Source: Rhodoferax sp.
GTDB taxonomy: Bacteria; Pseudomonadota; Gammaproteobacteria; Burkholderiales; Burkholderiaceae_C
NCBI GenBank assembly: GCA_031291305.1
Contig: JARLJH010000050.1
Span: forward strand, 1-57,874
Direction of reading: 5' to 3'
DNA length: 57,874 nucleotides
In this document: piece after piece, positions 1-57,874 of the stretch
Numbering within the stretch: the first letter of the stretch is position 1
How the letters are laid out: every line of letters starts with the position of its first letter
Notes under the pieces: generated by a model
What the model saw: the letters and a program-made list of their open reading frames with translations, nothing else
What the model was told of the DNA's origin: nothing
Databases searched by the model: none
Position numbers and translations under genes: made by a program

Positions 1-141
1 AAATTCAATCGGTGTTGCCAACACTCATAATATGTATTATTGCCACTACCTGAAGTTTTTATACGGCAGCGTAACTATTTGATTTCATTGACACAGCTCG
101 ACAGAAATGAGGAAATCTTCGGATTTGGTGTCGAACCCGGG
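1..141. other. foreign sequence joined to the broken helicase gene
   Basis: The helicase reading frame to the right follows its family up to about position 142 and then departs abruptly into sequence with no helicase similarity. I read positions 1-141 as the end of an inserted or rearranged element. I recognise no transposase or terminal repeat in so short a piece. Read leftward, one frame stays open for a short distance (ending SVELCQ) and might be the tail of a coding region, but it is too short to name. Confidence 0.5.
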
Positions 142-2251
142 GGCGCAGCTTGAGCAGGGCGTCCAGGATACTGATCTGTGCACCATTGAAGTCCTGGCGT
201 TGCAGCACGCGTCGTACCTGAACATCGGCGGCGACACGCACACTCTCGTACAGTTCGCGCTGCCTGCCTTGCAGTTCCACCCGTTTGATGACCTCGGTTC
301 GCGGGGGAAGTTCGCTGGCCACGTCCTGCTTGAGCCGACGCAGGATAAAGGGGCGCACACGATGGGCCAGCAGGGCAGCACGCAGGGTTTCGCCGTTTTC
401 TTCGATCGGCTTGCGCCAGTTGGCTGCAAATTGGCGCGAGTCGCCCAGAAAGCCGGGCATCAGCCAGTCAAACTGCGCCCATAACTCACCCAGGTGGTTT
501 TCCATCGGCGTGCCGGTCAGGCACAGGCTGTGCCGGGTCTGCAATCGGCGCAGGGCACGGGCGCTGCGGCCGGCGGCGTTCTTCACCATTTGCGCCTCGT
601 CCAGAATCACCAGATGAAAGTGTTGTGCAGCGAGCGCGTCCATGTCCCGCCACAGTAACGGGTAGGTGGTCAGCACCAGATCGTGATCAGGTATTTGACT
701 AAACAACGCCTCGCGCAGCGGCCCCTGCAAGGTCAGGAGCTGCAGATCTGGCTCCATACGCATGGACTCGGCATGCCAATTGAAGATCAAGGAGGTCGGC
801 AGTACCACCAGCACTGGGCGGTCGAGTCGTCCAGCGTGCTTTTCTGTCAGCACATGGGCCAAGGCCTGCGCGGTTTTACCCAGGCCCATGTCGTCGGCCA
901 GGATGCCACCCAGGTGGTTCGCACGCAGGTATTGCAACCAGGCCAGGCCTTCGAGCTGGTAGGGGCGCAGTTGTACTTGCAGGCCTTCAGGTGAGGTCAC
1001 GGGTTGAGGCGTGCCAATGGACTTCAAGCGTTTGGCCAGACTGGCCAGGCCTGGATCACCCTCCAGTTGCCAGCTATTGTGGGGACCCACGCGGTGGGTA
1101 TCGAGCAAACTGGCTCGCAAGGCATCGAGTCGGCGTGCTTCCCAGGCACCCAGACGCAGCATGCCTTGATGTCGGTTGCGGGTCGGGTCGGTCAGGAGAT
1201 CGACCATGGCGCCGACGATGGCTTTGAGCGGCGCGGCTGGGGCATCGATGCGCTTGCCACCGGGTGCACGCAAGGACACGATGGCCAGGTCGTCAATGGC
1301 GGCGAATTGCGCCGCGTTGAGCCATCGAGCATCGCGTCGCAGCAGATCGGCCAGCATGGGGGCCAGGTCCAGCGTCTGACCGTCGATCTCGATGCCCAGG
1401 CTCAGCAGCCAGGCCCCCTCGCGTTCGGGGAGTTGCAGCTTGTCAACGCCGCGTTCGGGTTTGATCAGCGGGCTGTCAAGTTCCTTGCCCAGTATTTCAC
1501 CCGTGTCAGGGCTCACCACCAGCTTCCAGCGTTGCACCGGCACGCTCTCGTGGGCGAAGCCGGGCTGCACCACTACCGACCAGCCTTTGCCTTGCAACTT
1601 AGGGATTTGGTCGGCCCAGAAGTCGCCAAAGAACTCTTCTTGCGGCAGCGTCCATACTGGGCCCAGGACCGGGCTGTGCGCACGACTGCGCCATTGAAAG
1701 GCACTTTCTGCCAAAGGCACAAAGCCCATCTCCCACACCAGGTCCATGGCATCAGCTTCGGCGGCCAGATCGCGTTGCATGTGCACCACCGGGCCGCCGG
1801 TGTCGAACAGTTCTGCAATAGCAGGCGCACGGTTGTTGAGGATGGAGGAGGGCGCGGGCGTTTGCCAGCGATCGCCAGCGTCCGTCAGATAGGTCCAGTC
1901 GAACTGGGCCAGGGTCACACTGTCCCCACGGGGGCCGAGTTTGCCTTGTGGTTTGAGGCCCAGTAGGCCCTGGCCACGGTCCAGAGTTTGCAATGTGATG
2001 CGGGGGCGGAAGTGGCCGATGACGCTGTTGCCATCGGATTCAATAACTGGCGGGGGCTCTGCAGCAGCCGGCTGGTTCATTTGCAGGGTGGCCATCACCC
2101 GACTTGCGTCTGCATCGGTCAGGGTGGGAAGGTCCTTCAAAGTGGCGGCATCAGCCTGTCGCCGCAACGTTTGCACCCACAATGCCACGGTGCGATCACG
2201 CGCGTCGGCACCGGGTGGCGGATTCAGTGGGTTGTGGCGCGAGAGGGGCAT
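59..2251 (-). pseudogene. SNF2-family DEAD/DEAH helicase, 3' end lost
   Basis: A helicase of the SNF2/Rad54-like superfamily 2 (bacterial HepA/RapA-type relatives), an ATP-driven DNA translocase. About 730 residues remain. The N-terminal half is a family-specific extension. The first RecA lobe follows, with Walker A LADDMGLGKT near residue 450, the DEAQ box (LVILDEAQMVKNA) near 550 and motif III LTGTPMENHLGELW near 580. The frame then reaches the linker ISILDALLKLR, where intact relatives continue with QVCCDP and the second RecA lobe. Here it runs into unrelated sequence from about position 141 and stops at 59. The whole C-terminal helicase lobe, including motifs V and VI, is missing, so the product should be inactive. 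The ATG at 2251 gives a conventional start; an in-frame ATG at 2290 is the alternative. Neither has a strong ribosome binding site. Confidence 0.85.
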
Positions 2252-2398
2252 GCGGGAATTGTGCCGCGGGACTGAATGGCCTGAGGACAACTGCTACAGG
2301 GATGAGGCGGGCTCGCGCTTTCTCATCAGTTCGTTGGATTGCTTATTTGATGTCCGCTGCATGGCGCAGCGAACATCGAAATGGTTGTCGTGTCTCGA

Positions 2399-2436
2399 CC
2401 ATTATGTGAAGGTCCCAATTATGAGAAGTTCAATGC
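2399..2436 (+). repeat. RIT left inverted repeat
   Basis: Reads CCATTATGTGAAGGTC, then CCAA, then TTATGAGAAGTTCAATGC. It pairs with 5843-5880. Within it, ATTATGTGAAG (from 2401) and ATTATGAGAAG (from 2418) form an imperfect direct repeat 17 bp apart, the expected look of two recombinase-binding half-sites. A third copy in opposite orientation, TTCACATAAT, lies at 2487-2496 and overlaps the stop codon of the last recombinase gene. Confidence 0.9.
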
Positions 2437-2495
2437 TTCTGGGCAGGTCGATGGCCTGTATATCGGCAATCAACCTGCGCGTGCAGTTCACATAA

Positions 2496-3512
2496 TTACA
2501 GGGTCTGAAGGAACTTCAAGAGCGAGTCGGTAGCCCGAAAGCGCCCTGGAGCTGTTTTGGTATCTTGCAGTTTTGCCAGCGCCTGTTCCTTCATGTTGAG
2601 GTTAGCCTCCACGTAATGATGGGTGGTCGTCGGACTCTCGTGACCCAACCAGAGGGCGATCCCCTCAATGGACTCTCCAGATTGCAGCAGGTGCATTGCT
2701 GTTGTATGGCGAATAGTGTGGGGGGAAATCCGGCGTTCCCGCAGGCTCGGCATGGCTGGTGTTGCTGCTGCCACGGCAAGGGCGAGACGCTGAGTAACGT
2801 TGGCGCGGGTCATTGCATGACCATGCCGGTTGGGAAGCAACGCCGATGCTGGCCCCAATTCGGGATTCAGCCTTAACCAAGCCCGTATTACCTTGACGGT
2901 GGAACGCCACAGTGGCATGGTTCGCTGCTTGCGCCCTTTGCCATGCAAGTGAACACATGCCGCTCCGTCAAGCACGACATCGGCCAGGCGAACACCGATG
3001 ATCTCCGACACGCGTGCTCCAGTGTTGTAGAGAACGTGCAGGAGCAGGTGATCGCGCTGGCTGGTCCAACTTGAGCCAGGCGTCCCAATGATTGCCAGGA
3101 TCTCTTCGCGTGAGAGGTACCCGAGCATGGGACGCTCGAAACGTTTCATCGGCACGCCCAAAGCCTGTTCAACGACATGCAACGCACCGACATCACGGTG
3201 GCTGGCGAACTTCAGGAACGCGCGCAGCGCTGCCAGCCGAGCATTGCGTGTTCGGACGCAATTGCCGCGGTCACGCTCCAAGTGAGCCAGGAAGTCCAGG
3301 ATCAGCCCCGGCGTAATGTCCTGCAGCGACAACGTTGTGGGCTGCTTGTGCAGGCTCACCACGGCGAAATTCAGGAACAACACAAATGCGTCCCGGTAGG
3401 CGGCCACTGTCTGCGGGCTCAGTGCACGCTGCTGCGTGAGGTACTCGGTGAAGAACGACTGCACCAGAGCGGCAAAGCTCGGTGAGGTTCTGTGTGTCGT
3501 TGGCCTACTCAT
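2496..3512 (-). CDS. tyrosine recombinase, third gene of the RIT trio
   Basis: Integrase of the phage-integrase/XerCD superfamily, 338 residues. An N-terminal SAM-like core-binding domain (about 15-110) is followed by the catalytic domain. The catalytic arginine lies in YNTGARVSEI, the HxxR box is HTIRHTT, then LGHES and the terminal tyrosine in HHYVEAN, so the active site appears complete. The chosen ATG at 3512 overlaps the end of the preceding recombinase gene by 8 bp, the expected coupling in RIT elements; an upstream in-frame ATG at 3536 is less likely. It is the downstream member of a three-gene operon and ends at the internal inverted copy of the terminal motif. It presumably acts with the other two on the element ends. 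Confidence 0.92.
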   Translation of the reverse strand: MSRPTTHRTSPSFAALVQSFFTEYLTQQRALSPQTVAAYRDAFVLFLNFAVVSLHKQPTTLSLQDITPGLILDFLAHLERDRGNCVRTRNARLAALRAFLKFASHRDVGALHVVEQALGVPMKRFERPMLGYLSREEILAIIGTPGSSWTSQRDHLLLHVLYNTGARVSEIIGVRLADVVLDGAACVHLHGKGRKQRTMPLWRSTVKVIRAWLRLNPELGPASALLPNRHGHAMTRANVTQRLALAVAAATPAMPSLRERRISPHTIRHTTAMHLLQSGESIEGIALWLGHESPTTTHHYVEANLNMKEQALAKLQDTKTAPGRFRATDSLLKFLQTL

Positions 3513-4479
3513 CGCTAGGCTCCCACGCATTGGCAAAGCGCTCGAAACGCTGACCCAGCAGGCCCATCAATTCCGGCACGCCGGTCAGGTACCAATAGGT
3601 GCTGGAGACCTTGACGTGCCCGAGGTAGGTCGACAAGGCCAGCATCCGCTGATCCACGTCAACGCCCTGCTTATGCCAGAGGACCAACCGGCGCACAGCG
3701 AAGGCGTGGCGCAGGTCGTGGATACGCGGCGTGCCGTGACTGCCACGGTCAACCCAGCCCAGTTGCCGCCGCAGATCCTCGAAGATGCGGTGGACTTGCC
3801 GGTCTCCGATGGGTTCACCCAGCAGACGTCCACGGCTGGAGACGAAGAACGGCAATTCGGGCGTGCTGGGCAGAAACCGCTTGCGTAGCGTGCGGTAGCG
3901 CGCCAGAGCCTCGACAGCGCTCGGGTGCAGCGGCACCAAACGAGATTTACCGAATTTACTCTGACGGATCGTCAGCGCGCCGGCCTGCAAGTCCACATCA
4001 ATATCCAACAGCCCCAGTGCCTCGGAGATGCGCAGTCCGGTGCAAGCGATCAGTCCAAACAAAGTCTCCATCACCAACGGGCGAAGTCCGCCATCGGGTC
4101 CGATCATCCTGGCTGCGGCTATCAACTGCAGGACCTCTTCCTCGCGATAGACGTGTGGTGTCATTCGCCCTGGTACCTGGCCGAAAACGGCCTCGTCTGG
4201 AACTTCGGTGTCAGGCTCAAACTGCCGTAACCAACTCGTGAATGGGCGCAGCAGATTTAGGCGGCGAGCCCATGTTGAGCGGTCACCGCTGCCAGCAGTT
4301 GCCTGGCGAGCCCAGGAGGCCATCAGATCGACGCTCAATGGGCCGTGATGGTTGGTCTCAGCAACGTAACGCGTGAAGCTAAACAGACGCATTTCCATGG
4401 ACCTCAAGGCGAATCCAAGCTTGCGCCGCTCGGCCAGGTACTGCTCGACCCGTGCCCGCAGGCTGACCGGGGCGCTCAT
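3505..4479 (-). CDS. tyrosine recombinase, second gene of the RIT trio
   Basis: Site-specific recombinase of the phage-integrase family, 324 residues. Catalytic-domain signatures are the arginine in CTGLRISEALGL, the HxxR box HDLRHAFAV, LGHVKVSSTYWYL with the histidine, and the nucleophilic tyrosine near the C-terminus. The start at 4479 overlaps the stop of the preceding gene in an ATGA arrangement, so translation is probably coupled. The longer open frame up to 4623 lies inside the neighbour and has no support as a start. It differs clearly in sequence from both other recombinases, as is typical of RIT trios, where each member forms its own subfamily. Confidence 0.92.
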   Translation of the reverse strand: MSAPVSLRARVEQYLAERRKLGFALRSMEMRLFSFTRYVAETNHHGPLSVDLMASWARQATAGSGDRSTWARRLNLLRPFTSWLRQFEPDTEVPDEAVFGQVPGRMTPHVYREEEVLQLIAAARMIGPDGGLRPLVMETLFGLIACTGLRISEALGLLDIDVDLQAGALTIRQSKFGKSRLVPLHPSAVEALARYRTLRKRFLPSTPELPFFVSSRGRLLGEPIGDRQVHRIFEDLRRQLGWVDRGSHGTPRIHDLRHAFAVRRLVLWHKQGVDVDQRMLALSTYLGHVKVSSTYWYLTGVPELMGLLGQRFERFANAWEPSDE

Positions 4480-5729
4480 TCTGGGCTCCCTGGCCAAGGC
4501 AACGCGACACCAGACAGCGCACCATGGTCCAGCTTGGCGTAGATCATTGATGTGTTCAGCGACCGGTGGCGCAGCACGTCGGCTACTTCCTTGATCGATC
4601 CACCCTGGTTGACGATACGGCAAGCCACAGTGTGGCGCAGTGCATGGCCGCGGCCATGTGGGATTTCCGCGCGCCGGAAGGCATCACGAACGATCCGACG
4701 GATTGCATCAACACCGATGGGCTCGTCATGCGGTGCCATGCGCCGCACGAATACTGCCGCGTCACTTGTCTTGGGGCGTTCGTGGCGCAGATACGCCTCC
4801 AGCGCCCGTCCGGTGCTCGGTGGCAAGGGCAAGATATCTTGTCGTTTCGACTTCGTACCTTTAAGAGTAATCGTGCCTCGAAGCCAATCAATGTCGCTCA
4901 GCTGCAAGCGATTGATCTCGATCCCGCGCAGTCCCAAGTCGAGCGCCAGACGGACAACAGCATAGCCCCGGCGCGGCGAAGGCAATGTAGAAGTAAAGGA
5001 CCTCAGCAGCCGATCAGCCTCCTCAGGTTTAAGCGCTCGCGGCAGCGATGCCATGCTCCAGCGGGCAGGCGACGCTATGACGGCCAGCATCGGCTGTACC
5101 GTGTCGCCACATGTCGCGCGATACTGCAGGTAGGCCCGCAAGGAGGACGCGATCGCGGTGGCATTGCTGGTGGTGCCCAAGAAATCGAGCTGCTCGGCGA
5201 TGAACTGCCTTACATCCTCCGTCTGAAGCTCGCCGAAATCAACAGGTCGACCGGCGAACTTGGACTGCAGTAGGCGCTCAACTATGCGAAGGCGATTGGT
5301 GCGTGTCCCGGACGCCAGACCGCGCACTTCGCACATGTAGGTTTCGTAGCTGCGAAGCTCATCAGCAATGGGCCCCGTCGGCGTGAACGGAGGGGCAGCG
5401 ATGTTCTCGATTCGCAAGATCTCAAGCAATGGAATCAGCGCGGCATGTGCCTCGGCGGGTGAGCGAAGTACCCCACCCAGACAGTCACAACATGGCAAGT
5501 GGTACCTCAGGAAATGATCGATGCAGCCTTCATCCAACATGTGGACTGGCAGATGGCACATCACCAGCCAATGTGCGAAGTGCGCCAGCGCATTCAAGTT
5601 GCGCTCGCAGGTGTGGGGGGCATAGCCACCACGCTTCAGTCTGGCCACGTAGGCAGGGACTTGCGCAGAGAGAGGGCCTTCGAGCAACCAATCGCGCAAG
5701 GGAAGATGCAAGGCAGGGATCTTGATCAT
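4476..5729 (-). CDS. tyrosine recombinase, first gene of the RIT trio
   Basis: First-transcribed recombinase of the RIT element, 417 residues, the longest of the three. It has an extended N-terminal region of about 180 residues with several cysteines and histidines, then a core-binding domain and a catalytic domain with arginine in LDLGLRGIEI, the HxxR box HALRHTVA, LRHRSLNTSMIY with the tyrosine, and a short tail. The start at 5729 has GGAG six bases upstream; an in-frame ATG at 5756 has no such signal. The stop overlaps the start of the next gene. Its promoter should lie between it and the right inverted repeat at 5843. Confidence 0.92.
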   Translation of the reverse strand: MIKIPALHLPLRDWLLEGPLSAQVPAYVARLKRGGYAPHTCERNLNALAHFAHWLVMCHLPVHMLDEGCIDHFLRYHLPCCDCLGGVLRSPAEAHAALIPLLEILRIENIAAPPFTPTGPIADELRSYETYMCEVRGLASGTRTNRLRIVERLLQSKFAGRPVDFGELQTEDVRQFIAEQLDFLGTTSNATAIASSLRAYLQYRATCGDTVQPMLAVIASPARWSMASLPRALKPEEADRLLRSFTSTLPSPRRGYAVVRLALDLGLRGIEINRLQLSDIDWLRGTITLKGTKSKRQDILPLPPSTGRALEAYLRHERPKTSDAAVFVRRMAPHDEPIGVDAIRRIVRDAFRRAEIPHGRGHALRHTVACRIVNQGGSIKEVADVLRHRSLNTSMIYAKLDHGALSGVALPWPGSPE

Positions 5730-5842
5730 GAGGGTCTCCAAAAGTGGGACCTCCATTGGTGCAGCACCGAAGATTTATGCATAGTGCTGGCGTTGTCTCT
5801 AAGCCAGCTGTAAGCGGCGACGCGGTCTACCCGGCTACTCCT

Positions 5843-5880
5843 GCATTGAACTTCTCATAAGTGTGACCTTCACATAATGG
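5843..5880 (-). repeat. RIT right inverted repeat
   Basis: Read on the minus strand it gives CCATTATGTGAAGGTC, ACAC, TTATGAGAAGTTCAATGC, matching the left repeat except for the central four bases. It lies about 110 bp upstream of the first recombinase start and may double as an operator for the trio. Confidence 0.9.
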
Positions 5881-6229
5881 CCCAATCCGGGTGCCCTCGA
5901 TTTTCAGTTGACTGACGACAATCGCTGCGAACTTGTCACTGGTTACCTGCAAGCCAGCCATCACCACACCAGCCAGGATGGGTCATCCATATTTGCGAAT
6001 GTTTTCCCCTTGTAGCCAAGGTAAATCAAGGGCAGGCAGCTCTCATACCAATAGCAGCATAAACAACGCCACCCAATCACACTCAGAATACAACGCTTGC
6101 TTGCGGTCGACCAAGCCGCTGTACATGCTCACGGCCGGCTGTGGGATAGCTCGGCAAGTTTCTTCAGGGCTGATTCCAGCTGGGCACCACGGGAAAGCCT
6201 GGCTTCATCGCGGTTGGTGTGTTTCTGAG
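5881..6229. other. non-coding stretch between RIT element and vapC
   Basis: About 350 bases without a convincing gene. Leftward from vapC, one frame stays open for 34 codons and ends LKKLAELSHSRP. It has no start codon and may be the remnant tail of a lost gene. No repeats or terminators are obvious. Confidence 0.4.
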
Positions 6230-6637
6230 CTACTCAGCCCAGTTATCCAGTTTGAGCGCTTGCACGCGCTCAAACTCGCTGGTGTTGTTGGTCACCAGAG
6301 TGCAGTCGTCGGCCAGCGCATGGCAGGCTATCCACAGGTCATTGGCACCAATAGGCGTTCCCGCCATGCGCAGCCGGGTGAATTGCACCGCGTAGTGCTC
6401 ACACATGGCCGTGCTGGCAGCGTAGCGTACCGGTATGGATCGGGTCAAGTCGCCCAAACGCCGTATGACATCGGATTTTCGGGTGCTGCGCTCGGCTCCT
6501 TTCAGCAGCTCGGCATAGGTAAATAAGGACATGCACAACTCGTCACTGGGGGCCAATGCATTGATACGGGTAGCGACGGACGGCGGTTTATTCTTGATCA
6601 GATAAATCAGAATGTGGGTGTCGAGCATGTACCTCAC
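6230..6637 (-). CDS. vapC: VapC-type PIN-domain toxin
   Basis: PIN-domain ribonuclease toxin of a type II toxin-antitoxin module, 135 residues, the usual family length. The acidic metal-binding residues of the PIN active site are visible: the aspartate in MLDTHILIYLI at the N-terminus, the glutamate in TYAELLKGAE, the aspartate in GANDLWIACHA, and a final TNNTSEF. The annotated start is GTG at 6637, overlapping the vapB stop by four bases; an in-frame ATG at 6628 (MLDTH) is a reasonable alternative. Family knowledge says such toxins cleave tRNA or rRNA when antitoxin is degraded; the target here cannot be told from sequence. Confidence 0.93.
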   Translation of the reverse strand: MRYMLDTHILIYLIKNKPPSVATRINALAPSDELCMSLFTYAELLKGAERSTRKSDVIRRLGDLTRSIPVRYAASTAMCEHYAVQFTRLRMAGTPIGANDLWIACHALADDCTLVTNNTSEFERVQALKLDNWAE

Positions 6638-6888
6638 AAAGACTCCCGGTCTTGCATGGGCAGTTGCATTTGCTGGTCGGCCTGCAGCAAATCAGCAAAC
6701 TCATCATCAAATGCGTTCAGTGCTTGTAGCAAAGCGGCCCCTCGGTCTGCCGCAACCGGGTGCAGCACCAAGTCGCCATCGGCATTGCGATAAATCTCGA
6801 CCCGCTGGGTATCAAGCCGAAACTCCTGCGGGATGCGCACCGCTTGGCTGTTACCGTTCATGAAAACCCGGCTGATGCTTGTTTGCAT
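6634..6888 (-). CDS. vapB: VapB-type antitoxin (AbrB/SpoVT fold)
   Basis: Antitoxin of 84 residues. The N-terminal swapped-hairpin AbrB domain reads SRVFMNGNSQAVRIPQEF, the typical VapB DNA-binding signature. The acidic, glutamine-rich C-terminus should wrap the toxin. The ATG at 6888 has AAGGAG at ideal spacing, so the longer open frame upstream to 7110 is not used. The stop overlaps the start of vapC. Family members autoregulate the operon, consistent with the dyad just upstream. Confidence 0.93.
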   Translation of the reverse strand: MQTSISRVFMNGNSQAVRIPQEFRLDTQRVEIYRNADGDLVLHPVAADRGAALLQALNAFDDEFADLLQADQQMQLPMQDRESL

Positions 6889-6902
6889 GGCCAACTCCTT
6901 GT

Positions 6903-6920
6903 ACACACTCTGTGGTGTGT
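6903..6920 (-). promoter_or_regulatory. probable vapBC operator and promoter region
   Basis: ACACAC and GTGTGT arms six bases apart lie 14 bases upstream of the vapB start, next to an AT-rich stretch (TTATAA on the minus strand at 6923-6928) that could be a -10 box. This is a good candidate for VapB/VapBC autorepression. Confidence 0.55.
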
Positions 6921-6980
6921 GTTTTATAACGGTATTCTGCTCATGAGGGCCGTTGTAATGGGCGCCGTTCATGGCGCCAA

Positions 6981-7715
6981 TCAGCGCCGCTGAAGGCTCA
7001 GGGGCGGCTCCAGATTGCAGCGTTGCAGCAGGTCTGCATCGGCAAAGATGTCTGCGGAGGTTCCATCGGCTTCGATCACGCCCTGGTTCATCACCAGCAC
7101 CCTTGTGCACAAGTCCAGCACCAGGTCCAGATCATGGGTAGCGATGATTTTGGTGTGGTCAAAACTGGCCAGCAGCTTGATCAAGCGCCGCCGTGCCGCG
7201 GGGTCCAGGCCGTTGCTGGGTTCGTCCATGACAAGGATGGATGGGTGCATCACCAGCACGCCCGCAATAGCCACGGCACGCTTTTCGCCGCCTGAAAGCC
7301 GATACGGTGGACGCTCTTTCAGATGTGTGGCCCCCACCGTGGCCAAGGCTTGGTCGACACGCGATTCAATCTCCTGCGCGGTCAGGCCTTGATGACTCAG
7401 GCCGAAGGCCACATCATCAAACACGGTCGGCATGAACAGCTGGTCATCCGAGTCCTGAAAGATCAGGCCCACCGTGCGGCGCATCTCGGCCAGGTTTTTC
7501 TGGGTGATCGGAAAGTCACCAATACGAATCTGCCCGCTGCTGGGTTTGAGCACGCCATTGAGGTGCAGCAACAAGGTGGATTTGCCCGCGCCATTGCTGC
7601 CGATCAGAGCGACGGACTCGCCGTGATGAATCAGGAAGCTGACGCCACGCAGCGCTGGCTGACCGTCTGGGTAGGCGTAAAACACCTCTTTGGCTTGAAC
7701 CAGATGGTGGCTCAT
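6981..7715 (-). CDS. nikO: ECF transporter ATPase, nickel/cobalt (NikO/CbiO)
   Basis: ABC ATPase that powers an energy-coupling-factor metal importer, 244 residues. Walker A is GSNGAGKSTL, the signature is LSGGEKRAVAIAG, Walker B is ILVMDEPSNGLD, and the H-loop is IIATHDLDL. LIFQDSDDQLFMPTVFDDV is the Q-loop region characteristic of CbiO-type ATPases. The ATG at 7715 overlaps the NikQ stop (ATGA), so it is the last gene of the operon. ECF systems of this kind import Ni2+ or Co2+; the neighbouring hypA, hypB and hydrogenase genes favour nickel. Confidence 0.92.
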   Translation of the reverse strand: MSHHLVQAKEVFYAYPDGQPALRGVSFLIHHGESVALIGSNGAGKSTLLLHLNGVLKPSSGQIRIGDFPITQKNLAEMRRTVGLIFQDSDDQLFMPTVFDDVAFGLSHQGLTAQEIESRVDQALATVGATHLKERPPYRLSGGEKRAVAIAGVLVMHPSILVMDEPSNGLDPAARRRLIKLLASFDHTKIIATHDLDLVLDLCTRVLVMNQGVIEADGTSADIFADADLLQRCNLEPPLSLQRR

Positions 7716-8524
7716 GACGTGGCACGCAGCATCCATTGCCCAAGCAAGGTAGCAAGGTCAGTGGTGCGTAGAAGCAGGAACGTCAGCAGGCAAACGGCAA
7801 TGAACATTGTATCCATGGTACGCCATGGCTGGGCGCGTCGCATGGGCAGCTGCCCATCAAATCCGCGCGACAACATAGCCTGGTGGATGCGCTGGGCACG
7901 CTCTAAAGTTCGCAGCAGCAAATGGCCGAGCAGTGAGCCATACACTGCCAGCGACATGGTTTTTGTAGACCCAGAACGCAACTCGCGAGCCAGATTCATG
8001 CGCTCAAGTTCGCCTGCCAGAACCTGGGTGTAGCGGTGCAGAAACAGCAGTTGGGTGGTTAGCACGGCAGGCACGCCCAGTTGTTTCAGTGCAGCGCAAA
8101 ATTGGTGAATGCCCAGGCAGGCCACCAGAATCGCAGCCGCTGCAACGGTCAGTGCCACGCGCTCAAGGATCGAGAGGAACGACAACCACCCGCCAGCGAT
8201 GGGGTATCCCCATAATGCCATACGGGGAGCCTGATCGAACATCGGGTTGAACAGCCCAATCATCAGTGCAAAGGGCATGGCCAGTAGCACCTTGGCGCCT
8301 ATCCGACGCAATGAAAGCTCACCAAGGCGTGCCATCACCACCGGAAAAATCGCCAGCGGCAGCAATCCCGAGGTGGCGTAGCGGTCAAAAGACACGACTA
8401 TGACGATGAAGGCGAATGTCACGAGCACCGTGGCGCGTGGATCAAGTTGGGCAAGCCAGGTGCGTCGCCCGCACATCGCGTCGTGAGCGCGGACCTCTTG
8501 CAACAGTGCTTCAATACCGCTCAT
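7712..8524 (-). CDS. nikQ: ECF transporter transmembrane subunit (NikQ/CbiQ)
   Basis: CbiQ/EcfT-type membrane subunit, 270 residues, with about five hydrophobic segments concentrated in residues 28-165 and at the C-terminus. The cytoplasmic coupling helices carry the short Ala-Arg-Gly-like motifs of the family, here ARELRSGSTKTM and MLSRGFDG. It couples the ATPase to the substrate-binding NikMN protein. Thirty bases separate it from nikMN; it overlaps nikO. Confidence 0.9.
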   Translation of the reverse strand: MSGIEALLQEVRAHDAMCGRRTWLAQLDPRATVLVTFAFIVIVVSFDRYATSGLLPLAIFPVVMARLGELSLRRIGAKVLLAMPFALMIGLFNPMFDQAPRMALWGYPIAGGWLSFLSILERVALTVAAAAILVACLGIHQFCAALKQLGVPAVLTTQLLFLHRYTQVLAGELERMNLARELRSGSTKTMSLAVYGSLLGHLLLRTLERAQRIHQAMLSRGFDGQLPMRRAQPWRTMDTMFIAVCLLTFLLLRTTDLATLLGQWMLRATS

Positions 8525-8554
8525 GGACAGTGGCTGCCTGGCTGATGTCTTTGA

Positions 8555-9634
8555 TCAGGTGTGCGGCTGGTGGCGCGCGCGACGGGGTCGCAAGAAGAAA
8601 CCTATTCCGACAACAATCACCAGCGTGCCCACGCCGCCAAGCACTCCAGCCACTGATGTTTGCGTATCGACAGCGGGCCATGCTTGTTGCCCTGCCGATC
8701 TTCCTCCCGCAGCCACTGACGTGTTGTTCTCCAACGCAGCGAACTTGTATCCCGGCAAGGGCGCCATGCGTTGTTGCAGTTGGGCAATGGCTTTGTAAAT
8801 GGGCGAAGCGCCAGACGCGAGTTCCGGCTGTCCGGTGACGCGCGCAATGGACCACTCCAGCCCGTCAGGGGAAGACGACGCGAACCAGGAAAACACCCCT
8901 CCAGTCAGCAGCGCGGCGCACCCCAAACTCACAATCACGCGGGTGGGGAACCTCGAAGCGACGGCTTTGGCGCTCAGGGCGGGCGTAAATGCATGGAGCA
9001 GATCAGGACGCGCTTGCCGTATGAACGCGATAACAGCAGCGGTCGCCAGTCCCTCTACCAAGCCGATGGCCAAATGGATGGGTTGCATGAGCCATAAAAA
9101 AGTCACCAGCGGCAAACTGCTGATGCCCGACATTTGCGTTTCAAGAACAACCCCCAAAGCCCCCATTTGCATGCTGACGACCGCCGCAAGCACGGTCATG
9201 GTCGTCAATTGATTCTTAGAGGGCTCGCTGCCAGCGCGCTTGAGCAATGGGCGATAGATCAGTGGGTAGGCTATGAAGCAAGGGAAGATGCCCAAGTTGA
9301 ATATATTGGCCCCCAAGGCCAACAGACCACCGTCGGCAAAGAACAAGGCCTGCACCGTCAAGACCGAGGCGATCACCACAAAAGCTGCGGGACCACCCAG
9401 CAAAATGGACAGCAGCAAGCCACCGCCAATATGCCCGCTTGACCCTGTGCCGGGAATCGAGAAGTTGATCATCTGGGCGGCAAATATGAAGGCCCCCAAC
9501 ACGCCCATCAAGGGCACCAGATGGTCCCTGGGGTCGGTGCGCAGTTGCTTTGAACACCAGCCAAGCGTCAGGCCAGATACTGCCCAAAGGCTTGCACCAA
9601 CAGCGGGGGAAAGCAGTGCATCGGCCATGTGCAT
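8555..9634 (-). CDS. nikMN: nickel/cobalt-specific ECF substrate-binding protein, NikMN fusion
   Basis: Fusion of the substrate-specific S component NikM/CbiM (about residues 1-210) with a NikN/CbiN-like C-terminal part (about 230-355), 359 residues. The N-terminus MHMADALLSPAVG supplies the His-containing motif that coordinates the metal in NikM/CbiM proteins. Multiple transmembrane segments follow. The C-terminal part has two membrane helices flanking a loop containing PDGLEWSIA, the CbiN/PDGLE signature. The ATG at 9634 has AGGAG eight bases upstream. With NikQ and NikO it makes a complete importer. Nickel is inferred from context; cobalt cannot be excluded by sequence alone. Confidence 0.9.
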   Translation of the reverse strand: MHMADALLSPAVGASLWAVSGLTLGWCSKQLRTDPRDHLVPLMGVLGAFIFAAQMINFSIPGTGSSGHIGGGLLLSILLGGPAAFVVIASVLTVQALFFADGGLLALGANIFNLGIFPCFIAYPLIYRPLLKRAGSEPSKNQLTTMTVLAAVVSMQMGALGVVLETQMSGISSLPLVTFLWLMQPIHLAIGLVEGLATAAVIAFIRQARPDLLHAFTPALSAKAVASRFPTRVIVSLGCAALLTGGVFSWFASSSPDGLEWSIARVTGQPELASGASPIYKAIAQLQQRMAPLPGYKFAALENNTSVAAGGRSAGQQAWPAVDTQTSVAGVLGGVGTLVIVVGIGFFLRPRRARHQPHT

Positions 9635-9686
9635 GATGAATTCTCCTGGACAGATCGTATGAAGAGTTTAGTAAAGGGCAAAACTA

Positions 9687-11198
9687 TCAAGATTGCGCAA
9701 GTGGTGCTGGATGAGCTTCAGGGCTCGCAGCCAGGCCATTTCGATAGGACTCCCGCAAGATTTCGACCGGGTGAAACACTTGGTAGGGCAACATTTGCTG
9801 AAACTGCATGCGGCAGCTGAGACAGTCGGTTGCCACTTTCTCTGGGGCGACCACCTTGATCTTGTTGGTTAGCCGGGCGCCTATGCTCAGCGACGTTTCG
9901 TGAAAATCTTTTTTGAAGCCCATGATGCCGCCCAGGCCGCAGCAATCGAAAGCGTCACCGACACGCTCCGTCCGCGCCTGCGGCACCAAGCCAAGCAGAT
10001 TCAACCAAGGTTGTCCGATGCCCTGTTGCCGCTGGTGACAGGGCGCGAAGTAGGCCACATGCGCGGGTACAGCTCCCAATTCGAGCTTGAGTTGCCCTGC
10101 CGTATGCATTTCCCACAAATACTCGCCCAGATCGTAGGTGTGGTTGGCGACCCGCAGTCGATTGGCGCCCCCCAGTTCGGCAAAGTAGCCCTGGTCACTC
10201 AACATCTTCCACTGCGTCAAGCCGAGCATGGATGGCTTATTGGCATTTGCCGAAGCACTGTTCGCCCGGCCCGTGAAAACGGCATCTTCAGCCGTCAGAC
10301 GTTTGCTCACCTGAGCAAAGTCGCCCTGGGACTGGCAGGCCATCTGCTGGACCAGCGCTCGGTATTCTTTGGAATACTGGGCCCCCTCACGCAATACAGA
10401 TTTCAGCAGATAGCCGCAGGTCGGGCACGAACACACGATGTCGAAACCTGCAGTGACACAACGCGCAAGTTCCGCGACGTTGAAACGGGCAAGATCGAAG
10501 GTAAAGGCGCGATCGCCTTCCAGCATGGCGGGCATGCCGCAACATTTTTGCTCGGGCAAATACACCGCCACACCGTTGCGCTCCAACACATCTACCGTGG
10601 CTTTGGCGACTTGCGGAAAGTAGTAGCGTGCGGTGCAGCCGGCAAAGTAGGCTACTTTGCGTCCACTCGTTTTCGGCATATTCCCGAGTCCGCGCGCTTG
10701 TGCCCAGGCGGTGAATCCATCGGTCGGAAAAAGGGGCAGCTTGCGTTCGGGGTGGATGCCGATCACACGCTTTAACCCTTTTGACACCAGACCGTTGTTG
10801 AGCGCCAGGTTGGCGAATTGCGGCAAGGCTCCGCCCAGCTTGCCCATGAATTGCACGTTCTCAATGAGGCGAATATTTGCGGGCAGTCCGTCGCGCGCAA
10901 CAAAAGCGTCCTTGGCTTCACGTATCCAGGTATGCACCGGTGTGCAGGGGCAGATGCCGCAGGTGTTGCATAGATCAAGCAACTGTTTCATCTCGGTGGA
11001 GGTGATGGCACCACCTCCAGACTCCTCACGATCCACCAGCCGATACAACTGCGGCATGAACAGGCACGACGAGTCGTCCATCAAATCCCGACAGTGACCA
11101 CAACTGGCACAGCGTTCAATCACTTTGCGCGCACGCAGCTCAGCGACATGGTCCGGCAGTCTATTGCCGGTGTCGTGCGGCAGGCACGCGTCGCTCAT
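9687..11198 (-). CDS. HdrB/GlpC-like Fe-S oxidoreductase with two CCG domains
   Basis: Iron-sulfur protein of 503 residues related to GlpC and to the HdrB/HdrC subunits of heterodisulfide reductase. The N-terminal part has two ferredoxin-like cysteine clusters, CASCGHCRDLMDDSSC and CNTCGICPCTPV, although the second lacks a perfect canonical spacing. Two CCG domains follow: AGCTARYYF...KCCGMPAM...CSCPTCGYL, then APCHQRQQG...DCCGLGGIMGF...DCLSCRMQF. Family members pass electrons or reduce disulfides. The ATG at 11198 is five bases after the hypB stop, so it is co-transcribed with hydrogenase maturation genes. Its exact role there is not known to me; an electron-carrying partner of the hydrogenase module is plausible. 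Confidence 0.8.
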   Translation of the reverse strand: MSDACLPHDTGNRLPDHVAELRARKVIERCASCGHCRDLMDDSSCLFMPQLYRLVDREESGGGAITSTEMKQLLDLCNTCGICPCTPVHTWIREAKDAFVARDGLPANIRLIENVQFMGKLGGALPQFANLALNNGLVSKGLKRVIGIHPERKLPLFPTDGFTAWAQARGLGNMPKTSGRKVAYFAGCTARYYFPQVAKATVDVLERNGVAVYLPEQKCCGMPAMLEGDRAFTFDLARFNVAELARCVTAGFDIVCSCPTCGYLLKSVLREGAQYSKEYRALVQQMACQSQGDFAQVSKRLTAEDAVFTGRANSASANANKPSMLGLTQWKMLSDQGYFAELGGANRLRVANHTYDLGEYLWEMHTAGQLKLELGAVPAHVAYFAPCHQRQQGIGQPWLNLLGLVPQARTERVGDAFDCCGLGGIMGFKKDFHETSLSIGARLTNKIKVVAPEKVATDCLSCRMQFQQMLPYQVFHPVEILRESYRNGLAASPEAHPAPLAQS

Positions 11199-11203
11199 GG
11201 TGG

Positions 11204-11935
11204 CTAGACCTGTGCTTTGCGCTCTGCAACCGACCGAACCAGCCAGTCGACCCATTGATCCATGCCATGGCCATTTTTGGATGACAGTTCAATGATGGGC
11301 ATGTCACCACGCACTGCCCGAATGGCGGCGCGGGCACGGTCCACGCTGAACTCTTCGATATACGGCAACAAATCGGTCTTGGTGATCAGCACCTGTGCGC
11401 CGGCGCGGAACATGATGGGATATTTGGCAGGCTTGTCGTCGCCCTCGGTGACAGACAACAACAGTACGTTGCGATGCTGGCCAATGTCAAAACTGGCCGG
11501 GCATACCAGATTGCCAACGTTCTCGATGAACAGAATGTCGATGCCGGCCAATTCAAGGTCATGCAATGCCTCGTGCACCATATGGGCGTCAAGGTGGCAG
11601 GCCATACCGGTGGTGATCTGTATGGCGGGCACACCATGGCGACGGATACGATCGGCATCGTTTTCGGTTTCCAGATCACCCTCGATCACGGCCATGCGCA
11701 AACCCGGTGGCAAGGCATGAATGGTGGCCTCCAGCAGGCTGGTCTTGCCGCTACCTGGGCCAGACATGATGTTGACAACGAAGACGCCGTGTTCTTCAAA
11801 ATGGGCGCGATTGTGGTCGGCCTGAATATCGTTTTCGTGCAGTAGATTTTCCAGCACCTCGATGGTGTGATGCTCATCATCTACAAGCAGATGTCGGTTC
11901 GCATCCGTGATGTTGCAGCCGCAGTTATCGCACAT
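11204..11935 (-). CDS. hypB: hydrogenase nickel incorporation GTPase HypB
   Basis: GTPase that, with HypA, loads nickel into [NiFe] hydrogenase large subunits; 243 residues, typical length. The N-terminus MCDNCGCNI carries the high-affinity nickel-binding CxxCGC motif. The P-loop is SGPGSGKTSLLE; other G-domain motifs are EGDLETENDADRIR, ENVGNLVCPA with the metal-site cysteine, and the guanine-specificity ITKTDLLPY. There is no histidine-rich nickel-storage stretch. The ATG at 11935 has AAAGGAG upstream. It lies between hypA and the HdrB-like gene. Confidence 0.96.
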   Translation of the reverse strand: MCDNCGCNITDANRHLLVDDEHHTIEVLENLLHENDIQADHNRAHFEEHGVFVVNIMSGPGSGKTSLLEATIHALPPGLRMAVIEGDLETENDADRIRRHGVPAIQITTGMACHLDAHMVHEALHDLELAGIDILFIENVGNLVCPASFDIGQHRNVLLLSVTEGDDKPAKYPIMFRAGAQVLITKTDLLPYIEEFSVDRARAAIRAVRGDMPIIELSSKNGHGMDQWVDWLVRSVAERKAQV

Positions 11936-11997
11936 GCTTACTTCTCCTTTTGCAGCCACTGGGCCGCGTCAATAAATCTTCCACGGATGATTGCCGT

Positions 11998-12366
11998 TCA
12001 TTCATTTCCCGCTTTGGCATCGCGCGATACCGCCTCAAAGCTCTCGATATACAGTTCCTGCCCCTGAATGACTTCAATGTCATTGCCGCCACAAGCAGGA
12101 CATTCAAAACGAAAGCGCGGCACATCAAATTCGGTAGTGCACTGTCGGCAGCGGCCTCTGACATCAACGGTGTTGATGACCAGTTTGGCACCATCGGCCA
12201 CAGTGTCTTCTGCAAACATTTCGAAGCAGGCCACCAACTGCTGAGGCTCGACCGCACACAAGCGCCCGACCTTCAGCGACACCTGGCTGATCCGCGTGAC
12301 ACCATGGCACACCGCCTTTTGCTCAAGGATGCGCATCAAGCCGCTGACTATGGCTGTTTCATGCAT
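11998..12366 (-). CDS. hypA: hydrogenase nickel metallochaperone HypA
   Basis: Nickel metallochaperone, 122 residues. It begins MHE, the strictly conserved nickel-binding N-terminus, and carries the zinc site CRQC and CPAC separated by 12 residues. It hands nickel to HypB for insertion into the hydrogenase large subunit encoded divergently at 19147-20232. It is the first gene of the leftward operon hypA-hypB-hdrB-like-nikMN-nikQ-nikO. No hypC, hypD, hypE or hypF is present in the window, so the Fe(CN)2CO part of maturation must be supplied from elsewhere. Confidence 0.96.
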   Translation of the reverse strand: MHETAIVSGLMRILEQKAVCHGVTRISQVSLKVGRLCAVEPQQLVACFEMFAEDTVADGAKLVINTVDVRGRCRQCTTEFDVPRFRFECPACGGNDIEVIQGQELYIESFEAVSRDAKAGNE

Positions 12367-12765
12367 GACTCAATCTCCGCTGCACCACAGAACTCAATAA
12401 AAACACTGCAAACGACAGCCTGTCTATCCATAAGTGAGCAATCCAGCATTCGCGCTTTCGATAACAAAGCACCTGAATGCAATGGATCAAAGGTTAGCCA
12501 TGCAAGAACAGAAAAACAACCAGTTACTCTGGCAAATCAATCATCTGTCACAAAAAGTGACAACTGAAAAGAAAGCAGTGCACAGCTGTTGTTTCACGAC
12601 TTTCATTGCCGTCAAATTCACTCACAGCAACCCTGGAACCCCAATTTTTCGCAACAACTTTGTATTCCGATCATCTTCTTCGACGCTGCAAGCTGAGCCC
12701 AAAGAAGCACGGTGAAGGCCACTAACACCGCGTCCTGATCGCAGTCCAATAGAAGGAACTCAACA
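12367..12765. promoter_or_regulatory. divergent intergenic region between hypA and hydrogenase operons
   Basis: About 400 bases without a supported gene. It contains the 17-bp dyad at 12546-12562, 204 bases before the hydrogenase start codon. Both divergent operons presumably start here. I found no canonical -24/-12 sigma-54 promoter by eye. Confidence 0.6.
12546..12562. promoter_or_regulatory. dyad operator, copy 1 (TGTCAC-N5-GTGACA)
   Basis: Perfect 6-bp inverted repeat around AAAAA. It has the same architecture as the sites at 20495, 32353 and 38365. Inferred enhancer site for the sigma-54 activator at 38438. Confidence 0.7.
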
Positions 12766-15700
12766 ATGCTCGCATCTATAGGCTTTGACCCCGCCACGAC
12801 AGCGTGGTTCGGAGCAATCATCCTCCTGTTCGGCGAGATATTCGCTCTGCTTTCGCTGCGAAACCTCCCCCGATTGATCATCGTCTCAAGCATCGCCGAA
12901 GTTGGCTATGTCTTGATGGGACTCGGACTCGGTGGGGCATCCGGCGATACCGGAGCGATGATGCACCTCGGCTACCAGATCGTCATGCGCGGTCTGGTTG
13001 TGCTGACCGCCTGGTGGCTGATCCACCGCACTGGCTCATCCAAGCTTGATGATCTCGCAGGCAGCGGCAAACGTATGCCGGTTGTGGCCACACTCTTTGG
13101 CTTTGGCATGTTTTCGGTGATGGGGTTGTCACCATTCAAAGGGTCGTTCAGCAAATTTCTGATCCTTTACGCCGCCATTGAACAAGGTCACTGGTTGCTG
13201 GCCGCCTTCGGCACGCTGGCAAGCATCATTGCTGCCGTGTATTACATCCACATCATTCAGCGGGTTTGCCTTGAACCGCAGGGTAATGCCATTCAACTGA
13301 AAGCCGCTCCGTCCCTGTTGTCGATTCCGATCGGTTTGCTGACTGCGCTGACGATTTTCATGAGCGTCTGGCCCGAGCCCATGTTGCACCAGGCAGCTGC
13401 GCTGGTCGGTGTTCTCGATGTTTCATTGGTGCCGCAATTTGAGTCACCCTGGTCAACACTGGTGCTTGTGCCTTATGTCGGCGGCTTTGTCCTCTATGCC
13501 GTCGGCTTGAAGGCGCGGTTGATGCGCGATGCACTGGCCGTGCTGTTGGCCTTGACAACACTGGTACTGGCGGTGATCCAACCCAACCTTGACCCGGCAT
13601 CGCATCTCTTTTCCATGCTGTTCGCAGGCATTTCCTGCTTGGTCATTCTGTACTCGGTTGGCTATATGAAGCATAGCGAGCACAGTAATCGCTACTACTT
13701 CTTCGCGTTTCTGATGACCGGCTCGATGCTTGGGCTGACTTCTGCATCCGAGTTTGGTAACTTCTACGTGTTCTGGGAGCTGATGACCTGGAGCTCTTAC
13801 TTACTGGTGGTGCATGAGCAGACACCGAAAGCGCTCAAGGCCGGTATGACGTATTTCCTGATGTGTGCCGGGGGCGCTTACATCATGAACTTCGGAATTC
13901 TGCTGGTGCACTCCCAGATGCACACCTTTGAGTTTGCCACCGTGGCAGCTCAGATTGGTCAGATGAATCCGGCAGTAGGCATGCTCGCCGCGCTGTGCTT
14001 CTTTATCGGCTTTGCGGTCAAAGCAGGTTTTGTTCCCCTGCATTCCTGGCTGCCTCTGGCCCACCCGGAAGCGCCCTCGTCGATTTCTGCGCCTCTGTCT
14101 GGCATTCTGACCAAGGCAGGTATTTTTGGCATCGTCAAAGTATTGTTTGTGATCTTCGGAACCACCGCGCTGACACGCTTCGCCGGTGCCGGATTCGACC
14201 TCGGCTTGCTGCTGGTCGTGCTGGGTTGCGTCACCCTGGTGTACGGTGAAGTGATGGCGCTGCTGCAAACTGAGATCAAACGCATGCTGGCTTACTCAAC
14301 GCTGGCGCAGGTCGGCGAGATCGGTGCGATCCTCGGTCTGGGGACATCGCTGGCAACTTCCGCTGCGCTGATGCATGTTACAAACCACGCCGTCATGAAA
14401 ACGCTGCTGTTCTTTGCAGCTGGTGCGTTCATCATGCAGAGCGGCAAGCGCCAGATCAAGGAGCTGGCCGGATTGGGCAAGGTCATGCCTTTCACAGCAG
14501 GTTGCTACGCCTTGGCAACGATCTCTATCATGGGCTTGCCACCCTTCTCTGGCTTTATCAGCAAATTTTTGATGATCACCGCTGCGGCTGCGGCAGGCCG
14601 GATGGATGTCGCGGCGCTGATTCTGGTGGGTAGCGTCATCGCTGCCTTCTACTACCTGCGTATCGTCCGCGTCTTGTTTTTTCAGCCCTACGAAGGTTCT
14701 GCCGTCAAGGAAGCACCAGCCTCCATGCTGGTGGCCATGGGTGTCCTCGCTGCTGCCATCATCTTCGGCGGTGTTGCCCCAGGATTCCAGCTCGATGCCG
14801 TACGTGCCGTTGGCGACCTGATGGCCAGCCGTGGCGGTTTACCACCTGTTGTTTTGCCCGACCTGGTCATCGCTTGGCCTGCCGCCGCCGTGATAGCCAC
14901 CTTGGGTGCCGTCGCTGTCTGGCTGCTGGGCAAATTTGCGCCTAGAGCGGCAACTCGCCTGGCCATCGCGGTACCGCTGGCTGCCTTTGTTGCCATTCTG
15001 GCTCAAGCAGATCGCTATGACACACTGTCCTTCGCCTTTGCCTTGCTGGTCGCCGGTGTCGGCACATTGAACATGGCCTACGCCACCGGTTATATGGCAC
15101 ACGGCCATGCCCAGCCGCGCTTCTATGCAGCCTTCACGCTCCTGATGGCTGGCTTGATCGGCATGGCTGGTAGCCACGACTTTTTCAATTTCTTTGCCTT
15201 CTGGGAGTTGATGAGCAGCTGGGCGCTGTACGTTGCGCTGGTGCATGAAGAAACCGGCGATGCCCGCCGAGAGGCCATGAAGTATTTCATGTTCAACACG
15301 GTTGGTGCAGGCTTCATGTTCCTGGGCATAGCCATGCTTGGCACGGCCAGCGGCAGCTTTGAATTTGCCGCCATTGCCAAGGCTGCGCCACTGATGTCAG
15401 TGACCTCATTGGGCGCTGCACTGATTCTGGTTGTTCTGGGCATGCTGATGAAAGCGGCGATGCTGCCGGTGCGTATTGACTACCAGATGCACCCTGCGAC
15501 CGCGCCGACACCGGTTTCCGGCTATATCTCAGCCGTGCTGCTCAAGAGTGGCCCTTACGGTATTCTCAAAGTGTTCACGGTACTGGGTGGTGCGGTGCTG
15601 TTTGACCGCCTTGGCGTTGCCTCGGGCATGCCGATGCTGATGTACGTGGTGGCCATCATCGGTGGCATCACCTTGCTTTATGCCGGTGCCATGGCGGTGC

Positions 15701-16605
15701 TGCAAAACGGCATTAAACGCCTGCTGATCTACAGCACCGTTTGCCAACTGGGTTACGTCACCATGGCGCTGGCATTGGGAACTACGCTAGGTGTCGCCGG
15801 GGGGCTGATGCACTTCGTCAACCACATGTTTCTCAAGGATCTGCTGTTCCTGTGCGCAGGATGCATCATGGTGTCCAGCCACGCGACGACGCTTGATCAA
15901 TTGGGCGGACTGGGTCGCAAGATGCCCATCACCTTCGGTATCTTCTTGTTTGCAGGCCTGTCCCTGGCAGGTGTGCCACCGCTCAATGGTTTCTCTTCAA
16001 AGTGGCTGATTTATCAGGCTTCATTCCAGTCGGGACACTACGTACTGGGTGTCTTCGCGCTGGTGTCCAGCGTGTTCACCCTGGCGGCCATTCTGAAGTT
16101 CGCCCACTCGGCTTTCATGGGCTCACCGGGTGCCGCTGCGGAACATGCCCAAGAAGCACCGGCCATCATGCTGGTGCCGATGGCCATTCTGACCACGGCT
16201 TGCGTCGCGATTGGCATGATGCCCGGACTCCTGCTGGTTCCCATCGCCAGCATCCAGCAAAGCCTCGGCATGGTGCCGATTGCCGCTAGCTGGACTGGTC
16301 CGTTGCCTGGTACGGGAGGGTGGCATCCGGGCGTACTGTCCGTGTTGGTGATCTTGCTAGCTGGTGTCTCAATGTTCTATTTGCGACTGGGTCGTGCTGG
16401 CAAGGCAATCGTTCGCTCACCAATCCACCTGTGCGGTGTTGCCGATATCACTCCGGTCATGGCTCAAGTCAACGCCTCTAACTTGTTTGAAACGCCAGAC
16501 GAGACGATACGTGGATTGCTGCACGCATCACACGACACCGGGTACAGCGAGGATGACTCCGCCCCCCATGGACACGCTGTCTCTATTGAAATCAAACCGG
16601 CCTGA
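12766..16605 (+). CDS. fused proton-pump (Mrp/ND-type) subunit of group 4 hydrogenase
   Basis: Membrane protein of 1279 residues fusing several copies of the complex I antiporter-like fold (NuoL/M/N, HyfB/D/F). Residues 1 to about 235 match only the second half of a module (SSIAEVGYVLMGLG, then MGLSPFKGSFSKF). Residues about 240-690 and 700-1190 are complete modules. Module 2 has the TM5 glutamate (FWELM, E338) and TM7 lysine (VKAG, K419); module 3 has E814 and K896. Each ends with a LPPFSGF-like helix break. It should translocate ions when the hydrogenase turns over. The ATG at 12766 has AAGGA eight bases upstream, so the half-module is the real N-terminus. It is the first gene of the hydrogenase operon. 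The fusion and the 2.5-module make-up are unusual. Confidence 0.9.
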   Translation: MLASIGFDPATTAWFGAIILLFGEIFALLSLRNLPRLIIVSSIAEVGYVLMGLGLGGASGDTGAMMHLGYQIVMRGLVVLTAWWLIHRTGSSKLDDLAGSGKRMPVVATLFGFGMFSVMGLSPFKGSFSKFLILYAAIEQGHWLLAAFGTLASIIAAVYYIHIIQRVCLEPQGNAIQLKAAPSLLSIPIGLLTALTIFMSVWPEPMLHQAAALVGVLDVSLVPQFESPWSTLVLVPYVGGFVLYAVGLKARLMRDALAVLLALTTLVLAVIQPNLDPASHLFSMLFAGISCLVILYSVGYMKHSEHSNRYYFFAFLMTGSMLGLTSASEFGNFYVFWELMTWSSYLLVVHEQTPKALKAGMTYFLMCAGGAYIMNFGILLVHSQMHTFEFATVAAQIGQMNPAVGMLAALCFFIGFAVKAGFVPLHSWLPLAHPEAPSSISAPLSGILTKAGIFGIVKVLFVIFGTTALTRFAGAGFDLGLLLVVLGCVTLVYGEVMALLQTEIKRMLAYSTLAQVGEIGAILGLGTSLATSAALMHVTNHAVMKTLLFFAAGAFIMQSGKRQIKELAGLGKVMPFTAGCYALATISIMGLPPFSGFISKFLMITAAAAAGRMDVAALILVGSVIAAFYYLRIVRVLFFQPYEGSAVKEAPASMLVAMGVLAAAIIFGGVAPGFQLDAVRAVGDLMASRGGLPPVVLPDLVIAWPAAAVIATLGAVAVWLLGKFAPRAATRLAIAVPLAAFVAILAQADRYDTLSFAFALLVAGVGTLNMAYATGYMAHGHAQPRFYAAFTLLMAGLIGMAGSHDFFNFFAFWELMSSWALYVALVHEETGDARREAMKYFMFNTVGAGFMFLGIAMLGTASGSFEFAAIAKAAPLMSVTSLGAALILVVLGMLMKAAMLPVRIDYQMHPATAPTPVSGYISAVLLKSGPYGILKVFTVLGGAVLFDRLGVASGMPMLMYVVAIIGGITLLYAGAMAVLQNGIKRLLIYSTVCQLGYVTMALALGTTLGVAGGLMHFVNHMFLKDLLFLCAGCIMVSSHATTLDQLGGLGRKMPITFGIFLFAGLSLAGVPPLNGFSSKWLIYQASFQSGHYVLGVFALVSSVFTLAAILKFAHSAFMGSPGAAAEHAQEAPAIMLVPMAILTTACVAIGMMPGLLLVPIASIQQSLGMVPIAASWTGPLPGTGGWHPGVLSVLVILLAGVSMFYLRLGRAGKAIVRSPIHLCGVADITPVMAQVNASNLFETPDETIRGLLHASHDTGYSEDDSAPHGHAVSIEIKPA

Positions 16606-16617
16606 GAAAGACACATC

Positions 16618-17574
16618 ATGCTTGAATCGCTGTACACCCCTTTTGCTGCACTACTTTTTCCAGGTGGATTGTTTGCCTTGGCGCTTGGCTTGGCGCTGAA
16701 AGGCCTGGACCGGCGGTTGGCTGCACGCCTTCAGGCGCGCGTCGGACCACCTCTGGCGCAGCCCCTGTATGACCTGGTTAAATTGGCCAGAAAACGCACC
16801 ATGGTGCCGGACAGCGCCAATGAGTCCGTATTTCTTGGTGCGCCGCTGATCGGTGCTGTGTCCATGGCCCTGGCTGCGGCACTCGTGCCTATCCCGGGTT
16901 TTTACACGCCCAGTCCGGTGCTCGGTGACCTGTTGGTCTTGCTCTATCTGCTGACCGTTCCTGCGGTCGTATTGATGATCGCCGGTTCAGCATCCGGATC
17001 GCCCTTCGGTGCCATCGGTTTCTCACGCGAAATGGCGATGATGCTGGCCTACGAAGGGCCGCTGGTGCTAGTGGTTGCGGCAGTCGCCATGCGCACCGGC
17101 ATGGGCATGGGGGGGGTGATCAGTTTTTCACTGGCAGACATCATTGCTTACCAGCAAAGCCACGGTGCTTTCTTGTTTGATCCGGTTATGTGGCCAGCGC
17201 TGCTCGCTTTCCTGGCCTTTTATCCGGCCAACCTCGGCATCATTCCCTTCGACATCCCCGAAGCGGAAACCGAAGTCCTGGAAGGCCCGCTGCTTGAGTA
17301 TTCGGGTCCTGCACTGGGCTTGTTCAAGATCATGTCGGCACTGAAATCGGTGGTGGTGCTCGGGCTCGGCGTGGCGCTGTTTTTCCCGCTTGCACCTACA
17401 GGCGTCGCAGGCCTGCTGGTTCAAGTTGCCAAACTGGTGATTCTGATGTTGATCGGTGTCACCGTCGTGCGGGTCTCTTGTGGTCGTATGCGCATCGACC
17501 AGGCCTTCCGCTTTTTCCTCAAATGGCCACTGGCACTTTCTGTTCTTTCTGTCGCCATGGTCGCGCTTGCCTAA
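16618..17574 (+). CDS. group 4 hydrogenase membrane anchor, NuoH/HyfC-like
   Basis: NuoH/HycD/HyfC-family membrane subunit, 318 residues, about eight transmembrane helices. Family motifs are visible: RLQARVGPPLAQPLYDLVKL in the first cytoplasmic loop, the FSREMAMMLAYEGPL segment, and the acidic loop DIPEAETEVLEGPLLEYSG, which in complex I lines the quinone or E-channel. It links the peripheral electron-transfer arm to the antiporter-like subunit. It follows the fused pump gene after 12 bases and precedes the small subunit gene. Confidence 0.94.
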   Translation: MLESLYTPFAALLFPGGLFALALGLALKGLDRRLAARLQARVGPPLAQPLYDLVKLARKRTMVPDSANESVFLGAPLIGAVSMALAAALVPIPGFYTPSPVLGDLLVLLYLLTVPAVVLMIAGSASGSPFGAIGFSREMAMMLAYEGPLVLVVAAVAMRTGMGMGGVISFSLADIIAYQQSHGAFLFDPVMWPALLAFLAFYPANLGIIPFDIPEAETEVLEGPLLEYSGPALGLFKIMSALKSVVVLGLGVALFFPLAPTGVAGLLVQVAKLVILMLIGVTVVRVSCGRMRIDQAFRFFLKWPLALSVLSVAMVALA

Positions 17575-17587
17575 CGGAGAACATGAT

Positions 17588-18040
17588 ATGACTACTTTGA
17601 TTCAGACGCTCTCCAACCAGGCACGCAACATGGCCGCGCGTTCGCCCTGGATCTACCGCATCAATGCCGGTTCCTGCAACGGATGCGACGTCGAATGCGC
17701 AACCACGGCGCTCATCCCCCGTTATGACGTCGAACGCCTCGGGTGTCAGTATTGCGGCAGCCCGCGTCATGCCGATATTGTGCTAATCACTGGGCCGCTA
17801 ACGGCACGCGTCAAGGATGCCGTCATGCGCGTCTACAACGAAATCCCTGAGCCTAAAGTCACGGTCGCAGTGGGCGTATGTCCGATCTCCGGCGGCATTT
17901 TTCGTGATGGTTACGCGGTGCTCGCCCCCATCGGCCAACATCTTCAGGTCGACGTGAACGTCCCCGGCTGTCCACCACGGCCACCAGCCATCATTGAAGG
18001 TATCGCTCAGGCTATTGCAATCTGGCGCGAGCGTCTTTGA
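17588..18040 (+). CDS. group 4 [NiFe] hydrogenase small subunit, NuoB/HycG-like
   Basis: Small subunit of 150 residues carrying the proximal [4Fe-4S] cluster next to the NiFe site. Ligand motifs are GSCNGCDVE (C30, C33), VGVCPISGG and the C-terminal VPGCPPRP. Like other group 4 small subunits it has no Tat signal and no medial or distal cluster domain, which marks it as a cytoplasmic, membrane-attached enzyme. The start at 17588 has GGAG upstream; the longer in-frame start at 17456 lies in the preceding gene. Electrons pass from the NuoI-like subunit through this cluster to the active site. Confidence 0.95.
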   Translation: MTTLIQTLSNQARNMAARSPWIYRINAGSCNGCDVECATTALIPRYDVERLGCQYCGSPRHADIVLITGPLTARVKDAVMRVYNEIPEPKVTVAVGVCPISGGIFRDGYAVLAPIGQHLQVDVNVPGCPPRPPAIIEGIAQAIAIWRERL

Positions 18041-18059
18041 AAAATAAAAAGGAATGGTC

Positions 18060-18563
18060 ATGAGTTTTGTCAAAACATTGATTAGCAATTTGGTTCACGG
18101 GCCATCCACCGAAGCCTACCCCTTTGGTCCGGCTTGGACACCGGCTCATTTTCGCGGCCGTGTCGAGTTCAAGCTTTCCTCCTGCACTGCCTGCCGCGCT
18201 TGCGAGCAAGTGTGCGCACCCGGAGCCATTCGCTTCGACAAGACGCCGGAGGGACTGCGCTTCATGTTGTGGCATAACACCTGCGTGTTTTGCGGCCTGT
18301 GCGAGTTTTACTGCCCCACCGATGCTATTCATCAAACTAACGACTGGCATATGGCGCACGCCACCGAGCGCCAATATGAAATCGGAATACGTGAGGTGAT
18401 TCCCTATGTCAGTTGTACCGGCTGCGGACTCAAGGCACTCGCCAGTGCCCCTAATCCCGGTGGTGTCGAGCCACCGTTTTCTCCAGAGGAAGTAGAAATT
18501 CAACGTAACCTTTGCCCAGCCTGCCGCAAAAAGGCGTTGGCAGAACGAGGAGTTCAAAAATGA
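18060..18563 (+). CDS. group 4 hydrogenase ferredoxin-like subunit, NuoI/HyfH-like
   Basis: Electron-transfer subunit of 167 residues with two [4Fe-4S] motifs, CTACRACEQVCAP and CVFCGLCEFYCPT. The C-terminal part adds CTGCG and CPACRKK pairs, possibly a zinc site or further cluster ligands. It receives electrons from soluble ferredoxin. The ATG at 18060 has AAGGA at good spacing; an ATG six bases earlier is less well placed. The stop overlaps the next gene (ATGA). Confidence 0.93.
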   Translation: MSFVKTLISNLVHGPSTEAYPFGPAWTPAHFRGRVEFKLSSCTACRACEQVCAPGAIRFDKTPEGLRFMLWHNTCVFCGLCEFYCPTDAIHQTNDWHMAHATERQYEIGIREVIPYVSCTGCGLKALASAPNPGGVEPPFSPEEVEIQRNLCPACRKKALAERGVQK

Positions 18564-19150
18564 GCGTACTGCCCGACAACATTGAATCGAGCCTGGCCTG
18601 TGCAGCGCCATCTGGCATCCAGCTGACCAGCACCAGCAACGCCAAAGGCGTCTGCTCAAGCTGGTGCACCTTGGCAGACAAGGATGATTTGCTATCTGTC
18701 GCCAAGCTGATGAAATCCATGGGTGCGCGCCTGTCGACAATTACCATCTTGCAGCCAAAGGCCAAGTCTGCGCCGCCAGCCAAGGAGGATGAAACACCGG
18801 TTGCACCCACCTTCTTTGGTGGCACCGCCACCGACGGTAAGACGTTCGAGATCGATTACCACTTTGATATCGACGGTGACACACTGACACTGGTCGTACA
18901 TGTGCCTTATGGAGGCGATGTGCAGTCGCTGACGACACTGTTTCGATGCGCCGATTGGCCCGAGCGCGAATTGATGGAACTCTATTCCGTCGTCGTTCGT
19001 GGTCATCCCGATCCACGGCGCTTGTTTATCGATCCGGGCATAGAGAACGCCGTGTTGGAACGCCTGATTCCTTTTTCGACACTGGTCAATAGCGCCACCA
19101 CCAAAGGCCTATGGGAAAAGATATTGGCCAATAAGGGAAGTCAATCATGA
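18560..19150 (+). CDS. group 4 hydrogenase NuoC-like subunit (HycE N-domain type)
   Basis: NuoC/30-kDa-like subunit, 196 residues, separate from the large subunit rather than fused as in E. coli HycE and HyfG. The recognisable part is FRCADWPERELMELYSVVVRGHPDPRRLF, of which the segment DWPEREL...RGHPDPRRL is the family hallmark. The N-terminal half is divergent. The start at 18560 overlaps the previous stop; the stop overlaps the start of the large subunit gene, so the three genes are tightly coupled. Confidence 0.9.
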   Translation: MSVLPDNIESSLACAAPSGIQLTSTSNAKGVCSSWCTLADKDDLLSVAKLMKSMGARLSTITILQPKAKSAPPAKEDETPVAPTFFGGTATDGKTFEIDYHFDIDGDTLTLVVHVPYGGDVQSLTTLFRCADWPERELMELYSVVVRGHPDPRRLFIDPGIENAVLERLIPFSTLVNSATTKGLWEKILANKGSQS

Positions 19151-20232
19151 GTAACTTTACTATTCCTGTCGGTCCGCTCAACGTAGCGCTCGAAGAACCG
19201 ATGTATTTCAAAGTCGACGTGCATGGCGAAACAGTTTCTAATGTGGAGATTCATGCAGGTCACGTGCATCGCGGTATCGAGTACCTGGTGACCAAACGCA
19301 ACGTGTTTCAAAACCTGGTGTTGACCGAGCGCATCTGCTCCTTGTGCTCCAACAGTCACCCTCAGGCCTACGCGATGGCGATTGAGCAGATTGCTGGGCT
19401 TACTGTGCCGCCGCGCGGCGAATACATGCGTGTCATCGCAGATGAGATCAAGCGAGTGGCTTCGCATCTGTTCAATGTTGGTGTTTTGGCCCACTTGGTC
19501 GGTTTCGAGTCACTGTTCATGCACGTCATGGAAGTTCGTGAAACGATGCAGGATGTCAAAGAGTCCATGTTCGGCAATCGCATGGATCTGGGGGCGCATG
19601 TCATCGGTGGCGTGCGCTTTAACTTCAATGACGAGAACATTGCCTACCTCAAGGCGCAGCTTGACCGCATCGCACCGGAGGTAGCCGAGATCACCCATAT
19701 CTATCGCAGCAACAGTTCGATTCTCAGGCGCACGCGCGGCATCGGCGTCCTGTCCCACGCTGACGCCATTGAATGCTCAACGGTAGGACCGGTCGCACGC
19801 GCGTCGGGCGTCAATTACGACGTTCGCGTCAAGGCTCCTTACGCAGCCTACGACCGTCTCGAAGTGCCTGTACATATTCTTCCAGATGGCGATGTCTGGT
19901 CGCGTGCAATGGTTCGCCTGCAGGAAGTCGCTACTGCGATCGACATTCTTCGTCAGTGTCTAAATGCTTTGCCTGCGGGGCCAACATCGTGCACCACTGA
20001 GCGCCCCCCCATCCCGGTTGGAGAGGCCATCGGCAAGTGCGAGGCGCCAAGGGGTGAACTCATTTACTACGTGCGCATGACCGACTCGCCAAAGCCGGAG
20101 CGGGTCAAATGGCGCGTTCCGAGCTTCATGAACTGGGATGCACTGCGTTTCATGCTGAAAGACGCCAAGATTGCCGACATAGCGATCATCGTGAACAGCA
20201 TTGACCCATGCATATCCTGCACTGAGCGCTGA
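19147..20232 (+). CDS. group 4 [NiFe] hydrogenase large subunit, NuoD/HycE-like
   Basis: Catalytic subunit of 361 residues. Both CxxC pairs that bind nickel and iron are present: ERICSLCSNSH (C64, C67) and DPCISCTER (C355, C358). This separates it from complex I NuoD and from Ehr-type proteins that lost the metal. The protein ends three residues after the last cysteine, so the C-terminal extension normally removed by a HycI-type protease is absent, as I recall for CooH-type hydrogenases. No protease gene is present. It should interconvert H+ and H2 using ferredoxin electrons, coupled to ion pumping. Last gene of the six-gene hydrogenase operon. Confidence 0.95.
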   Translation: MSNFTIPVGPLNVALEEPMYFKVDVHGETVSNVEIHAGHVHRGIEYLVTKRNVFQNLVLTERICSLCSNSHPQAYAMAIEQIAGLTVPPRGEYMRVIADEIKRVASHLFNVGVLAHLVGFESLFMHVMEVRETMQDVKESMFGNRMDLGAHVIGGVRFNFNDENIAYLKAQLDRIAPEVAEITHIYRSNSSILRRTRGIGVLSHADAIECSTVGPVARASGVNYDVRVKAPYAAYDRLEVPVHILPDGDVWSRAMVRLQEVATAIDILRQCLNALPAGPTSCTTERPPIPVGEAIGKCEAPRGELIYYVRMTDSPKPERVKWRVPSFMNWDALRFMLKDAKIADIAIIVNSIDPCISCTER

Positions 20233-20299
20233 GTTTTTCACCGGCGGACAACTGCTTCAAGGCACCATGAATTCGATGATTTTTAGTGCACAAGGCGTC

Positions 20300-20401
20300 A
20301 TGACTTAACAAATCGCTCCGGAACTCTGCCAAGCTTGTAGTTCCTGCGGATCCGAGTGCCCAAGCCGCACCGTTAGCCACGTCGAAAAAACATCGATTTG
20401 A
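20300..20401 (+). pseudogene. decayed third copy of the 2x[4Fe-4S] ferredoxin gene
   Basis: Read from the ATG at 20300 the frame gives MT-stop-QIAPELCQAC, then SSCGSECPSRTVSHVEK, then a stop at 20399-20401. This aligns with the first 30 residues of the ferredoxins at 20632 and 32482 (MAYKIIPELCQAC...ISHVEK). The third codon TAC has become TAA, and the second half is no longer recognisable. It lies between the hydrogenase operon and the intact ferredoxin gene, pointing to local duplication and decay. Confidence 0.85.
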
Positions 20402-20494
20402 CTTATTGCGTACGGTCATTGTCCCGATATGTTCATAGCTGACCTCGTAGGTCATTCATGGCGCATCCTCATTTAGTCAACAACATCTTCAATG

Positions 20495-20511
20495 TGTCTC
20501 AAATTGATACA
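20495..20511. promoter_or_regulatory. dyad operator, copy 2 (TGTCTC-N5-GATACA)
   Basis: Degenerate copy of the 17-bp dyad, 121 bases before the ferredoxin start at 20632. Outer TGTC and ACA are kept. Confidence 0.55.
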
Positions 20512-20631
20512 TATTGAACAAAAGTCAACTGGATTTATTGATCCTCTTTTCCCGGAGTGGAACTATTCGTTCCAGACGCACAAATCGCGTCTCGATTTGA
20601 TTTTTTCTACCCGTTTCTTTAGGAGATCATC

Positions 20632-20823
20632 ATGGCTTACAAAATCATTCCCGAGCTCTGCCAGGCCTGCGGGTCCTGCGAATCTGAGTGCCCCAACCGC
20701 GCCATCAGTCACGTCGAGAAGGTCTACACAATCGACCCCAATAAGTGCAAAGAGTGCCAAGGCACCTATGACAGCCCAATGTGCGCACAGCTTTGCAACA
20801 CAGATGCCTGCGTTCCTGCCTGA
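20632..20823 (+). CDS. 2x[4Fe-4S] ferredoxin, Allochromatium type (copy 1)
   Basis: Small electron carrier, 63 residues. Cluster I ligands are C10, C13, C16 and C20 (CxxCxxCxxxCP). Cluster II has C39, C42, C51 and C55 with the eight-residue spacing of the Chromatium vinosum-type low-potential ferredoxins. An extra cysteine is at C60. AGGAG precedes the ATG. It is 57/63 identical to the copy at 32482. It sits between the hydrogenase and molybdenum aldehyde oxidoreductase genes and is the obvious carrier between them. Confidence 0.96.
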   Translation: MAYKIIPELCQACGSCESECPNRAISHVEKVYTIDPNKCKECQGTYDSPMCAQLCNTDACVPA

Positions 20824-20861
20824 ACCTACTGGCGTCGTACGAAAGTAATTGCGAGGTACCT

Positions 20862-21698
20862 ATGGATCTCTACGAAGAAATCGTCAACTTGCGACAACAA
20901 GGACGAACCTGCGCACTGGCCTCCATCATCAACACGGCGGGATCAATACCGTCGTCCACCACAGCAAAGATGTTGGTTCGCGATGACGGCAGCATTGTCG
21001 GAACCATCGGGGGTGGAGCGGGTGAGTTGGAAGTCATCGGGATTGCCCGTGAGGTCATCCAGAAGGGGAAGCCACAGACCATCAGCTTCAACCTGACCAA
21101 GCGCCCAGGAATTGACGCGGGCATGGTTTGCGGCGGCAGTCTGGATGTTTTCGTGGAGCCCATCATACCCAACCCGACCCTGTATATCTTTGGTGCCGGA
21201 CATACTGGCCTAGCCACCTACCGGATTGCCCGATCTGCCGGGTTTGATGTGGTCATGGTTGACGAGCGCAAGGCGTTCGCAAACCGTGAGCGCTATCCAG
21301 ACGCCAAAGATATCGTGGTGGCCGAACTGGATCAAGCGACGTTGCAATTGGCACCCACGCCCGCATCCTTCATCGTTTCCCTTACCCCAGGCCACCAAAC
21401 CGACATGCGCGTGCTGCGTTGGGCCATAGGGACCAAGGCTTGCTACATCGGCATGATGGGCTCCAAACGCAAGGTCACCGGCATCTTTCAGGAGTTGCAA
21501 AAGGAAGGCATTCCCGCTGAGAGTTTTTCCAATGTGCATGCGCCGATTGGACTCAATATCGGGGCCGACACACCGGAAGAAATCGCGGTCTCGATTGTGG
21601 CCGAACTGATCGCCTGCCGTCGTCACTGTGACACTGCCATCGCTCATCTCGGTTTGCCATCCACACAAGGTGATGTCCGCTTAAAGAAGGTTGGCTAG
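20862..21698 (+). CDS. XdhC/CoxI-family molybdoenzyme chaperone
   Basis: XdhC-like protein of 278 residues. In relatives it binds sulfurated Mo cofactor and delivers it to xanthine dehydrogenase-family enzymes. The N-terminal XdhC/CoxI domain has CALASIINTAGSIPSS and GTIGGGAGELEVIG. The C-terminal Rossmann domain has LYIFGAGHTGLATYRIA, VVMVDER and IGMMGSKRKV. The ATG at 20862 lies 38 bases after the ferredoxin stop and 117 bases before the aldehyde oxidoreductase start, so it should serve that enzyme. In-frame starts upstream lie inside the ferredoxin gene. Confidence 0.92.
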   Translation: MDLYEEIVNLRQQGRTCALASIINTAGSIPSSTTAKMLVRDDGSIVGTIGGGAGELEVIGIAREVIQKGKPQTISFNLTKRPGIDAGMVCGGSLDVFVEPIIPNPTLYIFGAGHTGLATYRIARSAGFDVVMVDERKAFANRERYPDAKDIVVAELDQATLQLAPTPASFIVSLTPGHQTDMRVLRWAIGTKACYIGMMGSKRKVTGIFQELQKEGIPAESFSNVHAPIGLNIGADTPEEIAVSIVAELIACRRHCDTAIAHLGLPSTQGDVRLKKVG

Positions 21699-21712
21699 TC
21701 AGCATTCCTGAC

Positions 21713-21736
21713 GGGGGAGTTGCAAACTTTTCCCCC
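21713..21736. other. hairpin between xdhC-like gene and aldehyde oxidoreductase
   Basis: GGGGGA and TCCCCC arms separated by 12 bases in a 116-base gap. There is no T-run behind it, so it is more likely a pause, processing or mRNA-stability element than a terminator. Confidence 0.4.
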
Positions 21737-21814
21737 TGTGCAATACAACAACAAGAAGCTTCGTCTCATTAGTTTTCAGTTCGTTTCCTTAATTTCAACA
21801 ACAAGGAGTTAGCA

Positions 21815-24571
21815 ATGAAAAGAATCATCATCAACGTCAATGGAGTCGACCGCCCACTGATCGTCGATCCTGCCAAGAAACTGGCCGATGTTCTACGCGA
21901 GCAGCTTTTGATGACGGGCTGCAAGGTCTGCTGCGACAACGGCCAGTGCGGCACTTGTACCGTTTTGATCGACGACAAGCCGATTAAGGCCTGCATGGTT
22001 CCCGTCAGCAAGTACCAGAACGGCGAGAAGATAGTCACCATTGAAGGCATCGGCACGTCCGAGAATCTGCACCCCCTGCAAGTCACCTGGATGCACCACG
22101 GCGGCGCTCAGTGTGGCGTGTGCACCCCCGGCTTCATCATGTCGGCCAAGTCTTTGCTCGACAAGAACAACAAGCCGACGCGTGAGGAAATTCGCAGCTG
22201 GTTCAACCGCAATCGCAATGCCTGTCGCTGCACCGGCTATAAGCCCCTCACCGATGCGGTGATGGATGCAGCCGCCATCATGCGCGGCGAAAAAACCCGT
22301 GAAGAGTTCGCGTCCAAGGTGCCCGATAACGGCAGCATCCTCGGCTCCCGGTATCACCGTCCGTCGGCTCTGGCCAAAGTCACCGGCACCTGGGACTTCG
22401 GCGCCGACGTTGTCATGCATATGCCACCGGATACCTTGCACCTCGCCCTCGTTCAGGCGACGGTTTCTCACGCCAACATCAAGGGAATCGACACTAATGA
22501 AGCCGGGAAAATGCCTGGCGTGGTCAGTGTCCTGACCTGGAAGGATGTTTCCGGGAAGAACGCCATTACCGGCCTTATCACATTCCCCAGCAACAAGGGT
22601 GATGGTTGGGATCGACCGATCCTCTGCAAGGACAAGGTGTTCCAGTTCGGCGATGCCATCGCCTTGGTGGCCGCCGACACGGTGGAACACGCCCGTGCCG
22701 CCGCAGAGAAGGTGAAGGTAGACCTGGAGGTGCTGCCTGCCTACATGGATGGCTGGGCGGCCATGGAGCCCGATGCGCTCGAAATCCACCCCGGTGTCCC
22801 CAACGTTTACTACGAGCAGGGGATGGTGAAAGGCGAAGAAACCGCCCCCATCATGGCGAGTGCCGCTCACGTGGTCGAAGCAGACACCTATTGCAGCCGC
22901 CAACCTCACCTGCACCTCGAACCAGACTGTGGCTGCGCCTATATCGACGACGATGGCATCCTCACCATCCAGTCGAAGAGCATCGGCCTGCACCTGCACC
23001 ATGCCATGATTGCGCCAGGCCTCGGCATTGAACCCGCCAAACTCCGGCTGGTTCAGAACGGCACAGGCGGCACCTTCGGCTACAAGTTCAGCCCGACCAT
23101 GGAAGCCCTTCTCGGCGTGGCCGCCATGGCGACCAAACGTCCGGTCTCGCTGGTCTACACCCAGTACCAGAACATCACCTACACCGGCAAGCGTTCACCG
23201 GCCGAGGTGAAGTGCAAACTTGCTGCTGACAAGGACGGCAAACTGCTGGCCATGGAAACCGACTGGTGGCTCGACCACGGCCCCTATTCCGAGTTCGGGG
23301 ATCTCGTCACCTCGCGCCAAGGCCAGTTCACAGGTGCGGGCTACGACATCAAGAACATTCGCGGTCATGGCAAAACAGTCTGCACCAACCACGCCTGGGG
23401 CTCCGCTTTCCGTGCCTTCGGTTCGCCGCAAGCGTTTCTGTCGTCGGAAATCGCCATGGATATGCTCGCCGAAAAAATCGGCATCGATCCATTGGAACTG
23501 CGTTACAAGAACGTCTACCGCCCCGGTGCAACAACCCCTACGGGCCAAGTACCTGAAGTCTTCGTGCTCGATACGCTGCTCGACATGATCCGACCCAAGT
23601 GGGAAGAGGCCAAGGCCCGCTGCAAAGCCTTCAACGTCCCCGGCAAGAAGCGCGGGGTCGGCATCTCCATCGGCATCTACGGTTGCGGCCTGGACGGCCC
23701 GGACTCTTCCGAGGCGGCCATTGAACTGACTGCCAAGGGCGTCACCGCCCATAACGCCTGGCAGGACCACGGTCAGGGCTCCGACCTGTCCACCCAGACC
23801 ATCGTCCACCATACCTTGCAGCCGCTCAACCTGAAACCAGAACAGATCAGGCTGATCATGAATACCACCGACGAGCCCAATGCCGGCCCGGCAGGCGGCA
23901 GCCGCTCCAACGTCTTTGTTGGTAACGCTATCCGCGTCAGCTGCGAAATGCTGCTCAACGCCATGCGCAAACCTGACGGCAGCTATCGCACTTACCAGGA
24001 GATGGTTGCGGAAAAGATACCTCTGCGTTACGACGGCAAGTGGGTCGCTGCGGATTGCACCGCCTGCGACGAAAAGACCGGCCAAGGCAATCCCTTCCCG
24101 ATCTACATGTACGAGGTGTTTGTTCCGGAAGTCGAAGTGGACCTTGCAACCGGCAAAGTCACTGTGGTCAAGTTCACCACTGCGGTAGACGTGGGCACCA
24201 TCATCAACCGGACAACGGTGGACGGCCAAATCTACGGTGGCCTCGCTCAGGGTATTGGTCTGGCGTTGACCGAAGACTTCGATGACCTGAAGAAACACAC
24301 CAACCTGCTCGATTGCGGTCTGCCCTATCCGCGAGACATTCCGGATGACATGGAAATCATGTACCTGGAAACACCGCGGCCACTCGGCCCCTTTGGTGCG
24401 GCCGGTGTGGGTGAGGCACCGCTGACGGCACCGCATCCGGCGATTCTCAACGCCATCTACAACGCTTGCGGCGTGCGCGTCTTCAAGGTGCCCGCACTGG
24501 CCGAGGTGGTCAAGAAGGCGTTGGATGAGAAAGCTGACGGCAAGTCCGGTGTTGTTCCGGCTCGCAACTGA
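21815..24571 (+). CDS. mop: molybdenum aldehyde oxidoreductase, MOP type, without FAD domain
   Basis: Xanthine oxidase-family aldehyde oxidoreductase of 918 residues, architecture of Desulfovibrio gigas MOP. The plant-type [2Fe-2S] cluster has C40, C45, C48 and C60; the second [2Fe-2S] has C100, C103, C137 and C139, the same numbers I recall for D. gigas. The molybdopterin domain starts near 190, with QPHLHLEPDC, GGTFGYKFSP, GSAFRAFGSP and the catalytic glutamate in GAAGVGEAPLT (about E867). There is no flavin subunit or domain, so electrons must leave to ferredoxin or flavodoxin. It oxidises aldehydes to acids; a molybdopterin cytosine dinucleotide cofactor is expected and fits the MobA/MocA-like gene downstream. 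Confidence 0.95.
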   Translation: MKRIIINVNGVDRPLIVDPAKKLADVLREQLLMTGCKVCCDNGQCGTCTVLIDDKPIKACMVPVSKYQNGEKIVTIEGIGTSENLHPLQVTWMHHGGAQCGVCTPGFIMSAKSLLDKNNKPTREEIRSWFNRNRNACRCTGYKPLTDAVMDAAAIMRGEKTREEFASKVPDNGSILGSRYHRPSALAKVTGTWDFGADVVMHMPPDTLHLALVQATVSHANIKGIDTNEAGKMPGVVSVLTWKDVSGKNAITGLITFPSNKGDGWDRPILCKDKVFQFGDAIALVAADTVEHARAAAEKVKVDLEVLPAYMDGWAAMEPDALEIHPGVPNVYYEQGMVKGEETAPIMASAAHVVEADTYCSRQPHLHLEPDCGCAYIDDDGILTIQSKSIGLHLHHAMIAPGLGIEPAKLRLVQNGTGGTFGYKFSPTMEALLGVAAMATKRPVSLVYTQYQNITYTGKRSPAEVKCKLAADKDGKLLAMETDWWLDHGPYSEFGDLVTSRQGQFTGAGYDIKNIRGHGKTVCTNHAWGSAFRAFGSPQAFLSSEIAMDMLAEKIGIDPLELRYKNVYRPGATTPTGQVPEVFVLDTLLDMIRPKWEEAKARCKAFNVPGKKRGVGISIGIYGCGLDGPDSSEAAIELTAKGVTAHNAWQDHGQGSDLSTQTIVHHTLQPLNLKPEQIRLIMNTTDEPNAGPAGGSRSNVFVGNAIRVSCEMLLNAMRKPDGSYRTYQEMVAEKIPLRYDGKWVAADCTACDEKTGQGNPFPIYMYEVFVPEVEVDLATGKVTVVKFTTAVDVGTIINRTTVDGQIYGGLAQGIGLALTEDFDDLKKHTNLLDCGLPYPRDIPDDMEIMYLETPRPLGPFGAAGVGEAPLTAPHPAILNAIYNACGVRVFKVPALAEVVKKALDEKADGKSGVVPARN

Positions 24572-24580
24572 GCTCTAGAC

Positions 24581-24617
24581 GGCGGGGCGTGGGAGTTTTG
24601 TCTCCACACGCCTCGCC
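24581..24617 (+). terminator. strong hairpin downstream of mop, possible terminator
   Basis: GGCGGGGCGTGGGAG pairs with CTCCACACGCCTCGCC across a TTTTGT loop with one or two mismatches. The position directly after the stop suggests a 3' end or processing site, but the usual U-run is missing. Confidence 0.45.
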
Positions 24618-24633
24618 GGTAGCTACACGTTTT

Positions 24634-24675
24634 ATAGCTACTTACGCAAGTTATATAAGGGCTACAGGCATAAAA
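24634..24675 (+). repeat. 42-bp dispersed intergenic repeat, copy A
   Basis: Starts ATAGCT and ends GGCTACAGGCATAAAA. It has the same length and ends as the copy at 41455-41496; a diverged copy in opposite orientation lies at 47801-47845. Confidence 0.6.
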
Positions 24676-24772
24676 AGCATTAGACGTTTACGCCAACAGG
24701 CTGTGTGGATGACGCACCGTGCTTGTCTGTGGCCAATGACCGCGCTCGGCGTTTAGAAAGGCAAGCACCATC

Positions 24773-27076
24773 ATGGACGGTCAGCAAGTCAAAGTCTGGG
24801 AATCCCATTGCATTGAGGAATCCCCCCCGGCCTGTACGGCGGCCTGCCCATTACATGTGGATGCACGTGGTATTGCGGAGCTGGTTGCCAAGGGTGACTT
24901 TAAAGCGGCCCGTACCTTATTTTGTCGCTTTGTTCCCTTTCCTGGCATCGTCGGGCACCTCTGCGACCACCCCTGCGAGGCCGCTTGCCGACGTGCAGAA
25001 GCCGGCGGAGCCATTCGCCTTCACAATATTGAACGCGCCCTGGTGGGTGGGGATTTCATCGCCCCCACATTGCGCAAAGGACGAGCTACCGGAAAAAAAC
25101 GTATTGCCATCGTCGGCGCGGGAATCTCCGGCCTCACTGCTGCCGCCGATCTGATTGTCAAAGGGCACACGGTTATCGTTTTCGAAGCCGCATCCATACT
25201 CTTCGCTCGCTTGCGCGAAATGGCAAATCTGCCCGCAGCAAGCATTGAGGCCGACTTGGCACGCTTTGAGAACACCGAAATCGAATTTCGCTGCGGCAAT
25301 CGGCCTGACATCACAGCACTGGCAGAAGAGTTTGATGCTGTTTACCTGGGACTTGGCCCTGAACCGGTACCAGCACTTTCCAGTCTGCTCAATTTGACCG
25401 ACGACGCTCACATCACCGTTGATTCACTGACCTACGCCACCAGTCACCCAAAGATTTTTTCCGGTGGCAGCCAGCGCTATGCGGCAACCAACCCGACGAG
25501 ATATTCGGCCATCACATCGCTTTATGACGGTCGTTGCGCGGCGCTGTCCATTGATCGTTTGCTGCAAGGCGCGTCGCTGAGCGCTAATCGCGACAGCCAA
25601 GGCGGCCAGCCAACACGCTTGTACGTCAATGTCGCCCGCCACGCCCCACGACCAGCCGTCATCCCCGCCGATCTGACCAGCGGCTATAGCTTGTCAGAAG
25701 CCCAAGCTGAGGCCGCGCGCTGCATTCCCTGCCATTGTCTTGAGTGCGTGCGCGTCTGCTCCTATTTAGAGCACTATGGCACCAACCCAAAGCGCTACAT
25801 CCGCGAGATATACAACAACGAAACCATCATCATGGGAGTCAGGACGTCGAACCGCATGATCGACTCCTGCACGCTCTGCGGCCTGTGCGCTGAAGTCTGC
25901 CCGGAACAGTTGGCCATGGGTGAGGTTTGTTTGTCGGCGCGCCAAGGTATGGTGGCCAACCAACACATGCCGCCGTCGCACCACGACTTCGCTTTGCGCG
26001 ATCTCGCCTTCAGCCGCAGCGATGCCTTCACATTGGCTCGCCACCAGCCTGGTCACACGCAGAGTGCTCTGCTGTTCTACCCCGGTTGCCAATTGGCCGC
26101 TTCTTCGCCGGACCATGTGGCCCGCCTCTACGCACATCTTTGCGAGAACGTTGCAGGCGGCGTGGCTTTGATGCTTGGTTGCTGCGGCGCACCGGCCCAT
26201 TGGGCGGCGCGCACCGACATCTTCAATGAGACACGCTCTGAGTTTCGTGCTGAATGGGAACGCCTGGGCAAACCACCGGTGGTCACTGCTTGTTCAAGTT
26301 GCTACCGGATGTTTGGCGATCACCAGCCGGATGTCCCAAGAGAATCGCTGTGGTCGCTTCTGGAGCGTATTGGTCTGCCAGCGGGCGCAAACGCTAGCGT
26401 GCAAACGCTGGCCATTCATGATCCCTGCACAACGCGGCACGAGTCAGCCATTCATGCCAGCGTGCGCCGATTGGCGGCGCAGTGTGGCATCACAGTTACC
26501 GAGCTGGATGGCGCCGAGCACACCACTTGTTGTGGTTTTGGCGGCCTGGCCTCCTTTGCCAATCCTGAGGTCGCCGACAAGATTGTCGACCGCCGTATCG
26601 GTCAAAGCGAGTCCGATTACCTGACCTATTGCGCCATGTGCAGGGACAACTTTGCTCGCCGCGGCAAGCATGCGGTGCACATCCTCGATCTGCTTTATCC
26701 CGCCGACGATGCCGCTGCCCGGCCCGATCCTGGTTTTTCGCGTCGCCAGGAGAACCGTGCTCACTTGAAACGCCGCTTGTTGCGCGAAGTTTGGGGAGAA
26801 ACCGTGAACGAACCTGACAACGATATTGAATTAGCCGTCTCGCCCGAAGTGCAGGCCGACCTGGAAAAAAAACTGATCCTGCTCGATGACGTGCGGCAAA
26901 CCCTACGCCATGCCGAAAGCAGCGGCGAGAAGCTACTCAACAACAAGACCGGACGTTTCATCGCCAGTTTCCGGCTGGTGAGCATGACCTACTGGGTCGA
27001 GTACACCGTGGCAGATGGCCGCTACGCCGTCCACCGCGCCTACAGCCATCGCATGGAAGTGAGCCGGACATCATGA
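24773..27076 (+). CDS. flavoprotein with two ferredoxin-type clusters and HdrB-like CCG domains (diclust_near_Sec type)
   Basis: Soluble redox protein of 767 residues combining parts that are separate elsewhere. Residues 1-90 are the GltD/DPYD-type Fe-S domain (CTAACPLHV, CDHPCEAACRR). A FAD-binding Rossmann motif RIAIVGAGISGLTAAADL starts near 104, but the NAD-binding half is strongly shortened. Two [4Fe-4S] motifs follow (CIPCHCLECVRVC, CTLCGLCAEVCPE, about 320-380). Two CCG domains come next (YPGCQ...GCCGAP...CSSC; HDPCTTRH...TTCCGFGGL...CAMC). The last 100 residues are a domain I do not recognise. It resembles HdrA, HdrC and HdrB in one chain, so disulfide reduction or flavin-based electron transfer is plausible. 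Relatives sit beside MOP genes in sulfate reducers (recalled). Confidence 0.85.
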   Translation: MDGQQVKVWESHCIEESPPACTAACPLHVDARGIAELVAKGDFKAARTLFCRFVPFPGIVGHLCDHPCEAACRRAEAGGAIRLHNIERALVGGDFIAPTLRKGRATGKKRIAIVGAGISGLTAAADLIVKGHTVIVFEAASILFARLREMANLPAASIEADLARFENTEIEFRCGNRPDITALAEEFDAVYLGLGPEPVPALSSLLNLTDDAHITVDSLTYATSHPKIFSGGSQRYAATNPTRYSAITSLYDGRCAALSIDRLLQGASLSANRDSQGGQPTRLYVNVARHAPRPAVIPADLTSGYSLSEAQAEAARCIPCHCLECVRVCSYLEHYGTNPKRYIREIYNNETIIMGVRTSNRMIDSCTLCGLCAEVCPEQLAMGEVCLSARQGMVANQHMPPSHHDFALRDLAFSRSDAFTLARHQPGHTQSALLFYPGCQLAASSPDHVARLYAHLCENVAGGVALMLGCCGAPAHWAARTDIFNETRSEFRAEWERLGKPPVVTACSSCYRMFGDHQPDVPRESLWSLLERIGLPAGANASVQTLAIHDPCTTRHESAIHASVRRLAAQCGITVTELDGAEHTTCCGFGGLASFANPEVADKIVDRRIGQSESDYLTYCAMCRDNFARRGKHAVHILDLLYPADDAAARPDPGFSRRQENRAHLKRRLLREVWGETVNEPDNDIELAVSPEVQADLEKKLILLDDVRQTLRHAESSGEKLLNNKTGRFIASFRLVSMTYWVEYTVADGRYAVHRAYSHRMEVSRTS

Positions 27077-27285
27077 ACACCAAGCCCCCCGCAACAACAG
27101 AGCATGAACTGATGTGCGCCAAATGCTGTAAGCCGCTGGTGCCGGGCAAGGTCAAGGCTTCCTACCTGGGAAGTTCCTTCGAGGTCGAGTTGCTGAACTG
27201 CCCCGACTGCGGTTTTGTCTACATTGCAGAAGATCTGGCGCTGGGCAAGATGCTCCAAGTGGAGCAGGCACTGGAAGACAAGTGA
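27073..27285 (+). CDS. small CxxC-CxxC protein, DVU_1557-like
   Basis: Seventy-residue protein with two CxxC pairs, MCAKCCKPL and NCPDCGFVYI, a zinc-ribbon or rubredoxin-like pattern. It has no transmembrane segment. The start overlaps the previous stop (ATGA) and its own stop overlaps the next start, so it is translationally coupled on both sides. I associate it with a family found next to MOP in Desulfovibrio (DVU1557 in my memory). A redox or zinc structural role is possible; function unknown. Confidence 0.8.
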   Translation: MNTKPPATTEHELMCAKCCKPLVPGKVKASYLGSSFEVELLNCPDCGFVYIAEDLALGKMLQVEQALEDK

Positions 27286-27986
27286 TGGACTCTTGCGTGC
27301 TCGAACATCCCTACCAGGCAGGCCGCCACGACGACGGTGCGCCGCTGCGTCCGGGCGGTAACGAACTGACGCTGCGCGCCATGAACTACGCCGGTTTCGC
27401 CCCTGGTGAACGTGTGCTTGACCTCGGCTGCGGCATCGGCATGGCTACACATCTGTTGCACTGCCATGGCTGCACGGTGATCGGCCTTGACCTTGTCGCC
27501 AAGCGCCTCGCACTGGCACGCCGCAACGAGCCAGCATTGGCCATGGTCGCGGGCGATGCGCGCCACCTGCCTTTCGCCGATGGCTGCCTTGACGGCGTGC
27601 TGGCCGAATGCTCGCTCTCGCTGATCGGCTACACGGCAGCCAACCTGGCTGAGTGTCATCGCGTACTAAGACCTGGCGGCCGACTTGCGATAACCGACCT
27701 GTACACGCGCACTGAGGACACACAACGCCCACCACTGCCCGGCTGCCTGGGCGGCATGACATCGCGCAGCAACATCCTCACGGCACTGGCCGATGCCGGG
27801 TTGGTGGTGCAGCGCTGGGAAGACCACTCGGATCGGCTCAAGTCCTTCGTGGCGCAGCTGATCTTCGCCGGCATAGGTGCCGAAGCGCTGTGGGCGGGCG
27901 ACAGCCCGGCCTACGCGGCGGCACTGCGTGCCAGCCGCCCCGGCTATTTCCTTCTGACAGCCAAGAAACCTGCAAGGAGCAACTGA
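27285..27986 (+). CDS. class I SAM-dependent methyltransferase, DVU_1556-like
   Basis: Methyltransferase of 233 residues. SAM-binding motif I is VLDLGCGIGMATHLL; motif II is VIGLDLVAKRLALAR; motif III region is AGDARHLPFADGCLDGV, and then LRPGGRLAITDLY. The ATG at 27285 shares its A with the preceding stop (TGATG). The substrate is unknown. Its fixed place among the radical SAM, C-GCAxxG-C-C and nucleotidyltransferase genes suggests a step in modifying a cofactor or protein of the aldehyde oxidoreductase system. Confidence 0.88.
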   Translation: MDSCVLEHPYQAGRHDDGAPLRPGGNELTLRAMNYAGFAPGERVLDLGCGIGMATHLLHCHGCTVIGLDLVAKRLALARRNEPALAMVAGDARHLPFADGCLDGVLAECSLSLIGYTAANLAECHRVLRPGGRLAITDLYTRTEDTQRPPLPGCLGGMTSRSNILTALADAGLVVQRWEDHSDRLKSFVAQLIFAGIGAEALWAGDSPAYAAALRASRPGYFLLTAKKPARSN

Positions 27987-27987
27987 C

Positions 27988-28443
27988 ATGTCCGACGAAG
28001 ACTTCCGCGTCGCCGAACTGGCGCTCAAGGGTTACAAGTGCAGCCACATCCTGGTACAGATCGGTCTCGATGCACTGGGCAAGAGCAATCCCGAACTGTT
28101 GCGCGCCATGTCGGGCCTGGCCAGCGGCATGGATGCCGGGCTGACCTGCGGCGTACTCACCGGCGGCTGTTGCATGATCGGAATGTATGCGGGTACTGAC
28201 TACGCGGAGCACGAAGAACACCCCCGTCTACCCCTGATGCTGGAAGAATACGTCGAGTGGTTTCGCGAAGAAGCCGCACAACGCTACGGCGGCATCGACT
28301 GCGAAACAATCATGCACAACGACCCGCGCCTGCGCAATGAACGCTGCCCAGGACTGATCCGCGATGCCGTTCTCAAGGCTAAAGAAATCCTTGAGGTGAA
28401 CGGCTTCGAACTCGACGGCCGCAGTGGCATCGAACAGGTTTGA
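27988..28443 (+). CDS. C-GCAxxG-C-C family protein, DVU_1555-like
   Basis: Protein of 151 residues with the cysteine signature of the C_GCAxxG_C_C family: GYKCSHILVQIG, later GLTCGVLTGGCCMIGMYAG, and a distal NERCPG. Members are small all-helical proteins with conserved cysteines, thought to bind a redox centre or act in electron transfer; no member near MOP has a proven function to my knowledge. One base separates it from the methyltransferase stop. The C-terminal third (ECF-like EEYVEWFREE) is acidic and probably structural. Confidence 0.82.
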   Translation: MSDEDFRVAELALKGYKCSHILVQIGLDALGKSNPELLRAMSGLASGMDAGLTCGVLTGGCCMIGMYAGTDYAEHEEHPRLPLMLEEYVEWFREEAAQRYGGIDCETIMHNDPRLRNERCPGLIRDAVLKAKEILEVNGFELDGRSGIEQV

Positions 28444-28456
28444 CGAGGGAATGCCA

Positions 28457-29599
28457 ATGTCAGAAACTCGCCGCCCTCCCGTCTTTGCGGCCTTGATCCT
28501 GGCTGCCGGTTACTCCTCGCGCATGGGGCATTTCAAGCCACTGTTGCCGCTTGACGGTAAAACCGTGATCGAATCTTCCATCGGCACATTTCACGGTGCC
28601 GGCATCAGCAGGATCATGGTTGTCACCGGTCATGAAGCCGAACAACTGCAGCCCTTGCTAAAAGACATGGGCATTTCAGCCGTGCACAACCCGTACTCCG
28701 CAAGTGGCATGTATTCCAGCGTACAAGCGGGCATCCAGGCATTGCCGGGCGATGTGGACGCCTGTTTTTTGTTGCCCGCCGATATCCCGCTGGTGCGCCC
28801 AGTAACCGTAAAAATGATCACCGAACGTTACGCATCGGGCCAACCGTCCGTTGTCTATCCTGCGTTCCAGGGACAACGCGGGCATCCGCCCCTGATCGCC
28901 AACAGCCTATTTGCTGAAATTCTTGCGGGGAACGGCGAAGGCGGACTGTGTGCCTTACTTCAACGCCATGAAACAGATGCCAGCAAAGTCGAAGTCTTTG
29001 ATGAGGGTATCCTGCTCGACATGGACACCCCGCAGGACTATGCGCGGCTGACAAAACTGGCACCGCGCCACCACGTTCCGACGACGGCTGAATGCGAAGC
29101 CATTCTCTCAGCGCTGGCGGTGCCCGAGCCGATCTGCCGCCACGGGCGTGCCGTCGCTGAGATCGCAGAGGCCCTGACAAACCGGCTCAATACACACGGC
29201 CTCACCATCGACCCGGACTTGGTGCGCGCCGCAAGCCTGTTACACGACATTGCCAAGGGGCAGCCCGCACACGCCATGGTGGGTGCTGCCATCGTGACCG
29301 AGCTCGGTTTCCCGGAGGTGGCCAACATCATCAGGCAACACATGGATATGAACTTTGACGGAGGCGCGCCAAGGGAAGCGTCCATTGTTTTTCTCGCCGA
29401 CAAACTGGTGAAGGAAGACCACTGCGTGTCTCTGGAAGAACGTTTCCGTCCGGCTTTCGAGCGCTTTGTCAACCAGCCGCAAGCGCTGCGCGGAGCAACC
29501 CGGAAATACGCCACTGCACGCGCAATTCTTGCCGCTGTCGAGCGCCAGACCAAGGCAACTGCAACTGAAATCTTCAAACATTGCGGAGCACCGGCATGA
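28457..29599 (+). CDS. MobA/MocA-like nucleotidyltransferase fused to HD domain, DVU_1551-like
   Basis: Two-domain protein of 380 residues. Residues 1-200 are a molybdopterin nucleotidyltransferase fold with LILAAGYSSRMGHFKPLLPL and LLPADIPLVRP; MocA relatives attach CMP to make the cytosine dinucleotide used by xanthine oxidase-family enzymes. Residues about 215-375 form an HD phosphohydrolase domain with LLHDIAKGQ and the flanking histidines. The start at 28457 has GAGGGA seven bases upstream; another ATG at 28451 is too close to it. The HD domain could hydrolyse a nucleotide or pyrophosphate product. The transferase activity is well supported by family, the HD role is inference. Confidence 0.88.
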   Translation: MSETRRPPVFAALILAAGYSSRMGHFKPLLPLDGKTVIESSIGTFHGAGISRIMVVTGHEAEQLQPLLKDMGISAVHNPYSASGMYSSVQAGIQALPGDVDACFLLPADIPLVRPVTVKMITERYASGQPSVVYPAFQGQRGHPPLIANSLFAEILAGNGEGGLCALLQRHETDASKVEVFDEGILLDMDTPQDYARLTKLAPRHHVPTTAECEAILSALAVPEPICRHGRAVAEIAEALTNRLNTHGLTIDPDLVRAASLLHDIAKGQPAHAMVGAAIVTELGFPEVANIIRQHMDMNFDGGAPREASIVFLADKLVKEDHCVSLEERFRPAFERFVNQPQALRGATRKYATARAILAAVERQTKATATEIFKHCGAPA

Positions 29600-30996
29600 C
29601 CTTCATTTCGCAACTTCTGGCCGAAACCGAAAGCGTTTGCCCCGTCTGCCTGCAAACTCTGGCGGCACAGCGGGTGCTGGAAGGCGACGACATTTACCTG
29701 TGCAAGCGTTGTCCTGAGCATGGCGAATTCAAGACCATCGTCTGGCGCGGCTTCGAGACCTACCAGCGTTGGGAGGCGCGCGGCAGCCGCGCAGCGACAC
29801 CGCCGGTCACGGAAACCGCCATCAAGCACGGCTGTCCGCACGACTGCGGCATCTGTCCTGACCATCGCCAGCACAGTTGCTGCGTGCTGCTAGAAGTGAC
29901 GCAACGCTGCAACCTGCGTTGCCCGGTCTGCTTCGCTAGTGCTGGCGGCGAAAACGACGATCCGTCGCTCACGGAAATCGACGGCTGGCTCGACCGCCTG
30001 CGGGCGCACGGCAGCACCGTCAACATCCAGCTCTCCGGCGGCGAACCCACCGTGCGTGACGACCTGCCAGCCATCGTGCGGCGAATCCGCGCGCGTGGCT
30101 TCGACTTCGTTCAGGTGAACACCAACGGCATCCGCCTAGCCAAGGAGGCGAGCTACGCGCACTCGCTCGCCGACGCCGGTCTCGATTGCGCCTTCCTGCA
30201 ATTCGACGGTGTCAGCGACGAAACTTACCAGCGCATCCGTGGCGCACGCCTGCTGGAGATCAAGCGGCAGGCCATCCGGCGCTGCGCAGAAGCCGGTCTC
30301 GCCGTGGTGCTGGTACCGACGCTGGTGCCGGGCGTGAATATCGACGAAATCGGTGCCATCGTCGATTTCGCGCTGGCCCGGGTCCCGGCGGTACGCACGG
30401 TACATTTCCAGCCGATCAGCTACTTTGGCCGCTACCCGGTGCCGCCCGCCGACGCAGATCGCTTCACGCTGCCGGAGGTGATGGTCGAGATCGAGCGCCA
30501 GACAGCAGGCCGGGTTCGCGTCGCCGACTTTGGGCCGGGCACCTCCGAAAACGTCTTCTGTTCCTTTGCTGGCAAGTTCGAAGTCGCCGACGACGGCAGC
30601 TTGCGCTCCGCACGGCAGGCGGCTGCGGGCTGCTGTAGCTCCAGCCCATCGCAAGGCGGTTGCGGTTGTGGCAAGCCGGTCGGTGATGAAGATGGCCCAC
30701 GCTCGCGGCGCATCGTCGCCCGGCAATGGGCCGCGAATGCGCGGCAGCCGCTGGTCAGCACACCGGCCGACGCAGGCCTCGCCAGTTTCGATGCCTTCCT
30801 CGCCGCACGCGGCCATAGCTTCAGCATCTCCGGTATGGCCTTTCAAGATGCATGGAACCTCGACCTCGAACGACTGCGTGAATGTTTCATCCACGTTGTC
30901 TCGCCCGACCGGCGCGTCATCCCCTTCTGCGCTTACAACCTGACATCGGTGTCCGGCGAATCCCTATACCGGCGTCCTGCCTGTGCCGAAGCCTGA
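29596..30996 (+). CDS. radical SAM protein, TrsS-like, cysteine form
   Basis: Radical SAM enzyme of 466 residues. The SAM-cluster motif CNLRCPVC has C105, C109 and C112, preceded by cysteine clusters CPVC...CKRC (15-39) and CPHDCGICPDH (80-90), a layout shared with the COG1964 group (MJ0619-like). Near residue 345 is GCCSSSPSQGGCGCGK; related proteins carry selenocysteine in this family (TrsS, recalled), while this one has cysteines. The ATG at 29596 overlaps the previous stop. The substrate is unknown. Its neighbours suggest radical-based modification of a sulfur-containing or pterin cofactor, or of the C-GCAxxG-C-C protein. Confidence 0.85.
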   Translation: MTFISQLLAETESVCPVCLQTLAAQRVLEGDDIYLCKRCPEHGEFKTIVWRGFETYQRWEARGSRAATPPVTETAIKHGCPHDCGICPDHRQHSCCVLLEVTQRCNLRCPVCFASAGGENDDPSLTEIDGWLDRLRAHGSTVNIQLSGGEPTVRDDLPAIVRRIRARGFDFVQVNTNGIRLAKEASYAHSLADAGLDCAFLQFDGVSDETYQRIRGARLLEIKRQAIRRCAEAGLAVVLVPTLVPGVNIDEIGAIVDFALARVPAVRTVHFQPISYFGRYPVPPADADRFTLPEVMVEIERQTAGRVRVADFGPGTSENVFCSFAGKFEVADDGSLRSARQAAAGCCSSSPSQGGCGCGKPVGDEDGPRSRRIVARQWAANARQPLVSTPADAGLASFDAFLAARGHSFSISGMAFQDAWNLDLERLRECFIHVVSPDRRVIPFCAYNLTSVSGESLYRRPACAEA

Positions 30997-31000
30997 AACC

Positions 31001-32335
31001 ATGCCTGCCCCCAATCCGCTCGATGCGTGGACGGCTGCCAAACTTGGCTGTCGCGCAGCGTCCTTTTCCCGCACAGAGTTGCGCGACTACCAAACCATGA
31101 GACTGCGTGAGACCATCACATGGGCGAAGCAGCGCAGCCCCTTCTACCAGCGCCTGCTGGAAGACTTCGATGAGTCTGCACTGATCTCACTGGATGACCT
31201 GCAGCAATTGCCTTTCACGACTGACGAAGACATTCGCCTGAACGCGCCACCGCTGCTGTGCCTTTCACAAAGTGAAATCAGTCATGTGGTGACATTGAAT
31301 ACATCCGGCACCAGTGGCCAACCCAAGCGTCTGTTCTTCACAGCGAATGAGTTGGAGGCAACGACGGACTTCTTCCACCATGGCATGTGTTTGCTGGCGC
31401 ATCCCGGTGATCGTGTACTGATTCTGTTTCCCAATGAGCGCCCTGGCAGCGTCGGTGATCTGCTGGCCAAGGCATTGCGGCGTTTGGGGGCCACGCCAAT
31501 CATGGCGGGCTGGCCGCAAGACCCCGCGGCAACAGCTGCTTTGCTGCGTCGCGAGCAACCCGATGTGGTGGCGGGTACGCCCGTTTCCATGCTGGCAGTA
31601 GCTCGTCACAGTGTTGCCACAGGCTTGCCGCCCATTCGTATCCAGCGCGTGCTGCTCAGTGCTGACCATGCAGCGGCGAGCGTCAGACGGGGCCTGACGG
31701 CACTGTGGGGCTGCGAAATATTCGAGCACTACGGCATGACTGAAATGGGATTGGGCGGTGGTGTCGATTGCACGGCCCATGCGGGCTACCACATGCGTGA
31801 GAGCGACCTTCTGATCGAGGTTGTGAATCCATCGACTGGAACAACGGTTGCAGATGGCGAAATCGGTGAGGTCGTGTTCACCACGCTGACCCGACGCGGC
31901 ATGCCGCTGATTCGCTATCGTACTGGCGACTTGTCACGACTCCTGCCTGGAACCTGTGCTTGCGGTTCGCCGCTGGCAAGTCTGGAACGATTACATCGCC
32001 GTGTGCGCGGTGGTATTCGACTCGATGGAGCGGGCGAACTAAGCATGGCGATGCTTGATGAGTGTCTTTTGAATATGGACGGCATTGCTGATTTCAATGC
32101 GACTTATCGGCACGGAACGCCTGATGTTCTCGAGCTTGAAATTACCGCCGTCAGCGGTCATGCAATAGATGCCGCACGGCTGCAAGCCGCCGCGCGTGCT
32201 GCACTCGAAAACATGACACCTGTTGCTTCCGCTAGATCAACCCAAAGCCTCAGTTTGCAGGTCACGGTGTCACCCAGCAGAAACATTCCACGTCGTTCAG
32301 GCAAAAGAATTCTTGTCGAGGATGCGTCTTTATGA
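31001..32335 (+). CDS. PaaK-like AMP-forming ligase, DVU_1553-like
   Basis: Adenylate-forming enzyme of the phenylacetate-CoA ligase family, 444 residues. The phosphate-binding loop is LNTSGTSGQPKR, then YGMTEMGLGGG and YRTGDLSRLLPGTCACG, with a normal C-terminal lobe ending in PRRSGKRIL. It should activate a carboxylate with ATP, possibly making a CoA thioester or an acyl-adenylate. As the aldehyde oxidoreductases in this locus make acids, it might activate their product, but its membership of the conserved accessory set argues equally for a biosynthetic step. The ATG at 31001 follows the radical SAM stop by four bases; an in-frame GTG at 30983 is an alternative. Confidence 0.87.
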   Translation: MPAPNPLDAWTAAKLGCRAASFSRTELRDYQTMRLRETITWAKQRSPFYQRLLEDFDESALISLDDLQQLPFTTDEDIRLNAPPLLCLSQSEISHVVTLNTSGTSGQPKRLFFTANELEATTDFFHHGMCLLAHPGDRVLILFPNERPGSVGDLLAKALRRLGATPIMAGWPQDPAATAALLRREQPDVVAGTPVSMLAVARHSVATGLPPIRIQRVLLSADHAAASVRRGLTALWGCEIFEHYGMTEMGLGGGVDCTAHAGYHMRESDLLIEVVNPSTGTTVADGEIGEVVFTTLTRRGMPLIRYRTGDLSRLLPGTCACGSPLASLERLHRRVRGGIRLDGAGELSMAMLDECLLNMDGIADFNATYRHGTPDVLELEITAVSGHAIDAARLQAAARAALENMTPVASARSTQSLSLQVTVSPSRNIPRRSGKRILVEDASL

Positions 32336-32352
32336 ACAATGTTTTTAAAAAC

Positions 32353-32369
32353 TGTCACAAATAGTGACA
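32353..32369. promoter_or_regulatory. dyad operator, copy 3 (TGTCAC-N5-GTGACA)
   Basis: Perfect 6-bp arms around AAATA, 112 bases before the ferredoxin start at 32482. It lies 17 bases after the preceding stop, within a 146-base gap that should hold the promoter of the tungsten-enzyme operon. Confidence 0.7.
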
Positions 32370-32481
32370 ACACCTAGGAAACCATTTGCATATCTCTTGT
32401 GCCAACTTTTCTACAGAGAAATACTGATCACCAGGCGTGCAAATCACGTCATACATCACCCCTTACTTTCTGGAGATCATC

Positions 32482-32673
32482 ATGGCTTACAAAATCATTC
32501 CCGAACTCTGCCAAGCTTGCGCTGCCTGCGAATCTGAATGCCCCAATCGTGCCATCAGTCACATTGACAAGGTGTACACCATCGACCCGGACAAATGCCA
32601 GGAGTGTCAAGGCACTTATGACAGCCCTATGTGTGCACAACTGTGCAACACCGACGCTTGTGTACCGGCCTGA
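32482..32673 (+). CDS. 2x[4Fe-4S] ferredoxin, Allochromatium type (copy 2)
   Basis: Near-twin of the ferredoxin at 20632: 63 residues, 57 identical, with the same cysteine ligands (C10, C13, C16, C20; C39, C42, C51, C55; extra C60). The ribosome binding site and leader GGAGATCATC before the ATG are also shared, so the duplication included upstream DNA. It is the first gene of the operon with aldehyde:ferredoxin oxidoreductase and is its probable electron acceptor. Differences are concentrated at residues 14-15 and 28-40, near the clusters, and may tune partner choice. Confidence 0.96.
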   Translation: MAYKIIPELCQACAACESECPNRAISHIDKVYTIDPDKCQECQGTYDSPMCAQLCNTDACVPA

Positions 32674-32723
32674 AGCAGCACATTTGCACAGAGGCACTCA
32701 CCTCAACTTAGCAGGAAAAAGTC

Positions 32724-34454
32724 ATGAACAAGATCGTACGCATCAATATGGCTGATCTCACCAGCAGTACCGAACCGGTACCCGCTGAATGGATTGGTTT
32801 GGCAGGAAGAGCTTTAACTTCCACAATCGTCGCCAAAGAGGTTCCCCCAACCTGTCATGCGCTCGGCGCAAGCAACAAGCTGGTGTTCTCCCCCGGCTTG
32901 CTGACCGGCACATCTGCAGCCAATTCTGGCCGCCTGTCTGCCGGTGCAAAAAGCCCGCTCACCGGTGGCATCAAGGAATGCAATGCTGGAGGCACTGCGG
33001 CTCGCATGCTCGCCAAACTCGGCATTCTTGCGTTGATTGTTGAAGGCCTGCCCAAGGAAGACAAGTGGTACAGCATTCATATCGCCAAAGATGCCATCAC
33101 CATCAGCGAAGAAACTGAACTGATCGGCAAGGGCAACTACTGTCTGGTGAACCACGTTCAGGCCCGCTTTGGCAAACCTGTTGGCATCATGTCTGTTGGC
33201 CCTGCTGGCGAAATGAAGATGCTTTCTGCCAACATTTCTGTGGTTGATCCTGATGTGCATATCCGTAGTCTGGGCCGTGGCGGCCTTGGCGCGGTCATGG
33301 GCTCAAAGAAGATCAAGTTCATTTCCATTGACGATGCTGGCACACCGCCAGTGATGCCCAAGGATCCGGTCAAGTTCAAAGCCGCAGCGCGCATTTTTGC
33401 CAAGACGCTACTTGATCACCCTGTGAGCGGTCAGGCTCTGCCCACCTACGGCACCAACGTACTGGTGAACATTCTCAACGAAGCAGGCGGCTTGCCAACG
33501 CGCAACTTCAGCAGCGGGCAGTACGCTGCTCACGACAAGATTTCTGGTGAAACCATGCACGCCACCATCGTTGCTCGCGGCGGTCAGCCCTCTCACGGCT
33601 GCCATCCCGGCTGTCAGATTCAGTGCTCTCAGATTTACAACGACAAGGAAGGCAAGTACCTCACCTCTGGTTTTGAATACGAAACCATTTGGGGTTTTGG
33701 CGCCAACTGCTGCATTGAGGATCTCGATGACATTGCGCAAGCCGATCACATCATGGACGACATCGGCGTAGACAGCATCGAAACACCGGTAATGTTTGGC
33801 GTTGCCATGGAAGCCGGCATACTGCCTTTCGGCGACGGCAAGGGCGTGGTACGCATGTTGCGCGACGATATTGGCAAGGGCACGCCTCTTGGGCGCATCC
33901 TCGGTGGCGGTGCCGGTCAACTGGGTCGCATTTACGGCATGACCCGCGTGCCAGTGGTAAAAAACCAGGGCATCCCTGCTTACGACCCACGCTCCGTCAA
34001 AGGTATCGGTGTCACTTATGCCATGACAACCATGGGTGCCGATCACACCTCGGGATATGCCATCGCTACCAACATTCTGAATGTCGGTGGCCATGTCAAC
34101 CCCCTGTCAAAGGAAGGGCAGATTGACCTCGCTCGTAACCTGCAGATCGCCACGGCGGCGATTGATTCGACCGGAATGTGCTTGTTCATTGCCTTCCCGG
34201 CGCTGGACATCCCGGAATGCCTTTCGTCGCTGATCGACATGATCAACGCCCATTACGCGATCAACCTGACCGGCGATGACGTGACGGCACTGGGCAAATC
34301 GGTATTGAAGATAGAACACCAGTTCAACCTGGATGCAGGCCTGTCCAAGGAGCATGACCGACTGCCGGAGTTCTTCAGTAAAGAAGCGCTCCCACCGCAC
34401 AACGCCATCTGGGACTTCACCCCCGAAGAACTCGATACGTTCTGGAATTTCTGA
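32724..34454 (+). CDS. aor: tungsten-type aldehyde:ferredoxin oxidoreductase (AOR family)
   Basis: AOR-family enzyme, 576 residues. It binds a bis-pterin tungsten or molybdenum centre and one [4Fe-4S] cluster. Cluster ligands are C293, C297 and C301 in GCHPGCQIQC and C486 in DSTGMC, with D481 of the DxxxxC motif. The first cysteine spacing is CxxxC rather than the CxxC of Pyrococcus AOR. AGAKSPLTGG and RGGLGAVMGSKK in the N-terminal domain are pterin-contact signatures. It oxidises aldehydes to acids with ferredoxin, or reduces acids at low potential. It follows ferredoxin copy 2 by 50 bases. The metal cannot be decided from sequence; tungsten is the family default. Confidence 0.94.
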   Translation: MNKIVRINMADLTSSTEPVPAEWIGLAGRALTSTIVAKEVPPTCHALGASNKLVFSPGLLTGTSAANSGRLSAGAKSPLTGGIKECNAGGTAARMLAKLGILALIVEGLPKEDKWYSIHIAKDAITISEETELIGKGNYCLVNHVQARFGKPVGIMSVGPAGEMKMLSANISVVDPDVHIRSLGRGGLGAVMGSKKIKFISIDDAGTPPVMPKDPVKFKAAARIFAKTLLDHPVSGQALPTYGTNVLVNILNEAGGLPTRNFSSGQYAAHDKISGETMHATIVARGGQPSHGCHPGCQIQCSQIYNDKEGKYLTSGFEYETIWGFGANCCIEDLDDIAQADHIMDDIGVDSIETPVMFGVAMEAGILPFGDGKGVVRMLRDDIGKGTPLGRILGGGAGQLGRIYGMTRVPVVKNQGIPAYDPRSVKGIGVTYAMTTMGADHTSGYAIATNILNVGGHVNPLSKEGQIDLARNLQIATAAIDSTGMCLFIAFPALDIPECLSSLIDMINAHYAINLTGDDVTALGKSVLKIEHQFNLDAGLSKEHDRLPEFFSKEALPPHNAIWDFTPEELDTFWNF

Positions 34455-34487
34455 TGCTTTCACCTCAGGTGCCGCAAAGGACCTTTT

Positions 34488-34530
34488 CCCCGACGCTGGC
34501 GTGTGCAGCCCCGCGTCGGGGCTTCTTTTT
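34488..34530 (+). terminator. rho-independent terminator between aor and moaD
   Basis: CCCCGACGC (34488-34496) pairs perfectly with GCGTCGGGG (34513-34521), followed by CTTCTTTTT. A textbook intrinsic terminator, yet moaD follows on the same strand 33 bases later, so it probably lowers rather than abolishes downstream expression. Confidence 0.85.
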
Positions 34531-34562
34531 GAATTCACTGCAGTCAGTCAGGAAGGCACGGC

Positions 34563-34814
34563 ATGAAGATCACGCTAAGACTCTACGCCACGCTAAATGT
34601 GTATTTGCCGCCAGAAAGCAGCAATAACGAAACAAAGCTTGAGTTGCCTGAAGCGGCCACGGTCAGTGAGGCGCTCGGCGTATTGGCTGTGCCCATGAGC
34701 CTGCCGCACATCATCTTTGTCAACGGGTGCCATGTGTTGCGACCCGACCTTTCGACGCACCAGCTTCAGGACGGCGACATCCTCGGTGTTTTCCCGGCCA
34801 TTGGCGGCGGGTGA
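34563..34814 (+). CDS. moaD: MoaD/ThiS-family sulfur carrier with C-terminal Gly-Gly
   Basis: Ubiquitin-like sulfur carrier, 83 residues, ending FPAIGGG. The terminal Gly-Gly is the site of adenylation and thiocarboxylation by a MoeB-type enzyme; the thiocarboxylate supplies the dithiolene sulfurs of molybdopterin. The E1-like partner is encoded nearby at 36364-37122. It sits between the tungsten oxidoreductase and the flavodiiron gene and probably serves pterin cofactor synthesis for both aldehyde oxidoreductases. The final three glycines leave one residue beyond the canonical GG end. Confidence 0.9.
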   Translation: MKITLRLYATLNVYLPPESSNNETKLELPEAATVSEALGVLAVPMSLPHIIFVNGCHVLRPDLSTHQLQDGDILGVFPAIGGG

Positions 34815-34846
34815 CCCACCTCACCAACAAAGAAAGGGCAATCAAC

Positions 34847-36028
34847 ATGATCGTCAGAGAACTTAAACCCAACGTATATTCCTTGTCAGCCATCGACTGG
34901 GACAGAAAACTGTTCGATGAACTGGTTCCTTTGCCCGAGGGCACCAGCTACAACGCCTACCTCGTTAAAGGCAGCGAGAAAACGGCACTGATTGACACTG
35001 TGCATCCTTCGATGACCGAAGACCTGCTCAAAGCCCTCAAGAGCATGGGCCTAGAACGCCTGGATTACATCGTCTCCAACCACGCCGAACCTGATCACGC
35101 AGGCTCCATCCCGGCCGTGTTGGCCGCTTACCCGCAAGCCAAGGTGCTGGCCAATGTCAAATGCCGCAGTCTGCTGACGTCCAGCCTTAACCTGCCCGCA
35201 GATGCCATACAACTCCTTCAGGACGAACAAGTCCTGTCTCTGGGCGACAAATCACTGCGTTTCCTGTGGGTACCGTGGGTGCATTGGCCGGACAGCACCA
35301 TCACCTATATCGTGGAAGATCACATCATGTTCTCCTGCGACTTTCTTGGCGCGCATCTGGCCACCTCTGATCTGTATGCCAGCGACGAAGCCCGCGTGGA
35401 GCGAGCGGCGCGCGTGTACTACGCCGAAATCATGATGCCCTACCGGCCCAACGTGAATAAACACCTCAAGCGTTTGGAAGATTTATCTATAAAAATGATA
35501 GCTCCAAGCCATGGTCCTGTCTACGCTAGACCTGATTTCATCCTATCTCTTTACCGCCAATGGACTGGCGACGAAACGCGCCCGGAAGTCATCATTCCTT
35601 ACCTTTCCATGTATGAAAGCACGGCCAAGATGGTGGCCTATCTGGTTGACCGGCTCATGGAAAAAGGCATGTCGGTGCAGCCGTTTAATGTGGCCAATCT
35701 GGACTCCGGGCGATTCTCTTCGGCGTTGGTGGAAGCCTCTACCGTTGTCTTTGCCTCACCCACCGTGCTCAACGGCCCGCACCCGGCGATGGCGTACGCC
35801 GCTTACCTGGCCAACGTACTGCGCCCGAAAACGAAATACGCAGCCATCATTGGCTCGTACGGTTGGGGAACCGGCATGCCAGAAAGCCTCGCCGCGATGC
35901 TGACCAACCTGAACGTGAAGTGGTTCGAGCAAATCAATGTGGGAGGCACGGCTAAGGCAGAAGACTTTGTCGCTCTTGATCGCTTGGTGGCCGATATCTG
36001 CGCGGCAAACGGTTTGCTTGCGAACTAA
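34847..36028 (+). CDS. A-type flavodiiron protein (FprA family)
   Basis: Flavodiiron protein, 393 residues. The N-terminal metallo-beta-lactamase domain keeps the diiron ligands: HAEPDH (H79, E81, D83, H84), the histidine in VPWVHWPDS, the aspartate in FSCDFLGAHL and the histidine in APSHGPVYA. A flavodoxin-like FMN domain follows from about 255 (YLSMYESTAKMVAYLV). There is no rubredoxin domain. Such enzymes reduce O2 to water or NO to N2O and protect oxygen-sensitive enzymes; here AOR, the hydrogenase and the ferredoxins are obvious clients. The start at 34847 has AAAGGG upstream. The 3' end overlaps the converging gene by four bases. Confidence 0.94.
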   Translation: MIVRELKPNVYSLSAIDWDRKLFDELVPLPEGTSYNAYLVKGSEKTALIDTVHPSMTEDLLKALKSMGLERLDYIVSNHAEPDHAGSIPAVLAAYPQAKVLANVKCRSLLTSSLNLPADAIQLLQDEQVLSLGDKSLRFLWVPWVHWPDSTITYIVEDHIMFSCDFLGAHLATSDLYASDEARVERAARVYYAEIMMPYRPNVNKHLKRLEDLSIKMIAPSHGPVYARPDFILSLYRQWTGDETRPEVIIPYLSMYESTAKMVAYLVDRLMEKGMSVQPFNVANLDSGRFSSALVEASTVVFASPTVLNGPHPAMAYAAYLANVLRPKTKYAAIIGSYGWGTGMPESLAAMLTNLNVKWFEQINVGGTAKAEDFVALDRLVADICAANGLLAN

Positions 36029-36312
36029 ACTTTTCGGTTCTTGAAACCAAGCAAGAACCGGTGTGGCCCAGGCACGCCAGGTGGCACCAGGGCGACCCGG
36101 TCACCCGGATGGATCACCGCGTCATCGGCGGTGATCGCAAAACGATTGACAAAGATCACTTCAACGCGCTCCATGGGAATGTTCAGTTTGGCCATCAATT
36201 CGGCTCCTGTGACTTCCTCGTCAAGTGGAAATGGCATTGGATTCGTCCACTGGCGTTCCTTGAAAACATCCGAAAGCCCCATGAAGGCACGCAGTTCGAT
36301 GGTTCCTGTCAT
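36025..36312 (-). CDS. MoaD-like ubiquitin-fold protein without terminal Gly-Gly
   Basis: MoaD/ThiS-like protein of 95 residues. FVNRFAITADDAVIHPGDRVALVPP matches the last strands of the fold (key part PGDRVALVPP), but the protein continues VPGPHRFLLGFKNRKV instead of ending in Gly-Gly. Unless the tail is cut, it cannot form a thiocarboxylate. It is the last gene of the leftward set moaA-moeB-moaD and overlaps the end of the flavodiiron gene by four bases. A scaffold role, or a subunit specific to AOR maturation, are possibilities. Confidence 0.8.
   Translation of the reverse strand: MTGTIELRAFMGLSDVFKERQWTNPMPFPLDEEVTGAELMAKLNIPMERVEVIFVNRFAITADDAVIHPGDRVALVPPGVPGPHRFLLGFKNRKV
36035..36060. 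other. perfect hairpin at convergent gene ends
   Basis: CGGTTCTTG and CAAGAACCG, 8-base loop, just past the flavodiiron stop and inside the last codons of the MoaD-like gene. There is no T-run on either strand after it, so it is a weak terminator candidate at best. Confidence 0.45.
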
Positions 36313-36363
36313 GACGATCTCCCAGAGGGTGACGGCAAAGATGCCGATGCGCCCATTTTGATC

Positions 36364-37122
36364 TCATCGAGTCGGAGTTGGCCCACAAACTTTGCAAGTC
36401 GGGTCTTTGCACAGGTCACTGCGGATAAAGCTCATGTCCACGGCATTGACAAAGAGCAGTTTGCCAAGCAGCCCCTCTTCCATTCCGATAAGCAATTTGA
36501 GGGCCTCCGCCGCTTGCATGGCACCAATGATGCCAACCAGAGGTGCGAATACCCCGGTGGTTGCGCAGCGCAACTCCTCGGCTTCGCTGTCTTCAGAGAA
36601 CAGACAGTTATAACAAGGGGAGTCTTCGCGACGGAAGTCAAACACCGATATCTGTCCATGGGTTAGGATGGCTGCGCCAGACACCAGCGGCTTTTTCTGA
36701 GCCAGACAGACACGGTTGACCGCGTAGCGTGTGGCAAAGTTGTCGCAGCAGTCCAGTACCACATCAGCTTGTGCAATCAGCTTTATCAATGTGGCCTCGT
36801 CGGCACGTAGCTGCATCGGGATGCATTCAACTTCGGGGTTGATGTCGTGCAGCGTAGCCTTCGCAGACAAGACTTTGGGCTGGCCAACGGTTGCCGTGCG
36901 ATGGATGATCTGGCGTTGCAGGTTGCTGAGATCGACGGTGTCGTCGTCACACAAAGTGATGCGACCCACACCGCTGGAAGCCAGATACATCGCCGCAGGG
37001 GAACCCAAGCCGCCCAAGCCAATGATGAGAGCGTGACTGGCCAACAGGCGTTGCTGCCCTTCAATGCCCACCTGATTTAGCAGAATGTGGCGGCTATAGC
37101 GCAGCAGTTGCTGGTCGTTCAT
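36364..37122 (-). CDS. moeB: MoeB/HesA/ThiF-family adenylyltransferase
   Basis: E1-like enzyme, 252 residues, that adenylates the C-terminus of a MoaD-type sulfur carrier. ATP-binding motif IIGLGGLGSPAAMYL; catalytic RQIIHR region; DCCDNFATRYAVN; zinc site CYNC and CKVCG near the C-terminus. The usual second zinc CxxC pair is intact. The ATG at 37122 is seven bases after the moaA stop; the longer open frame upstream lies in moaA. It probably charges the Gly-Gly MoaD at 34563. Aromatoleum AOR operons carry a similar pair (recalled). Confidence 0.92.
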   Translation of the reverse strand: MNDQQLLRYSRHILLNQVGIEGQQRLLASHALIIGLGGLGSPAAMYLASSGVGRITLCDDDTVDLSNLQRQIIHRTATVGQPKVLSAKATLHDINPEVECIPMQLRADEATLIKLIAQADVVLDCCDNFATRYAVNRVCLAQKKPLVSGAAILTHGQISVFDFRREDSPCYNCLFSEDSEAEELRCATTGVFAPLVGIIGAMQAAEALKLLIGMEEGLLGKLLFVNAVDMSFIRSDLCKDPTCKVCGPTPTR

Positions 37123-37129
37123 GGTGTTC

Positions 37130-38251
37130 TCACCCTCCGATGTAGGACATCTCGATTTTTTTGCTGTGGATCGCGGCGCTGGTGACCATGTGCCGTTGTT
37201 GCGAGTATTGATCCGTACGATGGCTCCAGGCGTGCGCAATCAGATGGCTCAGTACAAGCCCGCTGTCTTGCTGGCGCAGCGGCGTGCGCAAGTCCATTCC
37301 TGCACCTGCAAACAAGCAGGTGTAGAGTTTTCCGTCGGTAGAAAGCCTGGCGCGGCTGCATTCGTGACAAAACGCCTGCGTGACAGCGGCAATCACACCC
37401 ATTTCGCCAGCTCCATCGGCGTAACGCCAGCGTTGCGCTACTTCACCGCTGTAATTAGGATCAAGTGGTTCTATCGGGTATTGCCCAGAAATGCGTTCAA
37501 GAATTTCGCGGGCAGACACCACATCGTCCATGCGCCAGCCATTGCTGGTCCCGACATCCATGAACTCAATGAAGCGCAGCACAACACCGCTGTGGCGAAA
37601 GTGCTCGGCCATGGGAACGATTTCATGCTCATTCACGCCGCGCTTGATCACCATATTGACCTTGATCGGCCCTAGCCCTGCGGCCTGCGCAGCAGCAATT
37701 CCTTTCAAGATTGTTGCAACGGCAAGCTGTGATCCACTCATGCGCTGAAAGGTGGCATCGCTCAAACCGTCAAGACTGACAGTCACACGGCTCAACCCCG
37801 CATCCTTCAATGACTGTGCCTTGCGAGCCAGGAGGGCTCCATTGGTGGTCAGGGCAACTTCCACAGGCTTGCCGGTGGGCGTTTGCAGCCGAGCCAGCTT
37901 TTCAATGAGCTGCTCAACACCATGGCGCAACAGCGGCTCGCCCCCGGTGAGACGAATTTTCTTCACGCCCCAACGGATGAAGATGCGGGCGAGACGTTCA
38001 ATTTCCTCAAAGGTCAGTAATTCAGTGCGCGGCAAATAGGCGTGATCTTTATCAAACACTTCGCGCGGCATGCAATAGATGCAGCGCAAATTGCAGCGAT
38101 CTGTAACGGATATCCGCAGGTCGTGCAATGGCCGATGCAGATGATCGAGTAGCGTGTCCACAGGACCGCGATCAGCCTTCAGTGCGAGATAGTCCAACTC
38201 TGAAGAAGACTGCTCGGTTGCAATGGGTATGATGCGAATATAGTCACCCAT
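37130..38251 (-). CDS. moaA: GTP 3',8-cyclase MoaA
   Basis: Radical SAM enzyme for the first step of molybdenum/tungsten cofactor synthesis, 373 residues. The N-terminal cluster is [10 protein letters not shown]; the C-terminal cluster is [20 protein letters not shown]; the protein ends in Gly-Gly (MSYIGG), required in MoaA for activation. [10 protein letters not shown] and [13 protein letters not shown] are further family motifs. A 40-residue N-terminal extension precedes the catalytic core. No moaC or moaE is present, so a full pathway exists elsewhere and this may be a dedicated extra copy. The dyad at 38365 lies 114 bases upstream, suggesting co-regulation with the locus. Confidence 0.95.
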
Positions 38252-38364
38252 GGTATTGAGTTCCGTTGGTTGCTGTTTTTTGTGTCATCAGCGACAAATC
38301 AAGAAGTCATTTAAGCGTAGCTGACACCCGATAATCAAGCTATGAATTCCTGATTCTTCCCTTG

Positions 38365-38381
38365 TGTCACAAAACGATACA
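38365..38381. promoter_or_regulatory. dyad operator, copy 4 (TGTCAC-N5-GATACA)
   Basis: Lies between the divergent moaA and sigma-54 activator genes: 114 bases before moaA and 57 bases before the activator start. It could activate the first and autoregulate the second. Confidence 0.65.
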
Positions 38382-38437
38382 CAGCAGCCACTTCCCTATA
38401 CTTACTGACTCATTGCAGCCTCTTAGAGGAAAAAAGT

Positions 38438-40348
38438 ATGCCCGCAACACCAACAGAATTGGCTCTGCGTCAAGCACGATCATTTTTGCTGGAACACGGC
38501 AATGTTCCAGTTGGCAGCATCAATGAAAGTATTGCCCGTTCATGGCAACGTAGCGTCATAGCGGGTCTTCTTCCCACGGGCCGACTGGCCAATGCCGAGG
38601 AAGCAAGTGGCAGCAACTTTCGCCACGCGATCGCCTTTAGCCGCGAACTGCTTGCGCACTCCATCCCGGTCATGGAATACCTTTACGAGCAGGTCAAAAA
38701 TAGTCACAGCATGGTCATTCTGGCCGACAAGCGTGCCACGCTGATGCACACCATCGGTGATCTCGATTTTCAGAACAAGGCTGACCGGGTAGCACTTTCC
38801 ACGGGCTCTTCCTGGAATGAACTTCATCGCGGCACCAATGCTATCGGCATGGCACTGGTGGAAGCCAGTTGCGTAGAGATTAACGGAGCGGAACATTTCC
38901 TGGAACGCAATGGTTTTCTCACCTGCGCAGCGGCACCCATCATGGCGGCCAATGGTGAGCTGATTGGTCTGATCAACATTTCAGGCGATCAACGCAGCAG
39001 ACACCCGCATACACTCGGTTTGGTCAGCATGGCAGCGCGCATGGTTGAAAACCGCCTGATCCTTTCGTCTTGCAAACGCAACATCCTCCTGCATCTGCAC
39101 GCCCACTCCGAAGGCATTGGCTCGGTAGCCGAAGGCATTGTTGCCATCTCCGATGACGAATGGATCATCGGTGCCAACCGCATTGGCCTGGCCATGCTTC
39201 ACCTGAATCCGGCCGATCTGAGTGGCACCCCTCTCAACCGCTGCATTGACGTGAGCCTTGCCGAATTGCTCTCTCGTCACAAGCATCGCCCCGGCGCTCC
39301 TACGCAAGTGCATTCGCACAACGGAGCTACGTTCTTTGTACAGGTACAAGTTCCCGAAAATTCATTGTCTCTCAAGATGTTTTCAGCTAGCTCGGCAAAT
39401 GTACCTGCGGATGCGCTGACCAGTGTGGATACGGGGGACACGAACTGGCATATCGCAGCCGACAAGGCGCGCCATATTGCCGACAAACCGATCTCACTGC
39501 TGATACATGGTGAATCCGGTGTCGGCAAATCATTTTTCGCCCGAGCCTTGCACAACAGCAGTTCACGCCGAAACAGCCCCTTTGTCGTTGTCAACTGCGC
39601 CGCCGTCTCGGAAAACGTGATCGAAACCGAACTTTTCGGCTGTGCACCTGGGGCCTTTTCCGGTGCCCGACGTGAAGGTTGTATCGGCAAATTGCGCGAA
39701 GTCCACGGCGGCACGCTCTATTTGAATGAGATCGGTAATATGCCTCTATCCATGCAAGCCCGTTTGCTGCATGTACTGCAAGAGAGAAAAGTCCTGCCTG
39801 TTGGCGGAGGCAAGCCGATCGATATTGACTTCGCTCTGGTTTGCGGCTCCCAACGCAACCTGCGCGAGGAAACCGACAAAGGATCGTTCCTCAGAGACCT
39901 CTATTACCGCATCAATGGCCTGACAGTGAATCTTCCCGCTCTGCGCGAACGCAGCGATTTTCAGAAAATCACCGAACTGCTGCTGTCCGAAATCATGCCG
40001 GGTCACGACATCTACCTTGCACCCGATCTGCTAGAGCAACTGGGTCGATACACATGGCCCGGCAATGTTCACCAATACTCCAACGTGTTGCGCGCCGCCA
40101 GCGCCATGCTTGACGTCGATGAGAGCCAGATTAACTGGAAGCACTTGCCTGAAGATTTGGTGGAAGAACTCACCAAAATTCCCAAAATAGTCCCACTTGA
40201 AGCAGTCCGAGCGGTGCCACAAAACCTCGACGACCTTTCGCGCACAGCCATCAAACAGGCCATGGAAAGCTGTCACGGCAATATTTCGGAAGCGGCTCGC
40301 CGCCTTGGAATTAGTCGACAAACGCTGTACCGCAAGCTCAACACTTGA
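38438..40348 (+). CDS. sigma-54-dependent transcriptional activator, AcoR-like
   Basis: Enhancer-binding protein of 636 residues. The N-terminal half has a GAF sensor domain (about 70-210) and a PAS-like linker; the AAA+ domain starts near 335 with Walker A GESGVGKS (K364), the sigma-54-contact loop as GAFSGA (405-410) instead of GAFTGA, and a Walker B region LYLNEIG with asparagine 430 where the family normally has aspartate. The C-terminal Fis-type helix-turn-helix reads ISEAARRLGISRQTLYRKL. AcoR relatives activate aldehyde and acetoin catabolism genes. It sits at the end of the locus; the four dyads are its likely sites. The Walker B change could weaken ATP hydrolysis. Confidence 0.93.
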   Translation: MPATPTELALRQARSFLLEHGNVPVGSINESIARSWQRSVIAGLLPTGRLANAEEASGSNFRHAIAFSRELLAHSIPVMEYLYEQVKNSHSMVILADKRATLMHTIGDLDFQNKADRVALSTGSSWNELHRGTNAIGMALVEASCVEINGAEHFLERNGFLTCAAAPIMAANGELIGLINISGDQRSRHPHTLGLVSMAARMVENRLILSSCKRNILLHLHAHSEGIGSVAEGIVAISDDEWIIGANRIGLAMLHLNPADLSGTPLNRCIDVSLAELLSRHKHRPGAPTQVHSHNGATFFVQVQVPENSLSLKMFSASSANVPADALTSVDTGDTNWHIAADKARHIADKPISLLIHGESGVGKSFFARALHNSSSRRNSPFVVVNCAAVSENVIETELFGCAPGAFSGARREGCIGKLREVHGGTLYLNEIGNMPLSMQARLLHVLQERKVLPVGGGKPIDIDFALVCGSQRNLREETDKGSFLRDLYYRINGLTVNLPALRERSDFQKITELLLSEIMPGHDIYLAPDLLEQLGRYTWPGNVHQYSNVLRAASAMLDVDESQINWKHLPEDLVEELTKIPKIVPLEAVRAVPQNLDDLSRTAIKQAMESCHGNISEAARRLGISRQTLYRKLNT

Positions 40349-40439
40349 TCCGCTATTTCATTTGCGCTGAAATTTCTCCACGCTTTCCGAATACGACCTC
40401 CAGCTTTCCTGCATCAACGTCAACGTGCCAAATTAGCGT

Positions 40440-40870
40440 TTGGAAATCTTGAGCCGCTCTGGCTTTGATGTAAAAAACCTGTCGTTGGTCGGAAAGGGCT
40501 ATCACCCCGAAGGGCACCCTCTTGGCTTTTACACCGCGAGTGACCGCATCAAGTCCTGGGGTGGCACAGGTGCATTCTGGGGTGGCATCTGGGGCTTGTT
40601 GCTGGCACCGGCCATCTTTTTCGTGCCCGGCGTGGGCTTGGTGGCTATGGCTGGGCCCTTTGTAGCAACCCCGGTCGGTGGGCAGTTGTGGGCGGATTGT
40701 CAGCATTGGGCGCGGTGCTGACGCAAGCGGGTGTTCCCAAAGACCAGGCCATCAAGTACGAGACAGCTATCAAAATGGACAAATACGTGCTGATGGTGCA
40801 CGGCAACGCTGCGGAGGCAAAGAAGGCACGCGCGGTGCTGGAAGACTTCAAAGCCTGCCTAAAAACTTAA
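40440..40870 (+). pseudogene. general stress protein (YflT/DUF1269-like), truncated and frameshifted
   Basis: Two reading frames make one protein: LSRSGFDVKNLSLVGKGY...AGPFV in the first, and LSALGAVLTQAGVPKDQAIKYE...LEDFKACLKT in the second, switching near 40680. The normal N-terminal 20 residues are missing; a TAG stop lies just upstream of the conserved part. The glycine-rich membrane segment WGGTGAFWGGIWGLL is intact. The gene is therefore dead or expressed only as fragments. Confidence 0.82.
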
Positions 40871-41561
40871 GCGGATTAAGAGCCGAATACACGCAAGCTC
40901 ACAACCAAGGAGAACTCCGCATGACTCAAGTGCAAGTGATCTTGTCCCCGTTTTCCGGCCTCCTTGAGCCACCAGTCATGCGAGCTTCCTGTCTTGCTGC
41001 TGTGCCGCTGTCCAACGTTGCTCAAACGTCATTGGGCTGGCATAGCTCAATGTTTGCTGCAATCTCTTACGTATTGCTGCACGGCCACGCTACTTTGGAA
41101 GCGATGAAATCACCTGTTGGTGAAAAGTCTGTTGGCAAAACAGATAGAGACTCATGGCTGTGTTTTACGGATCACAGATCAGTGCTTGCTTTTTGCGTGC
41201 CAGAACGGTCTGTTACTGGCGCCGAATTGGGCAACCGGAACGCTACCCTTCGCGAATGTTTTTTTCTCTGCTGACCTGGTGTCGCCCACCCTTGAATTGG
41301 GGTCATGTCATTCAATATCCAATAGCGCTGGACAACAGGGGTGGGTTCGGGTGGCGGCGGATTTGGCTATCCCGAAACCTTGCCTTCAAGGCTTTTGACA
41401 GTAGGAGGCGTCCGCCTCGACCATTTCCCGTCACTCAGTAAAACTACATAAACAATAGCTTCTAGCCCTTTATCTAAAAAGGCTAGAAGCATAAAACATG
41501 CTCAAACTACTACCCCCAAATCGAACAAGCCTACTGGTTTGAGCCACGTTCGTGCCGAGGC
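40871..41561. other. gene-poor stretch before the DUF1015 gene
   Basis: About 690 bases. An open frame 40921-41274 (117 residues, AAGGAG before its ATG) is the only candidate gene; I recognise no domain in it and its composition is unlike its neighbours, so it is probably a remnant. Near the right end is a 42-bp dispersed repeat forming a perfect 10-bp hairpin. Confidence 0.4.
41455..41496. repeat. 42-bp dispersed repeat, copy B, forming a hairpin
   Basis: Begins ATAGCT and ends ATAAAA like copy A. GCTTCTAGCC and GGCTAGAAGC form a perfect stem (41458-41490). It lies in the gap before the stop of the leftward DUF1015 gene and could act as its transcript end. Confidence 0.65.
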
Positions 41562-42878
41562 TCAACCAATCTTTCTGGCTTCCATATAAAACCTTTTCTC
41601 GTGCGCTTGACCGAGTGAAAAGGTTTTGCGGGGCAAGGCCCCCTCCAAAATGACGGTCTTGAACAGGTCGGTCTTGGGCATGCCAGCCAGGTAAAAGCCT
41701 GCGTTGCCCGGCTGCAAGGCCAGGCGTTCCAGCACGTCGGCACCATGCACGTAATCGATCGCGTCCGCGCCAGCGTCTTGCACAAATTGGTCCAGAAACG
41801 TCTGCAGCGTGCCCACAGCCAGGTTGGAGGATGGCTGATCAATCTCGATGACCCCAAATGTTTGCCCGCCACCCACCAGCCCGACGACTTGCTTTGCGCC
41901 TTGAGCGCCATCCACGCGCTGTATCATGGCCGCCGCCGTGGCAACTTCGGTGTAGGTGAAGCGGCCAGCCCACGCACGGCTGAGTTCAGCCAGCAGGTCT
42001 TTCTTCAGGCCAAACAGCACCCGATGGATTGGCTCAAACTCCAGCGCGTGATCGTGGACGTTTTCGATTTCAACCAGCGCATAACGGCTCGGATGGTCCA
42101 TGCCGACTAGCGGTTTCTTCTTGTCCCAGATCGCTTTGGCGGTGGCCAGCGAGTGGTTGCCGTCCCCCATGGCGAACAACAACACCGGTTGGTCCTGATC
42201 GACCCCGTATTTGGCGGCAAAAGTGTCTGGCTGGGCCAGCGCACGCAAGGCTTGCACAACCTGGTCTTGCGCCTCTAACGTCACCGCGAAACCTGCTAGG
42301 TGGCCGCCGCCTTGCATCAGTTCAACATCGTAGAGCGGCTCAAACCCGGCCTTGGCAGCGGTGAGTGGTGCGATGACGCTGTGCTCTGGGTCGTCCACCA
42401 GCACCAGAATGTGGGGCAGCTCCAGTGCGGCCGCTTCGCGAATTTTGATGCGCGGAGGCAGACGGTCAACAATCGTGCCCTCGGTGGGGCGGATGAGGCT
42501 TGATGAGCCAGCGCGGATGTCGTAGCACTCCAAGTCCAAGCACAGCATGATGCCGTGACGAGTTTTGCCCGCCACAGTGCGCTCGATATACACCAGGCCT
42601 TCGTGCTGCTCAAACAGGTCTGCCTGCAGATAGGTATTCATGGTGCGGCTGATTGCCGCGATGCGCTCCGGCGCACCAGCTTGCTCCAGATAAACCTCGG
42701 GAAAGATCAGATTCAAGGTCGAAGGTGCCTCACCCACAAGGCGCTGCACGTCTTGCCAATAGGACGGCTCCGAGGTGTATTGATCGCAGGCAACAACCGC
42801 CCACTTTTGCAAGTCTGTGCCAGCTTTGGGCAAAACCACCTGTGGTATCTGGATGCCAATGTCAGAGTAATTTTTCAT
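41562..42878 (-). CDS. DUF1015 family protein
   Basis: Protein of 438 residues belonging to the DUF1015 family, whose biochemical role is not established. Family hallmarks are WAVVACDQYTSEPSYW near the N-terminus, LLFAMGDGNHSLATAKA in the middle and YVHGADVLERL near the end; the GDGNHS stretch resembles a nucleotide- or metal-binding site. No membrane segment. The ATG at 42878 gives the conserved N-terminus MKNYSDIGIQIP; the open frame extends upstream without support. It stands alone between the repeat region and the efflux operon. Confidence 0.9.
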   Translation of the reverse strand: MKNYSDIGIQIPQVVLPKAGTDLQKWAVVACDQYTSEPSYWQDVQRLVGEAPSTLNLIFPEVYLEQAGAPERIAAISRTMNTYLQADLFEQHEGLVYIERTVAGKTRHGIMLCLDLECYDIRAGSSSLIRPTEGTIVDRLPPRIKIREAAALELPHILVLVDDPEHSVIAPLTAAKAGFEPLYDVELMQGGGHLAGFAVTLEAQDQVVQALRALAQPDTFAAKYGVDQDQPVLLFAMGDGNHSLATAKAIWDKKKPLVGMDHPSRYALVEIENVHDHALEFEPIHRVLFGLKKDLLAELSRAWAGRFTYTEVATAAAMIQRVDGAQGAKQVVGLVGGGQTFGVIEIDQPSSNLAVGTLQTFLDQFVQDAGADAIDYVHGADVLERLALQPGNAGFYLAGMPKTDLFKTVILEGALPRKTFSLGQAHEKRFYMEARKIG

Positions 42879-43052
42879 GGAGGTGCTTTCGGGTCGAAAT
42901 GTGGGCAGAGTACTTGGAAGCTGCCAATTATTCACCGATGACACCGTCGCATTGGACAAAGCAAACGATAACGGTCCAGCCCCGCAGCAAGGCGTGCAGT
43001 CAATCGATATTGACATGCATCGATTTGATCACCCAGCTTGCAAGTGTCTGGG

Positions 43053-44273
43053 CTATTCGTGCCGCAGCGCCTCAATCGGGTCCATGCGCGCCGCGCGGCG
43101 GGCCGGAAAGTAGCCAAACAGCACGCCAATGCCCGCTGAAAACACCAGCGCCAGCACATTGATGGACACGTCAAACGCATAGGGCACCGCCATGTAGAGG
43201 GACAGCCCGTAGGAGGCGCCCGTAGCAATCAGCACGCCAATCACGCCGCCCAGCGCGGACAGCACCACCGCTTCTATCAAAAACTGCAGCAACACCTCGC
43301 CTTCGAGCGCGCCCACGGCCAGGCGCAGGCCAATTTCACGGGTGCGCTCGGTGACGCTCACTAGCATGATGTTCATGATGCCAATGCCGCCCACCAGCAG
43401 GCTCACAGCGGCCACAGCGCCCAGCAGGTTGGTCAACACGCCCATGGTGCTGGACAGGGTTTCGGCCAGTTGCTGGGTGTCAAAAATGTTGAAGTTGTCG
43501 TCGTCGCCCGCAGCCAGCTTGCGTCGCTCGCGCAGCAACTGGGTCAGGCTGGCTTTCAGCGGCGCGCTGTCAGCGCCATCTTGCATCGACACCGACAGCA
43601 CGTCGACCTTGCGACTGCCGGTCACCCGGCGCTGCAGGGTGTGCAGCGGCACCACCACCGTGTCATCCTGATCACCCATGCCGCTTTGGCCCTTGGCGGC
43701 CAGGATGCCGATCACCACACAGGAAAACTGCTTCACGCGCAACTGCTCGCCCAGACCGGTCACGCCGACCGTTCCCCCATAGATCTCGCGGCGTACCGTT
43801 TCGCCGATGACGCACACGGCTGCGCCGCCAAGTTGCTCGTCATTCGTAAAGATGCGCCCGTTGGCCAGCTTCCAGTTGCCAGTGGTGAACCATGCGTTGG
43901 TGCTTCCGGTCACCGTGGTCGCCCAGTTGCGGCCATTGGCCACCACTGTGACGCTGGCGCGGCCCTGGGGCGACACCGCCGCCACGCCGCCGATTTGTGA
44001 CTGAATGGCCGTGGCATCGGCCTCAATGAAATGGGGGACGCCACCACCGCCACCTCCACCACCGCCCGGGCCACGCTGGCCTGGCATGACCAGCAGCAAA
44101 TTGGTGCCCAGGCCAGAGATCTGCGTCTGAATCGACGCCGTGGCACCGTTGCCCAATGTGACCATGGTGATCACCGCGCTGACGCCAATGACGATGCCCA
44201 GAATCGTCAGAAACGAGCGCAGCATGTTGCGCTGCACGGAGCGCAAGGCGAGCATGAAAACGCTGTACAACAT
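43053..44273 (-). CDS. MacB-type ABC transporter permease
   Basis: FtsX/MacB-like permease of 406 residues with four transmembrane helices: one at the N-terminus (about 20-45), then a large periplasmic domain, then three helices in the last 130 residues (GIGIMNIMLVSVTERTREIG and following). In this operon the ATPase is a separate gene, as in YknYZ/MacB-split systems. A run of nine glycines interrupts the periplasmic domain near residue 73. The start shares a base with the ATPase stop (TGATG). It acts with the ATPase and MacA-like protein to push substrates such as macrolides, peptides or lipoprotein-like molecules out through the outer-membrane channel. Confidence 0.92.
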   Translation of the reverse strand: MLYSVFMLALRSVQRNMLRSFLTILGIVIGVSAVITMVTLGNGATASIQTQISGLGTNLLLVMPGQRGPGGGGGGGGGVPHFIEADATAIQSQIGGVAAVSPQGRASVTVVANGRNWATTVTGSTNAWFTTGNWKLANGRIFTNDEQLGGAAVCVIGETVRREIYGGTVGVTGLGEQLRVKQFSCVVIGILAAKGQSGMGDQDDTVVVPLHTLQRRVTGSRKVDVLSVSMQDGADSAPLKASLTQLLRERRKLAAGDDDNFNIFDTQQLAETLSSTMGVLTNLLGAVAAVSLLVGGIGIMNIMLVSVTERTREIGLRLAVGALEGEVLLQFLIEAVVLSALGGVIGVLIATGASYGLSLYMAVPYAFDVSINVLALVFSAGIGVLFGYFPARRAARMDPIEALRHE

Positions 44274-45013
44274 CAGGTGGTCTCGGTGCTGGTCAGCTCT
44301 GCCGGCGCGGCTGTCGCCGGGTGGGGGTTGATTTCGTCCTTGGCCAGGCGGCCATCCAGAAAATGCACCATGCGCCGCGCGTAGGCGGCCATGTCGGGCT
44401 CGTGTGTGACCATCAACACGGTGATGCCTTTGTCCTTGTTCAGCGCCACCAGCAGACCCATGATCTCGTGGCTGCGAAGGGTGTCAAGATTGCCGGTCGG
44501 TTCATCGGCCAGCACCACAGCGGGCTCTGTGACGATGGCGCGCGCAATGGCCACGCGCTGCTGCTGGCCGCCTGAGAGTTCGGCCGGTGTATGGCGCTCC
44601 CAGCCGCCCAGGCCGACCGACTCCAAGGCCTTGGCTGCCGCCACGCGGCGGGTACTGGCACTGTCGCCACGGTAAAGCAAGGGCAACTCCACGTTTTCCT
44701 GCGCTGAGGTGCGCGCCAGCAGGTTGAAGCCCTGAAACACAAAGCCCAGGTAACGGCGGCGCAAGCGTGCCCGCTGGTCGCGCGATAACGCTTCCACGTG
44801 CGCGCCTTTGAACAGGTATTGCCCTGCTGTAGGCGTGTCCAGGCAGCCCAGAATATTCATGGCGGTGGACTTGCCCGAACCACTGGGGCTCATGATGGCG
44901 ACAAACTCGCCGGCCGTGATGTCCAGGTCAATGCCTTTCAGGGCCATCAGTTCCGAGGCACCACTGCCGTAGCGCTTGGTCACGCCACGCAACTGAATCA
45001 GCGGGGCACTCAT
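44273..45013 (-). CDS. MacB-type ABC transporter ATPase
   Basis: LolD/MacB-family ATPase, 246 residues. Walker A is SPSGSGKSTAMN, the signature is ELSGGQQQRVAIARA, Walker B is VVLADEPTGNLD, and the H-loop is VTHEPD. The ATG at 45013 overlaps the MacA stop (ATGA); the longer open frame upstream lies in macA. Separate from the permease gene, unlike E. coli MacB. Drives the mechanotransmission-type export cycle. Confidence 0.94.
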   Translation of the reverse strand: MSAPLIQLRGVTKRYGSGASELMALKGIDLDITAGEFVAIMSPSGSGKSTAMNILGCLDTPTAGQYLFKGAHVEALSRDQRARLRRRYLGFVFQGFNLLARTSAQENVELPLLYRGDSASTRRVAAAKALESVGLGGWERHTPAELSGGQQQRVAIARAIVTEPAVVLADEPTGNLDTLRSHEIMGLLVALNKDKGITVLMVTHEPDMAAYARRMVHFLDGRLAKDEINPHPATAAPAELTSTETT

Positions 45014-46374
45014 TTGGCACCCGCCGTTTTCTGGTCGGTGATCACCAGCATGCCCACGGTCAGGTCGCCGCCGGTGATTTCGGTCATGCGGCCATCGCTG
45101 ATACCGGGCGTGACCGCCACCGCCACAGGAACGCCGTCTTTGGGCAGCACCCACACCTGCTTGGCCAAAGCGGTGCTGGCACCCGAGGCCGCAGATTGAC
45201 GGTTTCTACCCGGCATACGCGGGGTCAGGCTAGCCATCACGCCGCCTTTGGCCGCGCTCGTGCTGGCCGCTGCAGCGGGCGTGAAGCGCAGCGACGTGTT
45301 GGGCACCAGCAGCACATCGGTGCGTTTCGTGGCGGTGATGGTGGCGGTGGCCGTCATGCCTGGGCGCAGGTTCAGGTCGGCATTGTCCACATCCAGATAG
45401 GTCAGGTAGGTGACCACGTTGTCGGTGATGGTGGAGCCAAAACCCACGCGCGTGATGCGCGCCGGAAACTGGCGGCTGAGGTAGGCACTCACGGTGAACT
45501 TGGCGCTCTGGCCGACCTTCACCGCGCTCACGTCAGCCTCATCCACATACACCCACAGGCGCAATTTGGTCAGGTCCTCGGCCACCGTGAACAGCGTGAC
45601 AGCCTGCAGCGACGCAGCCACGGCGTTGCCTGGGTCCACGGTGCGGGTCAACACCACACCGTCGGCAGGTGCACGAATAGAGGCCTTGGACAGGTTGGTC
45701 TGGTCGGTGGACAACGCTGCCTGGGCGTCACGCACACCCGCCTGCGCACTGGCATCGTCGGCGCGGGCACGCTTGAGCGTGGCTCGGGCGGTGTCGAGCT
45801 CGGCTTTGGAAGGCACCTTTCCACCTGAGAGCTGCGCCACTTCCTCATAACGCGCCAGGCTGGCTGCTGCTTCGTCCACCGTGGCTTGCGTCTGCTCGAC
45901 CTTGGAGTTGGCGGCAGACAAGGTGGCTTTGGAGCGCAGTATCTGGTCGTCCAGTTTGGCAGTGTCCAGCACCACCAGTACCTGCCCCTTCTTGATCTGG
46001 TCGTTGACATCGACATTGACCTTGAGCACCGTGCCTGAGAGCTCACTGCCAATGTTGATGGTGCGGGTGGGCTGCAGTGTGCCGTTGGCGGTGACCGTCA
46101 GCGTCAGGTCGCCCCGTGCCACCGCTTGGGTGTTGTAGATCGGCGCTGCGTTGGCAGCCTTGCGCACTTGCCACCACCACAAACCACCGCCAGCCAGCAC
46201 CAGCGCCAGGACGCCAGCCAAAAACACCGGCCGCCGATACCAGACACGCTGGATCGGCTCGTCGAGCAAGGTGGCAGAGTCCACTTCTGCGCCACTTGCC
46301 GCAGCAGGCGCACCAGACGGTGAAGGGGGCGGTGCGCTATTTGGCGCAGGCGTTTGGGGAGTTTGGTTTGTCAT
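45010..46374 (-). CDS. MacA-like periplasmic adaptor (membrane fusion protein)
   Basis: HlyD-family adaptor of 454 residues. A proline- and alanine-rich cytoplasmic N-terminus of about 50 residues precedes one transmembrane helix (VFLAGVLALVLAGGGLWWW). Then come a lipoyl domain, an alpha-hairpin of about 70 residues (LSAANSKVEQTQATVDEA) that docks to the outer-membrane channel, and a beta-barrel. The C-terminal region is Ala/Ser-rich with an inserted linker. It joins the ABC inner-membrane complex to the outer-membrane protein encoded immediately upstream. Confidence 0.92.
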   Translation of the reverse strand: MTNQTPQTPAPNSAPPPSPSGAPAAASGAEVDSATLLDEPIQRVWYRRPVFLAGVLALVLAGGGLWWWQVRKAANAAPIYNTQAVARGDLTLTVTANGTLQPTRTINIGSELSGTVLKVNVDVNDQIKKGQVLVVLDTAKLDDQILRSKATLSAANSKVEQTQATVDEAAASLARYEEVAQLSGGKVPSKAELDTARATLKRARADDASAQAGVRDAQAALSTDQTNLSKASIRAPADGVVLTRTVDPGNAVAASLQAVTLFTVAEDLTKLRLWVYVDEADVSAVKVGQSAKFTVSAYLSRQFPARITRVGFGSTITDNVVTYLTYLDVDNADLNLRPGMTATATITATKRTDVLLVPNTSLRFTPAAAASTSAAKGGVMASLTPRMPGRNRQSAASGASTALAKQVWVLPKDGVPVAVAVTPGISDGRMTEITGGDLTVGMLVITDQKTAGAK

Positions 46375-47801
46375 GGAGCGGGTGTCCTGGGTGAATCCGG
46401 GTTGACCAAAGAGGTGGCGGTGCCAGCCGCTGGCATCCAGCCACCGCCCAGCGCCTTGACCAGGCGCACGTGGTCGGCACTCACGGCGGCGCGGGCCACG
46501 GCCACGCTGTCTTGCGTACTCAGGCGGGTGCGCTGGGTTTCCAGCACGGTCTGAAAGTCCACCAAACCGCTGCCGTAGCGCTGCCGAGCCAGCGTGGCGG
46601 CAATGTCTGCCGATTGGTACGCGTTTTGCAGGCGCAGCAGGCGGTTACGGTCGCCTTGCAGGGCCACCAGTGCGTCCTCAACCTCGGTCAAAGCGGTCAG
46701 CACCGCGGCCTGGTACTCGGTGTTGGCTTGGTCCATGGCCGCCTGCTGGGCGCGAAGCTGGGCCTGCGCCGCCCCGGCGTCAAACACCGGCACCGACAAG
46801 CTGGCCAGCACGGAAGCGGCCACCGATGCACCGTCGGTCAAAGCCCCCAGCGTCAGCGCGTTCAAGCCCAGCGAGCCTCCTAATTTGAAGTTCGGCAAGC
46901 GTGCTGCATCGGCCTGCGTGACGCGCGCAGCGGCGGCGGACACCTGAAATTCAGCGGCGCGCACGTCGCTGCGCTGGCGCAAGGTTTCTGCAGGAAAGGT
47001 CAAAGCCCAGTCGCCAGAGACTTGCGGTACCGCTACCACAGCCGCCAAGGTGGTTGCCAAGGCTACAGGTGGCTGACCGGTCAACACGCTCAGTGCATGG
47101 CTGACTTGCGCTATGGTGGTTTGCAGGGTGGGCACTTGCGCCGCCGTCTGCTCAGTCAAAGCTCTGGCCTGCTCAAGCTCCAGCGAGGTCACCAGCCCGG
47201 CTTGCAGCCGCCAATCGGTGATCTGCAAGGTCTCTTGCTGGCTGATCAAATTGGCTTGGGCAATGCTCAGGCGCTCTTGGGCGCTGCGCAGCGAGATGTA
47301 GTCCAGCGCCACCTCGGCAGCCAGAGACACCTGCACGTCAGCCAGTGTGGCGGCGCTGGCCTGGGCGCTGGCATCGGCAGCACGAACCGAAGCGCGGTTG
47401 CCACCAAAAATATCCATCTCCCAACTGGCATCAAGCCCTACCTGAAAACTGTTGCTGGTGTAGTCACCATTGCGATTGCGCCCTGCCGATGCAGAACTGC
47501 TGACCGACGGCCACAACGATGCGTCCGCCACATCGCGCAATGCGCGCGCCTGTTTCAGCGCCGCCTCGGCACCCCGTACGCTGGTGTTGGACACCCGTGC
47601 CTGCGTGATCAGACGGCTGAGCAGAGGGTCGTCAAAGCGCTGCCACCAGTTGACCAGATTGACCTGCCCTTCGGTTGGCTGCGTCTGCGACCAACTGGCT
47701 GGAACCTCAAAGTCCAACGATGCATGACCCGCAGGGGCAACAGAACCACAGGCGCATAACGCTGCTGAACACACACCTAAAAACACCAAGCGTATAAACA
47801 T
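46371..47801 (-). CDS. TolC/NodT-family outer-membrane efflux lipoprotein
   Basis: Outer-membrane factor of 476 residues, first gene of the efflux operon. The signal peptide ends in a lipobox LCAC at residues 15-18, so it is a lipoprotein. Two repeated OEP domains, each with long coiled coils, form the trimeric channel; conserved RGAEAALKQARALRDVADAS and LTALTEVEDALVALQGDRNR segments mark the two repeats. The stop overlaps the start of the MacA-like gene (ATGA), so all four genes are coupled. Confidence 0.93.
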   Translation of the reverse strand: MFIRLVFLGVCSAALCACGSVAPAGHASLDFEVPASWSQTQPTEGQVNLVNWWQRFDDPLLSRLITQARVSNTSVRGAEAALKQARALRDVADASLWPSVSSSASAGRNRNGDYTSNSFQVGLDASWEMDIFGGNRASVRAADASAQASAATLADVQVSLAAEVALDYISLRSAQERLSIAQANLISQQETLQITDWRLQAGLVTSLELEQARALTEQTAAQVPTLQTTIAQVSHALSVLTGQPPVALATTLAAVVAVPQVSGDWALTFPAETLRQRSDVRAAEFQVSAAAARVTQADAARLPNFKLGGSLGLNALTLGALTDGASVAASVLASLSVPVFDAGAAQAQLRAQQAAMDQANTEYQAAVLTALTEVEDALVALQGDRNRLLRLQNAYQSADIAATLARQRYGSGLVDFQTVLETQRTRLSTQDSVAVARAAVSADHVRLVKALGGGWMPAAGTATSLVNPDSPRTPAP

Positions 47802-47845
47802 TTTAAGCCTCTAGCCCCCGTAAATACTCCACACATAGCTTCTAT
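47801..47845 (-). repeat. 42-bp dispersed repeat, diverged copy C
   Basis: On the minus strand it ends GGGGCTAGAGGCTTAAAA, close to the end of copies A and B. It lies directly upstream of the efflux operon start. Confidence 0.5.
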
Positions 47846-47856
47846 TTCTATAGCAA

Positions 47857-48369
47857 TTATCGGTTATTTAGTGCTGCAGCGGAGTGCTCGGCACGGGCTG
47901 CCCAGAGCACTTGCGGTGCGGCCACAGCCAGGGCATCAGCGGGCAGACCGTCTGACAGCCACGCGTTGGGTTTGGCGAACCAGCCAGCCAAGTCCCAATC
48001 GTTGTAGACAACCACCAGCTCCGCCAGAATGCCCGCCAACCCCGCGCGCAACGACATGTCTGACGGGTTGAACTGGAAAAGTGGCATCCACAACTTTGAA
48101 TGCCATTCAAGACCAATCACTTGCCGCTTGATAAGCCAGCCGCCCAATACCGAGATGTCTCGCTCGCTGCGTCGCTGAAACTGCGACGCAACTTCACTCG
48201 CCCGTGCCAGGCCACCGCTTTCACGAAAAGCGTTGAGAAGATTCACAAATCGGATGTTGCGTTGCTGCTCTTCTTCATCACAACCTGCCTCGCACTGTCC
48301 GCTTGTTGGACCTAGACCGCTCCAGTCGCGCTGCTGCGTCACGGCATGGAATACCTCGGCTTTATGCAT
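47857..48369 (-). CDS. hypothetical protein, possible DUF2384-like C-terminus
   Basis: Soluble protein of 170 residues. I do not recognise the N-terminal part, which is rich in arginine and glutamate and has SGGLARASEVASQF. The last 50 residues (WDLAGWFAKPNAWLSDGLPADAL) resemble the MbcA/ParS/Xre toxin-binding domain found in antitoxins, but no toxin-like gene lies next to it. The ATG at 48369 is preferred to the longer frame up to 48459. Confidence in the domain is low. Confidence 0.6.
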   Translation of the reverse strand: MHKAEVFHAVTQQRDWSGLGPTSGQCEAGCDEEEQQRNIRFVNLLNAFRESGGLARASEVASQFQRRSERDISVLGGWLIKRQVIGLEWHSKLWMPLFQFNPSDMSLRAGLAGILAELVVVYNDWDLAGWFAKPNAWLSDGLPADALAVAAPQVLWAARAEHSAAALNNR

Positions 48370-48696
48370 GGTGAGTCTTTCGAAGGCAACTAAACCCCGA
48401 AGATAGGCAGCGCAACTTTGGTGGTCTGTGCGCTTGCGAACCCAACGCGATCGAGGCACCCTGAATGCTATTAGTTACATAGCACTATATCTTTATGTTA
48501 TAATGACTTAGAGCTTTTTTGATATGCGCGTTTTCTCAGGAAAAATATTTCCTGCCAGTCTGTAGTGACCTTGTGTTCGGCACCGTACAGACCCAAGTGG
48601 CCACCCTGGCCATACTCAACGCAACAATCCACCCAGTCCCTGAAGCCGCACCAAACCGCGTGCCAGCCTGCGTCAACCTTCAACCAGGGCCCTGCC
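48370..48696. promoter_or_regulatory. intergenic region with a sigma-70 promoter
   Basis: Holds the divergent starts of the hypothetical gene and the glucan synthase operon. TTACAT (48475-48480) and TATAAT (48499-48504), 18 bases apart, form a good rightward promoter; the transcript would begin near 48511 and have a 5' leader of about 190 bases before the small membrane-protein gene. I see no hairpin or riboswitch-like pattern in the leader. Confidence 0.6.
48475..48504 (+). promoter_or_regulatory. sigma-70 type promoter for the glucan synthase operon
   Basis: -35 TTACAT, 18-base spacer, -10 TATAAT (perfect consensus), in an AT-rich stretch unlike the GC-rich surroundings. Confidence 0.65.
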
Positions 48697-48939
48697 ATGA
48701 ACATCCTCGCGAATCCACCGCATTGCTGGAGCACCGCTTCCGACGGGAACTCGGCAGACACTCTGCCCGGCGACCTGTCTGCACTGGGTGAGCATCTGGA
48801 CAGTTGCCAGAGCACGCACCGCCATCTTCTGGCCTTTCATTGCGCGGCGCAGAGCATGCGCGGCTTCATGGCAGCGCGCTTTGTCACGACTGTGGTTTTT
48901 GTTGTCGTCTTTCTGGGCGTGAACATCTGGCTTTTTTAG
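48697..48939 (+). CDS. small C-terminally anchored membrane protein
   Basis: Eighty-residue protein not recognised as a known family. The N-terminal 55 residues are soluble with several cysteines and histidines (PPHCWSTAS, SCQSTHRHLLAFHC). The last 20 residues are one hydrophobic helix (VTTVVFVVVFLGVNIWLF), so it should sit in the inner membrane with its N-terminus inside. It ends nine bases before the glucan synthase start, and its stop overlaps that gene's ribosome binding site. The pairing suggests a helper or regulatory role, but this is inference from position only. Confidence 0.65.
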   Translation: MNILANPPHCWSTASDGNSADTLPGDLSALGEHLDSCQSTHRHLLAFHCAAQSMRGFMAARFVTTVVFVVVFLGVNIWLF

Positions 48940-48948
48940 GAGCGCACC

Positions 48949-51900
48949 ATGGTGCGTTCCACACTACAGAGCCTGCTACCCGATGCACCTGCGGAACTGC
49001 GTAGCATTCTGGACAGCGAGCAAGGGCCGGTTCAGGGTCCCATCCGCTCGGAAATTTTTGGTCCACAACGTTTTGCACAACATGGCCGCAGTCTGGCCGA
49101 AACCCACCGTGCAGCACCTGGCACAGCCAGAGTGCCACAGTTTTTCCCGCGCATCGAGGGCAACATCGCGGCCCTGCGCCAGGCGCACGCCTACATAGGC
49201 ACCCTGGCAGGTACGGGTTATGACGTCAGCCCGGCCGCCGAATGGCTGCTGGACAACTTTCATCTGGTTGAAGCGCAGCTCAAAGAGATCAAGGAAGGCC
49301 TGCCGCGCAGTTACTACCGCAAGCTGCCTGTTCTGCAGGATGAACCGCTGGCCGGTCTGCCGCGCGTCTACGGCGTGGCCTGGGCCTTTGTGGCACACAC
49401 CGATGGTGCGTTTGACGAGAACCTGCTGATCCAGTTCGTGTTGGCCTACGAGGAAGTGCGTCAACTCAACCTGAGCGAGATGTGGGCACTTCCCACTACT
49501 TTGCGCGTGGTGCTGGTGGAAAACCTGCGCCGTCTGGCCGAAAGCATTGCCACCCACAAAGCTGCCCGGGAGGTCGCCAATCTGTGCTTCGATCAGATCA
49601 GCACCTTGACCGTCGAAGTTCTCAACAGTTTGCTGGAACTGCTTAACCAACGCGGTGTCGGGCAGGTGTTTCTGCTGCAAATGGCTCTGCGCCTGCAGGA
49701 CCATCGCATCGCCCCGATAGAAGGCGAGTTGGCCGCCATTCAAGCTTGGCTGCAGGCAGCCCTGCCCGACTTGGCGGCGCCGCAGGCCCGCCAAGGGGCC
49801 GAACAGGCGGCTGATAACCTGAGCGTGAGCAACGCCATCACATCGCTGCGCGCCATCGGCGACGCCGATTGGCCTGACATCATCGCCCGCACCAGCGCGT
49901 TGATGCGCCTGATGCTGACCCAGCCAGTATTTGCTGCGGAAGACACCACCACGCGCGACCAGAGCCTGCATGCCATCGAACGCCTGGCGCGTCAAAGTGG
50001 TCTCAGCGAAGTGGTGGTGGCGCAGCGCCTGCTGGCGCTGATGGCTCGCCCAGACACCCTCCCACGCCCTCGCACAGTCACGACCCATTGGTTGATGGGC
50101 TCGGGCCAGCCAGAGCTGATGCAGGCATTGGGCCTGAACCCAACCCGGGCGCGGCTGTGGTTATGGGTATCCCGGCGCATGGCGCTGCCGCTGTACCTGG
50201 GCACGCTGTTGGCAGTGCTGAGCTTTCTGCTATGGATTTTATTGCGCCACAGTTCGCAACCTCTGAACTGGAGCCTGTTTGGCCTGGCAATACTGGTGCT
50301 GTTTCCGGCGTCCGAGGCCGTCGTGGCGGTGGTCAACCGCCTGATCAGCGAGTCTGCCCACCCGCAACATCTGCCGCGATTGGCACTGCTGAATGGCATA
50401 CCCGCCGAACATCGCGTTCTGGTGGTGATTCCGGGCATGTTGACTGGCACTTTGTCAGCCAGCGAACTGGCACATCGACTGCATCTGCACTACCTCGCCA
50501 ACCCGGAGCCACAGGCGCAATTTGCCTTGCTGACGGACTGGGCAGATGCCGATTCCGTGCAAACCCCCGACGACGCTGCCAAACTGGCCAGTGCCGTGGC
50601 AGCCATTCAGGCACTCAACGCACGCCACCCTACCGGTGCGAATGGCACAGGAGAGTCGCCGCGATTCGTCCTGCTGCACCGTGCGCGACTGTACAGCGAC
50701 ACCGAGCAACGCTGGATAGGCTGGGAGCGCAAGCGCGGCAAACTGGAGATGCTGATCACCGCACTGGCTACCGGTGAACCCAGCGCGTTTCTGGACCTGG
50801 GCGGCAGCTCACATTTGGCGACGGGCGTGGCTTATGTGCTGACGCTCGACAGCGACACCCAATTGCCACCGGGTCGCTTGCGCGAACTGGTCGGCGTGGC
50901 GGCGCATCCGCACAACCAGCCACAGTTGGATGCCACAGGTCAGCACGTGGTGTCGGGCTACGGCATCCTGCAACCCCGCGTCGCCACGCCATTACCCAAC
51001 CTGAGCGAATTCACGCTGTACCACTGGCTGTTTGCCGGCCAGTGCGGCATCGACCCCTACAGCGCTGCCAGCTCCGAGGTGTATCAGGACGTGTTTTCAG
51101 AAGGTACTTTCACCGGCAAGGGCCTGCTGCACGTGCAAGCCGTGCATGCGGTGCTGGCCGGGCGCTTGCCCGATGGACAGGTGCTCAGCCACGATCTGAT
51201 TGAGGGCTCGATCGCCCGCTGCGCTGCGGTTTCTGACATTTCGGTGATCGAAGACGCACCATTTCATGCGGATGTGGCCGCCTCGCGCGTGCACCGCTGG
51301 ATGCGCGGTGACTGGCAGTTGCTGCCCTTCATGCTGCAACCCAAACGCTACGGGCTGCGCGCCATCCATCTCTGGAAGATGACCGACAACTTGCGCCGCT
51401 CGCTGGTGGCACCGATGTCGTTTGGGCTGTTGCTGCTGACTTTGGTGGGCAACGCCATGTCACCCTGGGTCGCACTGGCGCTGGTGATGGCAGCGTTTTC
51501 TGCCGGGCCGGTGATGGGCGCGCTGGCGGGCATGTCTCCCAGCCGAGACGACGTTGCCAAGCGACATTTCTACAGCGAGGCACTGGTCGATCTGGCGCGC
51601 GCCCTGCTCAGCGGTCTTTGGCTAATGGCCGAGTTGTTACAGCACTCACTGGGCAGTCTGGATGCCATCACGCGCGCGCTGTACCGCACATCGGTCAGTC
51701 GGCACCATTTGCTGCAGTGGACCACCGCCGCCGCAGCCCAGGCCAAGGCCAAGTCGACCCTGGTGGATGTGGCACGCCAGCATTGGCGCGAGCCCGTGCT
51801 GGCACTGATGCTGCTAGGTGCACTACTTTTACTACCTACGCCCGCACCCACATTGACAACTCTGCTATGCCTTTTGTGGGGTGCCGCACCGGTCTGGACG

Positions 51901-54900
51901 TGGTGGGTCAGCCGAGTCTGCCCACCCCACCGACAAGATCAACTGCCCCTGGACGACCGAGCCTACCTGGAGGGCGTGGCGCGCGACACCTGGCGACTGT
52001 TTGAGCGCTGCGTCGGCCCGGATGAGCGACACCTGCCCCCCGACAACCTGCAGGTGATGCCGCACGACATGCTGGCACACCGCACCTCACCCACCAACAT
52101 CGGCATGTATCTGCTGAGCGCCGTCTGCGCCCGCCAGTTTGGCTGGATCGCAACGCAAGACCTGCTGTCACGACTGGAAGCCACCCTGACAACGCTACAG
52201 GGTTTGGAGCGCTATCAAGGCCACTTCTTGAACTGGTATGACACGCAGACCGGCCAGCCGATGCTACCGATGTATGTCTCCACCGTGGACAGCGGCAACC
52301 TCAGCGCACACCTGCTGGCGGTGGCCCAGGCATGCCTTGAATTTGCAGAGCAGGCGGCTGACGACGCAGCCAGCCAACGCGCCATCCAGGCCTCAAGGGA
52401 CAGGCTGCTGCCGCTGCTAAAGAATCGCATCCGTTTGGTGCCTGCCTTGCGTGACGAACTCAAATGGCTGCTGGCCGACCACCGTGCCACGCGGCGCTCG
52501 GCGCATCGGGATGAGCTTGCACGCGCAACTACTGATGGGACAGAGGCCACCCGCCAACGCCTGCAGGCCCTGGCGCAAGCCTTCAAAATGCTAGCCTGGC
52601 AGGCGGATTTTCAATTTCTGTATTCCCACAAGCGCCATCTGTTGCACATTGGCTATCGGGTCGCGGAAGGTCAACTGGACACCAGTTTTTATGACCTTCT
52701 GGCCTCCGAATCGCGCCTGACCAGCCTACTGGGCATCGCCCGAGGCGACTTGCCGGTGCGGCACTGGGCACATCTAGGGCGCACCTTCTTTGCCCGCAGT
52801 ATCCACGTTGGTTTACGTTCCTGGACCGGCTCCATGTTCGAGTACCTGATGCCCAGCCTGGTGCTCAAGGAGCCGCGCGGCAGCGTGCTTTCAGGTGCCT
52901 GCCACACCGCGCTGCTGGAGCAAATGGCGTTTGCCAAAGTGCAGGGCGTACCTTGGGGCATTTCAGAATCGGCCTACGCGGCCAGCGATTACACCTTGGC
53001 CTACCAATACGCCCCGCAAGGCGTACCGCGACTAGCCTTGCGCCGCACGCCGATCGACGAACTGGTCATTGCCCCTTACGCCACGGCACTGGCAGCCATG
53101 CTGGCACCACACCTGGCACGGCAAAACTACGCCCTGTTGGAGAACCTTGGCGCCCGCCGACGCTATGGCTTCATCGAAGCGCTGGACTACACAATGGCAC
53201 GGCGAGTCGGCACCGAGGCGTTTGTGCCGGTGTGCACCTTCATGGCGCACCATCAAGGTATGACAATCGTCGCCCTGGCCAACGTGCTGCTGAGCGGCGC
53301 GCCGCAGCGCTGGGGCATGGCCAACGCCCACTTGCAGGCGGTCTCCATCCTGTTGCATGAACGCATTCCGCGGGAAATCTCGGACCTATACGCGCCACCC
53401 GCCAACCTGCGTCGCCAGGCGCAGCGGCGCCACGCCATCGGGTTGCTGCGCCACCTACTGCCGGGCAGTTCAGCCGTTGAGCCGACCCATCTGTTGTCCA
53501 ACGGTCGTTACAGCGTCTTGCTTCGCGCCAATGGCGCAGGCAGCAGCAGCTTCGATCAGGTTGGCATCACCCGCACCCGCGATGACGCGCTACGTGATGA
53601 CCGTGGCAGCTTTTTCTACCTACGTCGCGAACACCCCTCGAATCTGTACTCGATCACCCAGCACCCTGCCCCTGACCCAGCAGCGCATTACAGCAGTGCA
53701 TTTCATGCCGACAGGGTTTGCTTTGATGCCGACTGGGACGACGTGCAGGCCCACATGACCGTCTGGATCAGCCCCGAAGACGACATCGAGTTTCGCCAGA
53801 TCGAACTGCACAATCTAGGCGACCAGCCACTGGACATCGAATTGCTGTCGGCTTTTGAGGTAACACTGTCTGACGCGCGAGCCGACGAGGCACATCCAGC
53901 GTTCACCAACATGTTTGTCAGCGCCCAATGGCTGGCTTCGCATCAAGCCCTGCTGCTGGCGCGCAAACCTCGCCTGAGCACTGAGCCGGGGCTGCAACTG
54001 GCGCACTTCCTCACCGAAAGCAGCACGCCTGCCAACCAGGTGCGACTGACCACCGACCGCCTGAGCTGGCTTGGCCGCGGCCGCACCACCAGCCAGCCTC
54101 TGGGCGCATTGTTGGCAGCCCCTGCCGACGCTGACGGACAAGCCGTCACACTGGATACCGGCCTGGACCCAGTGTGCGCACTGTCGGTCACCCTGCACAT
54201 CGCCCCGGGAGCCAAGGTGCGCACCACCTTTGCCACTGCCGTTTCCAGCAATGCAGACACCTTGCGAGCGGTGATTGACAAGTACCGCCAGGCCAGCAAT
54301 GCAGCTCGCGCCTCGCTCATGTCCGCCACCCTGACCGGTATTCGGCTGCGGGCACTGCGAATCAGCGCCGAGAACTTTTCTGCGATGCAGACCCTGACCA
54401 GCACTCTGGTGATGAACCTGAGCCGCTCACATGCGCGGGCCGTTCGCCCCCACAGCGCCGCCACCGAGGTTTGCGACCGCCGTTTGTTATGGCGCTTTGA
54501 CATCTCCGGCGACCGCCCGATCATTCTGGTGCTGATCAGCGTGACCGAGGGTTTGGGGATGATCCGCTCGTTGTCACAAGCGCTGGGGCTGTGGCTGTGG
54601 GGCAACCTTGCCTGCGATCTGGTCGTCGTTAACGCCGAACCAGCGTCCTACCTGATGACACTGGATCATGAGATTGCCGCCCTGCGCGACCGCCATGCCG
54701 CCGATGCCAACGCCAAGGCGGGCAGCGCCGGGAACCGCCTGCATCTGCTACGGGCCACCGACCTGAGCCACCCCGAACTCAACACCCTGCACAGTCTGGC
54801 CCGGGTCGTGTTACATGCCGATGGTCGACCGCTCACCCACCACGTGGCTGAGTGGTTGCGACTGCAGGAGCAAGCGCTGGAACATCGCCTGGAAACCTCC

Positions 54901-57354
54901 CATGCCACGCTACCACTGACCGTGCCCACCAAGCCAGTCATCCAACCTTCAGAAGGAGCGTTCGCACCGGATTGCGGTGAATTCAGCTTCGCTGTCTCGG
55001 CACTGCAGCGCCCGACCCGGCCATGGATCAATGTGCTGGCCAACCCGGACTTTGGTGCGCATTTATCCGAGGCAGGTGGAGGCTACACGTGGGCGCTCAA
55101 CAGCCGCCTCAACCAGCTCACCGGCTGGTCGAATGATCCGGTATCTGACCCACCATCGGAGTGGTTCCTGCTGCAAAACACCCAAACCCGTGAGGTCTGG
55201 TCGATGACACCCGGCGCAGGCATCGACCCGGCACTGACTTACCAGGTTACACACGGACAAGGCTTCACCCGCATCGCACATCGCCACGGCGACCTAGAAG
55301 TCACCGCCACTTGGTGCGTCGACGCTAACACGTCGGTTAAGCAGGTTCAGATCGACCTGGTCAACCACGGCCACAAGACGCTTCACTTGCGCCTGATCGG
55401 CATCGCCGAATGGTTGATGGGCGCCAACCGCAGTGACCGCAGCACCGTGCGCACTGCCGTGATGCACCAGGACGGTTTGATCGCCCTACTGGCCACACAA
55501 CGCGAACGCTCTGCCGGATTCGGTGATGGCACCGCATTTTTGAGTGTGACTGACGCAGGCACACACGACGAAGACTGGACCTGTGACCGACGCGAGTGTT
55601 TTGATGCCCGAGGGCGACTGGTGTTGCCCGACTTTTTTGGTCAGAACACGGGCGACGGTCTGGACCCTTGCGCGGCGCTGTCCACGCATCTGGTGCTGAG
55701 TGCCGGAATATCCGATACGTGCAGCTTTTTGCTCGGCTTTGCCGCCAGCCCGGAAAAGGTGGGGGCCTTGCTTGAGCAGATCACCGAGGTGCACGCTGCC
55801 CTGCGGTTGACGCAGGCGTGCGCTGAATGGGACAAATTGCTGGGTGCGGTCACGGTAAAAACACCCGATCCGCTGTTTGATGCATTGGTCAACCGTTGGC
55901 TGCTATACCAGGCCGTGTCTTGTCGCCTATGGGCCAAGTCAGGGTTTTATCAGGCGGGTGGGGCTACCGGCTTTCGGGATCAGTTGCAGGACGCCATGGC
56001 GCTGGCCTGGGCAGCCCCCGCCATGCTGCGCCAGCAAATCGTGTTGCATGCGTCGCGCCAATTTGTTGAGGGCGACGTGCAGCACTGGTGGCACGCGCCC
56101 ACCGGTGTCGGCGTGCGCACGCATTTTTCTGACGACAGGCTGTGGCTGGTGGTGACCTGCACGCACTATCTGCAAGCCACGGACGACACCAGCCTGCTTG
56201 ACGAACAGGTGCCTTTTCTGGAAGGCCGTGCCATTCCCGCAGGTGCTGAAGACGCTTATTTCAACCCCACCATCAGCACCCAAACCGCCTCGGTCTATGA
56301 GCACGCTGCACGCACCATTGACCGCAGCCTAGCCTTGGGTCGCCACAGCCTGCCGCTGATGGGCAGTGGTGACTGGAACGATGGCATGAACCGCGTTGGC
56401 ATCGAAGGTCGGGGCGAATCCGTCTGGCTGGGCTGGTTCCTGTGCCGCCTGATCGCGGACTTTGCACCACTGGCCCAGGCACGCGGCGACACGGTGCGCG
56501 CTGCACGCTGGCAGCAAACGGCGCAGGCTATCCGGACTGCTCTGACCACCACCGCCTGGGATGGAGAGTGGTTCATACGCGCCTTCTTTGACGACGGCCA
56601 GCCACTGGGGTCGCACGTCAACGGCCAGGGTCGCATCGATCTGATCGCTCAGGCCTGGGCCGTGCTCTCCGGCGTGGCCCCAGCGGAACTGGCGAGCCAG
56701 GCCATGACCGCCGCGCAAAACCATCTGGTGGACAGCGATGCCGGACTGATCAAGCTGCTGGACCCGCCGCTGACCGATGCCGTGCCCAGCGCCGGCTACA
56801 TCCAAGCCTACCCACCCGGCGTACGTGAAAACGGCGGTCAATACAACCACGCGGGTGTCTGGGCGCTGATGGCACAAGCTCAAACCAATACGCAAAGTGG
56901 CATTGGTAGCGGTGGCGATACAGCCTACCGTTTCTTCACCTACCTGAGCCCGGCACATCGGGCGAGCCACCCGACGCGCGGCCCGGTGTATGGGCTGGAG
57001 CCATATGTGATGGCCGCTGACGTCTACAGCCAGCCACCGTACGTCGGTCGTGGTGGCTGGAGCTGGTACACCGGCTCTGCAGCCTGGATGCATCGCGCGG
57101 CCATCAGCGCCATCTTTGGCTTGACCCAAGAAGCGCAGACACTGGTTTTCCACCCCAATCTGCCCAGCCACTGGCCCCAAGCTGAGCTGACGCTGGTGCG
57201 AGACACGCGCAGCATGCACTTCATTCTGATGCGAGCGACACCCGACGCAGCTCAACTTGCCACGCGGCCATTGGCGGCGGCGCTGCTGCTGCCTGGCCAG
57301 GTCTTGAAATGGCCAGACTTGCCAGCCCAAACCTGCTATGTGATCCCTGTGTGA
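48949..57354 (+). CDS. ndvB: cyclic beta-1,2-glucan synthase (NdvB/Cgs-like)
   Basis: Membrane enzyme of 2801 residues that makes cyclic beta-1,2-glucans, typical size for the family. The N-terminal third has a GT84 glycosyltransferase domain with the substrate-binding TLDSDTQLPP (D634, D636) between transmembrane helices (about 400-450 and 820-890, and again near 950-1000). A middle glycoamylase-like region follows (about 1250-1600, AHHQGMTIVALANVL). The C-terminal part holds GH94-type phosphorylase-like domains with GSGDWNDGMNRVG (D2475). Cyclic glucans act in osmotic adaptation and host interaction. AGGAG precedes the ATG. Confidence 0.93.
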   Translation: MVRSTLQSLLPDAPAELRSILDSEQGPVQGPIRSEIFGPQRFAQHGRSLAETHRAAPGTARVPQFFPRIEGNIAALRQAHAYIGTLAGTGYDVSPAAEWLLDNFHLVEAQLKEIKEGLPRSYYRKLPVLQDEPLAGLPRVYGVAWAFVAHTDGAFDENLLIQFVLAYEEVRQLNLSEMWALPTTLRVVLVENLRRLAESIATHKAAREVANLCFDQISTLTVEVLNSLLELLNQRGVGQVFLLQMALRLQDHRIAPIEGELAAIQAWLQAALPDLAAPQARQGAEQAADNLSVSNAITSLRAIGDADWPDIIARTSALMRLMLTQPVFAAEDTTTRDQSLHAIERLARQSGLSEVVVAQRLLALMARPDTLPRPRTVTTHWLMGSGQPELMQALGLNPTRARLWLWVSRRMALPLYLGTLLAVLSFLLWILLRHSSQPLNWSLFGLAILVLFPASEAVVAVVNRLISESAHPQHLPRLALLNGIPAEHRVLVVIPGMLTGTLSASELAHRLHLHYLANPEPQAQFALLTDWADADSVQTPDDAAKLASAVAAIQALNARHPTGANGTGESPRFVLLHRARLYSDTEQRWIGWERKRGKLEMLITALATGEPSAFLDLGGSSHLATGVAYVLTLDSDTQLPPGRLRELVGVAAHPHNQPQLDATGQHVVSGYGILQPRVATPLPNLSEFTLYHWLFAGQCGIDPYSAASSEVYQDVFSEGTFTGKGLLHVQAVHAVLAGRLPDGQVLSHDLIEGSIARCAAVSDISVIEDAPFHADVAASRVHRWMRGDWQLLPFMLQPKRYGLRAIHLWKMTDNLRRSLVAPMSFGLLLLTLVGNAMSPWVALALVMAAFSAGPVMGALAGMSPSRDDVAKRHFYSEALVDLARALLSGLWLMAELLQHSLGSLDAITRALYRTSVSRHHLLQWTTAAAAQAKAKSTLVDVARQHWREPVLALMLLGALLLLPTPAPTLTTLLCLLWGAAPVWTWWVSRVCPPHRQDQLPLDDRAYLEGVARDTWRLFERCVGPDERHLPPDNLQVMPHDMLAHRTSPTNIGMYLLSAVCARQFGWIATQDLLSRLEATLTTLQGLERYQGHFLNWYDTQTGQPMLPMYVSTVDSGNLSAHLLAVAQACLEFAEQAADDAASQRAIQASRDRLLPLLKNRIRLVPALRDELKWLLADHRATRRSAHRDELARATTDGTEATRQRLQALAQAFKMLAWQADFQFLYSHKRHLLHIGYRVAEGQLDTSFYDLLASESRLTSLLGIARGDLPVRHWAHLGRTFFARSIHVGLRSWTGSMFEYLMPSLVLKEPRGSVLSGACHTALLEQMAFAKVQGVPWGISESAYAASDYTLAYQYAPQGVPRLALRRTPIDELVIAPYATALAAMLAPHLARQNYALLENLGARRRYGFIEALDYTMARRVGTEAFVPVCTFMAHHQGMTIVALANVLLSGAPQRWGMANAHLQAVSILLHERIPREISDLYAPPANLRRQAQRRHAIGLLRHLLPGSSAVEPTHLLSNGRYSVLLRANGAGSSSFDQVGITRTRDDALRDDRGSFFYLRREHPSNLYSITQHPAPDPAAHYSSAFHADRVCFDADWDDVQAHMTVWISPEDDIEFRQIELHNLGDQPLDIELLSAFEVTLSDARADEAHPAFTNMFVSAQWLASHQALLLARKPRLSTEPGLQLAHFLTESSTPANQVRLTTDRLSWLGRGRTTSQPLGALLAAPADADGQAVTLDTGLDPVCALSVTLHIAPGAKVRTTFATAVSSNADTLRAVIDKYRQASNAARASLMSATLTGIRLRALRISAENFSAMQTLTSTLVMNLSRSHARAVRPHSAATEVCDRRLLWRFDISGDRPIILVLISVTEGLGMIRSLSQALGLWLWGNLACDLVVVNAEPASYLMTLDHEIAALRDRHAADANAKAGSAGNRLHLLRATDLSHPELNTLHSLARVVLHADGRPLTHHVAEWLRLQEQALEHRLETSHATLPLTVPTKPVIQPSEGAFAPDCGEFSFAVSALQRPTRPWINVLANPDFGAHLSEAGGGYTWALNSRLNQLTGWSNDPVSDPPSEWFLLQNTQTREVWSMTPGAGIDPALTYQVTHGQGFTRIAHRHGDLEVTATWCVDANTSVKQVQIDLVNHGHKTLHLRLIGIAEWLMGANRSDRSTVRTAVMHQDGLIALLATQRERSAGFGDGTAFLSVTDAGTHDEDWTCDRRECFDARGRLVLPDFFGQNTGDGLDPCAALSTHLVLSAGISDTCSFLLGFAASPEKVGALLEQITEVHAALRLTQACAEWDKLLGAVTVKTPDPLFDALVNRWLLYQAVSCRLWAKSGFYQAGGATGFRDQLQDAMALAWAAPAMLRQQIVLHASRQFVEGDVQHWWHAPTGVGVRTHFSDDRLWLVVTCTHYLQATDDTSLLDEQVPFLEGRAIPAGAEDAYFNPTISTQTASVYEHAARTIDRSLALGRHSLPLMGSGDWNDGMNRVGIEGRGESVWLGWFLCRLIADFAPLAQARGDTVRAARWQQTAQAIRTALTTTAWDGEWFIRAFFDDGQPLGSHVNGQGRIDLIAQAWAVLSGVAPAELASQAMTAAQNHLVDSDAGLIKLLDPPLTDAVPSAGYIQAYPPGVRENGGQYNHAGVWALMAQAQTNTQSGIGSGGDTAYRFFTYLSPAHRASHPTRGPVYGLEPYVMAADVYSQPPYVGRGGWSWYTGSAAWMHRAAISAIFGLTQEAQTLVFHPNLPSHWPQAELTLVRDTRSMHFILMRATPDAAQLATRPLAAALLLPGQVLKWPDLPAQTCYVIPV

Positions 57355-57483
57355 GGTCTGGGTACGCCAGCGCACCGACGTACTGGGGCGCAACTTTTAA
57401 AGTTTGGGCATCAACTGGGGTGACCCTTGTTTATCGCCCAGAGGTGGTGGGGCTTTCACCATCAAACTGCCCAGGAGTCTCTT

Positions 57484-57740
57484 ATGAATATGAAACTTGC
57501 CCTCGCCGCTGTCATGACCGCTGCCACCCTGCTCACTGCCACGGGGTGCGCTGTTGGCCGCCATCAGGAAACGGTAGGTGCCTATGTGGACGATGCCGGC
57601 ATCACCACCCTCGTCAAGTCACGCATGCTTGACAGCAAACTGGTCAGCGGCACATCCATCAGCGCGGAAACACTTAACGGTGTGGTCTTGCTGTCCGGTT
57701 TTGCCAAGAGCACTGCCGAGAGGACCGAAGCTGAATCGAG
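57484..57740 (+). pseudogene. BON-domain lipoprotein, interrupted at its 3' end
   Basis: A gene start with good CAGGAG and a lipoprotein signal (LTATGC lipobox, Cys at about residue 22). The BON domain begins DAGITTLVKSRMLDSKLVSG and reaches GVVLLSGFAKSTAERTEAES, then meets foreign sequence at 57741, giving an artificial TAG. The last part of the first BON domain is lost. BON-domain lipoproteins of the OsmY/DolP type act in envelope stress. Confidence 0.85.
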
Positions 57741-57874
57741 ATAGGAAGAAGCCTCACGGCCCCTCCCTCTCACACCACCGGACATACGGGTCACGTATCC
57801 GGCGGTTCCTTGAAACTTTGTTGATCTCATGCTGCCTTGGCCCTCGCCAATTCGGGCAGCCCCATTTGACGAAA
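57741..57874 (-). mobile_element. 3' end of a group II intron (domains V and VI), antisense to the BON gene
   Basis: Read leftward, the last intron bases form a domain VI-like hairpin closed by a GTGA tetraloop (57741-57770), stem GGGAGGGGCC with GGCTTCTTCC allowing G-U pairs, ending in AT as group II introns do. Before it lies a domain V-like stem with a small bulge (57774-57809, CCGGATACG with CGTATGTCCGG). Further upstream, a frame ending RQMGLPELARAKAA stops at 57827 and could be the C-terminus of the intron-encoded reverse transcriptase. The rest lies outside the window. Confidence 0.75.
57827..57874 (-). CDS. possible C-terminal end of intron-encoded reverse transcriptase
   Basis: Fifteen codons and a stop (TGA at 57827-57829) are open to the window edge, ending RQMGLPELARAKAA. 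The position, just upstream of domain V, is where a group II intron protein gene should end. Too short for a firm call. Confidence 0.35.
   Translation of the reverse strand, partial: FRQMGLPELARAKAA

Follow-up and report, generated by a model that had tools for sequence, protein, structure and literature searches.

Low-potential reactions that drive an ion-pumping hydrogenase are known above all from CO-hydrogen lyase and formate hydrogenlyase, the standard examples. In Rhodospirillum rubrum and Rubrivivax gelatinosus CBS, CO-hydrogen lyase is described as CooFS together with the six-gene hydrogenase CooMKLXUH, whose subunits CooM and CooK have 1255 and 319 amino acids in Rubrivivax (PMC4257681), and this class is described as group 4c, CO-linked through ferredoxin (PMC6018796). 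For aldehydes, the MOP of D. gigas was coupled to H2 in vitro by a chain of MOP, flavodoxin, cytochrome c3 and hydrogenase, which as described consists of soluble proteins, uses flavodoxin and not ferredoxin as carrier and includes no ion pumping (PMC10223205). A tungsten-type AOR is likewise described from a betaproteobacterium, namely Aromatoleum AorABC, which has three subunits and uses NAD (PMC10413684).

In a window of 57,874 nucleotides of Rhodoferax sp. DNA, the whole stretch analysed here, we find a gene run that leads from a CooMKLXUH-type hydrogenase via a first ferredoxin to a Desulfovibrio-type MOP cluster, and further via a second ferredoxin to a tungsten-type AOR, a MoaD-like protein and a flavodiiron protein. 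The hydrogenase shares the six-gene order and the subunit sizes of CO-hydrogen lyase (1279 versus 1255 amino acids for CooM and 318 versus 319 for CooK of Rubrivivax), whereas the place of CooF and CooS beside it is taken by MOP, AOR and small ferredoxins. The MOP is of the same family as that of D. gigas, but here it is joined in one locus, known from its genes, with a membrane hydrogenase and ferredoxins. It is surrounded by the gene set DVU_1551-1557 (NCBIfam NF045645-NF045669), which in the window is connected to hydrogenase and AOR. In contrast to AorABC, the window AOR is preceded by a ferredoxin gene, and its neighbours include no recognisable AorA- or AorC-like gene. The large subunits of formate hydrogenlyase and Mbh (7z0s, 6cfw) are related to CooH of the window, whereas electron donor and subunit make-up differ and none of the genes annotated in the locus was recognised as a formate dehydrogenase. 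In line with the earlier note on this DNA, which knew of no described system joining all these parts in a betaproteobacterium, the literature searched on aldehyde and hydrogenase topics, mostly without subscription journals, yielded few papers, and their listings and passages gave no account of a CooMKLXUH-MOP or CooMKLXUH-AOR system.

Gene content of the locus

Comparison of the open reading frames with Pfam, NCBIfam and PDB entries recovered every part that had been named earlier between 12766 and 36028 as an open frame. The hydrogenase (12766-20232) is encoded by six genes that follow one another as M-K-L-X-U-H, CooM being very long:

12766..16605, + strand, CooM-like membrane subunit, 1279 aa, a single chain with several antiporter-like stretches (three of them Proton_antipo_M)
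16618..17574, + strand, CooK-like membrane subunit, 318 aa (PF00146)
17588..18040, + strand, CooL-like small hydrogenase subunit, 150 aa (PF01058)
18054..18563, + strand, CooX-like 4Fe-4S subunit (Fer4 families)
18560..19150, + strand, CooU-like subunit (PF00329), first ATG of the open frame at 18560
19147..20232, + strand, CooH-like [NiFe] large subunit, 361 aa, with ERICSLC and C-terminal IDPCISCTER

The alignment of CooH with HycE (7z0s) and MbhL (6cfw) starts at its residue 3 or 5, covers the rest of the protein and contains both NiFe-binding cysteine pairs (ERICSLC and DPCISCTER), as expected from the earlier assignment to group 4 hydrogenases with intact NiFe ligands. By gene order and subunit sizes, the enzyme is classified as a CooMKLXUH-type complex, the type normally linked to CO dehydrogenase (CODH). 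In five further CooH rows, the L2 motifs were also seen on a second motif check. The genes 3' of CooH encode two ferredoxins, two oxidoreductases and accompanying proteins:

20632..20823, + strand, ferredoxin 1, 63 aa, 2[4Fe-4S] with long loop (PDB matches 2fgo, 1rgv, 3eun, 2zvs, 1blu)
20781..21698, + strand, XdhC-family maturation factor (PF13478, PF02625), open frame with first internal ATG near 20862
21815..24571, + strand, MOP, molybdopterin-dependent aldehyde oxidoreductase without FAD domain (NF045668, 1554 bits, cut-off 1100)
24773..27076, + strand, fusion of a GltD-like N-terminus/flavin-binding part, 4Fe-4S and two CCG domains (NF045663, 974 bits, cut-off 530)
27073..27285, + strand, DVU_1557 family redox protein (NF045645, 97 bits, cut-off 60)
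27282..32335, + strand, DVU_1556 methyltransferase, DVU_1555 C-GCAxxG-C-C protein, DVU_1551 NTP transferase, TrsS radical SAM protein and DVU_1553 ligase-like protein (NF045667, NF045669, NF045665, NF045646 and NF045666, all above cut-off)
32482..32673, + strand, ferredoxin 2, 63 aa
32724..34454, + strand, AOR, tungsten-type aldehyde oxidoreductase (AFOR_N, AFOR_C; PDB 9mqx, 1aor)
34563..34814, + strand, MoaD-like protein, 83 aa, with GG at its end (called from sequence and size; no NCBIfam match)
34847..36028, + strand, flavodiiron protein, 393 aa (PF19583)

The MOP contains two 2Fe-2S motifs and Mo-binding domains, and the FAD domain is absent from its Pfam matches, which bears out the earlier description as a FAD-less MOP-type enzyme. 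With the D. gigas-type AOR 1sij as best PDB match in the alignment, it is classified as D. gigas-type, with molybdenum content and aldehyde oxidation as predicted properties. A strict motif check was failed by 4 of 33 near full-length MOP rows. The genes around MOP match a set for which Desulfovibrio-derived names exist in NCBIfam (DVU_1551 to 1557 families); the XdhC-family protein reached 284 bits against NF045664, below the cut-off of 350. The two CCG..CxxC motifs of the fusion protein are present in all 35 near full-length relatives, and the protein recurs near MOP in other genomes.

The twin ferredoxins, reported earlier as standing ahead of each oxidoreductase segment, are indeed found there, with 57 of 63 residues identical. 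Both are encoded in a different frame from the longest local ORFs, which have no family match in Pfam or NCBIfam. Since the score against the YfhL family NF033683 (66 bits) does not reach the curated cut-off of 86 and the nearest structures include 1blu as well as 2zvs, the ferredoxin is only called similar to this family. The claim of a tungsten-type AOR likewise held, as AFOR_N and AFOR_C both score above cut-off; the protein falls into the AOR/WOR family, for which tungsten and a ferredoxin acceptor are predicted. Its four cluster cysteines show the spacing CxxxCxxxC instead of CxxCxxxC, which is kept in rows L132-L149 (18/18) and in L154. MoaD-like genes also adjoin AOR orthologs in relatives. 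The start of the flavodiiron gene was corrected to 34847, compared to 34727 given earlier, and relatives of this protein with 57-77% identity occur near MOP or AOR in 12 of the 30 genomes of the MOP scan described below.

Distribution and synteny in other genomes

A GTDB scan with MOP as the only query yielded 30 searchable genomes, 27 of them proteobacterial (L027 and L018 represent one MAG, and G066 and G074 were counted as misses). A CooH-type subunit was detected in 25 of these 27 genomes. The five non-carriers among the 30 include three Bacillota with the same kind of MOP cluster, indicating that MOP does not need this hydrogenase; in the Bacillota loci and in a Desulfobulbus locus (L025), the DVU set is found without CooMKLXUH in the fetched flanks. 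An AOR ortholog is present in 15 of the 27 proteobacterial MOP genomes. MOP is the constant partner of the hydrogenase and AOR the optional one. The rare co-occurrence named in the earlier note as a refuting outcome does not apply to hydrogenase and MOP, which commonly occur together.

In 10 MOP-scan genomes, the end of CooH lies within 1.5 kb of MOP. Of the 35 CooH loci from genomes other than that of the window, 12 show this spacing, 11 of them with the complete set of six hydrogenase genes, and such contiguity spans two groups of Proteobacteria. An AOR ortholog is lacking from all 10 MOP-scan genomes in which CooH adjoins MOP, and the full one-run combination of the window was thus seen nowhere else. 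CooL is present at all 35 CooH loci, and a ferredoxin gene follows CooH at 25 of them, compared to none of the three loci adjacent to CODH. The congener G023, which lacks MOP, has CooMKLXUH, ferredoxin and AOR in direct succession: 3' of CooH, a remnant resembling a ferredoxin end is followed by a palindrome, a second ferredoxin, an assembly gap and AOR. In Pleomorphomonas, hydrogenase and MOP were not found in one another's fetched flanks, and the Consotaella copy beside MOP is not counted as a full operon because no match to CooM or CooK was obtained.

Conservation of the synteny in distant, unrelated genomes argues against a chance neighbourhood, which we therefore reject. The hydrogenase is also not an ordinary family trait: with the best few candidates per genome scored, a CooH-type subunit was found in 1 of 399 sampled members of the window's family, namely the window genome itself. 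Under the same scoring of the best few candidates per genome, it occurred in 4 of 297 members of a one-family sample, all four MOP carriers, and in 1 of 385 members of a one-class sample, the sample's own centre. Among the closest relatives of the window genome, 2 of 60 carry it, the window genome included.

Electron donor and direction of the proposed chain

We consider it probable, although by no means certain, that the locus encodes an aldehyde-hydrogen lyase, i.e. a CO-hydrogen lyase in which the CODH/CooF input is replaced by MOP, AOR and ferredoxin. The proposal draws on the observed gene content, ligand motifs, conserved synteny, co-occurrence, lack of a CODH match in the window genome and shared palindromes (see below). 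MOP with molybdenum and AOR with tungsten would convert aldehyde and water to the acid, and each would pass electrons to a small 2[4Fe-4S] ferredoxin of its own, the two ferredoxins being nearly identical. From there the electrons would reach CooX and CooL, H2 would be formed at CooH, and CooM and CooK may couple this reaction to ion translocation. We infer from these genes which metals are bound, that aldehydes are the substrate and ferredoxin the carrier, in which direction the chain runs and that ions are pumped. The genomic half of the link between aldehydes and hydrogen, already drawn in the earlier note, is strongly supported by co-occurrence and common operators; that the hydrogenase is of the CooMKLXUH type in a genome without CODH match had gone unnoticed there.

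The gene order of the CO-linked complex could suggest that the hydrogenase is still CO-induced and serves CO oxidation, and CooH copies adjacent to CODH are 63-66% identical. However, a profile search with the CODH (CooS) family TIGR01702 gave no match in the window genome, which is 99.99% complete, and the complex is therefore designated CooMKLXUH-type and not CO-hydrogen lyase. Among 29 proteobacterial genomes searched, only G085 exceeded the cut-off, and there CODH adjoins a second hydrogenase copy; weak matches below the cut-off were obtained in 17 genomes. Moreover, the CODH-adjacent CooH rows cluster with G1007 and G894 (support 99/95 in one tree and 82/94 in another). Both trees are read as unrooted, because the outgroup rows L037 and L038 of the second one stand on very long branches. 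In one order, with the best few candidates per genome scored, 2 of 8 CooH-type genomes have CODH adjacent and 3 have neither partner nearby. We reject a CO-linked function for the window genome, as it would be extremely improbable in a genome without CODH match.

Oxidation of aldehydes to H2 runs downhill, MOP as the constant partner belongs to a family known for oxidising aldehydes, and we know of no case of acid reduction by MOP. These points speak against a chain that works mainly backwards, with H2 and the ion gradient yielding reduced ferredoxin and AOR reducing acids to aldehydes as electron sink or for biosynthesis, and we regard this direction as distinctly improbable. Nevertheless, the parts would allow it, AORs are described as reducing non-activated acids, and the Aromatoleum AOR is itself reported to be able to use H2 (PMC9295118). 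It is unlikely, though less far-fetched, that the locus unites anaerobic enzymes under one regulator that share no electrons, with MOP donating to another carrier, for example the flavodiiron protein, the GltD/CCG fusion or a flavodoxin. The Bacillota MOP clusters without hydrogenase, the recurrence of fusion and flavodiiron proteins near MOP and the in vitro use of flavodoxin by D. gigas MOP (PMC10223205) are consistent with such separate electron paths, whereas three arrangements argue for electron exchange: synteny is contiguous in two groups of Proteobacteria, a ferredoxin gene stands between the hydrogenase and the oxidoreductase, and in G023 the hydrogenase leads via ferredoxin directly to AOR.

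The recurring arrangement suggests a so far undescribed route of energy gain in which aldehydes are converted to acids and H2. If the proposed aldehyde-hydrogen lyase exists, aldehydes would be a further substrate class for an ion-pumping hydrogenase in culturable alpha- and betaproteobacteria, carriers such as Uliginosibacterium gangwonense and Rhodoplanes tepidamans among them, and aldehyde oxidation would become an energy-conserving, H2-forming step. The long-known D. gigas-type MOP, for which we know of a link to H2 only in vitro, would gain a possible counterpart in living cells. It would also explain CooMKLXUH operons in CODH-less genomes, which may otherwise be annotated as CO-induced hydrogenase. 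In different bacteria, CooMKLXUH adjoins MOP, AOR, a 2-oxoacid oxidoreductase-type gene or CODH, with two such settings within one genome. CooMKLXUH and a small ferredoxin may tentatively be viewed as a hydrogen-lyase chassis with exchangeable donors, an idea to which we would give not quite even chances. In the window, shared operators would then control two aldehyde donors stacked on one chassis, with a separate ferredoxin for each, and the fusion protein with flavin-binding and CCG parts could be an electron-splitting link from MOP to low-potential ferredoxin.

Palindromes and surrounding genes

Palindromes and the genes on both sides of 12766-36028, which encode HypA, HypB, a nickel/cobalt-type transporter, MoeB, MoaA and a sigma-54-type regulator, were located as follows:

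6981-7736, 7712-8524 and 8555-9634, - strand, CbiO-, CbiQ- and CbiM-type genes (Pfam and NCBIfam)
9687..11255, - strand, GlpC-like protein with two CCG (cysteine-rich) domains (PF02754; NF008369 below cut-off)
11204..11959, - strand, HypB, nickel insertion (TIGR00073 above cut-off)
11998..12366, - strand, HypA, nickel insertion (TIGR00100 above cut-off)
12546..12562, no strand, perfect palindrome TGTCAC-N5-GTGACA between divergent HypA and CooM, proposed operator
32353..32369, no strand, perfect palindrome TGTCAC-N5-GTGACA ahead of ferredoxin 2, proposed operator
36364..37239, - strand, MoeB (NF004281 above cut-off)
37130..38251, - strand, MoaA (TIGR02666 above cut-off)
38365..38381, no strand, weaker palindrome copy (10/12) ahead of the regulator gene
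38438..40348, + strand, GAF-AAA-Fis regulator of the sigma-54 activator kind, DhaR/AcoR-like (Pfam; best NCBIfam match DhaR, below cut-off)

In the window genome, TGTCACAAANAGTGACA occurs in perfect form just twice, at the CooM and ferredoxin 2-AOR promoters. Related betaproteobacteria have matching palindromes ahead of operons for MOP, AOR or the hydrogenase, including a perfect site before the ferredoxin of G023; in the alphaproteobacteria examined, the palindrome was not found. The site before ferredoxin 1 agrees at just 9 of 12 palindrome positions, and loose palindromes with three mismatches are not commoner in the window than by chance (32 observed, 28.4 expected). We propose that the shared palindromes are operators that tie the operons together through a putative binding protein. 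Of the four matches that a strict scan for sigma-54 promoters gave between 5 and 41 kb, not one lies at a palindrome promoter; the regulator at 38438-40348 is presumably comparable to AcoR. HypF, HypC, HypD and a HypE-like gene are encoded elsewhere in the window genome. As HypA and HypB adjoin the Cbi-type transporter, it probably serves the uptake of nickel rather than cobalt. The GlpC-like gene is also kept beside the hydrogenase in G023.

The hydrogenase locus and its identity

The earlier note had placed a hydrogenase, MOP, AOR and two ferredoxins in one locus, with a ferredoxin before each oxidoreductase segment. Annotation bears out both statements: the genes lie along the plus strand of 12766-36028, with ferredoxins at 20632 (XdhC-MOP side) and 32482 (AOR).

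Features of the locus
12766-20232, + strand: CooM-K-L-X-U-H-like hydrogenase genes
start 20632, + strand: ferredoxin 1, 63 aa
between ferredoxin 1 and MOP, + strand: XdhC
21815-24571, + strand: MOP (NF045668)
24773-27076, + strand: flavin/4Fe-4S/CCG fusion protein
3' of the fusion gene, + strand, in this order: DVU_1557-, 1556-, 1555- and 1551-type proteins, radical SAM protein TrsS, DVU_1553-type protein
start 32482, + strand: ferredoxin 2
32724-34454, + strand: AOR, both AFOR domains
between AOR and flavodiiron gene, + strand: MoaD-like protein
34847-36028, + strand: flavodiiron protein
upstream of the hydrogenase, - strand: HypA, HypB, GlpC-like protein, CbiMQO-type transporter
downstream of the flavodiiron gene, - strand: MoeB, MoaA
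38438: GAF-AAA-Fis regulator

The NiFe ligands had been described as intact, and the large subunit CooH (361 aa), which can be aligned over almost its whole length with HycE (7z0s) and MbhL (6cfw), indeed carries ERICSLC and, at its C-terminal end, DPCISCTER. By its genes, the hydrogenase is identified as a CooMKLXUH-type complex without CO dehydrogenase (CODH), and from the gene order we infer group 4c, which a section of PMC6018796 ties to CO via ferredoxin. The order M-K-L-X-U-H and the sizes of CooM (1279 aa) and CooK (318 aa) match Rubrivivax gelatinosus, for which part of PMC4257681 gives 1255 and 319 aa, and 180 aa for CooU. Whereas the CO-linked Coo system has nickel CODH as its known partner, TIGR01702 (nickel CODH) found no match in the window genome, which is 99.99% complete. 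Among 29 proteobacterial genomes searched, this model exceeded its cut-off only in P. carboxyditropha (G085), with weak sub-cut-off matches in others; in G085 the CODH adjoins a second hydrogenase copy, and the other copy is accompanied by ferredoxin. HypF, HypC, HypD and an HypE-like gene are located elsewhere in the window genome.

The NF045668 model (cut-off 1100) gives MOP 1554 bits, and its alignment with 1sij runs from residue 4 to 903; the top PDB matches of AOR are aldehyde:ferredoxin oxidoreductases. The first two cluster cysteines of AOR are spaced CxxxC, as in L154 and all 18 of the AOR sequences L132-L149 (55-100% identity), a clade with CxxxCxxxC in place of CxxCxxxC; the second AOR of the window genome has CxxC spacing. 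By their PDB matches the ferredoxins are similar to Allochromatium-type structures, a type known for low potentials.

Association of the hydrogenase with MOP and AOR

A scan of GTDB r220 contigs by MOP, using no hydrogenase information, yielded 32 loci, with 30 genomes searchable. A CooH-type subunit (>500 bits) was present in 25 of these 30, or 25/27 among those that are Proteobacteria according to their record titles; the five genomes without it are three from Bacillota (G073, G077, G088) and two MAGs of Proteobacteria (G066, G074). One Bacillota MAG without a CooH-type match has a MOP cluster and AOR (55%) together (L016:10001-22724). In comparison samples, CooH-type subunits occurred in 1/385 genomes of the class to which Rhodovulum sp. 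PH10 belongs (PH10 itself, on which the sample was centred), and in 4/297 of the family of Propionivibrio soli (G060, G061, G063, G086). All four are MOP carriers from the scan, and the MOP search covered only these four of the 297. Outside the window's family, hydrogenase and MOP co-occur as the check proposed in the earlier note requires; within that family the module is rare, the window genome being the only one of 399 with CooH. Among 60 relatives including the window genome, CooH was detected in that genome and its congener G023, and MOP, of these two, only in the former. In the order of G071, 8/248 genomes have CooH, which is contiguous with MOP in G071, G904 and G884 and with CODH in G966 and G1000; G829, G894 and G1007 showed neither within the fetched stretch.

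Gene order was compared over 35 CooH loci from 33 genomes other than the window's. MOP starts within 1.5 kb of the CooH end in 12/35, 10 of them from the MOP scan: Uliginosibacterium, Paludibacterium, Consotaella, Rhodovulum PH10, a Rhodospirillum MAG, Breoghania, two Cohaesibacter, an Azospirillaceae MAG, Rhodoplanes tepidamans, G904 and G884. All six hydrogenase genes are present in 11 of these 12; the exception is the Consotaella copy beside MOP (L093:7791-11718), which has CooL, X, U and H and no CooM or CooK match. A second Consotaella copy (L094:2966-16819) reads CooMKLXUH-ferredoxin, and a POR-type oxidoreductase frame of 1541 aa comes next. Propionivibrio soli has three operons, for hydrogenase, ferredoxin-AOR and ferredoxin-MOP, spread over some 35 kb of a single contig, and in Pleomorphomonas hydrogenase and MOP lie outside each other's fetched flanks, with ferredoxin still 3' of CooH. 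In congener G023, ferredoxin and AOR come after CooMKLXUH; MOP was not found in its genome (89% complete). After its CooH lies a ferredoxin-end-like remnant, then the palindrome described below and a second ferredoxin (L101:13379-13995).

Within 1.5 kb 3' of CooH, 25/35 loci have a ferredoxin gene, against 0/3 of the CODH-adjacent ones. Four betaproteobacterial loci have none there; in 3/4 genomes checked it is placed before MOP or AOR. The three CODH-adjacent CooH sequences cluster with G1007 and G894 (support 99/95 and 82/94 in two trees), a group drawn among the other sequences in trees that are not rooted. Another CooMKLXUH operon (L172:493-13068) has in its vicinity a histidine kinase and a glycyl radical gene resembling pyruvate formate-lyase.

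For AOR, the expected co-occurrence held less well. Orthologs (66-86% identity, one split over two frames) occur in 15/27 proteobacterial MOP genomes and in 0/10 of the MOP genomes with contiguous CooH and MOP; AOR is an optional, less constant companion of the hydrogenase than MOP. A ferredoxin gene lies directly 5' of AOR in G060, G063, G086 and, before an assembly gap, G023, and none was found within the 1.5-kb flanks of alphaproteobacterial orthologs (L136-L146). Ferredoxin copies 5' of both MOP and AOR also occur in Propionivibrio soli, and the G074 locus has two copies. Among the genomes examined, only the window's has the hydrogenase, the MOP cluster and AOR in an uninterrupted run.

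A palindrome shared by the operons

Perfect TGTCAC-N5-GTGACA palindromes lie at 12546, between the divergent HypA and CooM genes, and at 32353, 5' of ferredoxin 2 and AOR. With up to 3 mismatches the window holds 32 matches against 28.4 expected, and therefore only perfect sites are informative. The genome-wide search, made with TGTCACAAANAGTGACA instead of the N5 form, gave four matches with up to 2 mismatches in 4.98 Mb (reversed control, two), the two perfect ones being 12546 and 32353. The best matches were 10/12 5' of the regulator and 9/12 5' of ferredoxin 1, of which the second is not significant.

Since the pattern was derived from the window, other betaproteobacteria serve as the test, scored as the best match (of 12) within 500 bp upstream of each operon. 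Scores were 12 (G023), 11 (G063), 10 (G060, G062) and 8 (G061, G086) for CooM; 12 (G060, G063, G086), 11 (G074), 10 (G061) and 8 (G062) for MOP; and 12 (G023, G060) and 10 (G063, G086) for ferredoxin-AOR. When these loci were cut into 453 plain 500-bp windows, the true sites among them, a score of 10 was reached by 23, 11 by 9 and 12 by 6. All of their sites with no more than one mismatch precede CooM, MOP or AOR operons, except one in G060 before a weakly NikM-like gene. The palindrome was not found in the alphaproteobacterial loci examined, and in a strict scan none of the palindrome promoters showed a -24/-12 element. The 38438 regulator is its putative binder.

Proposed electron route and neighbouring genes

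Aldehyde oxidation would deliver electrons via ferredoxin to the pumping hydrogenase. The potential of aldehyde oxidation is well below that of H+/H2, so this route should be no less favourable than the CO reaction. The weak step is that from MOP to ferredoxin, in which the fusion protein, whose two CCG motifs are intact in 35/35 near full-length loci, or alternatively the flavodiiron protein, with relatives in 12/30 MOP-scan genomes, might participate. The in vitro coupling of D. gigas MOP to H2 through small carriers, mentioned in the earlier note, agrees with the part of PMC10223205 that describes flavodoxin, cytochrome c3 and hydrogenase as the link. An aldehyde-hydrogen function of the module is what we infer, and no description of such a system was found in the literature searched.

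At 2496-5756 (- strand), three consecutive, overlapping genes of tyrosine-integrase type resemble a recombinase-in-trio element. An export system adjoins the module at 43053-47801 (genes for a MacB-like permease, an ABC ATPase, an HlyD-like protein and outer membrane efflux), and 48949-57354 encodes a protein of 2801 aa with GH94 and glycoamylase-like domains, which we take to resemble cyclic glucan synthase.
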